Of a stretch of 37,057 bases of DNA, positions 1-37,057 are shown piece by piece. Made by a program: the position numbers and the translations under genes. The DNA is from a virus: positions 1-37,057 of the IMG/VR virus record IMGVR_UViG_3300030943_000085, one strand, 5' to 3'. The notes beneath the pieces were generated by a model. That model saw only the letters and a list, made by a program, of their open reading frames with translations, had not been told where the DNA came from and made no database searches. The stretch's first letter is position 1, and the number at the start of each line of letters is the position of its first letter.

Positions 1-194
1 TACTTCACGAAACTATTGTTTAATTGGCAAAACCAATCGTGTAAATTTCTTTCTACGAATCGTGTAAATTTAGCAGTTTGCACGATTTTTTATTTTTGTA
101 CTACTAAAGTACTTTTGTTTTGTAAATTGGGGTATAATCGGCTTTTTATGAACGCCTGCGGGTAAGGGGCGCGTCCTTATACCTGCGGAGCTGA
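1..194. other. Left-end noncoding region with direct repeats
   Basis: No gene is visible here. A 14-bp direct repeat AATCGTGTAAATTT occurs at 35-48 and 58-71 (23-bp period), and its core recurs inverted as CACGATT at 81-87. A small hairpin ATTGG/CCAAT lies at about 22-36. Repeats at this position, outside the repressor of a Mu-like phage, are candidate transposase-binding end sites. Between 130 and 185 there are nested inverted repeats (GGTAAGG against CCTTATACC) just past the repressor stop codon, which may end the repressor transcript. The exact left end of the phage is not identifiable. Confidence 0.5.
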
Positions 195-890
195 TTAGTC
201 CAGGCGAATTACACCTACTACAATGGATACTGATCGGATGGATGTACGGGGTAATTGAAAGGGTGGATAGTGATCTTTGTTATCTGATCGGCACTCAATA
301 CTATCATCGGTTTTACCTTCAAATAAGCGTTTTACAAGCGCGCCCTGGTCAGTGTCCAACACATAAACCTTACCCCATTGAAAAAATGACAAATCAAGTA
401 TCGGCTTACAGGCCAGTATATCACCATTGCTATACTTTGGATACATGCTACTACCAGATACACGTATCAAATAATCTACTCCACGCGAACTGAACTCAGG
501 AACAAGGTACCTATCGGCTATATCATAACTCATAACTGTTATATCTCCTTTTGCTAATCCGGCAATAGCTTCGACAGGTATAAGTGGAATACCATCCCGA
601 TTAGACTCAATTACTTTGTTTGACTCAGCAACCGCATCAATATCAACCGGCTCATTAAAATAAACCTTTTGTTTGTTATATAAATCATTTTGGTTTATAT
701 TGAAGGCATCACAAAATTTATTGATAAATTTCTCTCCTGGAAACTTACTTCCCTTAGTTAGATTCGTGATAAACTGAGGCTTTACTTCTGTCTTTTCTGC
801 AATCTCGACATTAGAAATACCTTTATTATTGAGTTTTTCAACCTCAACAATAAGCCATTTCTTGCGTATTTCAGAATTATTTTGCGACAT
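195..890 (-). CDS. CI/LexA-type phage repressor with S24 autoprotease domain
   Basis: This is probably the master lysogeny repressor, a DNA-binding protein that is cleaved on DNA damage. The N-terminal 60 residues form a helix-turn-helix of the Xre/Cro kind. The C-terminal half is an S24 peptidase: the nucleophile sits in G-S-S-M-Y-P (Ser148) and the general base in A-L-V-K-R-L (Lys187). An Ala110-Gly111 pair in the linker is a plausible self-cleavage site. I chose the first ATG at 890; a longer frame opens with GTG at 920 but would overlap the early promoter. It is transcribed divergently from the early operon, as expected for a lysogeny switch. Confidence 0.85.
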   Translation of the reverse strand: MSQNNSEIRKKWLIVEVEKLNNKGISNVEIAEKTEVKPQFITNLTKGSKFPGEKFINKFCDAFNINQNDLYNKQKVYFNEPVDIDAVAESNKVIESNRDGIPLIPVEAIAGLAKGDITVMSYDIADRYLVPEFSSRGVDYLIRVSGSSMYPKYSNGDILACKPILDLSFFQWGKVYVLDTDQGALVKRLFEGKTDDSIECRSDNKDHYPPFQLPRTSIRSVSIVVGVIRLD

Positions 891-913
891 AAATAAAAAT
901 AGTTTACTTTTTT

Positions 914-945
914 CTTGCACAGTAAATCAAAAAGATTTATTTTTG
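914..945 (+). promoter_or_regulatory. Putative early promoter, Bacteroidetes type
   Basis: TATTTTTG at 938-945 fits the Bacteroidetes -7 box TAnnTTTG, and TTG at 915-917 lies 20 bp upstream as the -33 box. Transcription would begin near 950 and run into the Ner-like gene. An inverted repeat CGTTGT/ACAACG (949-954 and 963-968) sits over the predicted start and is a candidate operator for the repressor or Ner-like protein. Confidence 0.55.
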
Positions 946-1003
946 TGCCGTTGTGAATATCAACAACGCAGCAAAAGTAGTAAAATTCTTACACACAAAT
1001 ACA

Positions 1004-1192
1004 ATGAATACAAAAATTATCAACTTAGAATTACCTCCAGTACTTCCACACGGATGGAAAACTGAGGTTGCAACAACGCTTGGAATTCACCAAAACACAG
1101 TGACTAACGCACTGAGGGACGGGAAAGGAGACACTTATGATCGCATAATGAAATGCGCAAAAGAAAAATACGGTAAACCAATTAATCAATAA
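1004..1192 (+). CDS. Small helix-turn-helix regulator (Ner/Cro-like)
   Basis: This 62-residue protein is the first gene of the early operon and faces the repressor gene. The middle holds a helix-turn-helix pattern (V-A-T-T-L-G-I-H-Q-N-T-V-T-N-A-L), consistent with a small DNA-binding protein such as Ner of phage Mu, which damps early transcription after induction. An upstream in-frame ATG at 953 would start almost at the predicted transcription start, so I prefer the ATG at 1004. The role is inferred from position and fold; sequence similarity to Mu Ner itself is not evident by eye. Confidence 0.6.
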   Translation: MNTKIINLELPPVLPHGWKTEVATTLGIHQNTVTNALRDGKGDTYDRIMKCAKEKYGKPINQ

Positions 1193-1200
1193 TAAACATT

Positions 1201-1452
1201 ATGAACACAACAGCACAACAACCACAACCAAACGTAATGGATGCGATCATTACCAGACACAACACAGCCGAAAATGGTATGATTCAGAATTTTGGAGACA
1301 ATTCAGTAACGTTAGTTACAAGTTTTGATCTTAAAAGAACTGCAGTTCTAGTAAATCATGATATAAAGATTATTCAGGACGACCTTACATTAGTTGAACT
1401 TGAAAAACTTCAACAAGAAGCTTACGCAATTTGGCTTGCATTACAGAACTAG
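1201..1452 (+). CDS. Hypothetical early phage protein
   Basis: This 83-residue protein is not recognised. It has a Gln/Asn/Thr-rich N-terminus, then a segment that looks like two short beta strands (V-T-L-V-T-S-F-D-L, T-A-V-L-V), and a helical, acidic C-terminus. It starts 8 bases after the Ner-like gene and ends 3 bases before the ATPase gene, so it is clearly part of the early operon. No membrane segment or signal peptide is visible. Confidence 0.65.
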   Translation: MNTTAQQPQPNVMDAIITRHNTAENGMIQNFGDNSVTLVTSFDLKRTAVLVNHDIKIIQDDLTLVELEKLQQEAYAIWLALQN

Positions 1453-1455
1453 GCT

Positions 1456-2052
1456 ATGAGAACTCAATCACCCCTCGAAATTTCTGAACGCACTGTAGAA
1501 ACATACGCCTTTGAAGGTGAATGGCAGTTGCTGTTTGGTGAGCCGGACATCCGGTTTAGTACCCTTATCCAGGGCGAAGCAAAAAGCGGTAAAAGTACAT
1601 ACGCTGCCAAATTTGCTCAATATATAGGCGAAAACTTTGGAAGAGCATTATATATCAGTGCCGAAGAACGCTTAAACTCCAAGACTCTGCAAAACCGCCT
1701 AAAGCTTTGCAACGTAACCTCCACCAATGTACGGTTTATCCATTGCAAGAACATTGAAGAAATAGAAGCCTGTATTAAATCCGGTAAGTTTCGATTTGTG
1801 ATAATGGATTCAGTTCAACACGTACAAATGACTTACAACCAGTTTGAAGCCATGCGCCACCGATTCAAGAAGCGCAAACTATCCTGGCATCTTATCATGC
1901 AAATGGGCGTTGACGTAACCAAATGGAAACATGAGGTTGACGTATTGGTAATGGTAAAGAATGGCCGTGCATACATCAAAGGCCGCTACAGCGAATCGAA
2001 CTCTATGCAGGTACTCAGCAGCTCAACAGGTCAACAACAAATCAACTTTTAA
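1456..2052 (+). CDS. RecA-fold ATPase (RadA-like)
   Basis: This 198-residue P-loop ATPase has a Walker A motif G-E-A-K-S-G-K-S at residues 40-47, a RadA-like stretch Y-I-S-A-E-E near 66-71, and a Walker B strand F-V-I-M-D ending at Asp118. It lacks the zinc finger and Lon-like domain of full RadA, so it is a single-domain form. Such proteins act on DNA in recombination or replication. It lies between the Ner-like gene and the transposase, a place where Mu has no ATPase, so it may assist replicative transposition; that role is inference. Confidence 0.7.
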   Translation: MRTQSPLEISERTVETYAFEGEWQLLFGEPDIRFSTLIQGEAKSGKSTYAAKFAQYIGENFGRALYISAEERLNSKTLQNRLKLCNVTSTNVRFIHCKNIEEIEACIKSGKFRFVIMDSVQHVQMTYNQFEAMRHRFKKRKLSWHLIMQMGVDVTKWKHEVDVLVMVKNGRAYIKGRYSESNSMQVLSSSTGQQQINF

Positions 2053-2064
2053 ATACCATTTAAA
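2048..2064. repeat. Paired TTTAAA box, copy 1
   Basis: TTTAAA at 2048-2053 and again at 2059-2064, 11 bp apart, with the second box beginning 7 bases before the ATG at 2066. It belongs to a dispersed family found about ten times in this prophage. Confidence 0.7.
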
Positions 2065-2065
2065 C

Positions 2066-2452
2066 ATGAATAAACCCGCTAAAACCCCCGAACTCCCAAC
2101 ATTTGAAACCGTGGAGCAACTAATGGCTGACAGTTACCTACGCAGCATGATTCAGGAAAAGTTAGACTATATCAATGGTGAACGCAATCGTGTATCCGAA
2201 GGCGGCAAACATAAACTCAGAGCCTCACCGGTTGAGTTTCTTATCAAGATGGATAAGTTCACAGCTGAGTTCATAGCCACCGAATACCTTGAGATACACA
2301 ACAAACGCTCAAAACTATCATTCGCGATACGCGAATTTGTCACTTACACCATTCAGGAATGCGTAGGTGAAACTTTTAAACATTACGAAACACAATTTCA
2401 AAAACAGAATAAAAAACCCTCTAAATCAAAGAAGCATGAAACAACTAATTAA
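2066..2452 (+). CDS. Hypothetical early phage protein, basic C-terminus
   Basis: This 128-residue protein is not recognised. It is predicted mostly helical, with a central region rich in charged residues and a Lys-rich tail (K-K-P-S-K-S-K-K) that could contact nucleic acid. The ATG at 2066 was preferred over an upstream in-frame ATG at 1961 that would overlap the ATPase gene by 92 bases. One of the paired TTTAAA boxes (2048-2064) lies directly upstream of this start. It overlaps the next gene by 17 bases. Confidence 0.6.
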   Translation: MNKPAKTPELPTFETVEQLMADSYLRSMIQEKLDYINGERNRVSEGGKHKLRASPVEFLIKMDKFTAEFIATEYLEIHNKRSKLSFAIREFVTYTIQECVGETFKHYETQFQKQNKKPSKSKKHETTN

Positions 2453-2762
2453 TTCAAAATGGTTTACCGAAGTAGATAAATTTCAAGGTATAATCAAAGT
2501 AAAAGCTGACGATGGTGCAAAAACACCTATATGCAGTATTTCAACGCCTGCAGGAGTAGTATGGATGGAAAATACAATGTGGCTTAATAATGCTTTAAAA
2601 AAGGCTGAAATAGTAACCCAAATGCCTGAGCTTTATAAACTAGCTGAAGAATTGATAGTAAAAATTGAAAGCAATATGTATAAAGATAGAACCGGAGGTC
2701 ATTCCATAGATGATACACAGGCTTTCAAAAAACTTAAAGAACTTGTAATCAAACTATCCTGA
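2436..2762 (+). CDS. Hypothetical early phage protein
   Basis: This 108-residue protein is not recognised. It has a beta-rich first half (P-I-C-S-I-S-T-P-A-G-V-V-W-M) and a helical second half. The ATG at 2436 lies inside the end of the preceding gene in another frame, a typical phage overlap suggesting translational coupling. A longer frame from 2367 is possible but would overlap more. Its stop codon falls inside the tRNA-like hairpin described separately. Confidence 0.6.
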   Translation: MKQLINSKWFTEVDKFQGIIKVKADDGAKTPICSISTPAGVVWMENTMWLNNALKKAEIVTQMPELYKLAEELIVKIESNMYKDRTGGHSIDDTQAFKKLKELVIKLS

Positions 2763-2797
2763 ACGGTTCTCGCGGGGTTCGATTCCCCGCCCAGGAA
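2757..2797 (+). other. tRNA-like T-arm/acceptor minihelix
   Basis: CGGGG(2773-2777) TTCGATT CCCCG(2785-2789) is a textbook T-arm: a 5-bp stem and a 7-base loop with the conserved TTCRA. It is followed by a 7-base acceptor-like strand CCCAGGA (2790-2796) and an A at the discriminator position. Five bases, TCCTG at 2757-2761, can pair with CAGGA to rebuild part of the acceptor stem, but there is no D arm or anticodon arm. It is therefore a fragment or mimic and not a functional tRNA. It lies between two genes of the early operon, just before the transposase. Confidence 0.55.
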
Positions 2798-2803
2798 CAA
2801 TAA

Positions 2804-2820
2804 TTTAAACGCTATTTAAA
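2804..2820. repeat. Paired TTTAAA box, copy 2 (before transposase)
   Basis: TTTAAA at 2804-2809 and 2815-2820, exactly 11 bp apart, ending four bases before the transposase ATG. Member of the dispersed family. Confidence 0.7.
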
Positions 2821-2824
2821 CGAC

Positions 2825-4879
2825 ATGCCAATATATTCACCTATAACTAACAAAATAGTATTCTCAGGCTTAAAGGTTGAGAAATGCGGACTATCATCCG
2901 GCTATTTGAAACGCGCGGCATGTGGTTGCAAAAAAGGTGAGGTGTATTGCTGGGTAAGCGAAATAATCGGCGGTAGACTTTACTTTCAATATGAGTTCTT
3001 AAAGCCTAAATATCAGCTCATGTTACGCACTTTGTATTGCGAAACACTGGAACCTGAAGTTTATCTGAAGAAAAAAACCGAAACAAAAAACAACTCAGTC
3101 CTCACGGCCATTGCCGATCAGTTGCCCGGACTCATTCAAATAGACGCTACCGAACTTAAAACGCTTATGGACTCACAACTCTACACCGCCACCGAAGCTC
3201 ACCAACTGGCACGCGCTGCTGCTTGGCTTCGTTTGCTCAATGAGTATGACGTGCGCCGTGTTCGTTCCGTTGGTTACCGTTCCGTTGAAGAGTTCCGCGA
3301 GGCTGCGTTTAAACACGTTTTAAACGAGCAAACAGGCGCACCGGCTTTGATACGTTTCAAGAAAACAACTATCAATAATCTGCGCGTTTTGCTTCGCAAT
3401 GCTGTGGAATACAAGCGCGATGGCATCAACAGCATGATGCACAAAGGTGCCGGCAACGTGAACCGTGAGAAAGCCGATGCAATGGTACACGCCAAAATGA
3501 TAGAACTGGCTTCAGACCGTCGCAAATTCTCTTGGGAAGATGTCAGCATGATGTACAACGACTGGGCGGTTGAAAACGATAAACCGGAAATGACAACATC
3601 GGCTGTTAAGGCTTACCTGAACATACCGAAAGTGAAAAAAGTATGGTATTATGCCCGCCATGGAAAATTAGCCGGCGACAACGATCTGCAGCCATTGGCA
3701 CAACGCGAACGCCCATCGTTTCCTGATGCATTGTGGAGCATTGACGGTACAACCACGCAGCTTTATTATTTGGATGCCAACGGCAAAATTCAAAGCGATC
3801 TATACGCTTATTTCGTTACCGATGCTTGTACCGGTGCCATTATTGGCCACTCCATTGCCTTTGCCGAAACGGCGGGTATGGTAACCGAAGCATTGAAAAA
3901 CACATTGGATAAATGGGGGAACAAACCCTATCAAATACAGTACGATAACTCATCCGCTAACGTAAGTTATGCAGTCCAGGCATTGATGAGCAACATGAGC
4001 CGCGTACATTTCCCCTGCGAACCGTACAAAGGCCGTTCCAAATACGTGGAATCAATTATCGGACATTTCCAACAGCGGGTTTTGCGTAAACGCGAAAACT
4101 TCAAAGGCGGTAACATTGACACACGCCGGCTAAACTCCAAAGCCAATCCGGAACTACTCAAGGAACTGGGAAAAGACACCGACCGTTTACCACGTTTCGA
4201 CCAGGTGATTGACGAATTCAATCAGGCAGTGAATGAATGGAATAAACGCGGCGAAGCGCGCGACTCTTATGGCCGCTTTGTGGGTGACAGTAAGATATAC
4301 CGGTACGAAACCATTGCCCACGAAAAACGCGCTAAACTCAACTATTTCGACAAATTAAGCCTGTTTGTAATGACACTCAAACAGCCGTATAAATACACCA
4401 CACAAGGCATTCAGATTGAAATTGAAAAGAAGAAATACAATTTCATTGTTCCGGATTCCGACAACGTGGGTGACTTCATATTCTGCAACGAACACCTGGG
4501 CGAAAAGTTTGAAATACGCATTGATATGGCGAAACCTGAAATGTGCACCTTACTGCAAAATGGAATTGTCATTGCCCACGCTTACGAAAAAGAACGCTAC
4601 TCAGCCTGTGTGGCCGACCTGAAAGAAGGCGAAAACACCAAGAAAGTAGCATTTAAAGCCAAACAATTGGAGTTTGGTTCGAACTATTCAATCACCGAAT
4701 TAGAACGTCAGATGTCAATCCTGGGAGAACTCAAAGCAACCGGTACAGATGGCGGTTTTGGTTGGTGGGATACCGACAAACGCACGGTAAACAACCGCAA
4801 CAACCAACAGGAAGATGCCCGAAATGGTATGGCTGATGGATTTACTGAAAAAGAACGTAAAATTTTAAATATAGGATAA
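2825..4879 (+). CDS. Mu-type DDE transposase (MuA-like)
   Basis: This 684-residue protein cuts the phage ends and joins them to target DNA during lysogenisation and replicative transposition. The catalytic core has Asp307 in L-W-S-I-D-G-T, Asp374 in I-Q-Y-D-N-S and Glu409 in Y-V-E-S-I-I-G-H-F. The D-D spacing of 67 equals that recalled for MuA, while the D-E spacing of 35 is the classical retroviral integrase value. Residues upstream of about 300 should bind the phage ends and the C-terminal 200 residues should contact the MuB-like ATPase. Its stop codon overlaps the ATG of the next gene by one base (TAATG), so the two are likely translated in a coupled way. Confidence 0.92.
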   Translation: MPIYSPITNKIVFSGLKVEKCGLSSGYLKRAACGCKKGEVYCWVSEIIGGRLYFQYEFLKPKYQLMLRTLYCETLEPEVYLKKKTETKNNSVLTAIADQLPGLIQIDATELKTLMDSQLYTATEAHQLARAAAWLRLLNEYDVRRVRSVGYRSVEEFREAAFKHVLNEQTGAPALIRFKKTTINNLRVLLRNAVEYKRDGINSMMHKGAGNVNREKADAMVHAKMIELASDRRKFSWEDVSMMYNDWAVENDKPEMTTSAVKAYLNIPKVKKVWYYARHGKLAGDNDLQPLAQRERPSFPDALWSIDGTTTQLYYLDANGKIQSDLYAYFVTDACTGAIIGHSIAFAETAGMVTEALKNTLDKWGNKPYQIQYDNSSANVSYAVQALMSNMSRVHFPCEPYKGRSKYVESIIGHFQQRVLRKRENFKGGNIDTRRLNSKANPELLKELGKDTDRLPRFDQVIDEFNQAVNEWNKRGEARDSYGRFVGDSKIYRYETIAHEKRAKLNYFDKLSLFVMTLKQPYKYTTQGIQIEIEKKKYNFIVPDSDNVGDFIFCNEHLGEKFEIRIDMAKPEMCTLLQNGIVIAHAYEKERYSACVADLKEGENTKKVAFKAKQLEFGSNYSITELERQMSILGELKATGTDGGFGWWDTDKRTVNNRNNQQEDARNGMADGFTEKERKILNIG

Positions 4880-5397
4880 TGATTATTGACACAAATTTTC
4901 AAACTCCGGTACCTGTATGTGATTACATGGCAAACCTTATTCCACAACACTCAAAAAGTATATTTGAGCCTACACCAGGACTAGGAAATATGATTAAAAG
5001 TGTAATCGAAACAGGATTTTTTAATATCGAATCTGCAGAAGATTTTTTCTTACACGATAAATCAAAACGATATGATTCAATCATAATGAATCCACCTTTT
5101 TCGGAGAAATCTGCATTCATGGATAATGCTCCTGATGATATAAAAGGAAAGGGAATGAGAGTCGGGTATTATATACTTACTGAATGCATGAAAATGTCTG
5201 ATAATGTGATTGCTTTAATGCCTTGGTTTACACTTTCAGATTCAGATGTAAGACTACGGTACCTGAAAGGATTTGGAATGAAATCACTTACAGCTCTACC
5301 TCGCAAGACATTTCAATATGCTAGAATTCAAACTGTAGTTATCGAACTTCAAAAGGGATATCAGGACGAAACGGTATTTAAAACATTCAATTTTTAA
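4879..5397 (+). CDS. N6-adenine DNA methyltransferase-like protein
   Basis: The 172-residue protein has an AdoMet-binding motif I-like segment F-E-P-T-P-G-L-G-N (29-37) and the catalytic N-P-P-F motif at 71-74, both typical of adenine-N6 methylases. It is short: there is no target-recognition domain, so it may be a minimal methylase that protects phage DNA or a catalytically weak relative. It sits between the transposase and MuB-like genes, which in Mu are adjacent, and overlaps the transposase stop codon. Target sequence cannot be told from the sequence. Confidence 0.7.
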   Translation: MIIDTNFQTPVPVCDYMANLIPQHSKSIFEPTPGLGNMIKSVIETGFFNIESAEDFFLHDKSKRYDSIIMNPPFSEKSAFMDNAPDDIKGKGMRVGYYILTECMKMSDNVIALMPWFTLSDSDVRLRYLKGFGMKSLTALPRKTFQYARIQTVVIELQKGYQDETVFKTFNF

Positions 5398-5472
5398 TAA
5401 AACAACCGAACCCCATACACAGACCGTTTGAAAGTTTCTGCGTACAGGGTTCTTAAAACAAAAAACAAAGAT

Positions 5473-6423
5473 ATGAAAGAATTCACTAACGAACAAAAAA
5501 AGGCATTGCGCGACACGATCATCGCCATGCAGGAAGCTTCCGGACTATCCGGTAACGAGTTTGCAACCAAACGCCTTGGTTTCACTAATGGCAGCAAGTT
5601 CAGCCACATTAAAAACAACTGGGACAAACCCGGCATGGTTGGTCAGGACACATGGGAAGCCATTGAAAAGTATATCGAAAAGTCAAACAGCTACCGCGGT
5701 GTAGCCACCGACAATTTGAAAAAGGTTTTCGAAGCCTGTAACATTGCCTACAACCTGAAAAAGTTCGTTCCGGTAATCGGAAACGGAGGTTACGGTAAAT
5801 CATTTGCCCTGGGCAAATACCGCGAAATGATTGAAGCAGAACGCAGATTCAAAGTAGTGTATTTCGAAGCTACCAAAGGTACAAACAAGCAATTCATTTC
5901 CGGACTGATGGAAGCTATGGGATGCTACGAACACGGCACAATGGCCGCACAAATTGAAGTAATGCGCGCTTATGCTACCAAACAGGACATGTTGGTAATT
6001 ATCGACGAAGTTTCAAAACTCGAAGGCCATAACGTAACCGTTCTGAAGGACGTAATGACCGCTTTATTGGACGTTTGCGGCATAGTTATGGCCGGAACGC
6101 CGTACTTTATGAAAAACCTGATACGCGGCACGCACCGAGAACGCCACTTATTCAGCGAAACAAAAGACCGATTATTCTACATCACCTATCAGCTGAGTGC
6201 ACCAACCGAACAGGAAGCTGAAGAAATATTCAAAGCCAACGGCATAACCGATAAGGAAACACTGAATATCCTACTGAACCGGGTTGATGAAAAGAAACGC
6301 CAGGCTTTACGTTCACGCAGTTGGTTGGCAAAACAAACCTTCCGCGGTATCAAAGATTGCATCGACCTGATTCGCGCCACTCAAATGAGCTACAGTATTG
6401 ATTATAACTCTTTAAATCTGTAA
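5473..6423 (+). CDS. MuB-like AAA+ ATPase, target selection
   Basis: This 316-residue ATPase probably binds target DNA, activates the transposase and gives target immunity. The N-terminal 70 residues form a helix-turn-helix region, as in MuB. Walker A is G-N-G-G-Y-G-K-S at 103-110 and Walker B is M-L-V-I-I-D-E at 173-179. The ATG at 5473, preceded by an A-rich stretch, fits the domain start better than one at 5428. It follows the methylase gene with a 75-base gap and belongs with the transposase functionally. Confidence 0.88.
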   Translation: MKEFTNEQKKALRDTIIAMQEASGLSGNEFATKRLGFTNGSKFSHIKNNWDKPGMVGQDTWEAIEKYIEKSNSYRGVATDNLKKVFEACNIAYNLKKFVPVIGNGGYGKSFALGKYREMIEAERRFKVVYFEATKGTNKQFISGLMEAMGCYEHGTMAAQIEVMRAYATKQDMLVIIDEVSKLEGHNVTVLKDVMTALLDVCGIVMAGTPYFMKNLIRGTHRERHLFSETKDRLFYITYQLSAPTEQEAEEIFKANGITDKETLNILLNRVDEKKRQALRSRSWLAKQTFRGIKDCIDLIRATQMSYSIDYNSLNL

Positions 6424-6427
6424 TATC

Positions 6428-6631
6428 ATGACAAATTACGATAGAATGAAGCTCACGAAGAAAGGATTTATCCTATTGAGAGTAAGTATTGAAGAATTAA
6501 AGATAACTCAAATGACTGGAAATTCTTCCTGGTGTATTCATATGAAGTTTCCAACGAAAGCAGCTTTAAACCGCGAAATTGAGAGAATCAATAAAAATGA
6601 ACCCTTAATGATATTTGAATATGGCAAATAA
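6428..6631 (+). CDS. Hypothetical early phage protein
   Basis: This 67-residue protein is not recognised. It looks like a compact alpha/beta protein with a helical C-terminus. It starts 4 bases after the MuB-like gene and its end overlaps the next start by 11 bases, so it is a genuine member of the early operon. Confidence 0.55.
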   Translation: MTNYDRMKLTKKGFILLRVSIEELKITQMTGNSSWCIHMKFPTKAALNREIERINKNEPLMIFEYGK

Positions 6632-6875
6632 TTTTAAAGCAGAAAACACCCGAATGAGAGCCGAACATCCAGAGCAATTTACACAAGTCAGAGGTTCAAA
6701 TTCATTAAGTCAGGTAATGGTAGCTAACGAACTTATTCGCAGAAACAGAGAACTAAAACGCTTTGATGAACTGGAAGAACTGATACTTGAAACATCGGCA
6801 TTAGACCCAAAATTTCAAGAATACGTAAATGAATACAATAACCTTAAAATAAGAATAGTACATGGAAAGAATTGA
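6621..6875 (+). CDS. Hypothetical charged helical protein
   Basis: This 84-residue protein is rich in Glu, Arg and Asn and appears almost wholly helical, with no membrane segment. The frame can be extended to a TTG at 6615, but the ATG at 6621 is preferred. It overlaps both neighbours (by 11 and 14 bases). Function unknown. Confidence 0.55.
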   Translation: MANNFKAENTRMRAEHPEQFTQVRGSNSLSQVMVANELIRRNRELKRFDELEELILETSALDPKFQEYVNEYNNLKIRIVHGKN

Positions 6876-7098
6876 TTTAAACATTGGCGAAACATTCACC
6901 AACGAAGGTAAAACCTATGAAGTACAACCTTCTTTAAACTTGGACTGCAACGCCTGTAAAGGGTGTGGCTTTTATGAAACTATAAATCCTTCAGACGAAT
7001 TTGAAGGAAAACCACTCGTTGCATGCTCATCACCTGAAAATTTAATATGTATGTTACCTGATCGCATATTTGTAGAACTCAAAAACGTACAGCCATGA
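6862..7098 (+). CDS. Small cysteine-rich protein, possible zinc ribbon
   Basis: The 78-residue protein has cysteines at 29, 32, 35, 55 and 63 in the pattern C-N-A-C-K-G-C followed by two distant Cys, suggestive of a zinc-binding knuckle. Both ends overlap neighbours, the stop as ATGA with the next start. Such small Cys proteins are common in Bacteroidetes prophage early regions; the function is unknown. Confidence 0.6.
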   Translation: MERIDLNIGETFTNEGKTYEVQPSLNLDCNACKGCGFYETINPSDEFEGKPLVACSSPENLICMLPDRIFVELKNVQP

Positions 7099-7199
7099 GT
7101 TCAGACGCATTTTTATACACGCCTATAATTATAGCTCTTTGCCTACTTATTATTCTCATTATTAAACTCAAAATGGATAAAGATGACGAATGGGAATGA
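7095..7199 (+). CDS. 34-residue single-pass membrane peptide
   Basis: An ATG at 7095 overlaps the preceding stop (ATGA). The short frame encodes a hydrophobic core, P-I-I-I-A-L-C-L-L-I-I-L-I-I, followed by a charged tail K-M-D-K-D-D-E-W-E. This is a typical small phage membrane protein. It overlaps the next small membrane protein by 17 bases. Confidence is limited by its size, but the coupled start and the clear transmembrane span support it. Confidence 0.5.
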   Translation: MSSDAFLYTPIIIALCLLIILIIKLKMDKDDEWE

Positions 7200-7356
7200 A
7201 ATACCAGACTACGATCAGGATGACACGTTCGACGAAAACATAGACGATAATGCACTGATCATTTTCGCTTCCCTGCTGGGAGCAACAATAGGCGCAGCAT
7301 TAGCAGCTGCAGGATTAGCAATTTACTACTTTATAAAAATAAATTTTTTAAACTAA
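7183..7356 (+). CDS. 57-residue membrane protein with acidic N-terminus
   Basis: An ATG at 7183 opens a frame with a very acidic N-terminus (about ten Asp/Glu in the first 25 residues) and then one long hydrophobic helix rich in Ala, Gly and Leu, ending Y-Y-F-I-K-I-N-F-L-N. It lies 7 bases before the DUF3164 gene and overlaps the 34-residue membrane peptide. The pair could act together at the host membrane, for example in superinfection exclusion, but nothing in the sequence proves this. Confidence 0.5.
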   Translation: MTNGNEIPDYDQDDTFDENIDDNALIIFASLLGATIGAALAAAGLAIYYFIKINFLN

Positions 7357-7363
7357 TTTCAAA

Positions 7364-8107
7364 ATGGAAACAATAATCAATGTCAAACAATTGACACCCG
7401 CCGAAAAGGCAGAACTGAAACGCCAACTGGAAGCTGAAGAAAGAGCCGAAAAACAGGCTATGAAGAACCAACGAGACACTTACAAAATCTTAGTTAGCGA
7501 TACGGTGACTGACGTATTCAAACCGCTTGTAGGACTCAGCAAACACATTCTGAATATCAAAAAACTGGTATTCGACAGTTTCGATGCTATCATTGAAATG
7601 AAAGAAGAAATTTATGGAGTGAAGCAAGGCCAACAAAGCCACACGTTCACCGATACGAAGTCCGAAATTTCAATCAAAATCGGATATCGGGTCACAGACG
7701 GTTACGATGACACATTCAGTACCGGAATCGAAAAAGTAAAGAACTACATGGCACGCCTGACAGATACGGAAGGAGCTGAAAAGTTTCGTAAGATTTTAAG
7801 TGCTTTGCTCAGAACCGATGCAAAAGGTAACCTGAAACCGTCCCGCGTCATGGAACTACGCCAGTACGCCAACGAAGAACAAGATGAGGAACTGAACGAC
7901 GGTGTACGCATTATTGAAGACAGTTACAAACCGGTGAAAAGCTGCCAATTCGTTGAAGTGAAGTTCAAAGATGAAGACAACAAGTGGCACTCATTACCAT
8001 TGAGCATTAGTGCCTTTGATTTGGTGGAAGAGCCGGTTGCTGAAACGGAAGAAATCAATCCAATTATATTGGAAGCAATTTCAAAACCTAATACAGACCT
8101 CATTTAA
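7364..8107 (+). CDS. DUF3164 family protein
   Basis: The 247-residue protein matches the DUF3164 family found in the early regions of many Mu-like phages. Features are the Lys/Glu-rich N-terminal helix, the central segment on induction of T-D-G-Y-D-D-T-F-S-x-G, and the C-terminal segment ending L-P-L-S-I-S-A-F-D-L. Its biochemical function is unknown, though its conservation next to transposition genes suggests a role in phage DNA metabolism. Expected length is about 200-250 residues, so it is complete. Confidence 0.75.
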   Translation: METIINVKQLTPAEKAELKRQLEAEERAEKQAMKNQRDTYKILVSDTVTDVFKPLVGLSKHILNIKKLVFDSFDAIIEMKEEIYGVKQGQQSHTFTDTKSEISIKIGYRVTDGYDDTFSTGIEKVKNYMARLTDTEGAEKFRKILSALLRTDAKGNLKPSRVMELRQYANEEQDEELNDGVRIIEDSYKPVKSCQFVEVKFKDEDNKWHSLPLSISAFDLVEEPVAETEEINPIILEAISKPNTDLI

Positions 8108-8181
8108 TTTACCGCTTTTGCAGCCTCGACCCGCTGCATTAGCCCTAAGCCGATAACCTGAGCGCAGGCCGGTACAAGTAC

Positions 8182-8200
8182 AGACGCACGGCGTGCGTCT
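8182..8200 (+). promoter_or_regulatory. GC-rich hairpin downstream of the DUF3164 gene
   Basis: AGACGCAC GGC GTGCGTCT is a perfect 8-bp stem with a 3-base loop, in the 122-base gap between the DUF3164 gene and the next gene. It lacks a T-run and so is not a standard intrinsic terminator. It directly adjoins a paired TTTAAA box at 8203-8219. Confidence 0.5.
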
Positions 8201-8202
8201 CA

Positions 8203-8219
8203 TTTAAACACAATTTAAA
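8203..8219. repeat. Paired TTTAAA box, copy 4
   Basis: TTTAAA at 8203-8208 and 8214-8219, 11 bp apart, upstream of the ATG at 8230. Same dispersed family. Confidence 0.7.
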
Positions 8220-8229
8220 CACAACTCAA

Positions 8230-8547
8230 ATGACATTAGTAATTATTGAAAGCCCATACGCAGGCAATATTGACCACAATATAGCCTATGCAAGAGCATG
8301 CCTTCGCGATTCACTTATGCGCGGTGAATCACCACTTGCAAGCCATTTACTTTACACACAACCAGGTGTATTGGATGACAACCTAATGGATGAAAGAATG
8401 CTTGGTATAAATGCCGGATTGGAATGGCGAAAAGTTGCCGAAAAACACGTTTTCTATGTTGACTATGGCTATAGCTCAGGTATGCTCTACGCTCTGAATT
8501 ATGCAAACGAAAACAATATAATCATAGAAGAAAGGAGCATACTATGA
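8230..8547 (+). CDS. Nucleoside deoxyribosyltransferase-like protein (DUF7768-type)
   Basis: The 105-residue protein opens with a strand V-I-I-E-S-P-Y-A-G and continues Y-A-R-A-C-L-R-D-S-L, then P-L-A-S-H-L-L-Y, M-L-G-I-N-A-G-L-E-W and Y-S-S-G-M. That order resembles small proteins of the nucleoside 2-deoxyribosyltransferase superfamily seen widely in phages. The role may be nucleotide salvage or sensing. It overlaps the next gene by 4 bases (ATGA). Confidence 0.6.
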   Translation: MTLVIIESPYAGNIDHNIAYARACLRDSLMRGESPLASHLLYTQPGVLDDNLMDERMLGINAGLEWRKVAEKHVFYVDYGYSSGMLYALNYANENNIIIEERSIL

Positions 8548-8963
8548 TACTAGGATACAAAAAGCAATTCCCCTGGGGAAAACCAACCGATTTTAAGCGC
8601 AAAATTCTTGTCGAAGTAAAAAGACATACAATACGTGAAGATATTCATGAACGTTGGCGTGCCGGTTTAAAAATACAACATGCTCATGGCGTTAGAACAA
8701 AACAATACGAGCAGTTTTCCGAAAACGAATGTACTAGAACACAACGCATTTATATCGGTAAAACAAGCACAAAAAATGAAGATTTGTGCTATAACTACAA
8801 CGGAATTAATTACGGTATAATAGTCGATAAAAAACGCCTCACAAACTATCAAATTGGATATTTGGCTTTTTATGATGGATTCGACTCTACAGATGATTTT
8901 TTTCATTGGTTCTGCAAAGGCTTCAAAGGTAAACTTATTCACTGGACTAATTTAAGATATTAG
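8544..8963 (+). CDS. Hypothetical protein, possible ASCH/PUA-like fold
   Basis: The 139-residue protein begins M-I-L-G-Y-K-K-Q-F-P-W-G and contains H-T-I-R-E-D near residues 31-36, W-R-A-G-L-K-I-Q-H-A near 39-48 and a C-terminal D-G-F-D-S-T-D-D-F-F-H-W-F. This layout recalls Bacteroidetes phage proteins that look like ASCH-type RNA-binding domains. The assignment is by memory of the family and not a search. Start overlaps the preceding stop. Confidence 0.55.
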   Translation: MILGYKKQFPWGKPTDFKRKILVEVKRHTIREDIHERWRAGLKIQHAHGVRTKQYEQFSENECTRTQRIYIGKTSTKNEDLCYNYNGINYGIIVDKKRLTNYQIGYLAFYDGFDSTDDFFHWFCKGFKGKLIHWTNLRY

Positions 8964-8966
8964 ATT

Positions 8967-9245
8967 ATGACAATCAAAGACGTAACACTTATTGGATGTA
9001 AATTCGATGTTTGCATGTCAACTAACACCTTCGGATATACAAGAGAATCATCATTAATACGATGCAATGGACTTAGTTTAGACAATAAAAGAATAATTGA
9101 AGAAAACGTGCAATTCAAATCGGCCAAAACAGGTACTTATGAAAAACAACCAAAAACACTATGCTATTTGGAAAATGAGCCTTCAACTCTATTTGACTCA
9201 AAACATGATTTATTAATGCATTATTGCTCAAAAGAATTTGAATAA
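8967..9245 (+). CDS. Hypothetical early phage protein
   Basis: This 92-residue protein is not recognised. It has five cysteines (two near the N-terminus in G-C-K-F-D-V-C-M) and mixed alpha/beta composition. It sits 3 bases after the previous gene, and its TAA shares an A with the next ATG, so the cluster is translated as a coupled set. Confidence 0.55.
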   Translation: MTIKDVTLIGCKFDVCMSTNTFGYTRESSLIRCNGLSLDNKRIIEENVQFKSAKTGTYEKQPKTLCYLENEPSTLFDSKHDLLMHYCSKEFE

Positions 9246-9547
9246 TGACCCCCGATTATTTCTTTACTCAGCTGAAGCTCCCAAGTACCTGGAAGTATAA
9301 AGGAGTAAACCATACCCGCGACGATGACGATAATATAATGGCCTACGGAGTGGTGTATGATGATAATAAGAGCAAAATAATAAGGATATGCTTCATAGCA
9401 TCATCAGAACGATGCATAATAGTGGAGCGCACCCGATCAACCAACGGCAAAGGCTGCAATTACAAATCAGTATGCAACATCCGCGCCGAAGAAACCGAAA
9501 GAATCAACGAATTCATTTTAAAAAGATATATTTATGAACACAACTAA
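9245..9547 (+). CDS. Hypothetical early phage protein
   Basis: The 100-residue protein is not recognised. It has an aromatic N-terminus (T-P-D-Y-F-F-T-Q-L), an acidic loop R-D-D-D-D-N and alternating strands that suggest a small beta-rich domain. The start overlaps the preceding stop by one base (TAATG) and the end overlaps the GemA-like gene by 14 bases. Confidence 0.55.
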   Translation: MTPDYFFTQLKLPSTWKYKGVNHTRDDDDNIMAYGVVYDDNKSKIIRICFIASSERCIIVERTRSTNGKGCNYKSVCNIRAEETERINEFILKRYIYEHN

Positions 9548-10076
9548 AAACCCCGATGAAACTCTCAGGCAAAAACGGCAACAGTTTCACCGGTTACTTA
9601 TTGCCCTGGGCGAAGAAAAGTACAAAGAGGTGATTGTAGAAGGCACGTTCCACGGTATTGAAAGCACCAAAGACCTGAACGAGCAACAATTAGACTTGCT
9701 GATACTGAACGCTCAAAACAGAATGGGACGCAAAGAAAGCAAGCAACCGGCACAACGTCGCCCACTGGCTGCAGCCAACGCCCCCGAAGAAACCCAAATC
9801 CGTGGCCTGCGTAACAAATGCCTTCAGGTATTGGCCGAACGCAGCATCAAGTCCACCGCTAAAGATTGGACTGCAGTAAACGCCGAACTTGCCGCCCCGC
9901 GATATCAATGGGTGCTCACCGACGAACAACGCGCCCAGGGCATGATCAATAAACGCGGAATAGGAACATTCAACACCGTGGAAACACTCCGAAAATTGTT
10001 CTATCAGCTTTGCGCCATCCGCGACAATCAAAAAGTGATCAGTACCAAAGTAACCGATAAAGCTAAACAAAACTAA
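9534..10076 (+). CDS. GemA/gp16-like regulatory protein
   Basis: The 180-residue protein resembles the gp16/GemA family of Mu-like phages: an N-terminal helical segment (R-Q-K-R-Q-Q-F-H-R-L-L-I-A-L-G), a Q-I-R-G-L-R-N-K-C-L motif near the middle, and a conserved C-terminal part (R-G-I-G-T-F-N-T-V-E-T-L-R-K-L-F-Y-Q-L). In Mu, GemA alters host gene expression and DNA topology. The gene is complete and followed two bases later by a zinc-finger gene. Confidence 0.7.
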   Translation: MNTTKNPDETLRQKRQQFHRLLIALGEEKYKEVIVEGTFHGIESTKDLNEQQLDLLILNAQNRMGRKESKQPAQRRPLAAANAPEETQIRGLRNKCLQVLAERSIKSTAKDWTAVNAELAAPRYQWVLTDEQRAQGMINKRGIGTFNTVETLRKLFYQLCAIRDNQKVISTKVTDKAKQN

Positions 10077-10077
10077 T

Positions 10078-10281
10078 ATGATCACTAACCGATATCAACA
10101 CCCAACTGTCGAACTTTGCCGCACATGCCAGGGCGATGGTGAAGTTACTAAATACCCTAACTGGGATAGGCTTCACCAACACGGCGAAACTGAAACATGC
10201 GAAACATGCGAAGGAACTGGCCGCGTAGTTGTCAGTAAAAAAATTGAGGTAACAGTTATACCATTTAAAAAAAATAACTGA
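10078..10281 (+). CDS. Small DnaJ-type zinc finger protein
   Basis: The 67-residue protein has two C-x-x-C-x-G-x-G motifs (C-R-T-C-Q-G-D-G and C-E-T-C-E-G-T-G) separated by about 23 residues, the arrangement of a DnaJ central zinc-finger module. There is no J domain. It follows the GemA-like gene by 1 base and is the last gene before the antirepressor leader region. Confidence 0.65.
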   Translation: MITNRYQHPTVELCRTCQGDGEVTKYPNWDRLHQHGETETCETCEGTGRVVVSKKIEVTVIPFKKNN

Positions 10282-10286
10282 TTTTA

Positions 10287-10316
10287 TTTGTTTATTCAAA
10301 ATATTTTGTACTTTTG
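10287..10316 (+). promoter_or_regulatory. Promoter of the antirepressor leader
   Basis: TTTG at 10287-10290 and TACTTTTG at 10309-10316 (TAnnTTTG), 18 bp apart, match the Bacteroidetes -33/-7 boxes. A 10-bp inverted repeat TTTGCCATCG (10313-10322) / CGATGGCAAA (10344-10353) overlaps the -7 box and the likely start site, which makes it a good operator candidate. Confidence 0.55.
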
Positions 10317-10345
10317 CCATCGCAGATTACCTTTCAATTAAATCG

Positions 10346-10429
10346 ATGGCAAAATCCAAGAAAACAGATTTGAGCCAACGTGAACCGTTTAGAACGGTAT
10401 TTTTCTTCACTTCCCATCGGGAATTGTAA
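10346..10429 (+). CDS. 27-residue leader peptide upstream of antirepressor-like gene
   Basis: An ATG at 10346 opens a 27-codon frame, M-A-K-S-K-K-T-D-L-S-Q-R-E-P and then a Phe-rich segment V-F-F-F-T-S-H-R-E-L, with TAA at 10427-10429. It lies about 24 bases past the predicted transcription start. Ribosomes on this frame would cover the left arm of the terminator-like hairpin at 10372-10382. That fits a translation-coupled leader, but translation is not proven. Confidence 0.4.
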   Translation: MAKSKKTDLSQREPFRTVFFFTSHREL

Positions 10430-10462
10430 GGGGGTCTGCAGCACGTTGGCTCTCTTTTTTTT
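10372..10462 (+). terminator. Long-range terminator-like hairpin in leader
   Basis: GAGCCAACGTG (10372-10382) pairs perfectly with CACGTTGGCTC (10442-10452), 11 bp, and is followed by a run of T at 10453-10462. The 59-base loop carries an inner hairpin ACCGTTTAGAACGGT (10384-10398) and most of the leader ORF. It could be an attenuator or the 3' end of a small RNA of roughly 140 bases. Confidence 0.6.
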
Positions 10463-10500
10463 AGTACTAACCACAAATTCTTAAAGAAGTTATGCAGACC
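10433..10500 (+). promoter_or_regulatory. Helix able to mask the antirepressor start codon
   Basis: GGTCTGCA at 10433-10440 is perfectly complementary to TGCAGACC at 10493-10500, which overlaps the ATG at 10492. Pairing would hide the start codon of the antirepressor-like gene. It adjoins, without overlapping, the terminator-like stem, so the two could form in order. Confidence 0.4.
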
Positions 10501-11019
10501 TCAAAGAATGTAGCTGGCAACTTACTGCCAATGATTGTAACCGAAGGTGTTACAGTTAATGTATTGCCAAACCCGCAACACGAGTTTTTAATGAGCACAA
10601 AAGAAGTCGCTCATGGTTACGGTGTAAGTCCGTACTCTATTCGTTCAACAAGTTCAAGAAACTCAATTGAACTTATTGAAGGTAAACATTTTCTAAAGGG
10701 CGTTGCAAAATGCAACACCCTTAATGCTCAGCCACATCAAGTCTTTTGGACAAAACGCGGCATAGTTCGCCTAGGTTTCTTTATCAAGTCAGAACGTGCC
10801 AGATTATTCCGTGATTGGGCTGAAGAACTAATCATTAATGTAACTGAGCAACCGAATTTATTCAGCGTTGCAGCTCCACAAAGGCAATTACCGGATAAAC
10901 GTAAACACAACCGGCTTACACAAGAACGCCTTGCTGATATATTGGCAGACGTTTGCCGGATTGATGACAAAGAAATTCGCATGAGTATCACCAATAAACT
11001 TATGGGAGGACGTAACTAA
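10492..11019 (+). CDS. Antirepressor-like phage regulatory protein
   Basis: The 175-residue protein has an N-terminal domain resembling phage BRO/antirepressor modules: E-F-L-M-S-T-K-E-V-A-H-G-Y-G-V-S, then K-H-F-L-K-G-V, then W-T-K-R-G-I-V-R-L-G-F-F-I and R-A-R-L-F-R-D-W-A-E. The C-terminal part is basic and helical. Such proteins usually counter a repressor or act as transcription regulators. It has its own promoter and a structured leader, unlike its neighbours. The gene's stop overlaps the next start by one base. Confidence 0.6.
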   Translation: MQTSKNVAGNLLPMIVTEGVTVNVLPNPQHEFLMSTKEVAHGYGVSPYSIRSTSSRNSIELIEGKHFLKGVAKCNTLNAQPHQVFWTKRGIVRLGFFIKSERARLFRDWAEELIINVTEQPNLFSVAAPQRQLPDKRKHNRLTQERLADILADVCRIDDKEIRMSITNKLMGGRN

Positions 11020-11228
11020 TGGTACACTTTAAAGAAAATAGCTTTATCATTGAAATTCCTGCCGAAATGGGAGTAATTGAAGAATGGGACTTCACACATA
11101 AGCAATTAATTGAACTATTGCAATGTGTAAATAGAGAACTAACTACTAATAATTTTGATGCCGTTTTAAATTTAATACAATGCATGATGCCTAATCTGGA
11201 TAACATAAATCAGATTGTTGCAAATTAA
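11019..11228 (+). CDS. Hypothetical protein coupled to antirepressor-like gene
   Basis: The 69-residue acidic protein is not recognised. It starts on the last base of the preceding stop codon (TAATG), so it is likely made together with the antirepressor-like protein and may be its partner. A strong terminator follows 7 bases after its stop codon. Confidence 0.55.
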   Translation: MVHFKENSFIIEIPAEMGVIEEWDFTHKQLIELLQCVNRELTTNNFDAVLNLIQCMMPNLDNINQIVAN

Positions 11229-11234
11229 TAACTT

Positions 11235-11264
11235 AAAGCCTTGCAAATGTGCAAGGCTTTTTTT
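11235..11264 (+). terminator. Intrinsic terminator of the early/antirepressor operon
   Basis: AAAGCCTTGCA (11235-11245), loop AATG, TGCAAGGCTTT (11250-11260), then TTTT. It is a perfect 11-bp stem with a T-run, which ends the rightward operon. Confidence 0.85.
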
Positions 11265-11271
11265 AGCTTTG
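11241..11271 (+). promoter_or_regulatory. Promoter overlapping the terminator
   Basis: TAGCTTTG at 11264-11271 fits TAnnTTTG and TTG at 11241-11243 lies 20 bp upstream. The promoter for the following membrane-protein gene thus overlaps the terminator hairpin, which is compatible with an autonomously expressed accessory gene. Confidence 0.45.
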
Positions 11272-11303
11272 TATCCAAATTAATAACATTTAAATTTATT
11301 ATT

Positions 11304-11771
11304 ATGGAAATAACTATGCTTGTGATAATTGCAGGAATTCTTTTCATTTGGTATCGTAGATTCACATCTGCTGGATATGATTTTAAAAATACGATTTTAA
11401 GAGTTAAATATACTCATGGTCATCCTGATATCAATCAGCCATCATGGTATAATTTAGGAATCAGAAACAGTGATATTTATCTGTTGAGTACATTCAGTAA
11501 TGAAGTAGCTAAAATAAGCGGAAAAAACGTGAAAAATGTCGTTGTAGAAGATGGAACAACGTTTAAAGAAAAAGTTACACTAGCCCGGATGGCAATGATT
11601 GGTGTATTTGCTTTTGCTTTGAAAAAGAAGAAAACTAATGAGTTAGCTTACCTAACAATTGAGTGGAACGATGGACGTTTCGACAACTCAACCATTTTTG
11701 AGTATAGTGGTAAAGGTTCTTTGCAGAAAGCAAACAGAGATAAAAACAAGATAATGAATTTAATAAGATGA
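11304..11771 (+). CDS. Putative accessory membrane-anchored protein (moron)
   Basis: The 155-residue protein begins with a hydrophobic span (M-L-V-I-I-A-G-I-L-F-I-W) followed by a positive R-R and a soluble domain with a second hydrophobic patch (M-A-M-I-G-V-F-A-F-A-L). The ATG at 11304 is preferred over one at 11241, which lies in the terminator. It has its own promoter, sits between a terminator and a broken methylase gene, and is convergent with the late operon. This is the typical setting of a lysogenic conversion gene. Specific function unknown. Confidence 0.6.
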   Translation: MEITMLVIIAGILFIWYRRFTSAGYDFKNTILRVKYTHGHPDINQPSWYNLGIRNSDIYLLSTFSNEVAKISGKNVKNVVVEDGTTFKEKVTLARMAMIGVFAFALKKKKTNELAYLTIEWNDGRFDNSTIFEYSGKGSLQKANRDKNKIMNLIR

Positions 11772-11971
11772 TAGTCATCAAAATCATTGTAGATAACATC
11801 AGCATCTGGTAACTGTTGTTTCACCCAGTTACTCAGCAACCCCGAACCGCCGAATAGATCAACAAACAATGGTGCATCACTAAACTGCTTTAAAGCCTCT
11901 TTAAACTCATTCTGAAATCTACGTTTTTGCCCCTGAAATGGTAGGGGACTTTGATTAAAATTTTTACTCAT
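11768..11971 (-). pseudogene. 5' remnant of a Dam-type adenine methyltransferase gene
   Basis: From the ATG at 11971 the frame reads a typical D12-class Dam start: P-L-P-F-Q-G-Q-K-R-R-F near residues 9-19, then the AdoMet motif F-V-D-L-F-G-G-S-G-L-L and V-I-Y-N-D-F-D. Homology stops at about residue 68, after which the frame runs into the antisense of the membrane-protein gene and ends at 11648. The catalytic D-P-P-Y and all of the target-recognition part (about 200 residues) are missing. The gene is broken, apparently by arrival of the membrane-protein gene. Confidence 0.75.
11889..11905. repeat. Paired TTTAAA box inside methylase remnant
   Basis: TTTAAA at 11889-11894 and 11900-11905, 11 bp apart, inside the methylase pseudogene. 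Same dispersed family; the inner spacer (GCCTC) differs from the consensus. Confidence 0.55.
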
Positions 11972-11977
11972 TTGAAA

Positions 11978-12008
11978 TTTGTTTTTAAATATATAATTAG
12001 TACTTTTG
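11978..12008 (+). promoter_or_regulatory. Promoter of structured RNA locus
   Basis: TTTG at 11978-11981 and TACTTTTG at 12001-12008 are 19 bp apart, a near-perfect Bacteroidetes promoter. No credible ORF follows, so a noncoding RNA is likely. Confidence 0.6.
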
Positions 12009-12011
12009 TCA

Positions 12012-12155
12012 AGCTCTCAAAGCTCATAAAAATAAGGTGCGAACACACCTACAACAAGGCATTTAGCCTCTGTCGTGGTGTGTTCGCACCTTTGTCATGT
12101 AACCGCCTGAGAGCCGGTTAAGTGGAGACGGAGGCTTTCTTTTGCCTCCGTGTGA
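12012..12155 (+). ncRNA. Putative structured noncoding RNA
   Basis: Downstream of the promoter is a set of nested stems. A perfect 16-bp hairpin arm AAGGTGCGAACACACC (12034-12049) pairs with 12077-12092, and its loop contains a GGC/GCC mini-hairpin. GCTCTCA near 12013-12019 can pair with TGAGAGC near 12108-12114, which lies in the loop of a second hairpin (AACCG/CGGTT, about 12101-12119); this allows a pseudoknot or a switch. A final hairpin ACGGAGGC/GCCTCCGT (12128-12151) closes the locus without a T-run and may also end the leftward tail transcript. No Rfam family is recognised. Confidence 0.55.
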
Positions 12156-12157
12156 AT

Positions 12158-12364
12158 TTAATTAACTTGATACCACATGGTAGAAGCATCTGCTTTATCA
12201 ATCATTATTCCAGCAGTGCTTATCTTTTCTTGGAAGTAATTCTTTGGCGGAATAACACCCATATCCACAGATACCGTAGCTTCAAAAAGCTTAAATGGCT
12301 GTTTGAAGCGAGGAGGATTTACTCCTTTATCAATGGATATATTACAACTGTTTAATTTTACCAT
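12158..12364 (-). CDS. Small protein at the end of the tail-fibre operon
   Basis: The 68-residue protein is not recognised. It is beta-rich with K-Q-P-F-K-L-F-E-A-T and a C-terminal S-T-M-W-Y-Q-V-N. It follows the tail-fibre gene by 5 bases and is the last gene of the leftward late operon, so a fibre-assembly or fibre-tip role is possible but unproven. Confidence 0.5.
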   Translation of the reverse strand: MVKLNSCNISIDKGVNPPRFKQPFKLFEATVSVDMGVIPPKNYFQEKISTAGIMIDKADASTMWYQVN

Positions 12365-12369
12365 AATGA

Positions 12370-14454
12370 TTAATAATCATAGGGTTGGTCAAAGTGTCCA
12401 TTAATTTCTCTTTTCAAATATCTTAAAGTTGGAATTGCAACAGTGAAATAGGTATTCTTCGGGCTTCCTAACGCTGGGTTAGCTAGAGTAAAGAACTCTT
12501 GATCTGCATTTGAAATAGCATACCCATTATAAATTGCCAATTGATTATTGATATTGCCAAAATCAGTTACCATATTAGCTACCGATAAATCACCAAATAA
12601 AACCGGATTCCCAGCCGTCTTACCGTAACGTGTTGCTCCAGCCGATGTATAATAGAGTAATTTGCATTCTCCCATTAGAGGTGCACTAAATTTTGGAAAT
12701 GCAGATGGAGTGTTAGCATCGTCATACGGAAGTATTTCAATACTTTCCAAAACATCAGCCAATACCTTTTTGCAATATGTCCCACTTCCGGCATTCAACA
12801 AACTAAAAGTCGTAACACCTGTAACACAAATAAAAGTGTATTCAGGTCGATAATTTACGCCATTATACACGATTGATTTAGTCACATCGTTAGCTGTATC
12901 ATTGAAAATCTTATACATTTGCCCGACAACGAGAGCATCTCCAGGATTGACAATATTGGTATCAATCAAGTTTTGTTTTTTTCCAAGATAGTTCCCGAAA
13001 GGTGAACCATCTTGGCTCATTGCTGACATACCTTTGAAATTAGAGCCAACAGGAATGTAAATAGTATTGGCATCTCTTAATCTATTCCATGTTTGAGAAC
13101 TGGTATTGAAAATCAAATTACCTGCCGAATCAACAGTCATAAGGGTACCTGGAGTTGACGTATCAGTGCCGTCATCATTTACATTAACAATGTTGGCTCC
13201 TGATGTAATTATACCATTTACTGCCGGCCTTAATCCTCCAACAAAATCACCTAGAGAACTACAATAAATTGCTTCATTTGTAGGGTCAGGATTCAGTGTT
13301 ATATCCAAAATATTACCATATTTTGTACACATTGAATTTATTAAATGTGCTACCTTAAACGTGTAACTACTACCATTTAAAGTTATAGATGTCGAACTAT
13401 TTATCGTTATAGATGAATATGTAAACACCTCAATACTACCTGTAGGCATTGTTATGCCATTAGAAATATAATCAGCAGATGTTGGTAGAAATAAGTCTCC
13501 AGAAGTTGGCCATAAACTTGAATCAGCAACAGTTAGTGTTATAGATGTCTTTGCTGAGCCTGCTGTTATTGCAGCCGAAAGTGCACCAGTTAGTTTTGCT
13601 GAATAACCATTAAATACATTTACCGCATTACCACCGCTTAAGGTTTCATTTATAATACGACAGGTCTGATTTCCAAATGTATCCTTATAGAAAAGTAATT
13701 CTAATCCAGAACTTGCTGCTCCAGCAGCAATGTAGGCATTCTTTAGTAGCGTTATATTCTGAAGGCTGTCATTACCGAATGCAGGAACTACAATATTTAC
13801 CCCTCCATATTTGAAAATCGAAGAAGCTTTAAAAGTTACTCCCAACACGTCTAATTGACCTATTGTAGCCGCCGAAAAATTAAGTCCATTAAATAACGAA
13901 TTAGAAATCCTCCATTTATTCCCATATCCCACCGATAACAGAGAACCTATGTCTAAATGCTTAGTTGCTGTTATTTTTGCTAGAGCAGATCCAACAGTAC
14001 CTCCACCATACACAGAGAAATAACCAATAATAATACTATAACTACCCATTCCACCAACATAACCACCGAAACCTCGAGTTGAATCACCTCGTGATATTAT
14101 ATTATTCAAGTGACCCTGTTGATTAAAGCATGGTTGATCAACAGTCAAACGCCACATGAATATACCAACAGCATAGTTATTAGTTATTAAAACCTGATTT
14201 ATATCATCTCCAATTAAATACGCCGTATTTGAATACATAGCTTCATTTACAACGCCTCTAAACAATATATAAGTCAATCCCTTTAATAATGCTTTTGCTG
14301 CACTTCGGTATGGTTTTTCACGTGTACCATCACCAGTAGAATCATCTCCTAAATAAGTATGCAAAAATGTCGTATTTGCATTTGTTATAGCCGTTGTGCT
14401 TTCAGTTCCATCAACATTAGGAAAATACCTTGTTTTAAAAAAAATTGCTGCCAT
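12370..14454 (-). CDS. Large tail fibre/tailspike-like protein
   Basis: The 694-residue protein probably binds the host surface. It opens with a Y-L-G-D-D-S-T-G-D-G-T-R-E-K-P-Y motif near residue 34, typical of the start of right-handed beta-helix proteins, followed by a long Asn/Gly/Ser/Thr-rich region with short repeating strands. The C-terminus is a distinct domain ending F-D-Q-P-Y-D-Y. No enzymatic motif is obvious, so adhesion is more likely than proven depolymerase activity. It lies downstream of the collagen-like fibre gene and baseplate genes. Confidence 0.65.
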   Translation of the reverse strand: MAAIFFKTRYFPNVDGTESTTAITNANTTFLHTYLGDDSTGDGTREKPYRSAAKALLKGLTYILFRGVVNEAMYSNTAYLIGDDINQVLITNNYAVGIFMWRLTVDQPCFNQQGHLNNIISRGDSTRGFGGYVGGMGSYSIIIGYFSVYGGGTVGSALAKITATKHLDIGSLLSVGYGNKWRISNSLFNGLNFSAATIGQLDVLGVTFKASSIFKYGGVNIVVPAFGNDSLQNITLLKNAYIAAGAASSGLELLFYKDTFGNQTCRIINETLSGGNAVNVFNGYSAKLTGALSAAITAGSAKTSITLTVADSSLWPTSGDLFLPTSADYISNGITMPTGSIEVFTYSSITINSSTSITLNGSSYTFKVAHLINSMCTKYGNILDITLNPDPTNEAIYCSSLGDFVGGLRPAVNGIITSGANIVNVNDDGTDTSTPGTLMTVDSAGNLIFNTSSQTWNRLRDANTIYIPVGSNFKGMSAMSQDGSPFGNYLGKKQNLIDTNIVNPGDALVVGQMYKIFNDTANDVTKSIVYNGVNYRPEYTFICVTGVTTFSLLNAGSGTYCKKVLADVLESIEILPYDDANTPSAFPKFSAPLMGECKLLYYTSAGATRYGKTAGNPVLFGDLSVANMVTDFGNINNQLAIYNGYAISNADQEFFTLANPALGSPKNTYFTVAIPTLRYLKREINGHFDQPYDY

Positions 14455-14455
14455 A

Positions 14456-14722
14456 TTATCGTGTTATTTCAATTTTAAAATCAGAACATGCCCAACTTGA
14501 TTTCTCTTGAAAAATATACAACCAAAATACTTTTACAACTAAGTTTCCAACTTGTATGGTGAAACTAACTGGTCGGTCATACTCATCCAATGAATCAGGG
14601 ACTGTTTTATCTGTAATTTGTTGATTCACTAGATTAAACCATTCCTTGAATTCTGGTGATTGTCCTGAAAGATTTAGTTCGGGATTAAATTCTATGTTAT
14701 CGGTTATCTTTATCAATTGCAT
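14456..14722 (-). CDS. Hypothetical tail-associated protein
   Basis: The 88-residue protein is not recognised. Helical first half, beta-rich second half with V-K-V-F-W-L-Y-I-F. It overlaps the collagen-like fibre gene by 10 bases and lies 1 base before the large fibre gene, so it could be a fibre connector or assembly factor. That is inference from position only. Confidence 0.5.
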   Translation of the reverse strand: MQLIKITDNIEFNPELNLSGQSPEFKEWFNLVNQQITDKTVPDSLDEYDRPVSFTIQVGNLVVKVFWLYIFQEKSSWACSDFKIEITR

Positions 14723-15537
14723 ATAATTAAAGCATTAGCATTTGAATATCCTGTATTTATAGTAATATCATTAATAACCAATTCTGTGTTTGCAGTCAAT
14801 GTTACTCCAACCAAAGTATTATGATCATAGCTTGTTGCTCCAATACTAGCAGAAATTGATACGCAATTGCTCATAAGCAAAACACTTCCAAGTGTCTTAT
14901 CAGTAGGCCACTTAAACCTAACAGGATAGGTTATACCATTCGTTCCTTGTTTGAAAAGTGAAATTGTAAGGGGTGCGTTTGTACCGTTAGTTCCGTTTGT
15001 TCCATTAGTTCCTTGTGCTTTCACACCTGTATCTGTCGTACCAATAAACCAGTTACCATTTATGCCAATATGAGGAGTAACACCATCAGTTCCGGCAGAA
15101 CCCACATCACCATCCGCTCCTTGTGCTTTAACACCGGTATCTATTATGCCTATATACCAGTTACCATTTACGCCAATATGAGGAGTAAGGCCGTCAGTTC
15201 CGGCAGCACCATTTACTCCTTGAGCTTTTATACCTGTGTCAGTTGTGCCAATAAACCAGTTACCATTTACGCCGATATGGGGAGTAATACCATCAGCACC
15301 CGCTGCACCATCCGCTCCTTGAGCTTTTACACCGGTATCGGTTGTACCTATATACCAATTACCATTTGTGCCAATATGAGGAGTAACGCCATCAGTTCCC
15401 GCAGCCTCAGCTACCACATCCAATATAGCATCAGCTGCATCGGCCACACGCTGATGCGTGTTGGCATACTTTTCTGTCTCATTCCGTATTTGTGCCCATT
15501 TTACACGGGCAGTGGCAATTAAAGAAGCTAAGCTCAT
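14713..15537 (-). CDS. Collagen-like repeat tail fibre protein
   Basis: The 274-residue protein has a helical N-terminus (about 1-48), then four tandem units of about 33-36 residues built on T-P-H-I-G-x-N-G-N-W-x-I-G-T-T-D-T-G-x-K-A-Q-G, joined by short Gly-x-y collagen-like linkers (G-A-D-G-A-A-G, G-T-N-G-T-N-G-T-N). The C-terminal 70 residues form a separate beta domain. This layout is that of a trimeric phage fibre. Tandem DNA units of about 100 bp underlie it and could vary in number. Confidence 0.75.
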   Translation of the reverse strand: MSLASLIATARVKWAQIRNETEKYANTHQRVADAADAILDVVAEAAGTDGVTPHIGTNGNWYIGTTDTGVKAQGADGAAGADGITPHIGVNGNWFIGTTDTGIKAQGVNGAAGTDGLTPHIGVNGNWYIGIIDTGVKAQGADGDVGSAGTDGVTPHIGINGNWFIGTTDTGVKAQGTNGTNGTNGTNAPLTISLFKQGTNGITYPVRFKWPTDKTLGSVLLMSNCVSISASIGATSYDHNTLVGVTLTANTELVINDITINTGYSNANALIICN

Positions 15538-15538
15538 A

Positions 15539-15835
15539 TTAAATAGGGCATGAAGTTAAGTTTTGAACACGAGCTCCAGTCGATGAAACTGAAAGCCCTG
15601 GATATTGGCTCTGATAGTTTGCAGTAACATAAGCAGCATAAGCCGTTACACGTGCATTGTAATCAGTTAGCGACATTTGTGCTATCTGCGTTGAGTTCAC
15701 AGCCGGATAAGTAACGCCGGACTGCGTGAATGCTGACATAAGCGGCAAAGTAGCCGTTGTTACAACAGTACCATTATCTTTGACTCTGATTGTTAGTTCG
15801 GTTGCCCTTTGGTAACCTGTGTTAATGTATGCCAT
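15539..15835 (-). CDS. Hypothetical baseplate/fibre-region protein
   Basis: The 98-residue protein has a beta-rich N-terminus with T-E-L-T-I-R-V-K-D-N-G-T-V-V-T-T-A-T-L-P and a helical middle, ending with V-R-N-like strands. Not recognised. It is packed between the gp48-like and collagen-like genes with gaps of only 1-2 bases, so it likely contributes to the fibre attachment structure. Confidence 0.5.
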   Translation of the reverse strand: MAYINTGYQRATELTIRVKDNGTVVTTATLPLMSAFTQSGVTYPAVNSTQIAQMSLTDYNARVTAYAAYVTANYQSQYPGLSVSSTGARVQNLTSCPI

Positions 15836-15837
15836 AA

Positions 15838-16560
15838 TTAAATTATTGTATAGGTATAAACATAGTTATCATCGGCAGTGATATTTAGATGAACAAGATC
15901 AATAACATTGAAAGTATATTCGTGATATGAAGTGCCTGACGATGCTCCCTGAACAATTTCGATAGCTGTATAATAATGTTGATCTAATCCAGAGTCATAA
16001 ACTCCGATATCTATCATCAAATGACTTGTAACAGGGAACTGAGAACTAGCAACAACACTATTACCTGATTTTTGAATCGTAATCAGATTCTCAGTTGGTT
16101 GTACTTTTTCGCATACCGGCGAACTCCATACAAAATCGAAGGTTCTATCCACTTTTTCGCAAACCTGCGAACCCCACTCATATTCATATTCATAAGCCGT
16201 TTGGTTGATTGTATATCGCTTTCCTGTGGCCTTATACTTCTCAAGCAATCCGATAAGCAGTTGAACATTATAAACCGTTCCTGAAGGCACATTTACAATA
16301 AAGTCGTAAGTTACCTGATCACCATCGGTTATAAAGATCACTCTATTATAACTGCCAAAAATCCGGTAATTGATAATCAACTCCAAATATATCACCTGGC
16401 ATGTGATGGACGACTGAAGTATTATATCATTATACCAAGTTTTCCATGCTGTATAGATCGTTGTAAATGGGTAAGCAATAGCTTTCACCAAATCAACTAA
16501 CCCACTGCGTAAAAACGTAGGTAAAAGCAGCTTCAACAGTTTTTCAAAATCTATATTCAT
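15838..16560 (-). CDS. Baseplate-to-fibre connector (Mu gp48-like position)
   Basis: The 240-residue protein starts M-N-I-D-F-E-K-L-L-K-L-L-L-P-T-F-L-R and follows the J-like baseplate gene, overlapping it by one base. In Mu-like phages this position is taken by gp48, which links baseplate to fibre. A near-repeat G-S-Q-V-C-E-K-V-D-R-T / S-S-P-V-C-E-K-V-Q-P-T in the middle (about residues 130-152) suggests a short internal duplication. Sequence-level similarity to gp48 is not clear, so the role is mainly from gene order. Confidence 0.5.
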   Translation of the reverse strand: MNIDFEKLLKLLLPTFLRSGLVDLVKAIAYPFTTIYTAWKTWYNDIILQSSITCQVIYLELIINYRIFGSYNRVIFITDGDQVTYDFIVNVPSGTVYNVQLLIGLLEKYKATGKRYTINQTAYEYEYEWGSQVCEKVDRTFDFVWSSPVCEKVQPTENLITIQKSGNSVVASSQFPVTSHLMIDIGVYDSGLDQHYYTAIEIVQGASSGTSYHEYTFNVIDLVHLNITADDNYVYTYTII

Positions 16561-17441
16561 TAGATTGACGTTTGAGGTTGATAGGTAACAGTGAGCGAAC
16601 CAATTTTAAACCAACCATTCGTACTTTCGTACGTTCCCCATAGCTCAGTCTTAACCACTGTATTAATGCTTAGACCTGTAATTTTCACGTCAACAACACC
16701 TATGGCCGCTTGAATTTTATCTACGAACTTGGTCACATTTAAATTACCTTTAAAGTAATTTGTATTTAGGTCAACGATATAACCATCAGCGGCCAGATCA
16801 ACCGGTTTACTACCATCGTTGATAAGTTCACCATTTGAGTTAAGCAACAATGGGTTATAATTTACCGTCAAAGCAATATCAAGCGTATCACCGTCGCCTG
16901 ATACAAGTTTTGTCAACACGCCGGCATACTTTATCTTTGAAACATAAGTATCCACTTCAGCCTTTTGGAGATTAGTAAGCGGCAATATTACGCCATTGCT
17001 TTCGCCGGCAACATATAAAAACACTTTGTATTTATTTGAATCATCTGTATCGTATTTCTCACGTACGGCTACCCGCTTGATTATTTGCTTAGAAGAATCT
17101 ATAACACTGTATTCATATCGCTTGGTAGTGGAATTCAGTACTAAATTATCACCACTCTGGAAAGCAGCAAGCGCATCATGCCAATAGGCATCGTTGCAGA
17201 TATAGTTTTTATCGACAATGGCCTGAATGGCCGTTTGTGCCGTCTCCACAATTGATTCAATCAGGAAACAAGCGTAACCAATGGCATAAAATACCAGGTT
17301 CTCAATAGAAACGATTGAAAAGGTTTTTGAAAAACCATTCAATAGATCGTTACTCGTTAAACTATATATCGTTTGAACAGCAGACAATGACATGTAATAA
17401 TTGCCAATAACCTCTTTCCATTCCGTTGCGCTCTTTGCCAT
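16560..17441 (-). CDS. Baseplate J-like protein
   Basis: The 293-residue protein is the probable baseplate wedge protein (gpJ/Mu gp47 type). Evidence is its place before the gp48-position gene, a typical T-V-N-Y-N-P-L-L-L-N-S-N-G-E-L segment, and a C-terminal A-A-I-G-V-V-D-V-K-I-T-G-L motif, where J-like proteins have such a strand. It contains a paired TTTAAA box at 16738-16754 within the coding sequence. Confidence 0.6.
   Translation of the reverse strand: MAKSATEWKEVIGNYYMSLSAVQTIYSLTSNDLLNGFSKTFSIVSIENLVFYAIGYACFLIESIVETAQTAIQAIVDKNYICNDAYWHDALAAFQSGDNLVLNSTTKRYEYSVIDSSKQIIKRVAVREKYDTDDSNKYKVFLYVAGESNGVILPLTNLQKAEVDTYVSKIKYAGVLTKLVSGDGDTLDIALTVNYNPLLLNSNGELINDGSKPVDLAADGYIVDLNTNYFKGNLNVTKFVDKIQAAIGVVDVKITGLSINTVVKTELWGTYESTNGWFKIGSLTVTYQPQTSI
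16738..16754. repeat. Paired TTTAAA box inside baseplate J-like gene
   Basis: TTTAAA at 16738-16743 and 16749-16754, 11 bp apart, inside the coding region. The spacer TTACC differs from the consensus AGCA, so it may be a chance or degenerate copy. Confidence 0.4.
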
Positions 17442-17450
17442 GTTGTTTTT

Positions 17451-18002
17451 TTAATAAAAAGTGAAATCAAATGTGAAATCAAATGTCCGATAATCAGTAT
17501 CAATCGTTTCAATAATTCCGGATGCAGGATATAAACCTTTTTGTTTGTAAAAGGCTACTACCATTGTTTTTAACGCAGCTATACGCATTAGTTTCGTTCC
17601 GGTTGCCGGCATATCAGTAACATCATATCCATTAACCTCAGCCAATTGATAGGCCGCTTCAGCAGAACCGCATTCCTGAATAGCCAGATCAAAAAAACTT
17701 TGATTTTCAAGAACTGGTATGAAATTACCTTGCAACACATTTTCATCACGGATAATAACGTCAGCGGCCATAACTACACGCTCAGCAGCTTCAATTAATG
17801 CCGTTGCCGGTTGAATGCCTTTATTTTTGTAATAAGCCGCGATATCAGCATTAATCACGTCCACAATGTCCAAAAAGTCACCCGCCTGTAAATCATCCGT
17901 CACATTCAATCCATTTACAACAGCTAACTCATAAGCCGCCTCAGCAGAACCGGCGCAAATAACAGCCAGGTCGAAAATGGATTGATGTTCAAGAACTATC
18001 AT
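17451..18002 (-). CDS. Tandem LysM-like baseplate protein
   Basis: The 183-residue protein contains two copies of a domain of about 90 residues: each begins V-L-E-[HN]-Q-S-x-F-D-L-A and continues with G-S-A-E-A-A-Y-[EQ]-L-A-x-V-N-G. This is the pattern of a degenerate LysM-like domain. T4 gp53, a baseplate wedge protein, has a LysM-like domain, and the gene lies next to the J-like gene, so a baseplate role is favoured over peptidoglycan binding. The ATG overlaps the preceding stop. Confidence 0.6.
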   Translation of the reverse strand: MIVLEHQSIFDLAVICAGSAEAAYELAVVNGLNVTDDLQAGDFLDIVDVINADIAAYYKNKGIQPATALIEAAERVVMAADVIIRDENVLQGNFIPVLENQSFFDLAIQECGSAEAAYQLAEVNGYDVTDMPATGTKLMRIAALKTMVVAFYKQKGLYPASGIIETIDTDYRTFDFTFDFTFY

Positions 18003-18571
18003 TTGAAAATGCTCAAAAGGTTTTTAAACTTTGTTACTATCGAAATAAACCAATTTGATTTACGGTAAAAAAGAACTACAATGATTATGATCACAACAAC
18101 TACTATATAAATCCAAGCAGGTGTTTTGGTGGACGTAGTAGCGATAACCTTTTGATTATCGCTACTTTTTACGCTTGTTTTATTATTTACTGACGAGTCG
18201 GATTTATTGTTCGACTTATCAACCAGGTTAGTTTTATTTTGCTTTTTTTCCTGCAGGTTTTTAGCTTCATTCCTGGCAATACCACGCTTTGTGGTAGTCA
18301 CCGAAGTAACATGCTGTTTTCCTACCGAGTCAGGAGCCGAGTAATTAGTTGTAGTCGTTTCTTCGTTCACTATTTCAGATACTTGACCTTTGTCAATTGT
18401 CAGTTTTGAACTGTCAACTTTCAACGAAATATCATTATTATGAACATTCGACGCTTTTACTGTGCTATTTTGCGTCGTATTTGTACGAGATACCGATTGG
18501 GCTTGCTTCACAGTTTTGCATCCCACCACGGTAATGGCTATCATTAGCAATAATATAATTTTAGTTTTCAT
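17999..18571 (-). CDS. Lipoprotein with C-terminal transmembrane helix, candidate u-spanin
   Basis: The 190-residue protein has an N-terminal lipoprotein signal with a V-V-G-C lipobox (Cys18) and one strong transmembrane helix near residues 153-169 (W-I-Y-I-V-V-V-V-I-I-I-I-V-V-L-F). The middle is low-complexity, Ser/Thr/Asn/Lys-rich. An outer-membrane lipid anchor plus an inner-membrane helix on one chain is the hallmark of unimolecular spanins, which fuse the two membranes at lysis. It overlaps the holin-like gene by 11 bases, as expected for a lysis cassette. Confidence 0.6.
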   Translation of the reverse strand: MKTKIILLLMIAITVVGCKTVKQAQSVSRTNTTQNSTVKASNVHNNDISLKVDSSKLTIDKGQVSEIVNEETTTTNYSAPDSVGKQHVTSVTTTKRGIARNEAKNLQEKKQNKTNLVDKSNNKSDSSVNNKTSVKSSDNQKVIATTSTKTPAWIYIVVVVIIIIVVLFYRKSNWFISIVTKFKNLLSIFK

Positions 18572-19109
18572 TTTTCTTCGGTTTTATGTTTGACAATAAA
18601 TTAGACCAACCTCCCTGAATAGCTTCGATAATGGCTGTTTTCTCCCGTCCTTTTAGAACAGATACGTTTTCGAGAATAGAAGTTACATATTCGACCAGGA
18701 AGCCGGTGAGACAAGCGACAAAAACAAAACTAAAGAAGCCATAAGCTGCTATATCTATTAAGTTTTTAGAATCCTGAAATTCACGCTTGAATGCATTAAT
18801 TATATAAAGTATAGCCAACCAAACAAGTATCTTGATGACACATCTTGAAAATTTTAATGACTCAAATTTATCTCCCTTTCGCTTAGATGCTTTTATGCCC
18901 GTACTAACCTCAATTAAAATGGCAAAGAACATGGCAATAGCCAAAGCCGGTGTAATACCAAACAAATAGTTGATCACACCGGATAGAGCCGAAATAGTCA
19001 ATACAGCACCGTGTAACTGATATTTGTACGATGGGAAAATTGATAACGCGAAATCTTCAAATGAATTCCAGTCGTATGTCTTCAGGAAATTTGTTACAAA
19101 TTGTCTCAT
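18561..19109 (-). CDS. Phage holin family protein
   Basis: The 182-residue protein has several hydrophobic spans and the typical stretch A-I-A-M-F-F-A-I-L-I-E-V-S-T-G-I-K-A-S-K followed by a charged loop, as in the phage holin_4/toxin-secretion holin family. It would form the inner-membrane lesion that starts lysis. It lies next to the candidate spanin and endolysin genes. Confidence 0.7.
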   Translation of the reverse strand: MRQFVTNFLKTYDWNSFEDFALSIFPSYKYQLHGAVLTISALSGVINYLFGITPALAIAMFFAILIEVSTGIKASKRKGDKFESLKFSRCVIKILVWLAILYIINAFKREFQDSKNLIDIAAYGFFSFVFVACLTGFLVEYVTSILENVSVLKGREKTAIIEAIQGGWSNLLSNIKPKKNEN

Positions 19110-19121
19110 ATAGATTATCTT

Positions 19122-19403
19122 TTATTGTTCAAATACTCTAGTTGACCAACCTTTGTAATACTTCCACTGTGTAGGCTTCTTTTTGCAAATACGGTAGTAT
19201 TTCAGCAACCTTTCATACTTATAAATTCGTACAAAGTCGCGAGAGCTCATTACAGTTCTTTGATTGAGAACCTTAATACTATCATTTGCCTTTGCAAGTT
19301 TCTGCCGATAGTAAGCCGTGGAATCACTTCCATGACTTACCTGGGCATGAACACAAGAAAACAAACAATAAACAAAACACAACAAAAACACTATCTTTCT
19401 CAT
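19122..19403 (-). CDS. Secreted protein with endolysin C-terminal segment
   Basis: The 93-residue protein starts with a signal peptide (R-K-I-V-F-L-L-C-F-V-Y-C-L-F-S-C-V-H-A), either cleaved after V-H-A or lipid-modified at L-F-S-C. Its C-terminal half R-I-Y-K-Y-E-R-L-L-K-Y-Y-R-I-C-K-K-K-P-T followed by Q-W-K-Y-Y-K-G-W resembles the end of the peptidoglycan-binding domain (PG_binding_3) of GH108 lysozymes. The neighbouring GH108 protein lacks exactly this segment. An alternative reading is a small spanin-like protein. Confidence 0.55.
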   Translation of the reverse strand: MRKIVFLLCFVYCLFSCVHAQVSHGSDSTAYYRQKLAKANDSIKVLNQRTVMSSRDFVRIYKYERLLKYYRICKKKPTQWKYYKGWSTRVFEQ

Positions 19404-19433
19404 ACACTTAATTCCTTTTTAATCTTCCTAATG

Positions 19434-19470
19434 TACCCTTTCAAAGGGGACGAGCGAAGCGGAGGGGTTA
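19434..19470. repeat. G-rich palindromic repeat element, copy A
   Basis: CCCTTT-CAAAGGGG, then GCGAAGC, then GGAGGGGTT: an intergenic element with inverted arms. The TAA stop of the lysozyme gene lies at its edge (19468-19470). A near-identical copy lies at about 20251-20286. Confidence 0.7.
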
Positions 19471-19881
19471 TACCAATGAATTTAATTTCGTTACTAAATC
19501 CTGAGACACAATGCCTGTCATAGCCAAACCCACAATCTCCTGGGCGCGTTTTATGCCGGCTGCAGTACCTTCAAGAACTGCAGCATCTACTAATATGTCT
19601 GCAATTGATTGATCACGGATACCATCGCCACCTACTTTATCCCAAAAATTCAACTTATAGAATCCAGTCACCAGATCGCTGAGAGTTGGATTAGTATAGC
19701 AGTTCTTTGGGAAGTTCTTACCATCTTTCTTACAAATGTCTATAATTGCCCAACCCGACCATTTCGGCCAGTATACACGGCTAATACCCTTGTATGTTTC
19801 ACCACCGGCATCATCCGGATCATTCACATACCCGCCTTCATTAAGAAGGACTTTTGCGATTGCTTTCTTGTAGTCTGCCAT
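19468..19881 (-). CDS. GH108-family endolysin (N-acetylmuramidase), C-terminally short
   Basis: The 137-residue protein begins with the GH108 pattern A-K-V-L-L-N-E-G-G-Y-V-N-D-P-D-D-A-G-G-E-T-Y-K-G-I, the probable catalytic acid being Glu15. It cleaves the glycan backbone of peptidoglycan during lysis. The C-terminal PG_binding_3 domain stops early, after G-I-V-S-Q-D-L-V-T-K-L-N-S-L-V, about 40 residues short of the usual family end. The stop codon lies in a G-rich repeat element, and the missing end appears to be encoded by the next gene. No signal peptide is visible. Confidence 0.8.
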   Translation of the reverse strand: MADYKKAIAKVLLNEGGYVNDPDDAGGETYKGISRVYWPKWSGWAIIDICKKDGKNFPKNCYTNPTLSDLVTGFYKLNFWDKVGGDGIRDQSIADILVDAAVLEGTAAGIKRAQEIVGLAMTGIVSQDLVTKLNSLV

Positions 19882-19892
19882 AATTCTTATTT

Positions 19893-19915
19893 TTAAGCCC
19901 CTTTGGGATTTGGGG
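19893..19915. repeat. Short G-rich intergenic element
   Basis: AGCCCCTTTGGGATTTGGGG, related in style to the larger CCCCTTT...AAAGGGG elements, between the endolysin gene and the gp25-position gene. Confidence 0.4.
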
Positions 19916-20227
19916 TCAATTCGTTGTAATGTTTAATCTATCTTTATAGTCCTCGTAGTCAATACCGACACGGGTTAAATGCTGTTTTATTCTCAATTCA
20001 ATTTCAGAACTGGAGTACTTACTTCTAATAGTTTGCGTAAGTCCCGGTCCGAGTATAGGGTCTTCTTTAAAATCGCAAGGCCTTGATTTAAGTACACAAA
20101 CAACTTCCTGATCAACACACGCACCAACCATTATACCTGAAGTAATCAAGCCCGAAGAATCACGGATAACCCTAATGGATAATCCCATGTTTTCAGTCAA
20201 TAATATGCCTTTTCTATCCTTATTCAT
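19916..20227 (-). CDS. Baseplate protein in gp25/gpW position
   Basis: The 103-residue protein contains D-F-K-E-D-P-I-L-G-P-G-L-T-Q-T-I and a helical S-S-S-E-I-E-L-R-I-K-Q-H-L, reminiscent of small baseplate wedge proteins (gp25/gpW, Mu gp46). It lies between the spike-position gene and the endolysin gene. Assignment is from order and a short motif, so moderate. Confidence 0.45.
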   Translation of the reverse strand: MNKDRKGILLTENMGLSIRVIRDSSGLITSGIMVGACVDQEVVCVLKSRPCDFKEDPILGPGLTQTIRSKYSSSEIELRIKQHLTRVGIDYEDYKDRLNITTN

Positions 20228-20250
20228 AATCTATTTTTTCCTTCTTACTG

Positions 20251-20286
20251 TCCCCTTCCAAAGGGGACGAGCGTAGCGGAGGGGTT
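20251..20286. repeat. G-rich palindromic repeat element, copy B
   Basis: CCCCTTCCAAAGGGGACGAG continuing with GCGTAGC and GGAGGGGTTT. It is near-identical to the copy at 19434-19470 and lies between the gp25-position gene and the spike gene. Confidence 0.7.
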
Positions 20287-20801
20287 TAATGCGTTATTTT
20301 ACTATCCTCAATTTGACCAAAGTCACCAAGTTGTTTTCCTGTGATAGCTGCTTTCAAAGCTGTTTGCAATGCACTTGGTGAGCCGCTTCCAGGTTCCGGT
20401 ATCGGTGTTCCCGATAAAACCGTTATAATTGCCTGAAGCACTGCATTGGTTTTATCCAACTGCGTTTTCAGTTCCGGAGTATTCGTCAAACCGCCGTTTT
20501 CGCCTCCATTAAATTCTACCAGTTCCGTTTCACTGGCATAGATCAACCAGGCAACTGATTCCTGGCCTTCCAGAATTCCAATAATACAATCAGTTTCAAC
20601 GACCGGTTTTGTATTGCATGAACCGAAGCCCAGGGCAACATCATAATAAGCCAATTCGTCGCTCATTCCTTCAGCTTCCATTGTTTTTGCATCCCAGTCC
20701 ACCGACTTGCATGTTACCCATCGTATTTGAGCCTGTGAATTGCTGCTTAAATGCCGTTTAAATAGCATCATGAATTCATCTGCCGCCGTTTCCAAACCCA
20801 T
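20286..20801 (-). CDS. Probable baseplate spike/puncturing protein
   Basis: The 171-residue protein follows the hub gene as Mu gp45 (spike) follows gp44. It has a beta-rich core (I-R-W-V-T-C-K-S-V-D-W-D, then L-A-Y-Y-D-V-A-L-G and C-I-I-G-I-L-E-G) compatible with an OB-like fold, then a helical C-terminus. It lacks a visible beta-helix spike repeat, so it is shorter than Mu gp45. It also carries a degenerate paired TTTAAA box (20746-20762). Confidence 0.5.
   Translation of the reverse strand: MGLETAADEFMMLFKRHLSSNSQAQIRWVTCKSVDWDAKTMEAEGMSDELAYYDVALGFGSCNTKPVVETDCIIGILEGQESVAWLIYASETELVEFNGGENGGLTNTPELKTQLDKTNAVLQAIITVLSGTPIPEPGSGSPSALQTALKAAITGKQLGDFGQIEDSKITH
20746..20762. repeat. Degenerate paired TTTAAA box inside spike gene
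   Basis: CTTAAA at 20746-20751 and TTTAAA at 20757-20762, 11 bp apart, one mismatch to the consensus, inside coding sequence. Confidence 0.45.
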
Positions 20802-20855
20802 AGTTGTAATTTTGCTTAGACGCGCTTAAAATGCGTCATTATAAATCATTTTGAT

Positions 20856-21803
20856 TTAGTTTGTCCGGCTACCCAATTTTGCCACTTGCCGGTAAGTTTT
20901 AGTATCAGCTTCTTTTGTTACTGAATCTATGTAATAGGCTCCATTCTTTTCTGGATAAAGCACACTTGTTAGGTCTGCAATCATTCCATGCTGCAAGCGT
21001 GGAATACCAAATAAAGTAAGATCACCATCAAGTCCGGGTTGTATCGCTTTATCGTAAGCACCATTCACTATACGTTCAATTTCAATCTTGGTAAGATTCG
21101 GCTGTTTAATAGTGATTGTATTGCCTTTCTTTTCACCTTTCTCACCCTTCAACATCTTTCCATTTGTCTGAAGAGACTCAACTCTTACATAAACCTTTTC
21201 AACATTTCGTTCTTTCAACGATTCTAAAGCTTGCTTTTCAATCACTATTTTTACCCGTTGACCACCATCTATTGAGGTTCGGCCACAAACTAATATCTTA
21301 CCACGGAAATAGGAATAAAAGCCCATTTTCTTTTGTAAATCATCCAATATCTCACTGATCAGTTTTTTTGAATATCTCACAGAACCGATAGGAGCATCAT
21401 CACATTGTATTGCATATCCTGGAGCAATGGCCGTTAATAGTTGTTTTAAGTTGCACGACGCTTTGGATATACTTACCGTTTCACGCTTCAACTTATACAT
21501 TTCATCTTCACATCTAATCATTACCGGAACACCGGTTGTCACAGAAAATATATATCCTGCAAATTCTTCAGGTGTATTGCCATCGTAGCCCATCCGGACT
21601 ATTACTGGGTCGCCTGCCTGAAAAACTTCATTTACCTTTTGCCGGTCAAAATCTTTCACCTTTCGTGGAAGAACAATATCACAAGTGCTTGTCAGTTGCT
21701 TAAATCCGCTAACTATCTTAACCTTGCTGAATCGTCGAATCAGTAATTTACCTCGAACCTTGGTAGCCGGAAATTCAATTTCACCATAAAAAGCAACTGT
21801 CAT
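20856..21803 (-). CDS. Baseplate hub protein (Mu gp44/gpP-like)
   Basis: The 315-residue protein has the hub-type N-terminal strand-rich domain: C-D-I-V-L-P-R-K, then D-P-V-I-V-R-M-G-Y-D-G-N and E-F-A-G-Y-I-F-S-V-T-T-G. A C-terminal G-L-D-G-D-L-T-L-F-G-I-P-R-L-Q-H-G follows, matching late-control/hub proteins. It would form the centre of the baseplate around the spike. Its start overlaps the stop of the preceding DUF6046-like gene by 4 bases. Confidence 0.7.
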   Translation of the reverse strand: MTVAFYGEIEFPATKVRGKLLIRRFSKVKIVSGFKQLTSTCDIVLPRKVKDFDRQKVNEVFQAGDPVIVRMGYDGNTPEEFAGYIFSVTTGVPVMIRCEDEMYKLKRETVSISKASCNLKQLLTAIAPGYAIQCDDAPIGSVRYSKKLISEILDDLQKKMGFYSYFRGKILVCGRTSIDGGQRVKIVIEKQALESLKERNVEKVYVRVESLQTNGKMLKGEKGEKKGNTITIKQPNLTKIEIERIVNGAYDKAIQPGLDGDLTLFGIPRLQHGMIADLTSVLYPEKNGAYYIDSVTKEADTKTYRQVAKLGSRTN

Positions 21804-22444
21804 ACTTCACTGATTAAAAAATCTTCATCACTGGAACATTGCATTTCATATTGAATAAGTCCTGGTTTACCTTGTACCGGACTAATCGACAAACTTTCAA
21901 TAGCAATACGTGATATGTACTTTTCTTCAAAAATTCTTCCTTTCACCTTAATACTACCTGCAATTTCATGCATCCGAATTAAAAAATACTGCTGTTGCTT
22001 TGCTGACTTTTGACCCACGCGACTATAATCATCGAGTAATAGTCCGCGTATATTGATTTTCCAGTCATCAAATCCAAATATCTCTTTAACTGTGCCACCG
22101 CTTCCAATCGTTGGTGTTTTGGTGATATTCTTATTCCTTGAAAAATCTACAATCGTTGCGACTGGAAATTCAAATTCCGTAAAATCTTTGTCAACAAGTT
22201 TGCCGTCAACACTATAAACTTTATAAGGAACATCGCCAGGAATAGCCCAGAAAGTACCAACTACCGGTGTACCAAACTGGCTCATCCGATCATAAGCAAC
22301 TATATTCTCAATACTAACATTATAAACAGCATCAACCGAACTTTTTTCAGTTCCTGGAATATGATATACAGCAACACCAAAAACCTCACCCAGCAAATTT
22401 ATTGCCGTATCAATTCCAATTCCAAGCGGTCTGTATTCGTTCAT
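21800..22444 (-). CDS. DUF6046-type tail/baseplate protein
   Basis: The 214-residue protein matches the DUF6046-like pattern: V-G-T-F-W-A-I-P-G-D-V, F-E-F-P-V-A-T-I-V-D-F-S-R, then T-V-K-E-I-F-G-F-D-D-W-K-I-N-I-R-G. It lies between the tape measure and hub genes, where Mu has the DNA-circularisation protein N (gp43), a baseplate component. Probably the LysM-less counterpart of that protein. Confidence 0.6.
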   Translation of the reverse strand: MNEYRPLGIGIDTAINLLGEVFGVAVYHIPGTEKSSVDAVYNVSIENIVAYDRMSQFGTPVVGTFWAIPGDVPYKVYSVDGKLVDKDFTEFEFPVATIVDFSRNKNITKTPTIGSGGTVKEIFGFDDWKINIRGLLLDDYSRVGQKSAKQQQYFLIRMHEIAGSIKVKGRIFEEKYISRIAIESLSISPVQGKPGLIQYEMQCSSDEDFLISEV

Positions 22445-22446
22445 AA

Positions 22447-24264
22447 TTACTGAAGTGCTACCGTTGCATCTCTCAACCGGTCATTTATAACTCTTACCAC
22501 ACGTTCCGCAATGGCTTCCACATCGCTTCCTTCACTCACAGTGAAGTAATTTTTAATATCAATCCGTTGCGTGATGCTTTTCACACCACCAACGCCACCA
22601 CCAGAACCGGATAAACCGCCTTTTCCACCACTACCTAATGCAGTTGGTTGAATGATTGGCGATGTTTTATCTTTTGAAAGGTCTGTGTCTTTTTTCTTTT
22701 TTGCTTCAGTATCTGCCGCTTTTTTCTTATCAATAGCATCAACTTCAGAAACTCCTTTCTGATAAGCCGAACCAATCTTCTTACCGGCAGCTGCAGCATT
22801 TTTTATTGCATTCTGATCAGCTGTAACACCTAATAAATCAGCACCGGCTTGTTTTGCTGTAGCCCAGGCTTCTTTGAAATTTCCTGAGAATAATTGTCCT
22901 ATTGCCTTTGCCAGTCCACCCAATCCGGATAGAATTCCTTTAATGCGATCAACAACGTATTCCTTAATGATATTTCCAAAACCTTTGATAGTTTCCCAGG
23001 TTGCCATAATACCACCGCGAAAAACACCAAATTTGTCCCAGGCATACATAATAGTTCCGACCAATAACGCAACGCCGGCAATCACTAAACCGATAGGATT
23101 GGCATCCATAGCTATATTCCAAAGCCATTGTGCCGCCGTAATAATTCCGTAACCGATAGCAACAAAACCGAATTTGTCAATAACAAAAACAAGCATATCA
23201 CCCAGGGCTTTTATTGGATAACTCAAATACTCAAGTACAGCACCTATTGTCCGCATGGTATCAACCACACCATCACCGGTTGATTTTGTACCGGTCAGAA
23301 ATTCAAGAACTCCACCCACTTCACCCAAAAATTCTGAAATGTAGTTCCATGCAGTTTTGAAAACTAAAGAAATTGTATCCCATATCGGAGCAATAGCAGT
23401 CATTACCGGCTGCATATTTTCACCAATTCTGGTAAAAATATCTTTCATAAACAAAGCGATACTTTCTAAGCCTGGAGCTAACACTTTTTGTATTCCAACA
23501 ACCGCTTCACCCATTTGTAGTTGAATTCCACCGACAGCCTTATTATAACGTGCCAATGGGTCAGCATCAAAAGCAGCTTTAGCAGAACCGCCAAACTCAG
23601 TATTAAGCTCTTTGAGAATCAGAGTTTGCGCTTCAGCTTTTTTCCCGTTGGCCACTAAGTTTTTGATAACTTCAGTTTGCTCTTTGTTGAAATTTACCCC
23701 AACCCTTCTAAGTGCTGTAATACCACGTTCAGGATCTTGAAGTGCTTTTCCAACCTGAACAGCCGTAGAACTCAAATCCTGTTTCATACGGACACTCATA
23801 TCCGCAATAGCCTGTGACGCAGTACCGAAAGTTTTTGAAGTTATATCCGGAAATGTAACCAGGATAGACTGCATGGATAATAAATCAGTTCTACTCAATT
23901 TTGAATTTGAGCTGATTTGTTTTGCAATATCTCCAATACTTTGCATGGTCATTCCTGCAGCATAACCGGTACTCTTTAGACCGGCTTCAATTTGCGCTTC
24001 AGCTGCATGTAATTCGTGAGCTTTTTCAATGCCTTTGTCCATCATAGAGATGAACTGAAACATTCCGAAACCAATCCCCAAACCGCCTAAAATCTTTCCT
24101 GGAAGATTAGCGATTCCATTCATCTTACCCGCTAAACCGTTTACTTCAGTACCAACTTTTTCAACTCCTTTTGCCGCATTGACTGAATGAGTAACCACAT
24201 TCTTCATAGGTGAAGAAATATGATCAACTAATTCAAGTATCCAACTGGTTGTTTGTGCTGACAT
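22447..24264 (-). CDS. Tail tape measure protein
   Basis: The 605-residue protein sets tail length. The N-terminus is helical and the middle has hydrophobic stretches (V-F-V-I-D-K-F-G-F-V-A-I-G-Y-G-I and I-G-L-V-I-A-G-V-A-L-L-V-G-T-I). The C-terminus has a Lys-rich tract, a Gly/Ser-rich linker and a beta domain. It follows the frameshifted tail chaperone, the standard order. At about 600 residues it predicts a short contractile tail. The frameshift product of the upstream gene overlaps its first 32 bases. Confidence 0.85.
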   Translation of the reverse strand: MSAQTTSWILELVDHISSPMKNVVTHSVNAAKGVEKVGTEVNGLAGKMNGIANLPGKILGGLGIGFGMFQFISMMDKGIEKAHELHAAEAQIEAGLKSTGYAAGMTMQSIGDIAKQISSNSKLSRTDLLSMQSILVTFPDITSKTFGTASQAIADMSVRMKQDLSSTAVQVGKALQDPERGITALRRVGVNFNKEQTEVIKNLVANGKKAEAQTLILKELNTEFGGSAKAAFDADPLARYNKAVGGIQLQMGEAVVGIQKVLAPGLESIALFMKDIFTRIGENMQPVMTAIAPIWDTISLVFKTAWNYISEFLGEVGGVLEFLTGTKSTGDGVVDTMRTIGAVLEYLSYPIKALGDMLVFVIDKFGFVAIGYGIITAAQWLWNIAMDANPIGLVIAGVALLVGTIMYAWDKFGVFRGGIMATWETIKGFGNIIKEYVVDRIKGILSGLGGLAKAIGQLFSGNFKEAWATAKQAGADLLGVTADQNAIKNAAAAGKKIGSAYQKGVSEVDAIDKKKAADTEAKKKKDTDLSKDKTSPIIQPTALGSGGKGGLSGSGGGVGGVKSITQRIDIKNYFTVSEGSDVEAIAERVVRVINDRLRDATVALQ

Positions 24265-24484
24265 TACTGTTTATTGCGTTGAGAATTTCAGCTGCAGCAT
24301 CGATTAGGGCAGCCTTTTGGTTTGCGTGGTTTACTTTGGTGATATATTGCCATTCAGCATAAAGCTTACACCACTTGTCAAACGTGATTGTATCAGGGTC
24401 GATGCCGTATTCGTGCCTGATTATGGCATCGACCTGACTGATTAAATCATCATCTTGTATTTGTTCGCGCCTTATGCTTTGTCT
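24233..24484 (-). CDS. Tail assembly chaperone extension (-1 frameshift product)
   Basis: This frame has no start codon of its own but is open from the slippery site to a TGA at 24233. It encodes 83 residues, R-Q-S-I-R-R-E-Q-I-Q-D-D-D-L then I-S-Q-V-D-A-I-I-R-H-E-Y-G-I-D and ending N-Q-L-D-T. The content fits the second part of a gpG-gpGT type chaperone. It is reached by a -1 shift on T-TTT-TTA (24490-24484), giving a fusion of about 258 residues. Confidence 0.75.
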   Translation of the reverse strand, partial: RQSIRREQIQDDDLISQVDAIIRHEYGIDPDTITFDKWCKLYAEWQYITKVNHANQKAALIDAAAEILNAINSNVSTNNQLDT

Positions 24485-25008
24485 AAAAAACTTCCGTATG
24501 GCTTCAGGAAATTATCAACCTCCGAAGCAAGCCCTAAATAAACCAAACCGTTGGTCTTAAGAGCCTCCACATCTCCACCTACTATCAGGTTCTTTATGAA
24601 TGCTTCAATATATTCGTCAGTCTTACCGGATTTAGCATAATTCATCATCATTTTAATGGTACCTGGGTCTGGACGTTTAACTGCATAACTATAAAACTCT
24701 CCTGGTTCTATCAAAGTGCCTGATTCATCATAAGTTGGAGCCTCCAACACCACGGTAAGAATCTTTAGTTTACCAAATTGAGATGTCAGATCACCAAGTT
24801 CTTTGACTGAAATAGTGCAATTATCCTTTACATAGCTTGCTAACGGTACGACAGCAAACGAAGCAGCAGCTTCTACCATATGTTTGGGCGAAATATGTTG
24901 TGCATAATGCATTACCGTACTACACGCCTGGGCGTTACCAAACGAGAAAAATAAAGTAGCCATAACAGCCACCAAAAGCAATAATTTGAATTTAAAATGT
25001 CCTTTCAT
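24472..25008 (-). CDS. Tail assembly chaperone with N-terminal signal-like segment
   Basis: The 178-residue protein is in the tail chaperone position between tube and tape measure. Residues from about 90 show the family pattern F-Y-S-Y-A-V-K-R-P-D-P-G-T-I-K-M and F-I-K-N-L-I-V-G-G-D. The N-terminus is unusual: K-F-K-L-L-L-L-V-A-V-M-A-T-L-F-F-S-F-G-N then A-Q-A-C, a clear signal peptide or lipobox-like segment. I chose the ATG at 25008 because the longer frame opens with TTG at 25035. Its last codons contain the frameshift heptamer. Confidence 0.7.
   Translation of the reverse strand: MKGHFKFKLLLLVAVMATLFFSFGNAQACSTVMHYAQHISPKHMVEAAASFAVVPLASYVKDNCTISVKELGDLTSQFGKLKILTVVLEAPTYDESGTLIEPGEFYSYAVKRPDPGTIKMMMNYAKSGKTDEYIEAFIKNLIVGGDVEALKTNGLVYLGLASEVDNFLKPYGSFLDKA
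24484..24490 (-). promoter_or_regulatory. -1 ribosomal frameshift slippery heptamer
   Basis: Read on the minus strand, the sequence T-TTT-TTA lies in the correct register for X-XXY-YYZ, four codons before the zero-frame stop. The alternative frame past it stays open for 83 codons. This is the standard site for tail chaperone frameshifting in long-tailed phages. Confidence 0.8.
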
Positions 25009-25038
25009 AATCGTAAAATTTTGTTGTAAAATCAATAG

Positions 25039-25055
25039 CTTAAATACTGTTTAAA
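25039..25055. repeat. Paired TTTAAA box upstream of tail chaperone
   Basis: CTTAAA at 25039-25044 and TTTAAA at 25050-25055, 11 bp apart. It lies about 30 bases upstream of the minus-strand chaperone start and adjoins a 9-bp hairpin CGTATCCGG/CCGGATACG (25056-25064 with 25092-25100). Confidence 0.55.
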
Positions 25056-25100
25056 CGTATCCGGACGGCTGACGCATTCGTCTTAATTCCGCCGGATACG
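25056..25100. promoter_or_regulatory. Hairpin between tail tube and chaperone genes
   Basis: CGTATCCGG (25056-25064) pairs with CCGGATACG (25092-25100). On the minus strand no T-run follows the stem, so it is more likely an RNA-stability or partial termination element that lets tube protein exceed chaperone. A CCCTTTAGGGG fragment like the G-rich elements lies beside it at about 25111-25121. Confidence 0.5.
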
Positions 25101-25125
25101 GTTTCTTATTTCCCTTTAGGGGTTC

Positions 25126-25572
25126 TTATACGTTCCAGGCAATTTTACCAAACACAGCTAAATCGCATTTGTAAGCAATAGTCTTGTCACCCTGCTTTAC
25201 AGCTACGCCGCGACCTTTAAACTTGCAATACGGAATGATATCGGTAGTTTTTACACGATCACGTTCATACTCAGCAATGATATTAAATGGTGGAACATCG
25301 GTAATTGAAGCCCCTTTTGGCAATGCTGCCTGAATAGCGTCCCATTCTTCTTTGAAAAGGGTTATGGAGCATTTAGCTTCATAGTTACCTTCACCGTAAC
25401 CGACAAAGAACATCCCTGCACCGCGAGCACCTTCCATTTCCATGGTGTCATCATAGCTCAATTCGGTTATACCTTCCACATCACGACCCAGAAGATTTAC
25501 GGTCAATGCATTCCATCCGGCCATCAAACCGAACTTATTTACAATGGTTGTATATTTTTTAGTATCAGTCAT
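25126..25572 (-). CDS. Tail tube protein
   Basis: The 148-residue protein immediately follows the sheath gene, as tube genes do in contractile phages. It has a strand-rich composition, with S-Y-D-D-T-M-E-M-E-G-A-R-G and Y-G-E-G-N-Y-E-A-K-C-S-I-T-L like other Mu-like tube proteins. It would polymerise in hexameric rings inside the sheath. Expected length for Mu gpM-type tubes is similar. Confidence 0.7.
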   Translation of the reverse strand: MTDTKKYTTIVNKFGLMAGWNALTVNLLGRDVEGITELSYDDTMEMEGARGAGMFFVGYGEGNYEAKCSITLFKEEWDAIQAALPKGASITDVPPFNIIAEYERDRVKTTDIIPYCKFKGRGVAVKQGDKTIAYKCDLAVFGKIAWNV

Positions 25573-25574
25573 GA

Positions 25575-26825
25575 TTATGAAATTTTAGAAGTTAAACCTA
25601 AATCGACATTGAATTCGTGAACAATATCACCTACCTGTACCTGTGCAGTTACAGCCATAGGCGTTTGCGCGTTTACATTTTGAGTCGGATTGATATACAC
25701 GTCAACAGCATCAGCATTACCAATATTCACCATACTTGCAGTCAATTTATCAACTACTTTTTGTTGTGTACCACTAATCCATGTTGTTTTAATTGTACCA
25801 TCAGTTTCTTTAGGAACTTTCGACCGTACAAGCGGAATCAGAGTAGTACGAATGATTCGTGCAGCCTTATTCCAGATACAGTTGAAATTAAAGAAAGCAT
25901 AATCGCTTGTTGCTTCAACTGCCGTTGGACAACCGGACAAATACCAACCATCGTATTGCTCAAATTTACCGACGTAGATATATCCTTTATTACTCAACGA
26001 AGTTTGTTGAGCCCCTGACAATGCCGAAAACAAAGTCCCATCACTCAAAGCCGCACTAGTCCATTTTCCAAGGGTTGCATCGGCTATTGAAAAAGCTTCA
26101 TTTCCCTTTTTAGCCGACGGCTTATTTTCAATATTTACAGAACCTAAGTCTTCATGCACTTTGCGTACAGCTACAGAACCCAACACAGTACCCACAGCAC
26201 CATGAGTTGCATAAGCAACATTCAAAGAAGCCTGAGCAGGGTCATGCATATCAACTACGCTGATATTAGGAGCTGCAAGCGTACGCAAATCGAATAGATC
26301 AGTACCGGTATTATGAAAATCCGCATTAGCAGCTTTTGCCTTCCCTTCCAGGAACACACCATCAATCAGAATCTTTTCAGTAGCGAAGGCATTTACCCAA
26401 GCCTGTAATGCCAATGCATCAGTATTGATCACGTCAACAGTAGATGAAGCAATACCGGCTATACCTATTACATTTCTACCAGCTACACCACGAATAGCAG
26501 CTTTGACATCATCATCAGCTACCAAAGCAGCAATGGTTGTCGTTTTCACCACCGGAAGCAAATAATACGTGAACCCCGGACACAACCTGAACATTTCGTC
26601 CAAATGGTAGTGAACCAGTTCACTGTTATTATTATCCGATGCAGCAGTAATACCCAACGCTTCGACACTTGTAATGTCTAGGCATTCGATTACTGTTTTA
26701 TGAACAACCTTACCGGCTATTGGAGTGACACCACATATCAGTACAATAACCCTATCCTGACTATCAGTGGAGCGACCCAAACCGCCGTTAAGCTTGTTTA
26801 TATTAGCACCTGTAAACGTTCCCAT
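25575..26825 (-). CDS. Contractile tail sheath protein (DUF2586-like)
   Basis: The 416-residue protein resembles sheath proteins of Mu-like phages of Bacteroidetes: N-terminal R-V-I-V-L-I-C-G-V-T-P, central E-M-F-R-L-C-P-G-F-T-Y-Y-L-L-P, then Q-A-W-V-N-A-F-A-T-E-K-I-L-I, and C-terminal E-F-N-V-D-L-G-L-T-S-K-I. It is just shorter than Mu gpL. The presence of a sheath shows that the tail is contractile. It overlaps the preceding gene by one base. Confidence 0.8.
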   Translation of the reverse strand: MGTFTGANINKLNGGLGRSTDSQDRVIVLICGVTPIAGKVVHKTVIECLDITSVEALGITAASDNNNSELVHYHLDEMFRLCPGFTYYLLPVVKTTTIAALVADDDVKAAIRGVAGRNVIGIAGIASSTVDVINTDALALQAWVNAFATEKILIDGVFLEGKAKAANADFHNTGTDLFDLRTLAAPNISVVDMHDPAQASLNVAYATHGAVGTVLGSVAVRKVHEDLGSVNIENKPSAKKGNEAFSIADATLGKWTSAALSDGTLFSALSGAQQTSLSNKGYIYVGKFEQYDGWYLSGCPTAVEATSDYAFFNFNCIWNKAARIIRTTLIPLVRSKVPKETDGTIKTTWISGTQQKVVDKLTASMVNIGNADAVDVYINPTQNVNAQTPMAVTAQVQVGDIVHEFNVDLGLTSKIS

Positions 26826-27217
26826 TATTCAGCGGCTTTTAAAGTTTCAAGTTTTTTTGCAGCAGCAGCAATCACCGTTTTGCGGGCATCACCTGCAGCA
26901 AGTTCATTCACTGCCTCAGCAGTTTCGGCAGCTTCAATAAGTGCAATCACTTCATCGGCTGTTTTTTTCTCTTTACTACCTTCGGCTTTCGATTCGAAAT
27001 CATCACGCGTAAACGTTTCTAACTTCAGTTCTTTACCGTACGAATTCACCTTACTGTGATTCTTAGCAGCAGCATCGCTTTGGTCTGAAATAAATGCCTG
27101 ACCGTCGCTGGCCACAATCACCTTATGAGCATCAGAATATCTATTTAAAATATCTTTTGCCACTTCCTTTTGTTCATCCTTACTTAGGACTTTTAATTCG
27201 GCTTTCTTTGTTTCCAT
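26825..27217 (-). CDS. Hypothetical head/tail-region protein
   Basis: The 130-residue protein is rich in Ala, Glu and Lys. A strand-like N-terminal part (H-K-V-I-V-A-S-D-G-Q-A-F-I-S) is followed by an acidic linker and a helical Ala-rich C-terminus (E-T-A-E-A-V-N-E-L-A-A-G-D). It lies between capsid and sheath, where Mu-like phages have small head-completion or decoration proteins. Not assigned further. Confidence 0.6.
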   Translation of the reverse strand: METKKAELKVLSKDEQKEVAKDILNRYSDAHKVIVASDGQAFISDQSDAAAKNHSKVNSYGKELKLETFTRDDFESKAEGSKEKKTADEVIALIEAAETAEAVNELAAGDARKTVIAAAAKKLETLKAAE

Positions 27218-27259
27218 TATTATGTTGAATGAAAATGAATATTAATGTTTTTTACATAT

Positions 27260-27293
27260 ACTTTCCCAAAGTTTATTTCAACTTTGGGAAAGT
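27260..27293. promoter_or_regulatory. Strong hairpin between capsid gene and next gene
   Basis: ACTTTCCCAAAGT (27260-27272), 8-base loop, ACTTTGGGAAAGT (27281-27293): a perfect 13-bp stem. It sits just downstream of the major capsid gene on the minus strand, without a clear T-run. It may stabilise capsid mRNA or act as a partial terminator that keeps tail genes below capsid level. Confidence 0.6.
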
Positions 27294-27308
27294 TATAGAG
27301 GTGTTAGC

Positions 27309-28235
27309 TTACGGTACAATACCGCTAATCAATGCACCAACTGCAACATCCTGAATGCGATCAACAATACCGTAAGCTTGCAAACGGAATTTTGATGTTG
27401 GTGATTTACTTTTTGTATCGGTAGTTTCAGGCGAGTACAGAATTTTTACTGAGTCAATCCATGCAACAGTATTTGGAGCATAGTAGAACACAGATGCATA
27501 TCTATCAGTCGAACCAAGTGCAGCACCTTTTGCTTTCTTTACATTGGCCGAAGTATAAGCAACAGAAGCATTGTTTTCGAAGAATTTGAAGCCCAATACA
27601 CTGCGAACTTTACCCGTTGTTGGGTCAAAGAACACATTATTCGATGCGAAAAATGCTGCTGTTTTTGTATCAAGAATTAAGTCACCTGAATGTTCTGCAC
27701 AAAGAACCATGTAAATCTGATTTGGGTCAGCCAAGTTCAATGCTTTCACCTTTTGAAGATAGTTAACCAAATCTTCAAATGTCAAACGTTTACGACCAGT
27801 ACCATCGTTAGCACCGGTAGTACGCATCACTGGCATTTTTACATTTGTATCGTTCGAAGGAGCAAGTTTCCAAATTGCATGGTCACGAAATCCCATTTTA
27901 AACTTTTCTGAATGCTTAGTTCTTACGGAACTACGTTTGTCAAATGACAATGCCTTCATTTCGGCATCAGTAACAGCGGTTGGAGCTGTATCGTAAACCT
28001 CCCAAGCAACAAATCCCTTACCGCCTGGCATTGAAGTATCAGTAAAGTCCTCAGTGTTGTCCACAAAGAACTGAACGTTATTTTCAAGTTTATTGAACTT
28101 CAAACCATCAGATGTTTTTGCACCTTCATCAGGTTTTCCAAGCGTTTGAATAAACGCATCATCCATGTTTTGGAATTCATCCAACAACTTTGGAGACACA
28201 TACTGGTTAAGCCAGTTACCTTCAGTGTATACCAT
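27309..28235 (-). CDS. Major capsid protein
   Basis: The 308-residue protein lies directly after the protease/scaffold gene, the standard head order. The sequence is that of Bacteroidetes Mu-like capsids: Y-V-S-P-K-L-L-D-E-F-Q-N-M-D-D-A-F, then E-V-Y-D-T-A-P-T, the central E-D-L-V-N-Y-L-Q-K-V, and C-terminal S-K-F-R-L-Q-A-Y-G-I-V. It would form the icosahedral shell. A rare AGGAG Shine-Dalgarno-like sequence lies 10 bases before the ATG, suggesting high translation. Confidence 0.78.
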   Translation of the reverse strand: MVYTEGNWLNQYVSPKLLDEFQNMDDAFIQTLGKPDEGAKTSDGLKFNKLENNVQFFVDNTEDFTDTSMPGGKGFVAWEVYDTAPTAVTDAEMKALSFDKRSSVRTKHSEKFKMGFRDHAIWKLAPSNDTNVKMPVMRTTGANDGTGRKRLTFEDLVNYLQKVKALNLADPNQIYMVLCAEHSGDLILDTKTAAFFASNNVFFDPTTGKVRSVLGFKFFENNASVAYTSANVKKAKGAALGSTDRYASVFYYAPNTVAWIDSVKILYSPETTDTKSKSPTSKFRLQAYGIVDRIQDVAVGALISGIVP

Positions 28236-28255
28236 TTTTTTTAATCTCCTATAAA
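28236..28255 (-). promoter_or_regulatory. Strong ribosome binding site before capsid gene
   Basis: Read on the minus strand: TATAGGAGATTAAAAAAA then ATG. AGGAG is complementary to the 16S rRNA tail. Bacteroidetes genes seldom use such a site, so it marks the most highly made protein. Confidence 0.5.
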
Positions 28256-29389
28256 TTAATTAATACCTTTTCTGTTTTTCCAATCAGCAAATAAAGCCGC
28301 AAATACTTCCGATTTATTTTCTGCCAAATCAGCTAACAATGCAGGATTTTCAGCCTCCAATTGTTCGTACGACTTACCGTTGTAAGTCTTAGTTCCATTT
28401 TCAGCAGACACCACAATTTCACTCGACAAAGCACTCACTACCTGAACAGCTTCAAGAACCTTGATAGTAGTTTCGTAGTTAGCTTCGAGCATAGTCTGCC
28501 AGTTGGCGCGAGTGTCCGCAGTAATGCGGTGTTCCTTTTCAGCTTTATCAAGGGCTGCCTTGATGTTAGCCGCTTTTTCAGTTTTTTCCTTTTGAGCTGT
28601 AGCAGCTACTAAGGCATCATAATCACCGGCTTTCTTTGCATTTTCAGCAATTTTAGCAGTAATCTCAGGTTCAGTTGCAGTTGCAGCCAAACCAAGCGTG
28701 AGAGCAATAGCTTGTAAATTCATTTCGTTATCTTTATTTTGGTTTAAAATAATATATTCAGGTGAGAAGTCGAGCGGCGAACCACTGGCTTTAATTGATG
28801 CGGCCAAAGCCTGGGTAACCTTAACCGGTTCTTTTACTTCAGTTACAAAACCCCAGTCTTTTGCTTCCTGGGCTGTCATCCAAAAATCACCACCATCCCA
28901 TTTAGCTAGGAAATCAGGCTCAGGCTTTTTTAGTTTTGCTTTGTATGAACCATAGTATGAAATTGTCATATTCTTGAGCAACTTCAAATAATTCTCCATA
29001 TCAGTTTCAGTTCCATAAACTGAACCAGCCGGCTTATGAATCATAAACTGACCATTCTTAGCCATCAGGAATGAAGTTGCATTCACAGCAATATAAGTTC
29101 CGGCACTTGCTACAATTGCACCACCCTCACCGGTATACGAACCAAAAATTTCTATGAGTATGTTTACAATTTCATTGGCCTGAAAACAGTCACCGCCATT
29201 TGTCATCAAATAAACCAGGCACGAAGTAGCACCGGCATCCTTTACCTCCTGGCATCGTTCCCTGAAATCAATGGCATTATTATCACCCCATTCCGAAATG
29301 TTTCCAATAATGTCAACGCGACCTACCGTTCCTTCCGATTTAATACTAATTTGCAATCCTGGCATAAGCTCTAAAATTTGTTGTTTCAT
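28256..29389 (-). CDS. ClpP-like head maturation protease with scaffold domain
   Basis: The 377-residue protein starts the leftward late operon. Residues 1-190 form a ClpP/S14-type serine protease: Ser95 in I-V-A-S-A-G and His118 in F-M-I-H-K-P are the probable catalytic residues. Residues after about 220 are helical and charged, like the scaffold fused to head proteases in Mu-like phages. An internal ATG for residue Met223 (complement at 28721-28723), preceded by an A-rich leader, could yield a separate 155-residue scaffold as Mu gpZ arises inside gpI. Confidence 0.8.
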   Translation of the reverse strand: MKQQILELMPGLQISIKSEGTVGRVDIIGNISEWGDNNAIDFRERCQEVKDAGATSCLVYLMTNGGDCFQANEIVNILIEIFGSYTGEGGAIVASAGTYIAVNATSFLMAKNGQFMIHKPAGSVYGTETDMENYLKLLKNMTISYYGSYKAKLKKPEPDFLAKWDGGDFWMTAQEAKDWGFVTEVKEPVKVTQALAASIKASGSPLDFSPEYIILNQNKDNEMNLQAIALTLGLAATATEPEITAKIAENAKKAGDYDALVAATAQKEKTEKAANIKAALDKAEKEHRITADTRANWQTMLEANYETTIKVLEAVQVVSALSSEIVVSAENGTKTYNGKSYEQLEAENPALLADLAENKSEVFAALFADWKNRKGIN

Positions 29390-29424
29390 AATCGAATCGG
29401 CAACAAATGTAAAGCGTTATTTAT

Positions 29425-29517
29425 GTAGATAAAAATCACGTTTTCATGTACTTACGAATTTTATAGTACAAAATAAAATTCATTTAGTAGAACATAAAAT
29501 TCTTATTGTAGATAAAA
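29425..29517. repeat. 21-bp iterons in the divergent late promoter region
   Basis: Three units at 21-bp steps (29455, 29476, 29497) share AAATTCxTTxxGTAG or close variants; GTAC/GTAG lie at 29466, 29487 and 29508. A related GTAGATAAAA lies at 29425 and again at 29508. Two helical turns per step place them on one DNA face, which fits binding sites for a late activator. Confidence 0.5.
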
Positions 29518-29521
29518 TCAT

Positions 29522-29556
29522 GTTTTGTTTTTCCACGTAAATAGGTACAACTTTGC
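29522..29556 (+). promoter_or_regulatory. Putative rightward late promoter
   Basis: TTTG near 29523 and CAACTTTG near 29549 are about 20 bp apart; the second is one mismatch from TAnnTTTG. It precedes the small terminase ATG at 29576. The weak -7 box suggests activator dependence. Confidence 0.4.
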
Positions 29557-29575
29557 ATAAAAATCAGAGCAAAAA

Positions 29576-30130
29576 ATGAGAAAAAACAAGGCTGTAAGAA
29601 AAAAGATTGACCGGAAGCCAAAACTTACGGATGCCGAATATCAAAAGCTTAAGTTTACTGGATATGAGTATGTAGTTGTCCAGGGAAAAACCCAAAAGGA
29701 AACGGCTGAACTGTTAGGACTCACCGAACAGACAATTTCGGACTGGGCACGCACAGGCGGTTGGAAGGAACAACGCGAAGGCAGGCAACAGTCATCACGC
29801 ACTGAAGCTGAAAACATCCGTCAAATCATCCGGATAAACTCAGAACGCCGGTTAGAAATTGAGGGTGAAATAGCAACTGCAGTAAGAACAGCAAATAAAA
29901 GTTTAGAGTCAACACTTCGTTCTGAAGCCAATTGTTTATCTGATAATTCAGCAAAGTGGGCTAAAACATTGCGCGATATGGAGAAAAACAACAAGTACTC
30001 ACTTGGAGAACTCATCAACATGATGGACGATCTGTTTACCGACATGCGCCAACACGACCCCGAACTATTTGAGAAAACGATCGCTTTCCAACAATACTAC
30101 ATTCGCAAAAAGACACAGGAGCTAGGGTAA
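29576..30130 (+). CDS. Terminase small subunit
   Basis: The 184-residue protein has a helix-turn-helix K-E-T-A-E-L-L-G-L-T-E-Q-T-I-S-D-W-A-R near residues 40-58, followed by a G-G-W-K-E-Q-R-E motif seen in many small terminases, and long C-terminal helices. It would recognise the pac site near the phage left end and guide headful packaging. It starts the rightward late operon, opposite to Mu where the order is on one strand. Confidence 0.7.
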   Translation: MRKNKAVRKKIDRKPKLTDAEYQKLKFTGYEYVVVQGKTQKETAELLGLTEQTISDWARTGGWKEQREGRQQSSRTEAENIRQIIRINSERRLEIEGEIATAVRTANKSLESTLRSEANCLSDNSAKWAKTLRDMEKNNKYSLGELINMMDDLFTDMRQHDPELFEKTIAFQQYYIRKKTQELG

Positions 30131-30131
30131 C

Positions 30132-30317
30132 ATGAAACTATCTATATTCGATTTTATCAGATTAAGATACTACACTGAAGTATTCAAAACTATGTATTTT
30201 TTGGATGATCATATAACCTATAAACCGGCGCAAGAAATGCATCAGTATTGGTTAGAGTATTATCGTAATAAAATATCATTTCTGTTAGAAAAACAAAACA
30301 ATAAAATGTTTAAATAG
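30132..30317 (+). CDS. Hypothetical small late protein
   Basis: The 61-residue protein has aromatic- and Tyr-rich helices (F-I-R-L-R-Y-Y-T-E-V-F-K) and is not recognised. It begins one base after the terminase small subunit stop and ends shortly before the large subunit. It may be a terminase accessory factor. Confidence 0.5.
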   Translation: MKLSIFDFIRLRYYTEVFKTMYFLDDHITYKPAQEMHQYWLEYYRNKISFLLEKQNNKMFK

Positions 30318-30325
30318 CATTTAAA
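30309..30325. repeat. Paired TTTAAA box before large terminase
   Basis: TTTAAA at 30309-30314 and 30320-30325, 11 bp apart, the second reaching the A of the ATG. It is an exact consensus copy, TTTAAATAGCATTTAAAT. Confidence 0.75.
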
Positions 30326-31863
30326 TGGCAACAAAAAGAGTTCAGGACAAACTATTAGCCGAACAATACCTCGCAAAGCTTGACATTACAAGCAAGTCGA
30401 ACGATGTAAACCCATTCGAGACTAAAGCAGAACAACAGGCACGAAAAAAGCGGGCAATACTGGATGTTGTCTACATGGTTGAGACATATTTACCACACTA
30501 CGCCACTGCCGAATGTGCCGAGTTTCAAAAAATGGCAGCCAATGAAGTAGCCTACGATGATCTGATTATAATGTTCATAGAATGGTTTCGTGGAGCTGCT
30601 AAATCTGTTTGGTGCGATGTCATCATTCCATTGTGGTTGTGGATGCGTGGTGAGGATGTTTTTCTTTGCCTAATGTCCGATTCTGTTGAGCGCGCTCAGG
30701 AACTATTAGCCGATATACAAGCCGAGTTGGAAGGTAACCAGTTACTCATTCACGATTTTGGAGCGCAAAAGCGTGAGGGTTCGTGGGAGTTCGGAAATTT
30801 CAATACCTTAGACCAACGTTTTATTGGCAAGGCTTTCGGTATAAAAAAGAAAGTGCGTGGTGTACGTATCAAACACCGTCGCCCCAACCTATGGGTTATT
30901 GATGATTTGGAAACACCTGATACAATCGGTAACCCCAAACGCATGCGTAAACAGGCCGAACAAATTGAGCGCGACATCCTGCCAACCATGACCGGAAACA
31001 AACGCCGGTTACTGTATGCCAACAATAAGTTTGCAAGGGTTATGACCCAAACCATACTGCAGGAAAAACACCCAGACTGGAAAGTAAACCAGGTGAAAGC
31101 ATACAACAAAGTAACCTATGAACCTACATGGCCTGCCATGTACACACCGGAGTATTATATGATTCAGGAAAAAAATATGGGTATTCCTGCAGCCTATTCC
31201 GAGTATTTACACGAATCAATTTTACAGGGTAAGGTATTTAGCGAAAAACAAATACAGTGGGGTAAAATGCCCGAACTGAATGAGTTTAAAATGATCATTG
31301 TTCATTGGGATATCGCTTATACCGACAATGACACATCAGACTACAATGCTTGCAAGGCATGGGGTTTATCAACTGATAATAACTTTTGGCTGATTGACTG
31401 CTATGTCAAACAATCAAAAATGAAACAGGCAGTAGCATGGATGTGCCAGTTTAAAAAACAACTTCCTGATGGTACGAATGTAATTTTCCAATATGAATCA
31501 CAGTTCTGGAACGGTGAGGTACAACGCGCCATTGATGAGGTAGAATGGGAATATGGTATTTACCTTAACCTTATGAAAGTAATGGTTGCTAAGGTAAACA
31601 AGCTCATGCGTATGATTACCAAACAACCATACTACCAAAATGGACGTATTTATTATAGCGACAAGTTGAAAAGCCATTCAGATACTCAGGTTGGGATAAT
31701 GCAGCTTTGCGCAGTCGAAGAAGGTAGTACCGAACACGATGATAGTCCTGATGCTGATACTGAAGCTTTGGAAGCTCTCGAAAAATACTCTACGCCAACC
31801 AGGCGTGAAACAGATCAATCATGGAGCACAGGTAAAATGACAGTCACTTACAACATCAGATAA
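30325..31863 (+). CDS. Terminase large subunit (Mu gp28-like)
   Basis: The 512-residue protein is the packaging motor. The ATPase half has a terminase-type Walker A, W-F-R-G-A-A-K-S (residues 87-94), and Walker B with Asp193-Asp194 in L-W-V-I-D-D. The nuclease half begins near residue 320 with I-I-V-H-W-D (Asp329), the first RNase H-like metal ligand. The length is usual for Mu-like phages. Confidence 0.85.
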   Translation: MATKRVQDKLLAEQYLAKLDITSKSNDVNPFETKAEQQARKKRAILDVVYMVETYLPHYATAECAEFQKMAANEVAYDDLIIMFIEWFRGAAKSVWCDVIIPLWLWMRGEDVFLCLMSDSVERAQELLADIQAELEGNQLLIHDFGAQKREGSWEFGNFNTLDQRFIGKAFGIKKKVRGVRIKHRRPNLWVIDDLETPDTIGNPKRMRKQAEQIERDILPTMTGNKRRLLYANNKFARVMTQTILQEKHPDWKVNQVKAYNKVTYEPTWPAMYTPEYYMIQEKNMGIPAAYSEYLHESILQGKVFSEKQIQWGKMPELNEFKMIIVHWDIAYTDNDTSDYNACKAWGLSTDNNFWLIDCYVKQSKMKQAVAWMCQFKKQLPDGTNVIFQYESQFWNGEVQRAIDEVEWEYGIYLNLMKVMVAKVNKLMRMITKQPYYQNGRIYYSDKLKSHSDTQVGIMQLCAVEEGSTEHDDSPDADTEALEALEKYSTPTRRETDQSWSTGKMTVTYNIR

Positions 31864-31867
31864 CTAT

Positions 31868-32296
31868 ATGAAATACATTGATGAAACTGACCTTGCATCG
31901 GTCATACAAGAACGCTTCTTAGATGAAAGCACTGCCAACATTGCAGGCAATACAAATATATTGGATAATATCGAATCAAAGGCCATTGAGTATGTTATCT
32001 CATACATTACCGGCAGATATAAAACTAACCTGATATTTGCAGAAACAATACCACTGGCCAGCGGAATATTAAAGCAAATCATTGCTCAGATAGTCGTTTA
32101 TCGTGCCGTAAAACGCAACGCAGCACGCAAAGTCCCCGAAGACTATGTAACACTTATGTCCGATGCCACAAAACAGTTGGAACGCATTCAATCCGGTGCA
32201 ATGTCATTGGTAGGCATGCCACTTCAAACCGATGATTCAGGTAACACAACACCGGTTCTTTTCGGCAACACAACTAATAGTAGTAACTTCATTTAA
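31868..32296 (+). CDS. Phage gp36-like head completion protein (DUF1320)
   Basis: The 142-residue protein starts with Y-I-D-E-T-D-L and continues with S-K-A-I-E-Y-V-I-S-Y-I-T-G-R-Y, the standard pattern of DUF1320/gp36 proteins that form head-tail connectors in Mu-like phages. It follows the large terminase by 4 bases and precedes the portal gene. Confidence 0.72.
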   Translation: MKYIDETDLASVIQERFLDESTANIAGNTNILDNIESKAIEYVISYITGRYKTNLIFAETIPLASGILKQIIAQIVVYRAVKRNAARKVPEDYVTLMSDATKQLERIQSGAMSLVGMPLQTDDSGNTTPVLFGNTTNSSNFI

Positions 32297-32308
32297 ATAG
32301 CATTTAAA
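32292..32308. repeat. Paired TTTAAA box before portal gene
   Basis: TTTAAA at 32292-32297 and 32303-32308, 11 bp apart, in the gap between the gp36-like and portal genes, five bases before the ATG. Confidence 0.7.
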
Positions 32309-32312
32309 CACT

Positions 32313-34871
32313 ATGGCTAAGTATTTAGACAAAATAATTAACGCAACAGTAGAAGCCGTTTTAAGCAAAGCAAATAACGGAACTATTTTCAGTGAGTACT
32401 ACAAGCGTACCGAAGCTGCAAGTAAAATAGACTGGACAAAACTGCCAACACATTTCATTTCTAAAACAATAGATGACTGGGCTATGTCAATTATGCAGGC
32501 TACAGACACCTATGACCCACGCCGTGGAATGTTGATGCGCTTCAATAATTCTATGAAGCTTGACCTTCACCTAATGTCATGTATCGACAACCGTATATAT
32601 CCAATTCAATGTGCACCATATAAATTCGTTGATAAGTCTAAAACCGAAAACGAAGATGCGCATGCACTTTTTGAACGTCCCTGGTATATTGACATAATCA
32701 GAATGATGTGTATGCATATTTACGATGGAACAAAGCTTATCGAAATGATTGAGTTGAACGATAAAGGTGAGTTAAGCTGCGTAACAGAAATACCTCAGTC
32801 AAATTTTCTACCAATCAAAGGACTTGTTATAAAGGAAGAATATGACACTACCGGTGTGAGTTACAAAACTGGCGTATATGCTAACTATTACGTGCAGATT
32901 GGAAACGATTATACACTAGGCATGTTGAGCGAACTAGCCATGATAGTCCTGGCCAAGAAACTCGGTTTAGGTTCGTGGATGTCATACATTGAAAAATATG
33001 GAGTACCTCCTATATTTGCAATTACCGACCGTCAGGACGATGCCAGGGCACAAGAACTTTTTAAAATGCTTCAGGCATTTCGTTCAAATCATTTTGCCAT
33101 ACTTAAAGGCAATGAGAAAATTGAAATACCGGATGGCAACAATGCCGATGGTTACCAATCATTCAGTAGTTTAAACACGCATGCCAACAGTGAATTGAGC
33201 AAACGCATTCTTGGAGGTACAGGAATGACCGATGAGAAAAGTTTTGTGGGTGCAGCCGAAATACATGAACGTCTATTGAAATATAGAATTCAAGTAGACA
33301 AGTTGATTATAAAGTTCTACCTGAATGAAGAAATTATACCTCGTTTAGTTAAGTTGAGTTCTGTATATGCACCATTAGCTAACCTAACATTTGACTGGGA
33401 TGATACTGAGAGTCTTACATTAGCACAGAAAATTACAGCCGTTAAAGACCTTGCACCTTACTTCAAGTTTGACCCTGAAAAGTTAGCTAAACTTACAGGT
33501 CTACCAATCACTGATGTAAGAGATATTTTATCCAGTGTAACTCCACCACCTGTAAACGACCCTCAAAAAAAAAAGCCTAATGCGTCCGTAGCGGGCGCAA
33601 ATTCTTTAGATTTCCCCTTTGCTAAAGGGGAATACCCGAAGGGGAAGGGGTTTATTTACATTCATGCAGCCACCTGGGATGCTGCTACCGAACGTCTGGC
33701 CACACAGCTTTATAACGGTGAAATAAAACCGTCAGACTTAGACAAAGACTTAGTGCTAAAGAATTATTCAGCACTAAGTAAGTCAGCTGAAGCTGCATGG
33801 GGAAACGGTTACTATACCGATGACAAAACCCGCCAGTTCCGTGAGAACTTGTTACAGTTCTCAGGTGCAAAAGCAAACGACTTAATGACTCGACTGGATG
33901 ATTTACGTGCCAACAGCAAGGACAAAGAATCATTCATTACAGATGCTAAGAAATTGGTTGCATTGCACAATGAAACCTATCTCAACGTTGAGCAAAAGTT
34001 TGCGGCAAACTCAGCCAGTACTGCTAAAGACTTCGAACAGTTTGTGAAAGATGTTGATATTTATCCATGCCTTACTAATCGCACAATGGGCGATGGTAAC
34101 GTTCGCGATACGCACGCAGAAAACGAAGGCGTTACTAAACCTGTAGCTGAATGGATTGAAACTCCACCTTATGACCCCGGATGTCGCTGTTGGTTAGAAC
34201 AATCAACTGACGAACCTACAAAAAACGGATTGGTGAACCTGGACTCTAAGTGGGCAAACAATCCGTATACTTCAGGTTGCATTTTTACGGACAAACACAG
34301 TTACTTTGAAAGCATACCTGAAAATACATATCCCGAAGTAATGGGCAATGCTGAAATGATGAAACAATATGTTCCATACAACGAAGTAATTGACACAGAT
34401 AATGGAAACAAAGTATTGGTAAACGATTTTGTTGACCAATTCGACCTGAGCAGTAACATTATTGCAGCAAAGAAAGTGGCTGATGAGCTAAATACTGATA
34501 TCTATATACGTCATCATATTGAAAGTGGCTTTGTTACCGGCGTAAAAAATCCGGAGTTAGGAATTGGTACACCCAACAAATTAGGTGATTTAAAGACATT
34601 TATTGACCTAAAGAACTCATTATCCAGGTTTATAACCAATAGATTAAGCGCATGTGATGATCAGTTGTGTAAATACGCTATTTTAGACGTTACAGCATAC
34701 AATAAACCGGACTTAGATGTTATACTTAAACGGCGTTTATGTGGTGAATTAACTGATAAAATGAACCAAAACATCACTGATGTGATAATAATTAAGGGGA
34801 ATAAAGTAAGTAAAATCACCCGAAAACAAGTTCAAAAACGTGATTTTACAAGCTTCTTGAAAGGTCTGTAA
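32313..34871 (+). CDS. Portal (DUF935), gpF-like head protein and nuclease-toxin fusion
   Basis: One 852-residue chain replaces two or three genes of Mu. Residues 1 to about 430 are portal of the DUF935/gp29 family (D-P-R-R-G-M-L-M-R-F near 67, L-G-G-T-G-M-T near 303). Residues about 440-640 match gpF/SPP1 gp7 minor head proteins, with G-N-V-R-D-T-H-A-E-N-E-G and Y-D-P-G-C-R-C-W-L. Residues about 690-852 resemble phage toxin nucleases of the PBECR/colicin-E5-like group (I-E-S-G-F-V-T-G-V-K-N-P, then A-I-L-D-V). A G-rich repeat element encodes the joint near residues 434-446. Confidence 0.78.
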   Translation: MAKYLDKIINATVEAVLSKANNGTIFSEYYKRTEAASKIDWTKLPTHFISKTIDDWAMSIMQATDTYDPRRGMLMRFNNSMKLDLHLMSCIDNRIYPIQCAPYKFVDKSKTENEDAHALFERPWYIDIIRMMCMHIYDGTKLIEMIELNDKGELSCVTEIPQSNFLPIKGLVIKEEYDTTGVSYKTGVYANYYVQIGNDYTLGMLSELAMIVLAKKLGLGSWMSYIEKYGVPPIFAITDRQDDARAQELFKMLQAFRSNHFAILKGNEKIEIPDGNNADGYQSFSSLNTHANSELSKRILGGTGMTDEKSFVGAAEIHERLLKYRIQVDKLIIKFYLNEEIIPRLVKLSSVYAPLANLTFDWDDTESLTLAQKITAVKDLAPYFKFDPEKLAKLTGLPITDVRDILSSVTPPPVNDPQKKKPNASVAGANSLDFPFAKGEYPKGKGFIYIHAATWDAATERLATQLYNGEIKPSDLDKDLVLKNYSALSKSAEAAWGNGYYTDDKTRQFRENLLQFSGAKANDLMTRLDDLRANSKDKESFITDAKKLVALHNETYLNVEQKFAANSASTAKDFEQFVKDVDIYPCLTNRTMGDGNVRDTHAENEGVTKPVAEWIETPPYDPGCRCWLEQSTDEPTKNGLVNLDSKWANNPYTSGCIFTDKHSYFESIPENTYPEVMGNAEMMKQYVPYNEVIDTDNGNKVLVNDFVDQFDLSSNIIAAKKVADELNTDIYIRHHIESGFVTGVKNPELGIGTPNKLGDLKTFIDLKNSLSRFITNRLSACDDQLCKYAILDVTAYNKPDLDVILKRRLCGELTDKMNQNITDVIIIKGNKVSKITRKQVQKRDFTSFLKGL
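33608..33652. repeat. G-rich repeat element within coding sequence
   Basis: TTTCCCCTTTGCTAAAGGGG, then ACCCGAAGGGG and AAGGGGTTTA. The architecture is like the intergenic elements near 19.4 and 20.3 kb. It is read through in frame (F-P-F-A-K-G-E-Y-P-K-G-K-G-F) between the portal and gpF parts of the fusion. Confidence 0.65.
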
Positions 34872-34874
34872 ATC

Positions 34875-34912
34875 AAAACAGGCTATAAACCGAAGTCTAT
34901 AACCTGTTTTTT
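34875..34912 (+). terminator. Terminator after the portal fusion gene
   Basis: AAACAGG with an inner TATA/TATA pairs with CCTGTTT and is followed by TTTT, 15 bases after the stop. A second stem GCACTTC/GAAGTGC follows at about 34914-34940. Part of the rightward transcript may stop here. Confidence 0.7.
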
Positions 34913-34959
34913 GGCACTTCGCAGCCGTAGCTTAGAAGTGCTGCAAATATAATACATTT

Positions 34960-35550
34960 ATGGATAATAAATACAAAATACCGGATTTTTCTTCAATGGG
35001 TAAAGATTTACTCAAAGATGCTGCACGGTATGCGGGTTCTGAATCGGTCAAGTTCTTTAAAAAAAGCTTTGTAAAGGAAGGTTTCACCGATACATCATTT
35101 GTACCTTGGAAAAAGACTACCAATCCAATGGCCGGTAAACGTACCATGTATAAATCAGGTACATTGATGCAATCTATCCGTAAAACTGAAGGTACAATTA
35201 GACGTATAGTGGTTGAATCAAAAACTGACTATTCAGAAATACAAAACAATGGTGGAACTATTACCGTAACTCCACAAATGAAAAAGTTCTTTTGGGCAAA
35301 ATTCTACGAATTTAGTGGAAAGATTAAGCTAAGTAAAGAAGGCACATCAGCATCATTTAGAAATAAAGGAAATAAAGAAATCAGCCAAAAAGCAATGTTT
35401 TTTCGGCGAATGGCAATGATGAAAGTCGGTTCAAAAATCAAAATACCAAAACGCCAGTTCATGGGTGACAGTAAAGTAATGATGACCGGCTTCGATTCCT
35501 GGTGGAAAGGTCAGTTAGAAGTATCATTTAAACAGCATTTAAATAAGTAA
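34960..35550 (+). CDS. Phage virion morphogenesis protein (gpG-like)
   Basis: The 196-residue basic protein resembles the virion morphogenesis family (Mu gpG, gp31). It has F-V-P-W-K-K-T-T, G-T-L-M-Q-S-I-R-K-T and Y-S-E-I-Q-N-N-G-G near the middle, and a C-terminal R-Q-F-M-G-D-S. It is thought to act in head-tail joining. A paired TTTAAA box overlaps its last codons (35527-35543). Confidence 0.68.
   Translation: MDNKYKIPDFSSMGKDLLKDAARYAGSESVKFFKKSFVKEGFTDTSFVPWKKTTNPMAGKRTMYKSGTLMQSIRKTEGTIRRIVVESKTDYSEIQNNGGTITVTPQMKKFFWAKFYEFSGKIKLSKEGTSASFRNKGNKEISQKAMFFRRMAMMKVGSKIKIPKRQFMGDSKVMMTGFDSWWKGQLEVSFKQHLNK
35527..35543. repeat. Paired TTTAAA box at gene end
   Basis: TTTAAA at 35527-35532 and 35538-35543, 11 bp apart, over the last codons of the gpG-like gene and 12 bases before the next ATG. 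It matches the consensus except for one base. Confidence 0.7.
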
Positions 35551-35554
35551 TAAT

Positions 35555-36100
35555 ATGGAATACTGGAGCGATTTATATTTAGAGTTAAGTCAGAAAATAA
35601 CTGACAATCTTCCCGGAATTGAATGGTGCGACCTTTGGCACGAACAAGTAAATTACCTTACTGCAGAATTACCGTTTCCAACACCGGCTGTATTTATTGC
35701 TTTCAACCTGTTGAATGCAGATGACAAAGGTATGAAAGGCCAGTTATGCAATACGCAAATAGACTTCTATTTGTTTTACGAAACATTCTCAGATACTTAT
35801 GCAGGTTCAATCAATAGAGATTCAGCAATAAACTACCTGAAGCAACTCACCGAGATACACAAACTATTCCACGCCACTTCCGGTGATAATTATTTCGAGA
35901 TGCGACGTGTTGACATGAAGCGTGAAGATAGTGGCGATGCCGGGAACTTGTATCGTATATCATTCCAGTGCATAGTTGATGATATGTCTGCAACGCATGA
36001 CTTCAATGAAGAAACTGTAACAGATATCAGTATCATTCGAGAAAGCACACCGGGTCAAGTTGAAGATGCTAATCCATCTTTCAGAATAGAACTACAATAA
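35555..36100 (+). CDS. Hypothetical head-tail completion protein
   Basis: The 181-residue acidic protein begins Y-W-S-D-L-Y-L-E-L-S-Q-K-I and has F-P-T-P-A-V-F-I-A-F and Q-I-D-F-Y-L-F-Y-E segments, a mix found in tail terminator-type proteins. It is the last gene of the rightward late operon and follows the gpG-like gene, so a terminator role is favoured but not proven. Confidence 0.6.
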   Translation: MEYWSDLYLELSQKITDNLPGIEWCDLWHEQVNYLTAELPFPTPAVFIAFNLLNADDKGMKGQLCNTQIDFYLFYETFSDTYAGSINRDSAINYLKQLTEIHKLFHATSGDNYFEMRRVDMKREDSGDAGNLYRISFQCIVDDMSATHDFNEETVTDISIIRESTPGQVEDANPSFRIELQ

Positions 36101-36102
36101 AC

Positions 36103-36138
36103 AATAACGGATATACAACTCAATGTATATCCGTTATT
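36103..36138. terminator. Bidirectional terminator
   Basis: AATAACGGATATAC (36103-36116), 8-base loop, GTATATCCGTTATT (36125-36138): a perfect 14-bp stem between convergent genes, with a T/A-rich flank on both sides. It ends the rightward late operon and the small leftward pair. Confidence 0.8.
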
Positions 36139-36142
36139 TATA

Positions 36143-36331
36143 TTATCTATATCCTAACCAATCAATTGCAGTACTTAGTGATATTGCACGTTCTGAAGAC
36201 AACTTAAGTACATTAATAGTTCTATCGAATGACTTACAGACCTCATATACTTTAATTATATCTTTCATTTCAAATGCGCATGATGTATCAATTGCTTTTA
36301 AAACATTTTTCTGCAATAAATCAAGTTCCAT
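36143..36331 (-). CDS. Hypothetical small right-end protein
   Basis: The 62-residue helical protein is not recognised. It is the second gene of a leftward pair with the next protein (3 bases apart) and has an acidic N-terminus followed by S-E-R-A-I-S-L-S-T-A-I-D-W-L. It may be a regulator partner. Confidence 0.5.
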   Translation of the reverse strand: MELDLLQKNVLKAIDTSCAFEMKDIIKVYEVCKSFDRTINVLKLSSERAISLSTAIDWLGYR

Positions 36332-36334
36332 ATA

Positions 36335-36544
36335 TTATTTCTTTTCATTAAGTTTCTGATAATATTCATTATTTCCTTTATGGTAGAATATGCGTGAGTA
36401 AATATACTTAGGGTCAAGAAAGAAGTGATTCTCAGACAAATCATCAAGAACATCGTCTATACGCTTACGTTTCACGTCATATTGTTCGTGGAATTTCTCC
36501 ACGATTTTACGGTCACGCAGTTGTATAAGTTCTTTCTGTCTCAT
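36335..36544 (-). CDS. Small helical DNA-binding-like protein
   Basis: The 69-residue protein is strongly charged: M-R-Q-K-E-L-I-Q-L-R-D-R-K-I-V, then K-R-I-D-D-V-L-D-D-L-S-E, and a final F-L-D-P-K-Y-I-Y-S-R-I segment that could be a recognition helix. Small proteins of this kind are found in Bacteroidetes Mu-like prophages beside an end. A regulatory or transposition-accessory role is likely but unproven. Confidence 0.55.
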   Translation of the reverse strand: MRQKELIQLRDRKIVEKFHEQYDVKRKRIDDVLDDLSENHFFLDPKYIYSRIFYHKGNNEYYQKLNEKK

Positions 36545-36610
36545 AGTTGTAAATTACAACACAAAGTAACAAAGAAATATTTATCTAAAAAACACTTATA
36601 TCAAACAAAA

Positions 36611-36646
36611 ATTGTAACCTTTTTTGTAACCTTTATTGTAACCTTT
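36611..36646. repeat. Three tandem 12-bp repeats
   Basis: ATTGTAACCTTT, TTTGTAACCTTT, ATTGTAACCTTT in direct succession, identical except for the first base of the middle unit. They lie outboard of the last right-end gene and are candidate right-end transposase sites or operators of the leftward pair. Confidence 0.75.
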
Positions 36647-36674
36647 GGTATGTTTTCATACATTTATTCAACAA

Positions 36675-36707
36675 AAAGGCGGTCGTATATTTAATTACGC
36701 CGCCTTT
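36675..36707. terminator. Terminator-like hairpin at right end
   Basis: AAAGGCGG-CGT pairs with ACG-CCGCCTTT (36675-36686 with 36697-36707), with A- and T-rich flanks. It could belong to a host gene or insulate the prophage. Confidence 0.65.
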
Positions 36708-36917
36708 ATTGTACTTAAACCTATCATCTATTAAACCAAAACGTTACCTTTGCATACAGTTCATTTAAATATACTGCAATAAATTAAATATAAATTCAAT
36801 CTATATTAAGTCTGAATCACGATTTGAAGAAGCACATAATTTTGTTTTTCGTATTTATTCATTTGTATATCAATCAATTAAAAAACTTTCGGCGCGCGTT
36901 CGTTCTTTCACGGTTCG

Positions 36918-37057
36918 TTGTGCCCCTCTCATTCTCCCGCCAAAATCCAAAACTTCAAACCACAACAGACCTACACAACATTCACAATGCCTGAGTTTTT
37001 GTCGGAAGCCGAACAAATAATTCATTTGATGCGCGAGTTAACGCCCTACGAACTCAG
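36918..37057 (+). CDS. yaaA: Partial host yaaA-like gene (peroxide stress protein), 5' end
   Basis: The frame open at the window edge reads S-P-A-K-I-Q-N-F-K-P, then M-P-E-F-L-S-E-A-E-Q-I-I-H-L-M-R-E-L-T-P-Y-E-L. That matches the N-terminal region of the YaaA/DUF328 family, including S-P-A-K near the start and P-x-F-L-x-E-A-E. YaaA limits iron-linked oxidative damage. No ATG lies at the expected place; a TTG at 36918 would give the usual five residues before S-P-A-K, but they (C-P-S-H) are not the usual hydrophobic strand. The gene is cut by the window end, and its true start is uncertain. Confidence 0.6.
   Translation, partial: MCPSHSPAKIQNFKPQQTYTTFTMPEFLSEAEQIIHLMRELTPYEL

Follow-up and report, generated by a model that had tools for sequence, protein, structure and literature searches.

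Helically phased TTTAAA arrays dispersed across Mu-like transposable phages, a candidate self mark read by MuB

The window analyzed here, a viral DNA stretch of 37,057 nucleotides taken at its full length, carries nine exact copies of the pair TTTAAA-N5-TTTAAA. Comparison with other phages indicates that these pairs belong to one family of DNA elements dispersed across many Mu-like transposable phages, with array-bearing examples whose hosts lie in Bacteroidota, Gammaproteobacteria and Bacillus. As judged from the sequences, the elements are selected as DNA, follow an 11-bp step, are built of palindromes, are absent as a feature from the host DNA sampled and are linked to MuA and MuB. We propose, at a probability of about 45%, that the arrays are helically phased 11-bp elements read by MuB, and that they mark phage DNA as self.

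Results

Paired boxes in the window

All nine exact pairs reported by the initial annotation are present. By comparison, hexamer counts predict 0.10 pairs and a second-order Markov model 0.03, with no more than 1 in any of 200 simulations. The chance estimate of about 0.02 given earlier thus becomes 0.03–0.10 on recomputation, but nine pairs remain far above expectation. The window holds 61 single TTTAAA hexamers, not the 30 or so first supposed. When hexamer pairs with four or more occurrences at a spacing of 6–60 bp are scored, TTTAAA/TTTAAA at 11 bp comes out on top. TTTAAA pairs at other spacings in this range number three (40, 57 and 59 bp), and the window shows no enrichment besides that at 11 bp, in keeping with the fixed step originally claimed. 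A PWM scan, with its threshold set to about 0.5 chance hits per genome, returned 11 array sites.

Each exact array in the window has two boxes. Six lie just upstream of start codons: the array at 2048..2064 overlaps the stop of the gene at 1456–2052, with an ATG one base on at 2066; that at 2804..2820 is immediately 5′ of the MuA transposase gene; that at 8203..8219 precedes the gene at 8230; the last base of that at 30309..30325 is the first base of the terminase large subunit ATG; that at 32292..32308 sits at the stop of a gp36-like gene and adjoins the portal gene start; and that at 35527..35543 occupies the 3′ end of the neck gene, ahead of the gene at 35555. Two more lie within genes, at 3308..3324 in the MuA gene, where the array codes for FKHVLN, and at 16738..16754 in the reverse-strand gene 16560–17441, where it codes for FKGNLN. 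The ninth, at 11889..11905, is within a short reverse-strand ORF (11648–11971). Both one-mismatch copies already on record were recovered, one at 20746..20762 within the reverse-strand gene 20286–20801 and the other at 25039..25055, 5′ of the reverse-strand gene 24472–25035; at each matching place some relatives have an exact pair. Together with the six exact copies, the one at 25039 accounts for the seven described as near start codons. A third one-mismatch copy, missing from the earlier list, is a weak pair below the PWM threshold that abuts the gene at 7364 (7347..7363).

The MuA-like DDE transposase is encoded on the forward strand at 2825..4879 (phrog_310). One gene separates it from the gene for the proposed array reader, a MuB-like AAA+ ATPase at 5473..6423, also on the forward strand, with matches to phrog_296 (E 5e-21) and AAA_22 and about 100 residues before Walker A; an AAA+ ATPase thus lies near MuA. 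As a single-protein query, the window transposase found no relative in IMG/VR. No TTTAAA occurs before position 2048, and therefore none in the repressor/early gap of the window.

A palindromic unit with an 11-bp step

In relatives, the boxes recur in tandem at 11-, 22- and 33-bp steps, and the palindromic unit reads approximately YRTTTAAAYR plus one base. Over 116 pooled loci, which were not dereplicated, pairs at 11, 22 and 33 bp number 166, 49 and 13, against 4.4 expected per spacing. RTTTAAAY flanks surround 68% of paired boxes versus 15% of unpaired ones. The array unit carries three pyrimidine-purine steps per turn, and such steps are flexible. Pairs are kept in 11 of 11 close relatives, often ahead of the same genes, as expected if related prophages carry them at matching gene starts. 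The exact 11-bp pair is absent from 40 of 116 terminase-selected loci, many of which are fragments; among these 40 are all 11 of the loci L109–L119, mostly distant relatives.

The arrays span the whole genome and are not confined to the two phage ends in the manner of att-type sites. In the window their distribution is somewhat more even than random (P 0.016), and the combined value over 26 phages is P 0.004. This evenness is a weak signal, and these phages share kinship. In several phages an array is found near one end.

Selection on DNA, within and between genes

Within genes, the exact motif encodes 26 of 34 non-redundant in-frame FKxxL[KN] occurrences, compared with 2.98 expected (P 3e-16), whereas a pooled control at six other spacings gives 15 of 50 against 9.14 expected. 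This choice of motif against codon usage argues that it acts at the DNA level, and that the arrays are under selection as DNA even inside genes. A peptide cause, in which the FKxxLN protein sequence itself is selected, was rejected because junction copies overlap stop codons in other frames and because codon choice departs strongly only at the 11-bp spacing.

With simple ORF selections as gene calls, 35 of 132 arrays fall within coding sequence, and convergent gaps contain 8. In codirectional gaps of at least 60 bp (n = 40), arrays are spread over the full gap length without start-side bias (mean position 0.515). Divergent gaps account for 17% of gap bases but for just 7 of the 92 arrays in gaps. 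An ATG lies near 54 of 91 non-redundant pairs, at a highly variable offset. The association with start codons is a by-product of location in non-coding DNA.

Arrays are linked to transposable phages rather than to sampled host DNA

When IMG/VR was scanned by sequence alone for 11-bp triples, MuA was found in 38 of 49 long contigs, against 1 of 32 in the 12-bp control scan, both among the matches listed (Fisher P 5e-12, with contigs treated as independent though some are close relatives). Each scan returned at least 120 stretches and at least 80 loci, totals that do not measure prevalence. MuA was sought in 49 of 80 loci from the 11-bp scan and 32 of 80 from the 12-bp scan, again among the matches listed, taking contigs of at least 28 kb, one entry per contig, some of them closely related to each other. 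The non-structural families looked for in the scan contigs were three: MuA, MuB and DUF3164. MuB occurs in the same 38 contigs as MuA (E 4.4e-29 or better) and DUF3164 in 27 of the 38, among the matches listed. Only strong phrog_296 matches were counted because this profile also responds in all 14 control genomes.

The link also holds when the motif plays no part in selection. Among 65 dereplicated loci chosen by MuA, exact 11-bp pairs are in excess in each GC bin (2, 9, 16 and 5 versus 0.22, 0.25, 0.28 and 0.03 expected), and 12-bp pairs are raised in two of these bins as well (10 versus 16 at 11 bp; 2 versus 2). In an unbiased comparison of palindromic hexamers at 11 bp, TTTAAA comes first in the window and in seven transposable phages, namely Mu, Pasteurella AFS-2018a, Vibrio martha, BalMu-1, hankyphage, fF4 and Peternella. 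It is not the top one in the non-transposable controls lambda, P2, HP1 and B124-14, where 11-bp TTTAAA pairs are in no significant excess. Arrays in Mu and in Pasteurella, Vibrio and Bacillus phages rule out a feature peculiar to Bacteroidota.

Allowing up to one mismatch, Mu has just four places with an 11-bp pair, none of them in its repressor/early-promoter stretch (900–1110). TTTAAA arrays are absent from D3112, Ab30, Mushu and P. gingivalis phage 008a. For D3112 and Ab30 this absence is confounded by composition, because these genomes are GC-rich and TTAA is scarce (7 and 10 in total). Candidate substitutes for TTTAAA at 11 bp in GC-rich transposable phages score no better than palindromes of the controls (B124-14 GTTAAC 3.9, P2 TGCGCA 3.6). 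The leading ones are TTCGAA in Ab30 (3.7), CCGCGG in D3112 (3.4), CACGTG in Mushu (2.9) and, in P. gingivalis phage 008a, TTGCAA (3.9) and TTCGAA (3.5) at 11 and 22 bp alike.

None of six 20-kb host pieces, drawn from three carrier genomes, has a significant 11-bp TTTAAA excess, which leaves the initial claim of a phage feature intact. In one carrier (G001), 11 of 20 whole-genome pairs fall within one 34-kb stretch, and in another (G002) 5 of 9 fall within one 28-kb stretch; for the flavobacterial carriers the places listed are part of the total. A host regulatory motif is thus unsupported.

MuB as the candidate reader

MuB, the target-choosing ATPase, would read the arrays through an N-terminal helix-turn-helix, contacting one symmetric unit per DNA turn. 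Each array may then nucleate a patch of MuB on the DNA of the phage itself, and this patch would serve as the self mark. The link from MuB to the arrays is drawn from co-occurrence and elimination. DUF3164 was set aside as reader, being present in only 27 of the 38 MuA-positive contigs among the matches listed and also in Ab30, which has no arrays.

Pfam helix-turn-helix matches are found in MuB of Mu, AFS-2018a, martha, BalMu-1, hankyphage, fF4 and Mushu, above the curated cut-off in AFS-2018a only; window MuB has no such match at E 0.05. The N-terminal extension is missing from the MuB of D3112 and Ab30, both without arrays. It is present in the MuB of Mushu and P. gingivalis phage 008a, yet these phages have no TTTAAA arrays either. 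The PDB contains structures of full-length MuB (8xvb–8xvd) as well as an entry that matches residues 1–63 (2mqk). Walker A of Peternella MuB was placed at 138 by regex, a position made uncertain by DTAGKSK within the first 100 residues.

Published descriptions have MuB bind DNA without specificity and coat Mu uniformly, while the array places of Mu number four. PMC3820752 reports that the Mu domain needs MuB and not MuA. PMC7350765 gives zero self-insertions in about 10 million for wild-type Mu, and a faint breach of genome immunity, with 85 self-insertions, upon MuB deletion. Ab30 self-insertion sites number 53,800, or 0.4% of events (PMC5977238). IstB, a MuB-related ATPase, tracks DNA at about one turn per dimer, and its N-terminal extension is unlike that of MuB (PMC11208146).

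Discussion

The initial annotation weighed a protein bound on one DNA face against a translational leader element. The former is borne out by the 11-bp step with its 22- and 33-bp multiples, the palindromic flanks and the DNA-level selection within genes. The latter, an element acting in mRNA near starts, would fit the many pairs near an ATG, but arrays also occur in genes and convergent gaps, codirectional gaps show no start-side bias, ATG offsets vary and selection is seen at the codon level, so that a leader role is refuted as the main function and hardly credible at all. Equally slight are the chances of a general 10- to 11-bp A/T periodicity of bacterial and phage DNA. PMC3820752 cites reports of such periodicity in E. 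coli, but the 12-bp scan yields MuA in a single contig among the matches listed, control phages and host pieces have no excess, and in the AT-rich loci of the 12-bp scan exact 11-bp pairs fall below background (4 versus 8.5), which refutes it. It is unlikely, though deserving of mention, that an HU-like host nucleoid protein reads the phased flexible AT boxes and forms a phage genome domain without MuB. The three pyrimidine-purine steps per turn would suit such a protein, as would the E. coli A-tracts of 10- to 12-bp periodicity proposed as a structural code for nucleoid proteins (cited in the same paper), but the host pieces and the four control phages lack the excess, and a phage protein would better account for a palindromic consensus and for its tie to MuA phages.

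Which phage protein is then the question. The arrays could be dispersed silencing or roadblock sites, akin to stoperators, used by the prophage repressor or by a different regulator of the phage. Copies are indeed dispersed and mostly intergenic, as stoperators are described, and the window has a CI-family match in common with G036 and G057 at least. However, the repressor/early gap of the window has no TTTAAA, divergent gaps are poor in arrays, and the likely repressor is HTH_19/HTH_3-like in the window but has a MuA-like N-terminal domain in G029, G036, G044, G055 and G057. We consider such sites rather unlikely. Repressor operators as the main role are rejected in view of that empty gap, the differing likely repressors of phages that share the motif and the empty Mu stretch 900–1110. 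Binding by MuA, either the whole transposase or the N-terminal domain that contacts the enhancer, for instance at dispersed enhancer-like sites, seems more doubtful again: among the matches listed, the 38 of 49 scan contigs with MuA are also those with MuB, and several phages have an array close to one end, but that Mu stretch has no pair even with one mismatch, the binding places described for MuA are the two ends and the enhancer (PMC5977238), and MuA was dispensable for the Mu domain in PMC3820752.

We therefore favor MuB as reader. Patches of MuB nucleated on arrays would produce the strong binding of MuB within phage DNA that is reported for Mu, and would thus help genome immunity, the Mu chromosomal domain or both. 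Slightly more tentatively, the arrays may constitute a self-recognition code, shared by phages of Bacteroidota, Gammaproteobacteria and Bacillus and degenerate in Mu, by which MuB reads the boxes and coats or folds the genome of its phage, and the phage avoids self-insertion. If so, the arrays would be the missing sequence feature behind MuB binding inside Mu, bearing on how a phage that inserts nearly anywhere spares its own copies, and suggesting a role for the DNA-binding-like N-terminal domain of MuB. A motif present in Mu and distant relatives, under selection as DNA and linked to phages with MuB, makes the question of self-sparing directly testable, and the arrays could also serve to pick out many transposable phages in metagenomes from sequence alone. 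In the open-access papers covered by our search, no such motif is described for transposable or Mu-like phages.

It is useful to compare the arrays with known systems. Mu repressor operators are arranged in tandem, and they and the transpositional enhancer are likewise protein-binding sites of a transposable phage. They form one cluster beside the repressor gene, between it and the early genes, in the Mu stretch without an 11-bp pair, whereas the window arrays are dispersed. The SAS/ESAS elements of cluster K mycobacteriophages resemble the arrays in being short repeats upstream of starts, in many copies and kept in relatives. As PMC3203893 describes them, SAS are asymmetric 13-bp sequences, mainly in one orientation and immediately at starts; the arrays are palindromic in box and unit, run in 11-bp tandem and also occupy genes and convergent gaps. 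The stoperators of cluster A mycobacteriophages such as L5 are likewise dispersed protein-binding sites in short intergenic spaces. In PMC9283540, they are 13-bp asymmetric sites oriented with transcription and thought to bind a repressor monomer; the arrays are symmetric and tandem, and in the window they are absent from the repressor-controlled early promoter, where stoperator-type sites also lie. A further likeness is to Mu genome immunity and the Mu domain, which are phage-wide and at least partly MuB-dependent (PMC2837660, PMC3820752, PMC7350765). The available portions of these papers deal with binding and topology, and name no sequence feature to explain MuB binding inside Mu; by contrast, the arrays provide a motif, known here from sequence alone.

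Tandem TTTAAA Arrays with an 11-bp Step

All nine exact TTTAAA-N5-TTTAAA pairs that the initial annotation listed are present in the window where it placed them. Its estimate of about 30 TTTAAA hexamers was too low; the window holds 61. Hexamer counts therefore predict 0.10 pairs at 11 bp, and a second-order Markov model (200 simulations) predicts 0.03. All other spacings up to 60 bp together yield just three TTTAAA pairs. We pooled 116 loci, not dereplicated: the window, its terminase relatives (80 kept, including the 11 first found, and a further 33), Winogradskyella phage Peternella_1, and a human-gut phage. These contain 166 pairs at 11 bp, 49 at 22 bp, and 13 at 33 bp, with 4.4 expected per spacing; the neighboring 10- and 12-bp spacings give 10 and 14. 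Because the excess recurs at 11, 22, and 33 bp, the element amounts to an array of boxes in tandem, 11 bp apart, more than a mere pair. The 166 pairs collapse to 91 nonredundant ones. At least one exact 11-bp pair occurs in 76 of the 116 loci; it is absent from 40, many of them fragments, including all 11 of the terminase-selected loci L109–L119. Pairs are kept in 11 of 11 close relatives, often ahead of the same genes.

RTTTAAAY describes 68% of 168 paired boxes vs. 15% of 1430 unpaired TTTAAA. Over 121 nonredundant pairs, the unit is YRTTTAAAYR plus C or G, and in their profile a weak third box flanks the pair on each side. This profile was symmetrized, and flank symmetry is therefore based on the RTTTAAAY percentages and on the unsymmetrized 5-bp spacer, which reads YRSYR in 57 and YYSRR in 1 of the 121 nonredundant pairs. 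One symmetric unit per turn suggests that a dimeric DNA-binding protein binds the arrays. The insertion-site consensus of the transposase MuA is CYSRG; the YRSYR-rich array spacer looks opposite to this preferred target.

Arrays are spaced somewhat more evenly than random in the window (P = 0.016) and over 26 phages (20 of 26 below the median, combined P = 0.004), values that are indicative only, since the phages are related and some records are possibly incomplete. An array lies ∼60–185 bp from one record end in several MuA phages: Peternella, hankyphage, BalMu-1, and contigs G022, G025, G056, and G063.

Association with Transposable Phages

The window, a virus record of 37,057 bases, has Mu-like gene content: MuA (phrog_310), an ATPase resembling MuB (phrog_296), a repressor of the S24 type, and head genes of the Mu type. 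At its left end, AATCGTGTAAATTT occurs twice, 23 bp apart (35–48 and 58–71); these copies are probably transposase end-binding sites. An open frame at 36987–37057, starting MPEFLSEAEQ, runs past the contig end and may belong to host DNA flanking the right end of the phage. A short, apparently truncated ORF (11648–11971, minus strand), which we take to resemble the N-terminal part of a DNA adenine methylase, contains the array at 11889. Gene 14713–15537 carries a 99- to 108-bp repeat in four imperfect copies (14988–15414), and a 53-bp repeat, 85% identical, occupies two late-operon intergenic gaps (19417–19469 and 20234–20286).

A scan of IMG/VR by sequence alone for three boxes at 11-bp steps returned at least 80 loci; we examined those among the matches listed that fall on distinct contigs no shorter than 28 kb, 49 in number. 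Among these listed matches, MuA occurs in 38 of 49 contigs, a strong match to MuB (E = 4.4e-29 or better) in exactly the same 38, and DUF3164 in 27 of those 38. A control scan with 12-bp steps found MuA in 1 of 32 comparable contigs among the matches listed (Fisher P = 5e-12, contigs treated as independent). Most of the 11 contigs without MuA have two or three pairs apiece; the exceptions are a 169-kb contig with fourteen and G047 with seven. G047 (30.7 kb, carrying locus L202) has no MuA or MuB match and could be either a fragment or a departure from the rule. Two more Mu-like prophages with arrays lie in the Dysgonomonas sp. ZJ279 genome. Contigs G029, G036, G055, and G057 also carry arrays; copies of what is presumably the Pasteurellaceae uptake core number 16, 5, 13, and none, respectively.

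Selection by MuA, without the motif, kept 80 of 263 relatives and left 65 dereplicated loci of the Mu group. Over four GC bins, these show 2, 9, 16, and 5 exact 11-bp pairs vs. backgrounds of 0.22, 0.25, 0.28, and 0.03. The 12-bp counts are 2, 0, 10, and 0; the spacing is thus looser in MuA-selected loci. An array directly follows the MuA stop in 10 of 45 Mu-group loci (0.015 expected); in Mu it lies at 3315–3342, ahead of MuB. Such arrays could possibly serve MuB autoregulation. Vibrio phage martha likewise has an array between MuA and MuB.

Among named phages, 11-bp pairs with at most one mismatch, compared with the mean of other spacings, number 12 vs. 1.64 in the window, 6 vs. 0.31 in Mu, 17 vs. 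2.03 in Pasteurella AFS-2018a, 7 vs. 0.95 in martha, 12 vs. 0.92 in Bacillus BalMu-1, 19 vs. 3.64 in Flavobacterium fF4, 9 vs. 2.77 in Peternella, and 3 vs. 0.49 in hankyphage (17 vs. 4.59 with two mismatches); D3112, Mushu, and the Porphyromonas gingivalis phage Pg008a have none. TTTAAA ranks top of 64 palindromic hexamers at 11 bp in each of the eight phages with pairs. It is not top in D3112, Ab30, Mushu, Pg008a, lambda, P2, HP1, or B124-14, ranking second in HP1 with a low score. At 11 bp, one of the top-scoring palindromes in Pg008a, Ab30, and hankyphage is TTCGAA (scores 3.5–3.9); it is possibly a GC-richer box, and controls score similarly with other palindromes.

Alternative Explanations

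Could the arrays reflect host DNA, general periodicity, or translation? In carrier genome G001 (3.9 Mb), 11 of 20 pairs fall in a single 34-kb stretch, and in carrier G002, 5 of 9 fall in 28 kb. Six flavobacterial carriers have 15–47 pairs per genome vs. 9–17 for a reversed-pattern control, as whole-genome totals with host and phage shares combined. Enrichment in the host genome, one form of counterevidence named by the initial annotation, did not appear in the host DNA covered: six 20-kb pieces (G001, G002, and a third carrier, G004) show no significant 11-bp excess. Nor is the excess significant in lambda, P2, HP1, or B124-14 (closest HP1, P = 0.055). The arrays are not periodicity in general, and the host DNA covered does not support a host feature.

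A translational leader was suggested by the closeness of pairs to start codons. The 132 nonredundant arrays comprise 77 between codirectional genes, 8 between convergent genes, 7 between divergent genes, 35 within genes, and 5 at edges. In 40 codirectional gaps of at least 60 bp, they are distributed along the full gap length (mean position 0.515, from 0 at the upstream stop to 1 at the start). Promoters would be expected in divergent gaps, yet these contain just 7 of the 92 gap arrays vs. 17% of gap bases, and only 8% of the DNA is noncoding. Start-codon proximity is therefore a by-product of compact genomes. Within ORFs of 30 phages, the exact motif underlies 52 of 65 in-frame FKxxL[KN] peptides (codon usage predicts 4.75), vs. 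17 of 69 (12.4 expected) for six other spacings pooled. With related contexts removed, the values are 26 of 34 (2.98 expected, P = 3e-16) and 15 of 50 (9.14 expected). Judged by codon choice, the motif acts at the DNA level, not via translation. We put the probability that a DNA-level element of transposable phages exists above 0.95.

A Candidate Binding Protein

Among 20 phages including the window, some possibly cut at region ends, the near-universal nonstructural families are an ATPase (20), MuB (19), MuA (18), and DUF3164 (18); a terminase-linked HTH protein also occurs in 20 of 20. Of the three families sought in the scan contigs among the matches listed, MuA and MuB are in 38 of 38, DUF3164 not in all. 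MuB proteins of array phages have ∼100 residues ahead of Walker A (Peternella uncertain), an extension lacking in D3112 and Ab30. The rule has exceptions, since Mushu and Pg008a carry the extension yet have no TTTAAA arrays. Among ten MuB proteins scanned, seven have Pfam HTH matches, one above the curated cut-off; those of the window, D3112, and Ab30 have none.

We regard MuB as a tentative candidate binder, its chances somewhat short of even. Three points weigh against it: Mu itself has few arrays, and these are degenerate; GC content is a confounder when D3112 and Ab30 are compared; and MuB deletion breaches genome immunity just faintly (PMC7350765). Published findings that fit MuB include a comparison of two phages studied by different methods: wild-type Mu shows no self-insertion (PMC7350765), whereas Ab30, without arrays, inserts into itself (PMC5977238). 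Also fitting are reports that MuB binding within Mu is strong and uniform, with no known cause (PMC2837660), and that the Mu domain requires MuB, not MuA (PMC3820752).

Follow-up and report, generated by a model that had tools for sequence, protein, structure and literature searches.

A GH108 endolysin divided between two genes of Bacteroidota phages suggests a lysozyme that becomes whole in the envelope only when lysis begins

Is a phage lysozyme that stops short of its last helices the remnant of a broken gene, or one part of an enzyme whose other part is made as a separate protein? The question is raised by two neighboring genes in the window, the whole 37,057-nucleotide stretch of viral DNA, an IMG/VR record, analyzed here. 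Its source phage is Mu-like, with an integrase-core transposase, an AAA protein at the MuB position and a Mu portal protein (E 6e-54). The first-pass annotation had proposed that an endolysin is split here into a catalytic half and a secreted C-terminal half, and had correctly given the coordinates of the two genes, their lengths of 137 and 93 residues and the 64-base gap between them. The features are as follows.

19468..19881, minus strand: catalytic half, GH108 lysozyme, 137 aa (PF05838, E 1e-18)
19404..19467, strand (.): 64-base gap, a repeat element inserted in an ancestral ATGA overlap (DNA alignment with L004, L019, L022 and L008)
19122..19403, minus strand: partner gene, exported C-terminal half, 93 aa (PHROG_315, fused-C-half profile, purifying selection)
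19341..19403, minus strand: partner signal sequence, residues 1-21, MRKIVFLLCFVYCLFSCVHAQ (hydrophobic N terminus; type I or lipoprotein type)
19251..19340, minus strand: partner variable spacer, residues 22-51 (length varies among partners)
19122..19250, minus strand: partner C-half, residues 52-93 plus stop codon (second half of PG_binding_3, equivalent to the final two helices of a one-piece enzyme)
18561..19109, minus strand: holin (Phage_holin_4_1; PF05105, E 7e-10), the next cassette gene after the partner
17999..18571, minus strand: candidate unimolecular spanin (N-terminal lipobox, VVGC; C-terminal membrane segment)

On the minus strand the lysozyme is followed, after the 64 bases, by the partner, the holin and the spanin candidate, the last of which also matches the Rz-like spanin family PHROG_9385 (E 0.003). 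Homologues of the holin are present in 12 and those of the spanin candidate in 20 of the 64 split loci described below. Two further proteins of the window contain internal repeats: a 183-aa protein (17451-18002) consists of two LysM-like segments of ~90 residues (58-base repeat D2, 78%), and a probable tail-fibre-like protein (14713-15537) has four repeats of ~33 residues (DG-TPHIG-NGNW-IGTTDTG-KAQG) and Gly-rich collagen-like linkers.

The lysozyme covers the GH108 model PF05838 end to end (68 bits against a curated cut-off of 21.2), and its E15, D24 and T29 are conserved in the GH108 alignment. E15, the catalytic glutamate of the E-G-G motif, is found in 42 out of 43 rows of split lysozymes, the remaining row having a gap, and in all 71 rows of fused ones. 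A Pfam search detected no PG_binding_3 in this chain, the C-terminal helices being located on the adjacent exported protein, and the lysozyme has neither a signal nor a membrane segment. Modeled alone with AlphaFold2 (pLDDT 86), it displays the same helices as the natural one-piece homologue L049 (pLDDT 95) up to the junction, where it stops; its last helix comprises residues 127-135, and the chain does not continue beyond the third helix of the substrate-binding (peptidoglycan-binding) bundle. Foldseek matched the model to the GH108 structures 7dnp, 2ikb and 2is5, and the L049 model also matches GH108 structures. Thus, the lysozyme does end early, as had been proposed.

The match of the single partner sequence to PG_binding_3 is weak (positions 41-74 of 76; Pfam E 0.15, one-genome search E 0.007), and homology was therefore tested at the level of families. 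In the endolysin family PHROG_315, the lysozyme corresponds to positions 333-446 and the partner to positions 443-485, end to end, so that the split is seamless. An HMM constructed from the C-termini of one-piece GH108 proteins only was searched against 7304 ORFs and recovered 111 out of 111 partner ORFs (redundant set) with a median E of 3e-9. Its other above-chance matches were more partner copies whose lysozyme is cut off the contig (L012, L033, L154, L182 and L187), and the best unrelated ORF had an E of 0.67. Profile-profile comparison of the partners with the fused C-termini gave a probability of 98.4% (E 6e-15). These two results show that the homology is not due to chance, and the earlier reading of the downstream gene as a signal peptide followed by the missing end of PG_binding_3 is confirmed. 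A sequence search of the PDB with the partner alone produced chance matches only. Separately, the exported half weakly matches a baseplate wedge family, PHROG_20454 (L063:4797-5216 and window partner 19122-19403, E 0.004 and 0.009), and because of this match the exported hairpin may also occur in virion proteins.

The N termini of the two products differ. According to a simple hydrophobicity rule, 63 of the 64 partners have a signal-like N terminus, as do 120 of 506 other ORFs of the same loci and none of the 64 short lysozymes. A loose lipobox is present in 33/64 partners, part of which are probably lipoproteins, and the spacer ranges from ~20 to >100 residues. Some partners are lipoprotein-like, with coiled-coil-like spacers, and are found beside holin and spanin genes. 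Translation starting internally, at the conserved Met that precedes the C-half, could yield a cytoplasmic C-half; it was considered and rejected as a general feature. This residue is Met in 34 out of the 49 partners in which the motif was found and otherwise Ile, Leu, Val or Thr, none of whose codons is a usual start; helix capping explains a hydrophobic residue at this position.

The position of the junction bears directly on what each product can do. On the L049 model, with helices at residues 117-125, 128-149 and 151-166, it falls at residues 126-127, in a short inter-helix loop. In TtsA, the substrate groove is formed by the C-terminal helix bundle and lined by I116, D118 and Q120 together with Q164, N166 and F169; D118 binds diaminopimelic acid, and the D118A, I116D and N166D substitutions abolish function (PMC6996933). 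Mapping through the alignment with Sen1395 places the 116/118/120 group on the catalytic half and the 164/166/169 group on the exported half. Since the cut runs inside a single helix bundle, neither product is a complete binding domain. Moreover, exported halves retain an amide (Q/N) in the N166 column in 61/64 cases and an aromatic residue (Y/F) in the F169 column in 63/64. Both this retention and the lining of the TtsA groove from the two sides of the junction count in favor of reassembly of the halves, which is also the simplest reading because the cut passes through one helix bundle.

The rebuilt groove would differ from the standard one, as the D118 column is occupied by T, N or S in 39 out of 42 scorable split lysozymes; in the scorable fused ones it is Asp in 60/60. 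In the window lysozyme this column corresponds to about 19516-19518. Across the split family, the DG..G..T loop, which is the diaminopimelic acid site of TtsA, is replaced by TG..[STD]..L, and this replacement suggests that split lysozymes have a different way of binding the wall. Alternatively, the exported half could serve as an anchor or antenna, binding peptidoglycan or membrane by itself and concentrating an independently active catalytic half, with no shared fold being needed. The partners do bear a spacer and often the loose lipobox, and the catalytic half might work alone, given that in TtsA residues 1-92 form a catalytic domain of their own (PMC6996933). However, the cut lies within the helix bundle and not between catalytic and binding domains, neither piece amounts to a whole binding domain and the catalytic half has lost the diaminopimelate-binding Asp, all of which makes this alternative unlikely.

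If the two products are halves of one enzyme, each should be found with the other and not with an intact homologue. Relatives were gathered by partner queries (including genome contigs) and by lysozyme queries, with 396 Bacteroidota genomes included. The resulting 355 loci contain 240 distinct GH108 ORFs, of which 65 end at most 12 residues from the junction and 174 continue for at least 30. A separate C-half ORF is present in the locus of 64 out of the 65 short lysozymes, that is, of all 64 intact ones, and a real separate C-half accompanies none of the 174 full-length GH108 proteins. The 64 distinct pairs thus bear out the proposed division, with the catalytic half in the cytoplasm and the C-terminal half exported. 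The possibility that 137-residue GH108 proteins are complete in relatives was also checked, and no intact short GH108 lacks a separate half. To avoid bias of the sample by the partner, loci retrieved by lysozyme queries only were counted: the partner is present with 28/28 intact short genes and absent from 165/166 full-length ones, the remaining one being a chance match. Within the Bacteroidota genome sample, the split kind accounts for 1/20 matches, and a further genome (G002) has one fused and one split GH108 copy.

Several loci were set aside on inspection. L132, an apparent exception, is a 59-aa fragment, and the ‘partner’ in L257 is a 61-aa chance match (E 0.06). L332 was rejected as a short lysozyme without partner, being a one-piece GH108 gene (L332:389-900) interrupted by an in-frame TGA at precisely the junction, beyond which its frame continues intact; the stop could reflect an error, a pseudogene or an intermediate on the way to splitting.

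Co-inheritance and export would also be expected of a protein that occupies a docking site outside the cytoplasm, so that the exported half could in principle be a periplasmic inhibitor or decoy capping the catalytic half against premature or superinfecting lysis. The enzyme would then permanently miss its C-terminal helices; no short lysozyme has another source of them, and conserved substrate-groove residues are retained on the exported half. We regard this role as very unlikely. Recruitment of the partner to another lysis job, such as spanin-like disruption of the outer membrane with the PG_binding_3 half acting only as a wall anchor, fits the lipoprotein-like members, the coiled-coil-like spacers and the holin and spanin neighbors. 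Nevertheless, strict co-occurrence with truncated lysozymes would be unexpected for an independent job, and a separate unimolecular-spanin candidate already follows the holin in the window, with homologues in 20 loci. Such recruitment therefore seems very improbable indeed.

The remaining possibility is that the split is accidental. The lysozyme TAA is located at the margin of a repeat copy (19417-19469), as the first-pass annotation had observed, and it had offered breakage of the gene by the repeat, followed by rescue through fusion to a signal peptide, as one explanation. This copy and a second one (20234-20286) are 53 bases long and 85% identical, each located in a gap between lysis-region genes. 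However, the same split is found in 64 pairs, in 33 of which the genes overlap by ATGA, with stop and start shared and no repeat. In these relatives the junction reads ..TTGGTATGAAAAAGATAG.., ATGA being common to stop and start. In the window and in L004, the element (AACCCC..TTAAGTGTAT) separates TTGGTAT from the continuation of this sequence, GA..AAAGATAG, and both protein ends are kept. The element therefore entered a pair whose genes were already separate and ancestrally overlapped by ATGA, which places the split before the repeat insertion. Furthermore, the same split occurs in the annotated genomes of crAssphage and MA9V-1, and dN/dS is far below 1. Breakage by the repeat and an assembly artefact are thus both refuted. 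The insertion into the former overlap apparently duplicated GTAT, which suggests that the 53-base repeat is a small mobile or REP-like element. RNA folding of the 64-base gap was no better than that of shuffled sequences. A -1 frameshift fusion across the ATGA overlap was rejected as a general mechanism because in crAss-like phages the order is reversed, the partner being upstream of the lysozyme, sometimes with other genes between.

Both halves are under strong purifying selection, with dN/dS in close pairs of 0.05-0.16 for the catalytic half and about 0.03-0.08, where estimable, for the exported C-half. At equal divergence of the catalytic half (50-60% bin), C-half identity is 67% in split versus 41% in fused enzymes, and the divergences of the split halves track one another (r 0.82, 0/1000 permutations). 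In the first GH108 tree, 42 out of 43 split rows form one clade (SH-aLRT 99), with MA9V-1 placed outside without support. A constraint uniting all split rows was not rejected either in this tree (AU p 0.85) or in a larger one (49 rows, p 0.95), the constrained tree having the higher likelihood in both tests, and the altered binding-site loop is also present in MA9V-1. On these two grounds, a single origin of the split in the GH108 tree is compatible with the data, though not proven. Phages of very different kinds, Mu-like, crAss-like and Chryseobacterium jumbo, have the pair: it is found in annotated genomes of crAssphage and of the 213-kb Chryseobacterium phage MA9V-1, and a Mu portal was detected in only 5 of the 34 records tested, many of which are fragments.

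Periplasmic reassembly of the halves is the most likely reading. We consider it probable that the pair constitutes a two-gene, two-compartment GH108 endolysin, the halves of which complete one groove in the periplasm after holin opening. Lacking its last two helices and, consequently, half of the peptidoglycan-binding groove, the catalytic chain would stay in the cytoplasm, whereas these helices, made as a separate protein, would be Sec-exported to the periplasm on the spacer. Upon opening of the inner membrane by the holin, the catalytic chain would enter the periplasm, dock on the waiting hairpin, complete the groove and cut the wall. We infer that activity depends on this docking, in which case the split would be a safety lock that keeps the active enzyme within the envelope of the cell in which it was made. 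We also lean, somewhat more cautiously, toward the general proposal that in Bacteroidota phages, including crAssphage, a gut virus, export of the last two helices leaves the cytoplasmic lysozyme unable to function, and that lysis starts once the holin opens and the separated parts can come together as one fold in the periplasm.

Lysis timing is usually ascribed to holins and to SAR segments on the catalytic chain. If the proposal is true, a fold shared between compartments represents a further way to lock a lytic enzyme, used across Mu-like phages, crAssphage relatives and a jumbo flavophage. The lysozyme and its partner would also offer a natural split-protein pair, and for such phages, expressing only the annotated lysozyme gene may yield an inactive recombinant GH108 endolysin. 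The crAssphage proteins gp80 (lysozyme) and gp82 (membrane protein), annotated as separate proteins, are members of the split system and would gain a joint, testable function. The pieces had already been noticed separately, since GenBank describes gp82 as one that ‘contains peptidoglycan-binding domain’ and labels both cr3_1 proteins ‘secretion activator protein-like’. The open-access literature searched contained no description of gp80/gp82, or of the split pair, as two halves of one enzyme.

The GH108 family of both parts and two-gene endolysins are known; within the open-access literature, the division of the fold between compartments appears to be new, and to our knowledge no other two-gene endolysin has it. 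One-piece GH108 enzymes (PF05838 + PF09374; TtsA/Sen1395, Brucella SagA, NMB1012, ElyA1/ElyA2) have the same catalytic domain, conserved Glu and C-terminal helices, and the two split chains together cover the whole family profile; the split system differs in that a protein of its own, which is exported, supplies the last two helices, and in the altered binding-site loop (DG..G..T) of its catalytic half. PlyC of a streptococcal phage likewise divides catalysis and binding between two proteins (PlyCA/PlyCB) encoded in a single lysis cassette, just as split GH108 has them on two genes that are present together for all 64 intact short lysozymes. PlyC subunits lack signal peptides, are whole domains and target Gram-positive cells, whereas split GH108 is cut inside a domain and its halves are destined for different compartments, almost all partners being signal-like. 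CTP1L and LysIME-EF1, which use internal starts in one gene, similarly include an extra C-terminal wall-binding polypeptide in the enzyme, but they combine a full-length chain with a C-terminal copy, and the split system has no full-length chain. Finally, in SAR and signal-peptide endolysins, including gp22 of phage Mu (PMC9239132), activity is likewise controlled by compartment, but these enzymes export the catalytic chain itself, whereas in split GH108 the signal is found on the non-catalytic half only.
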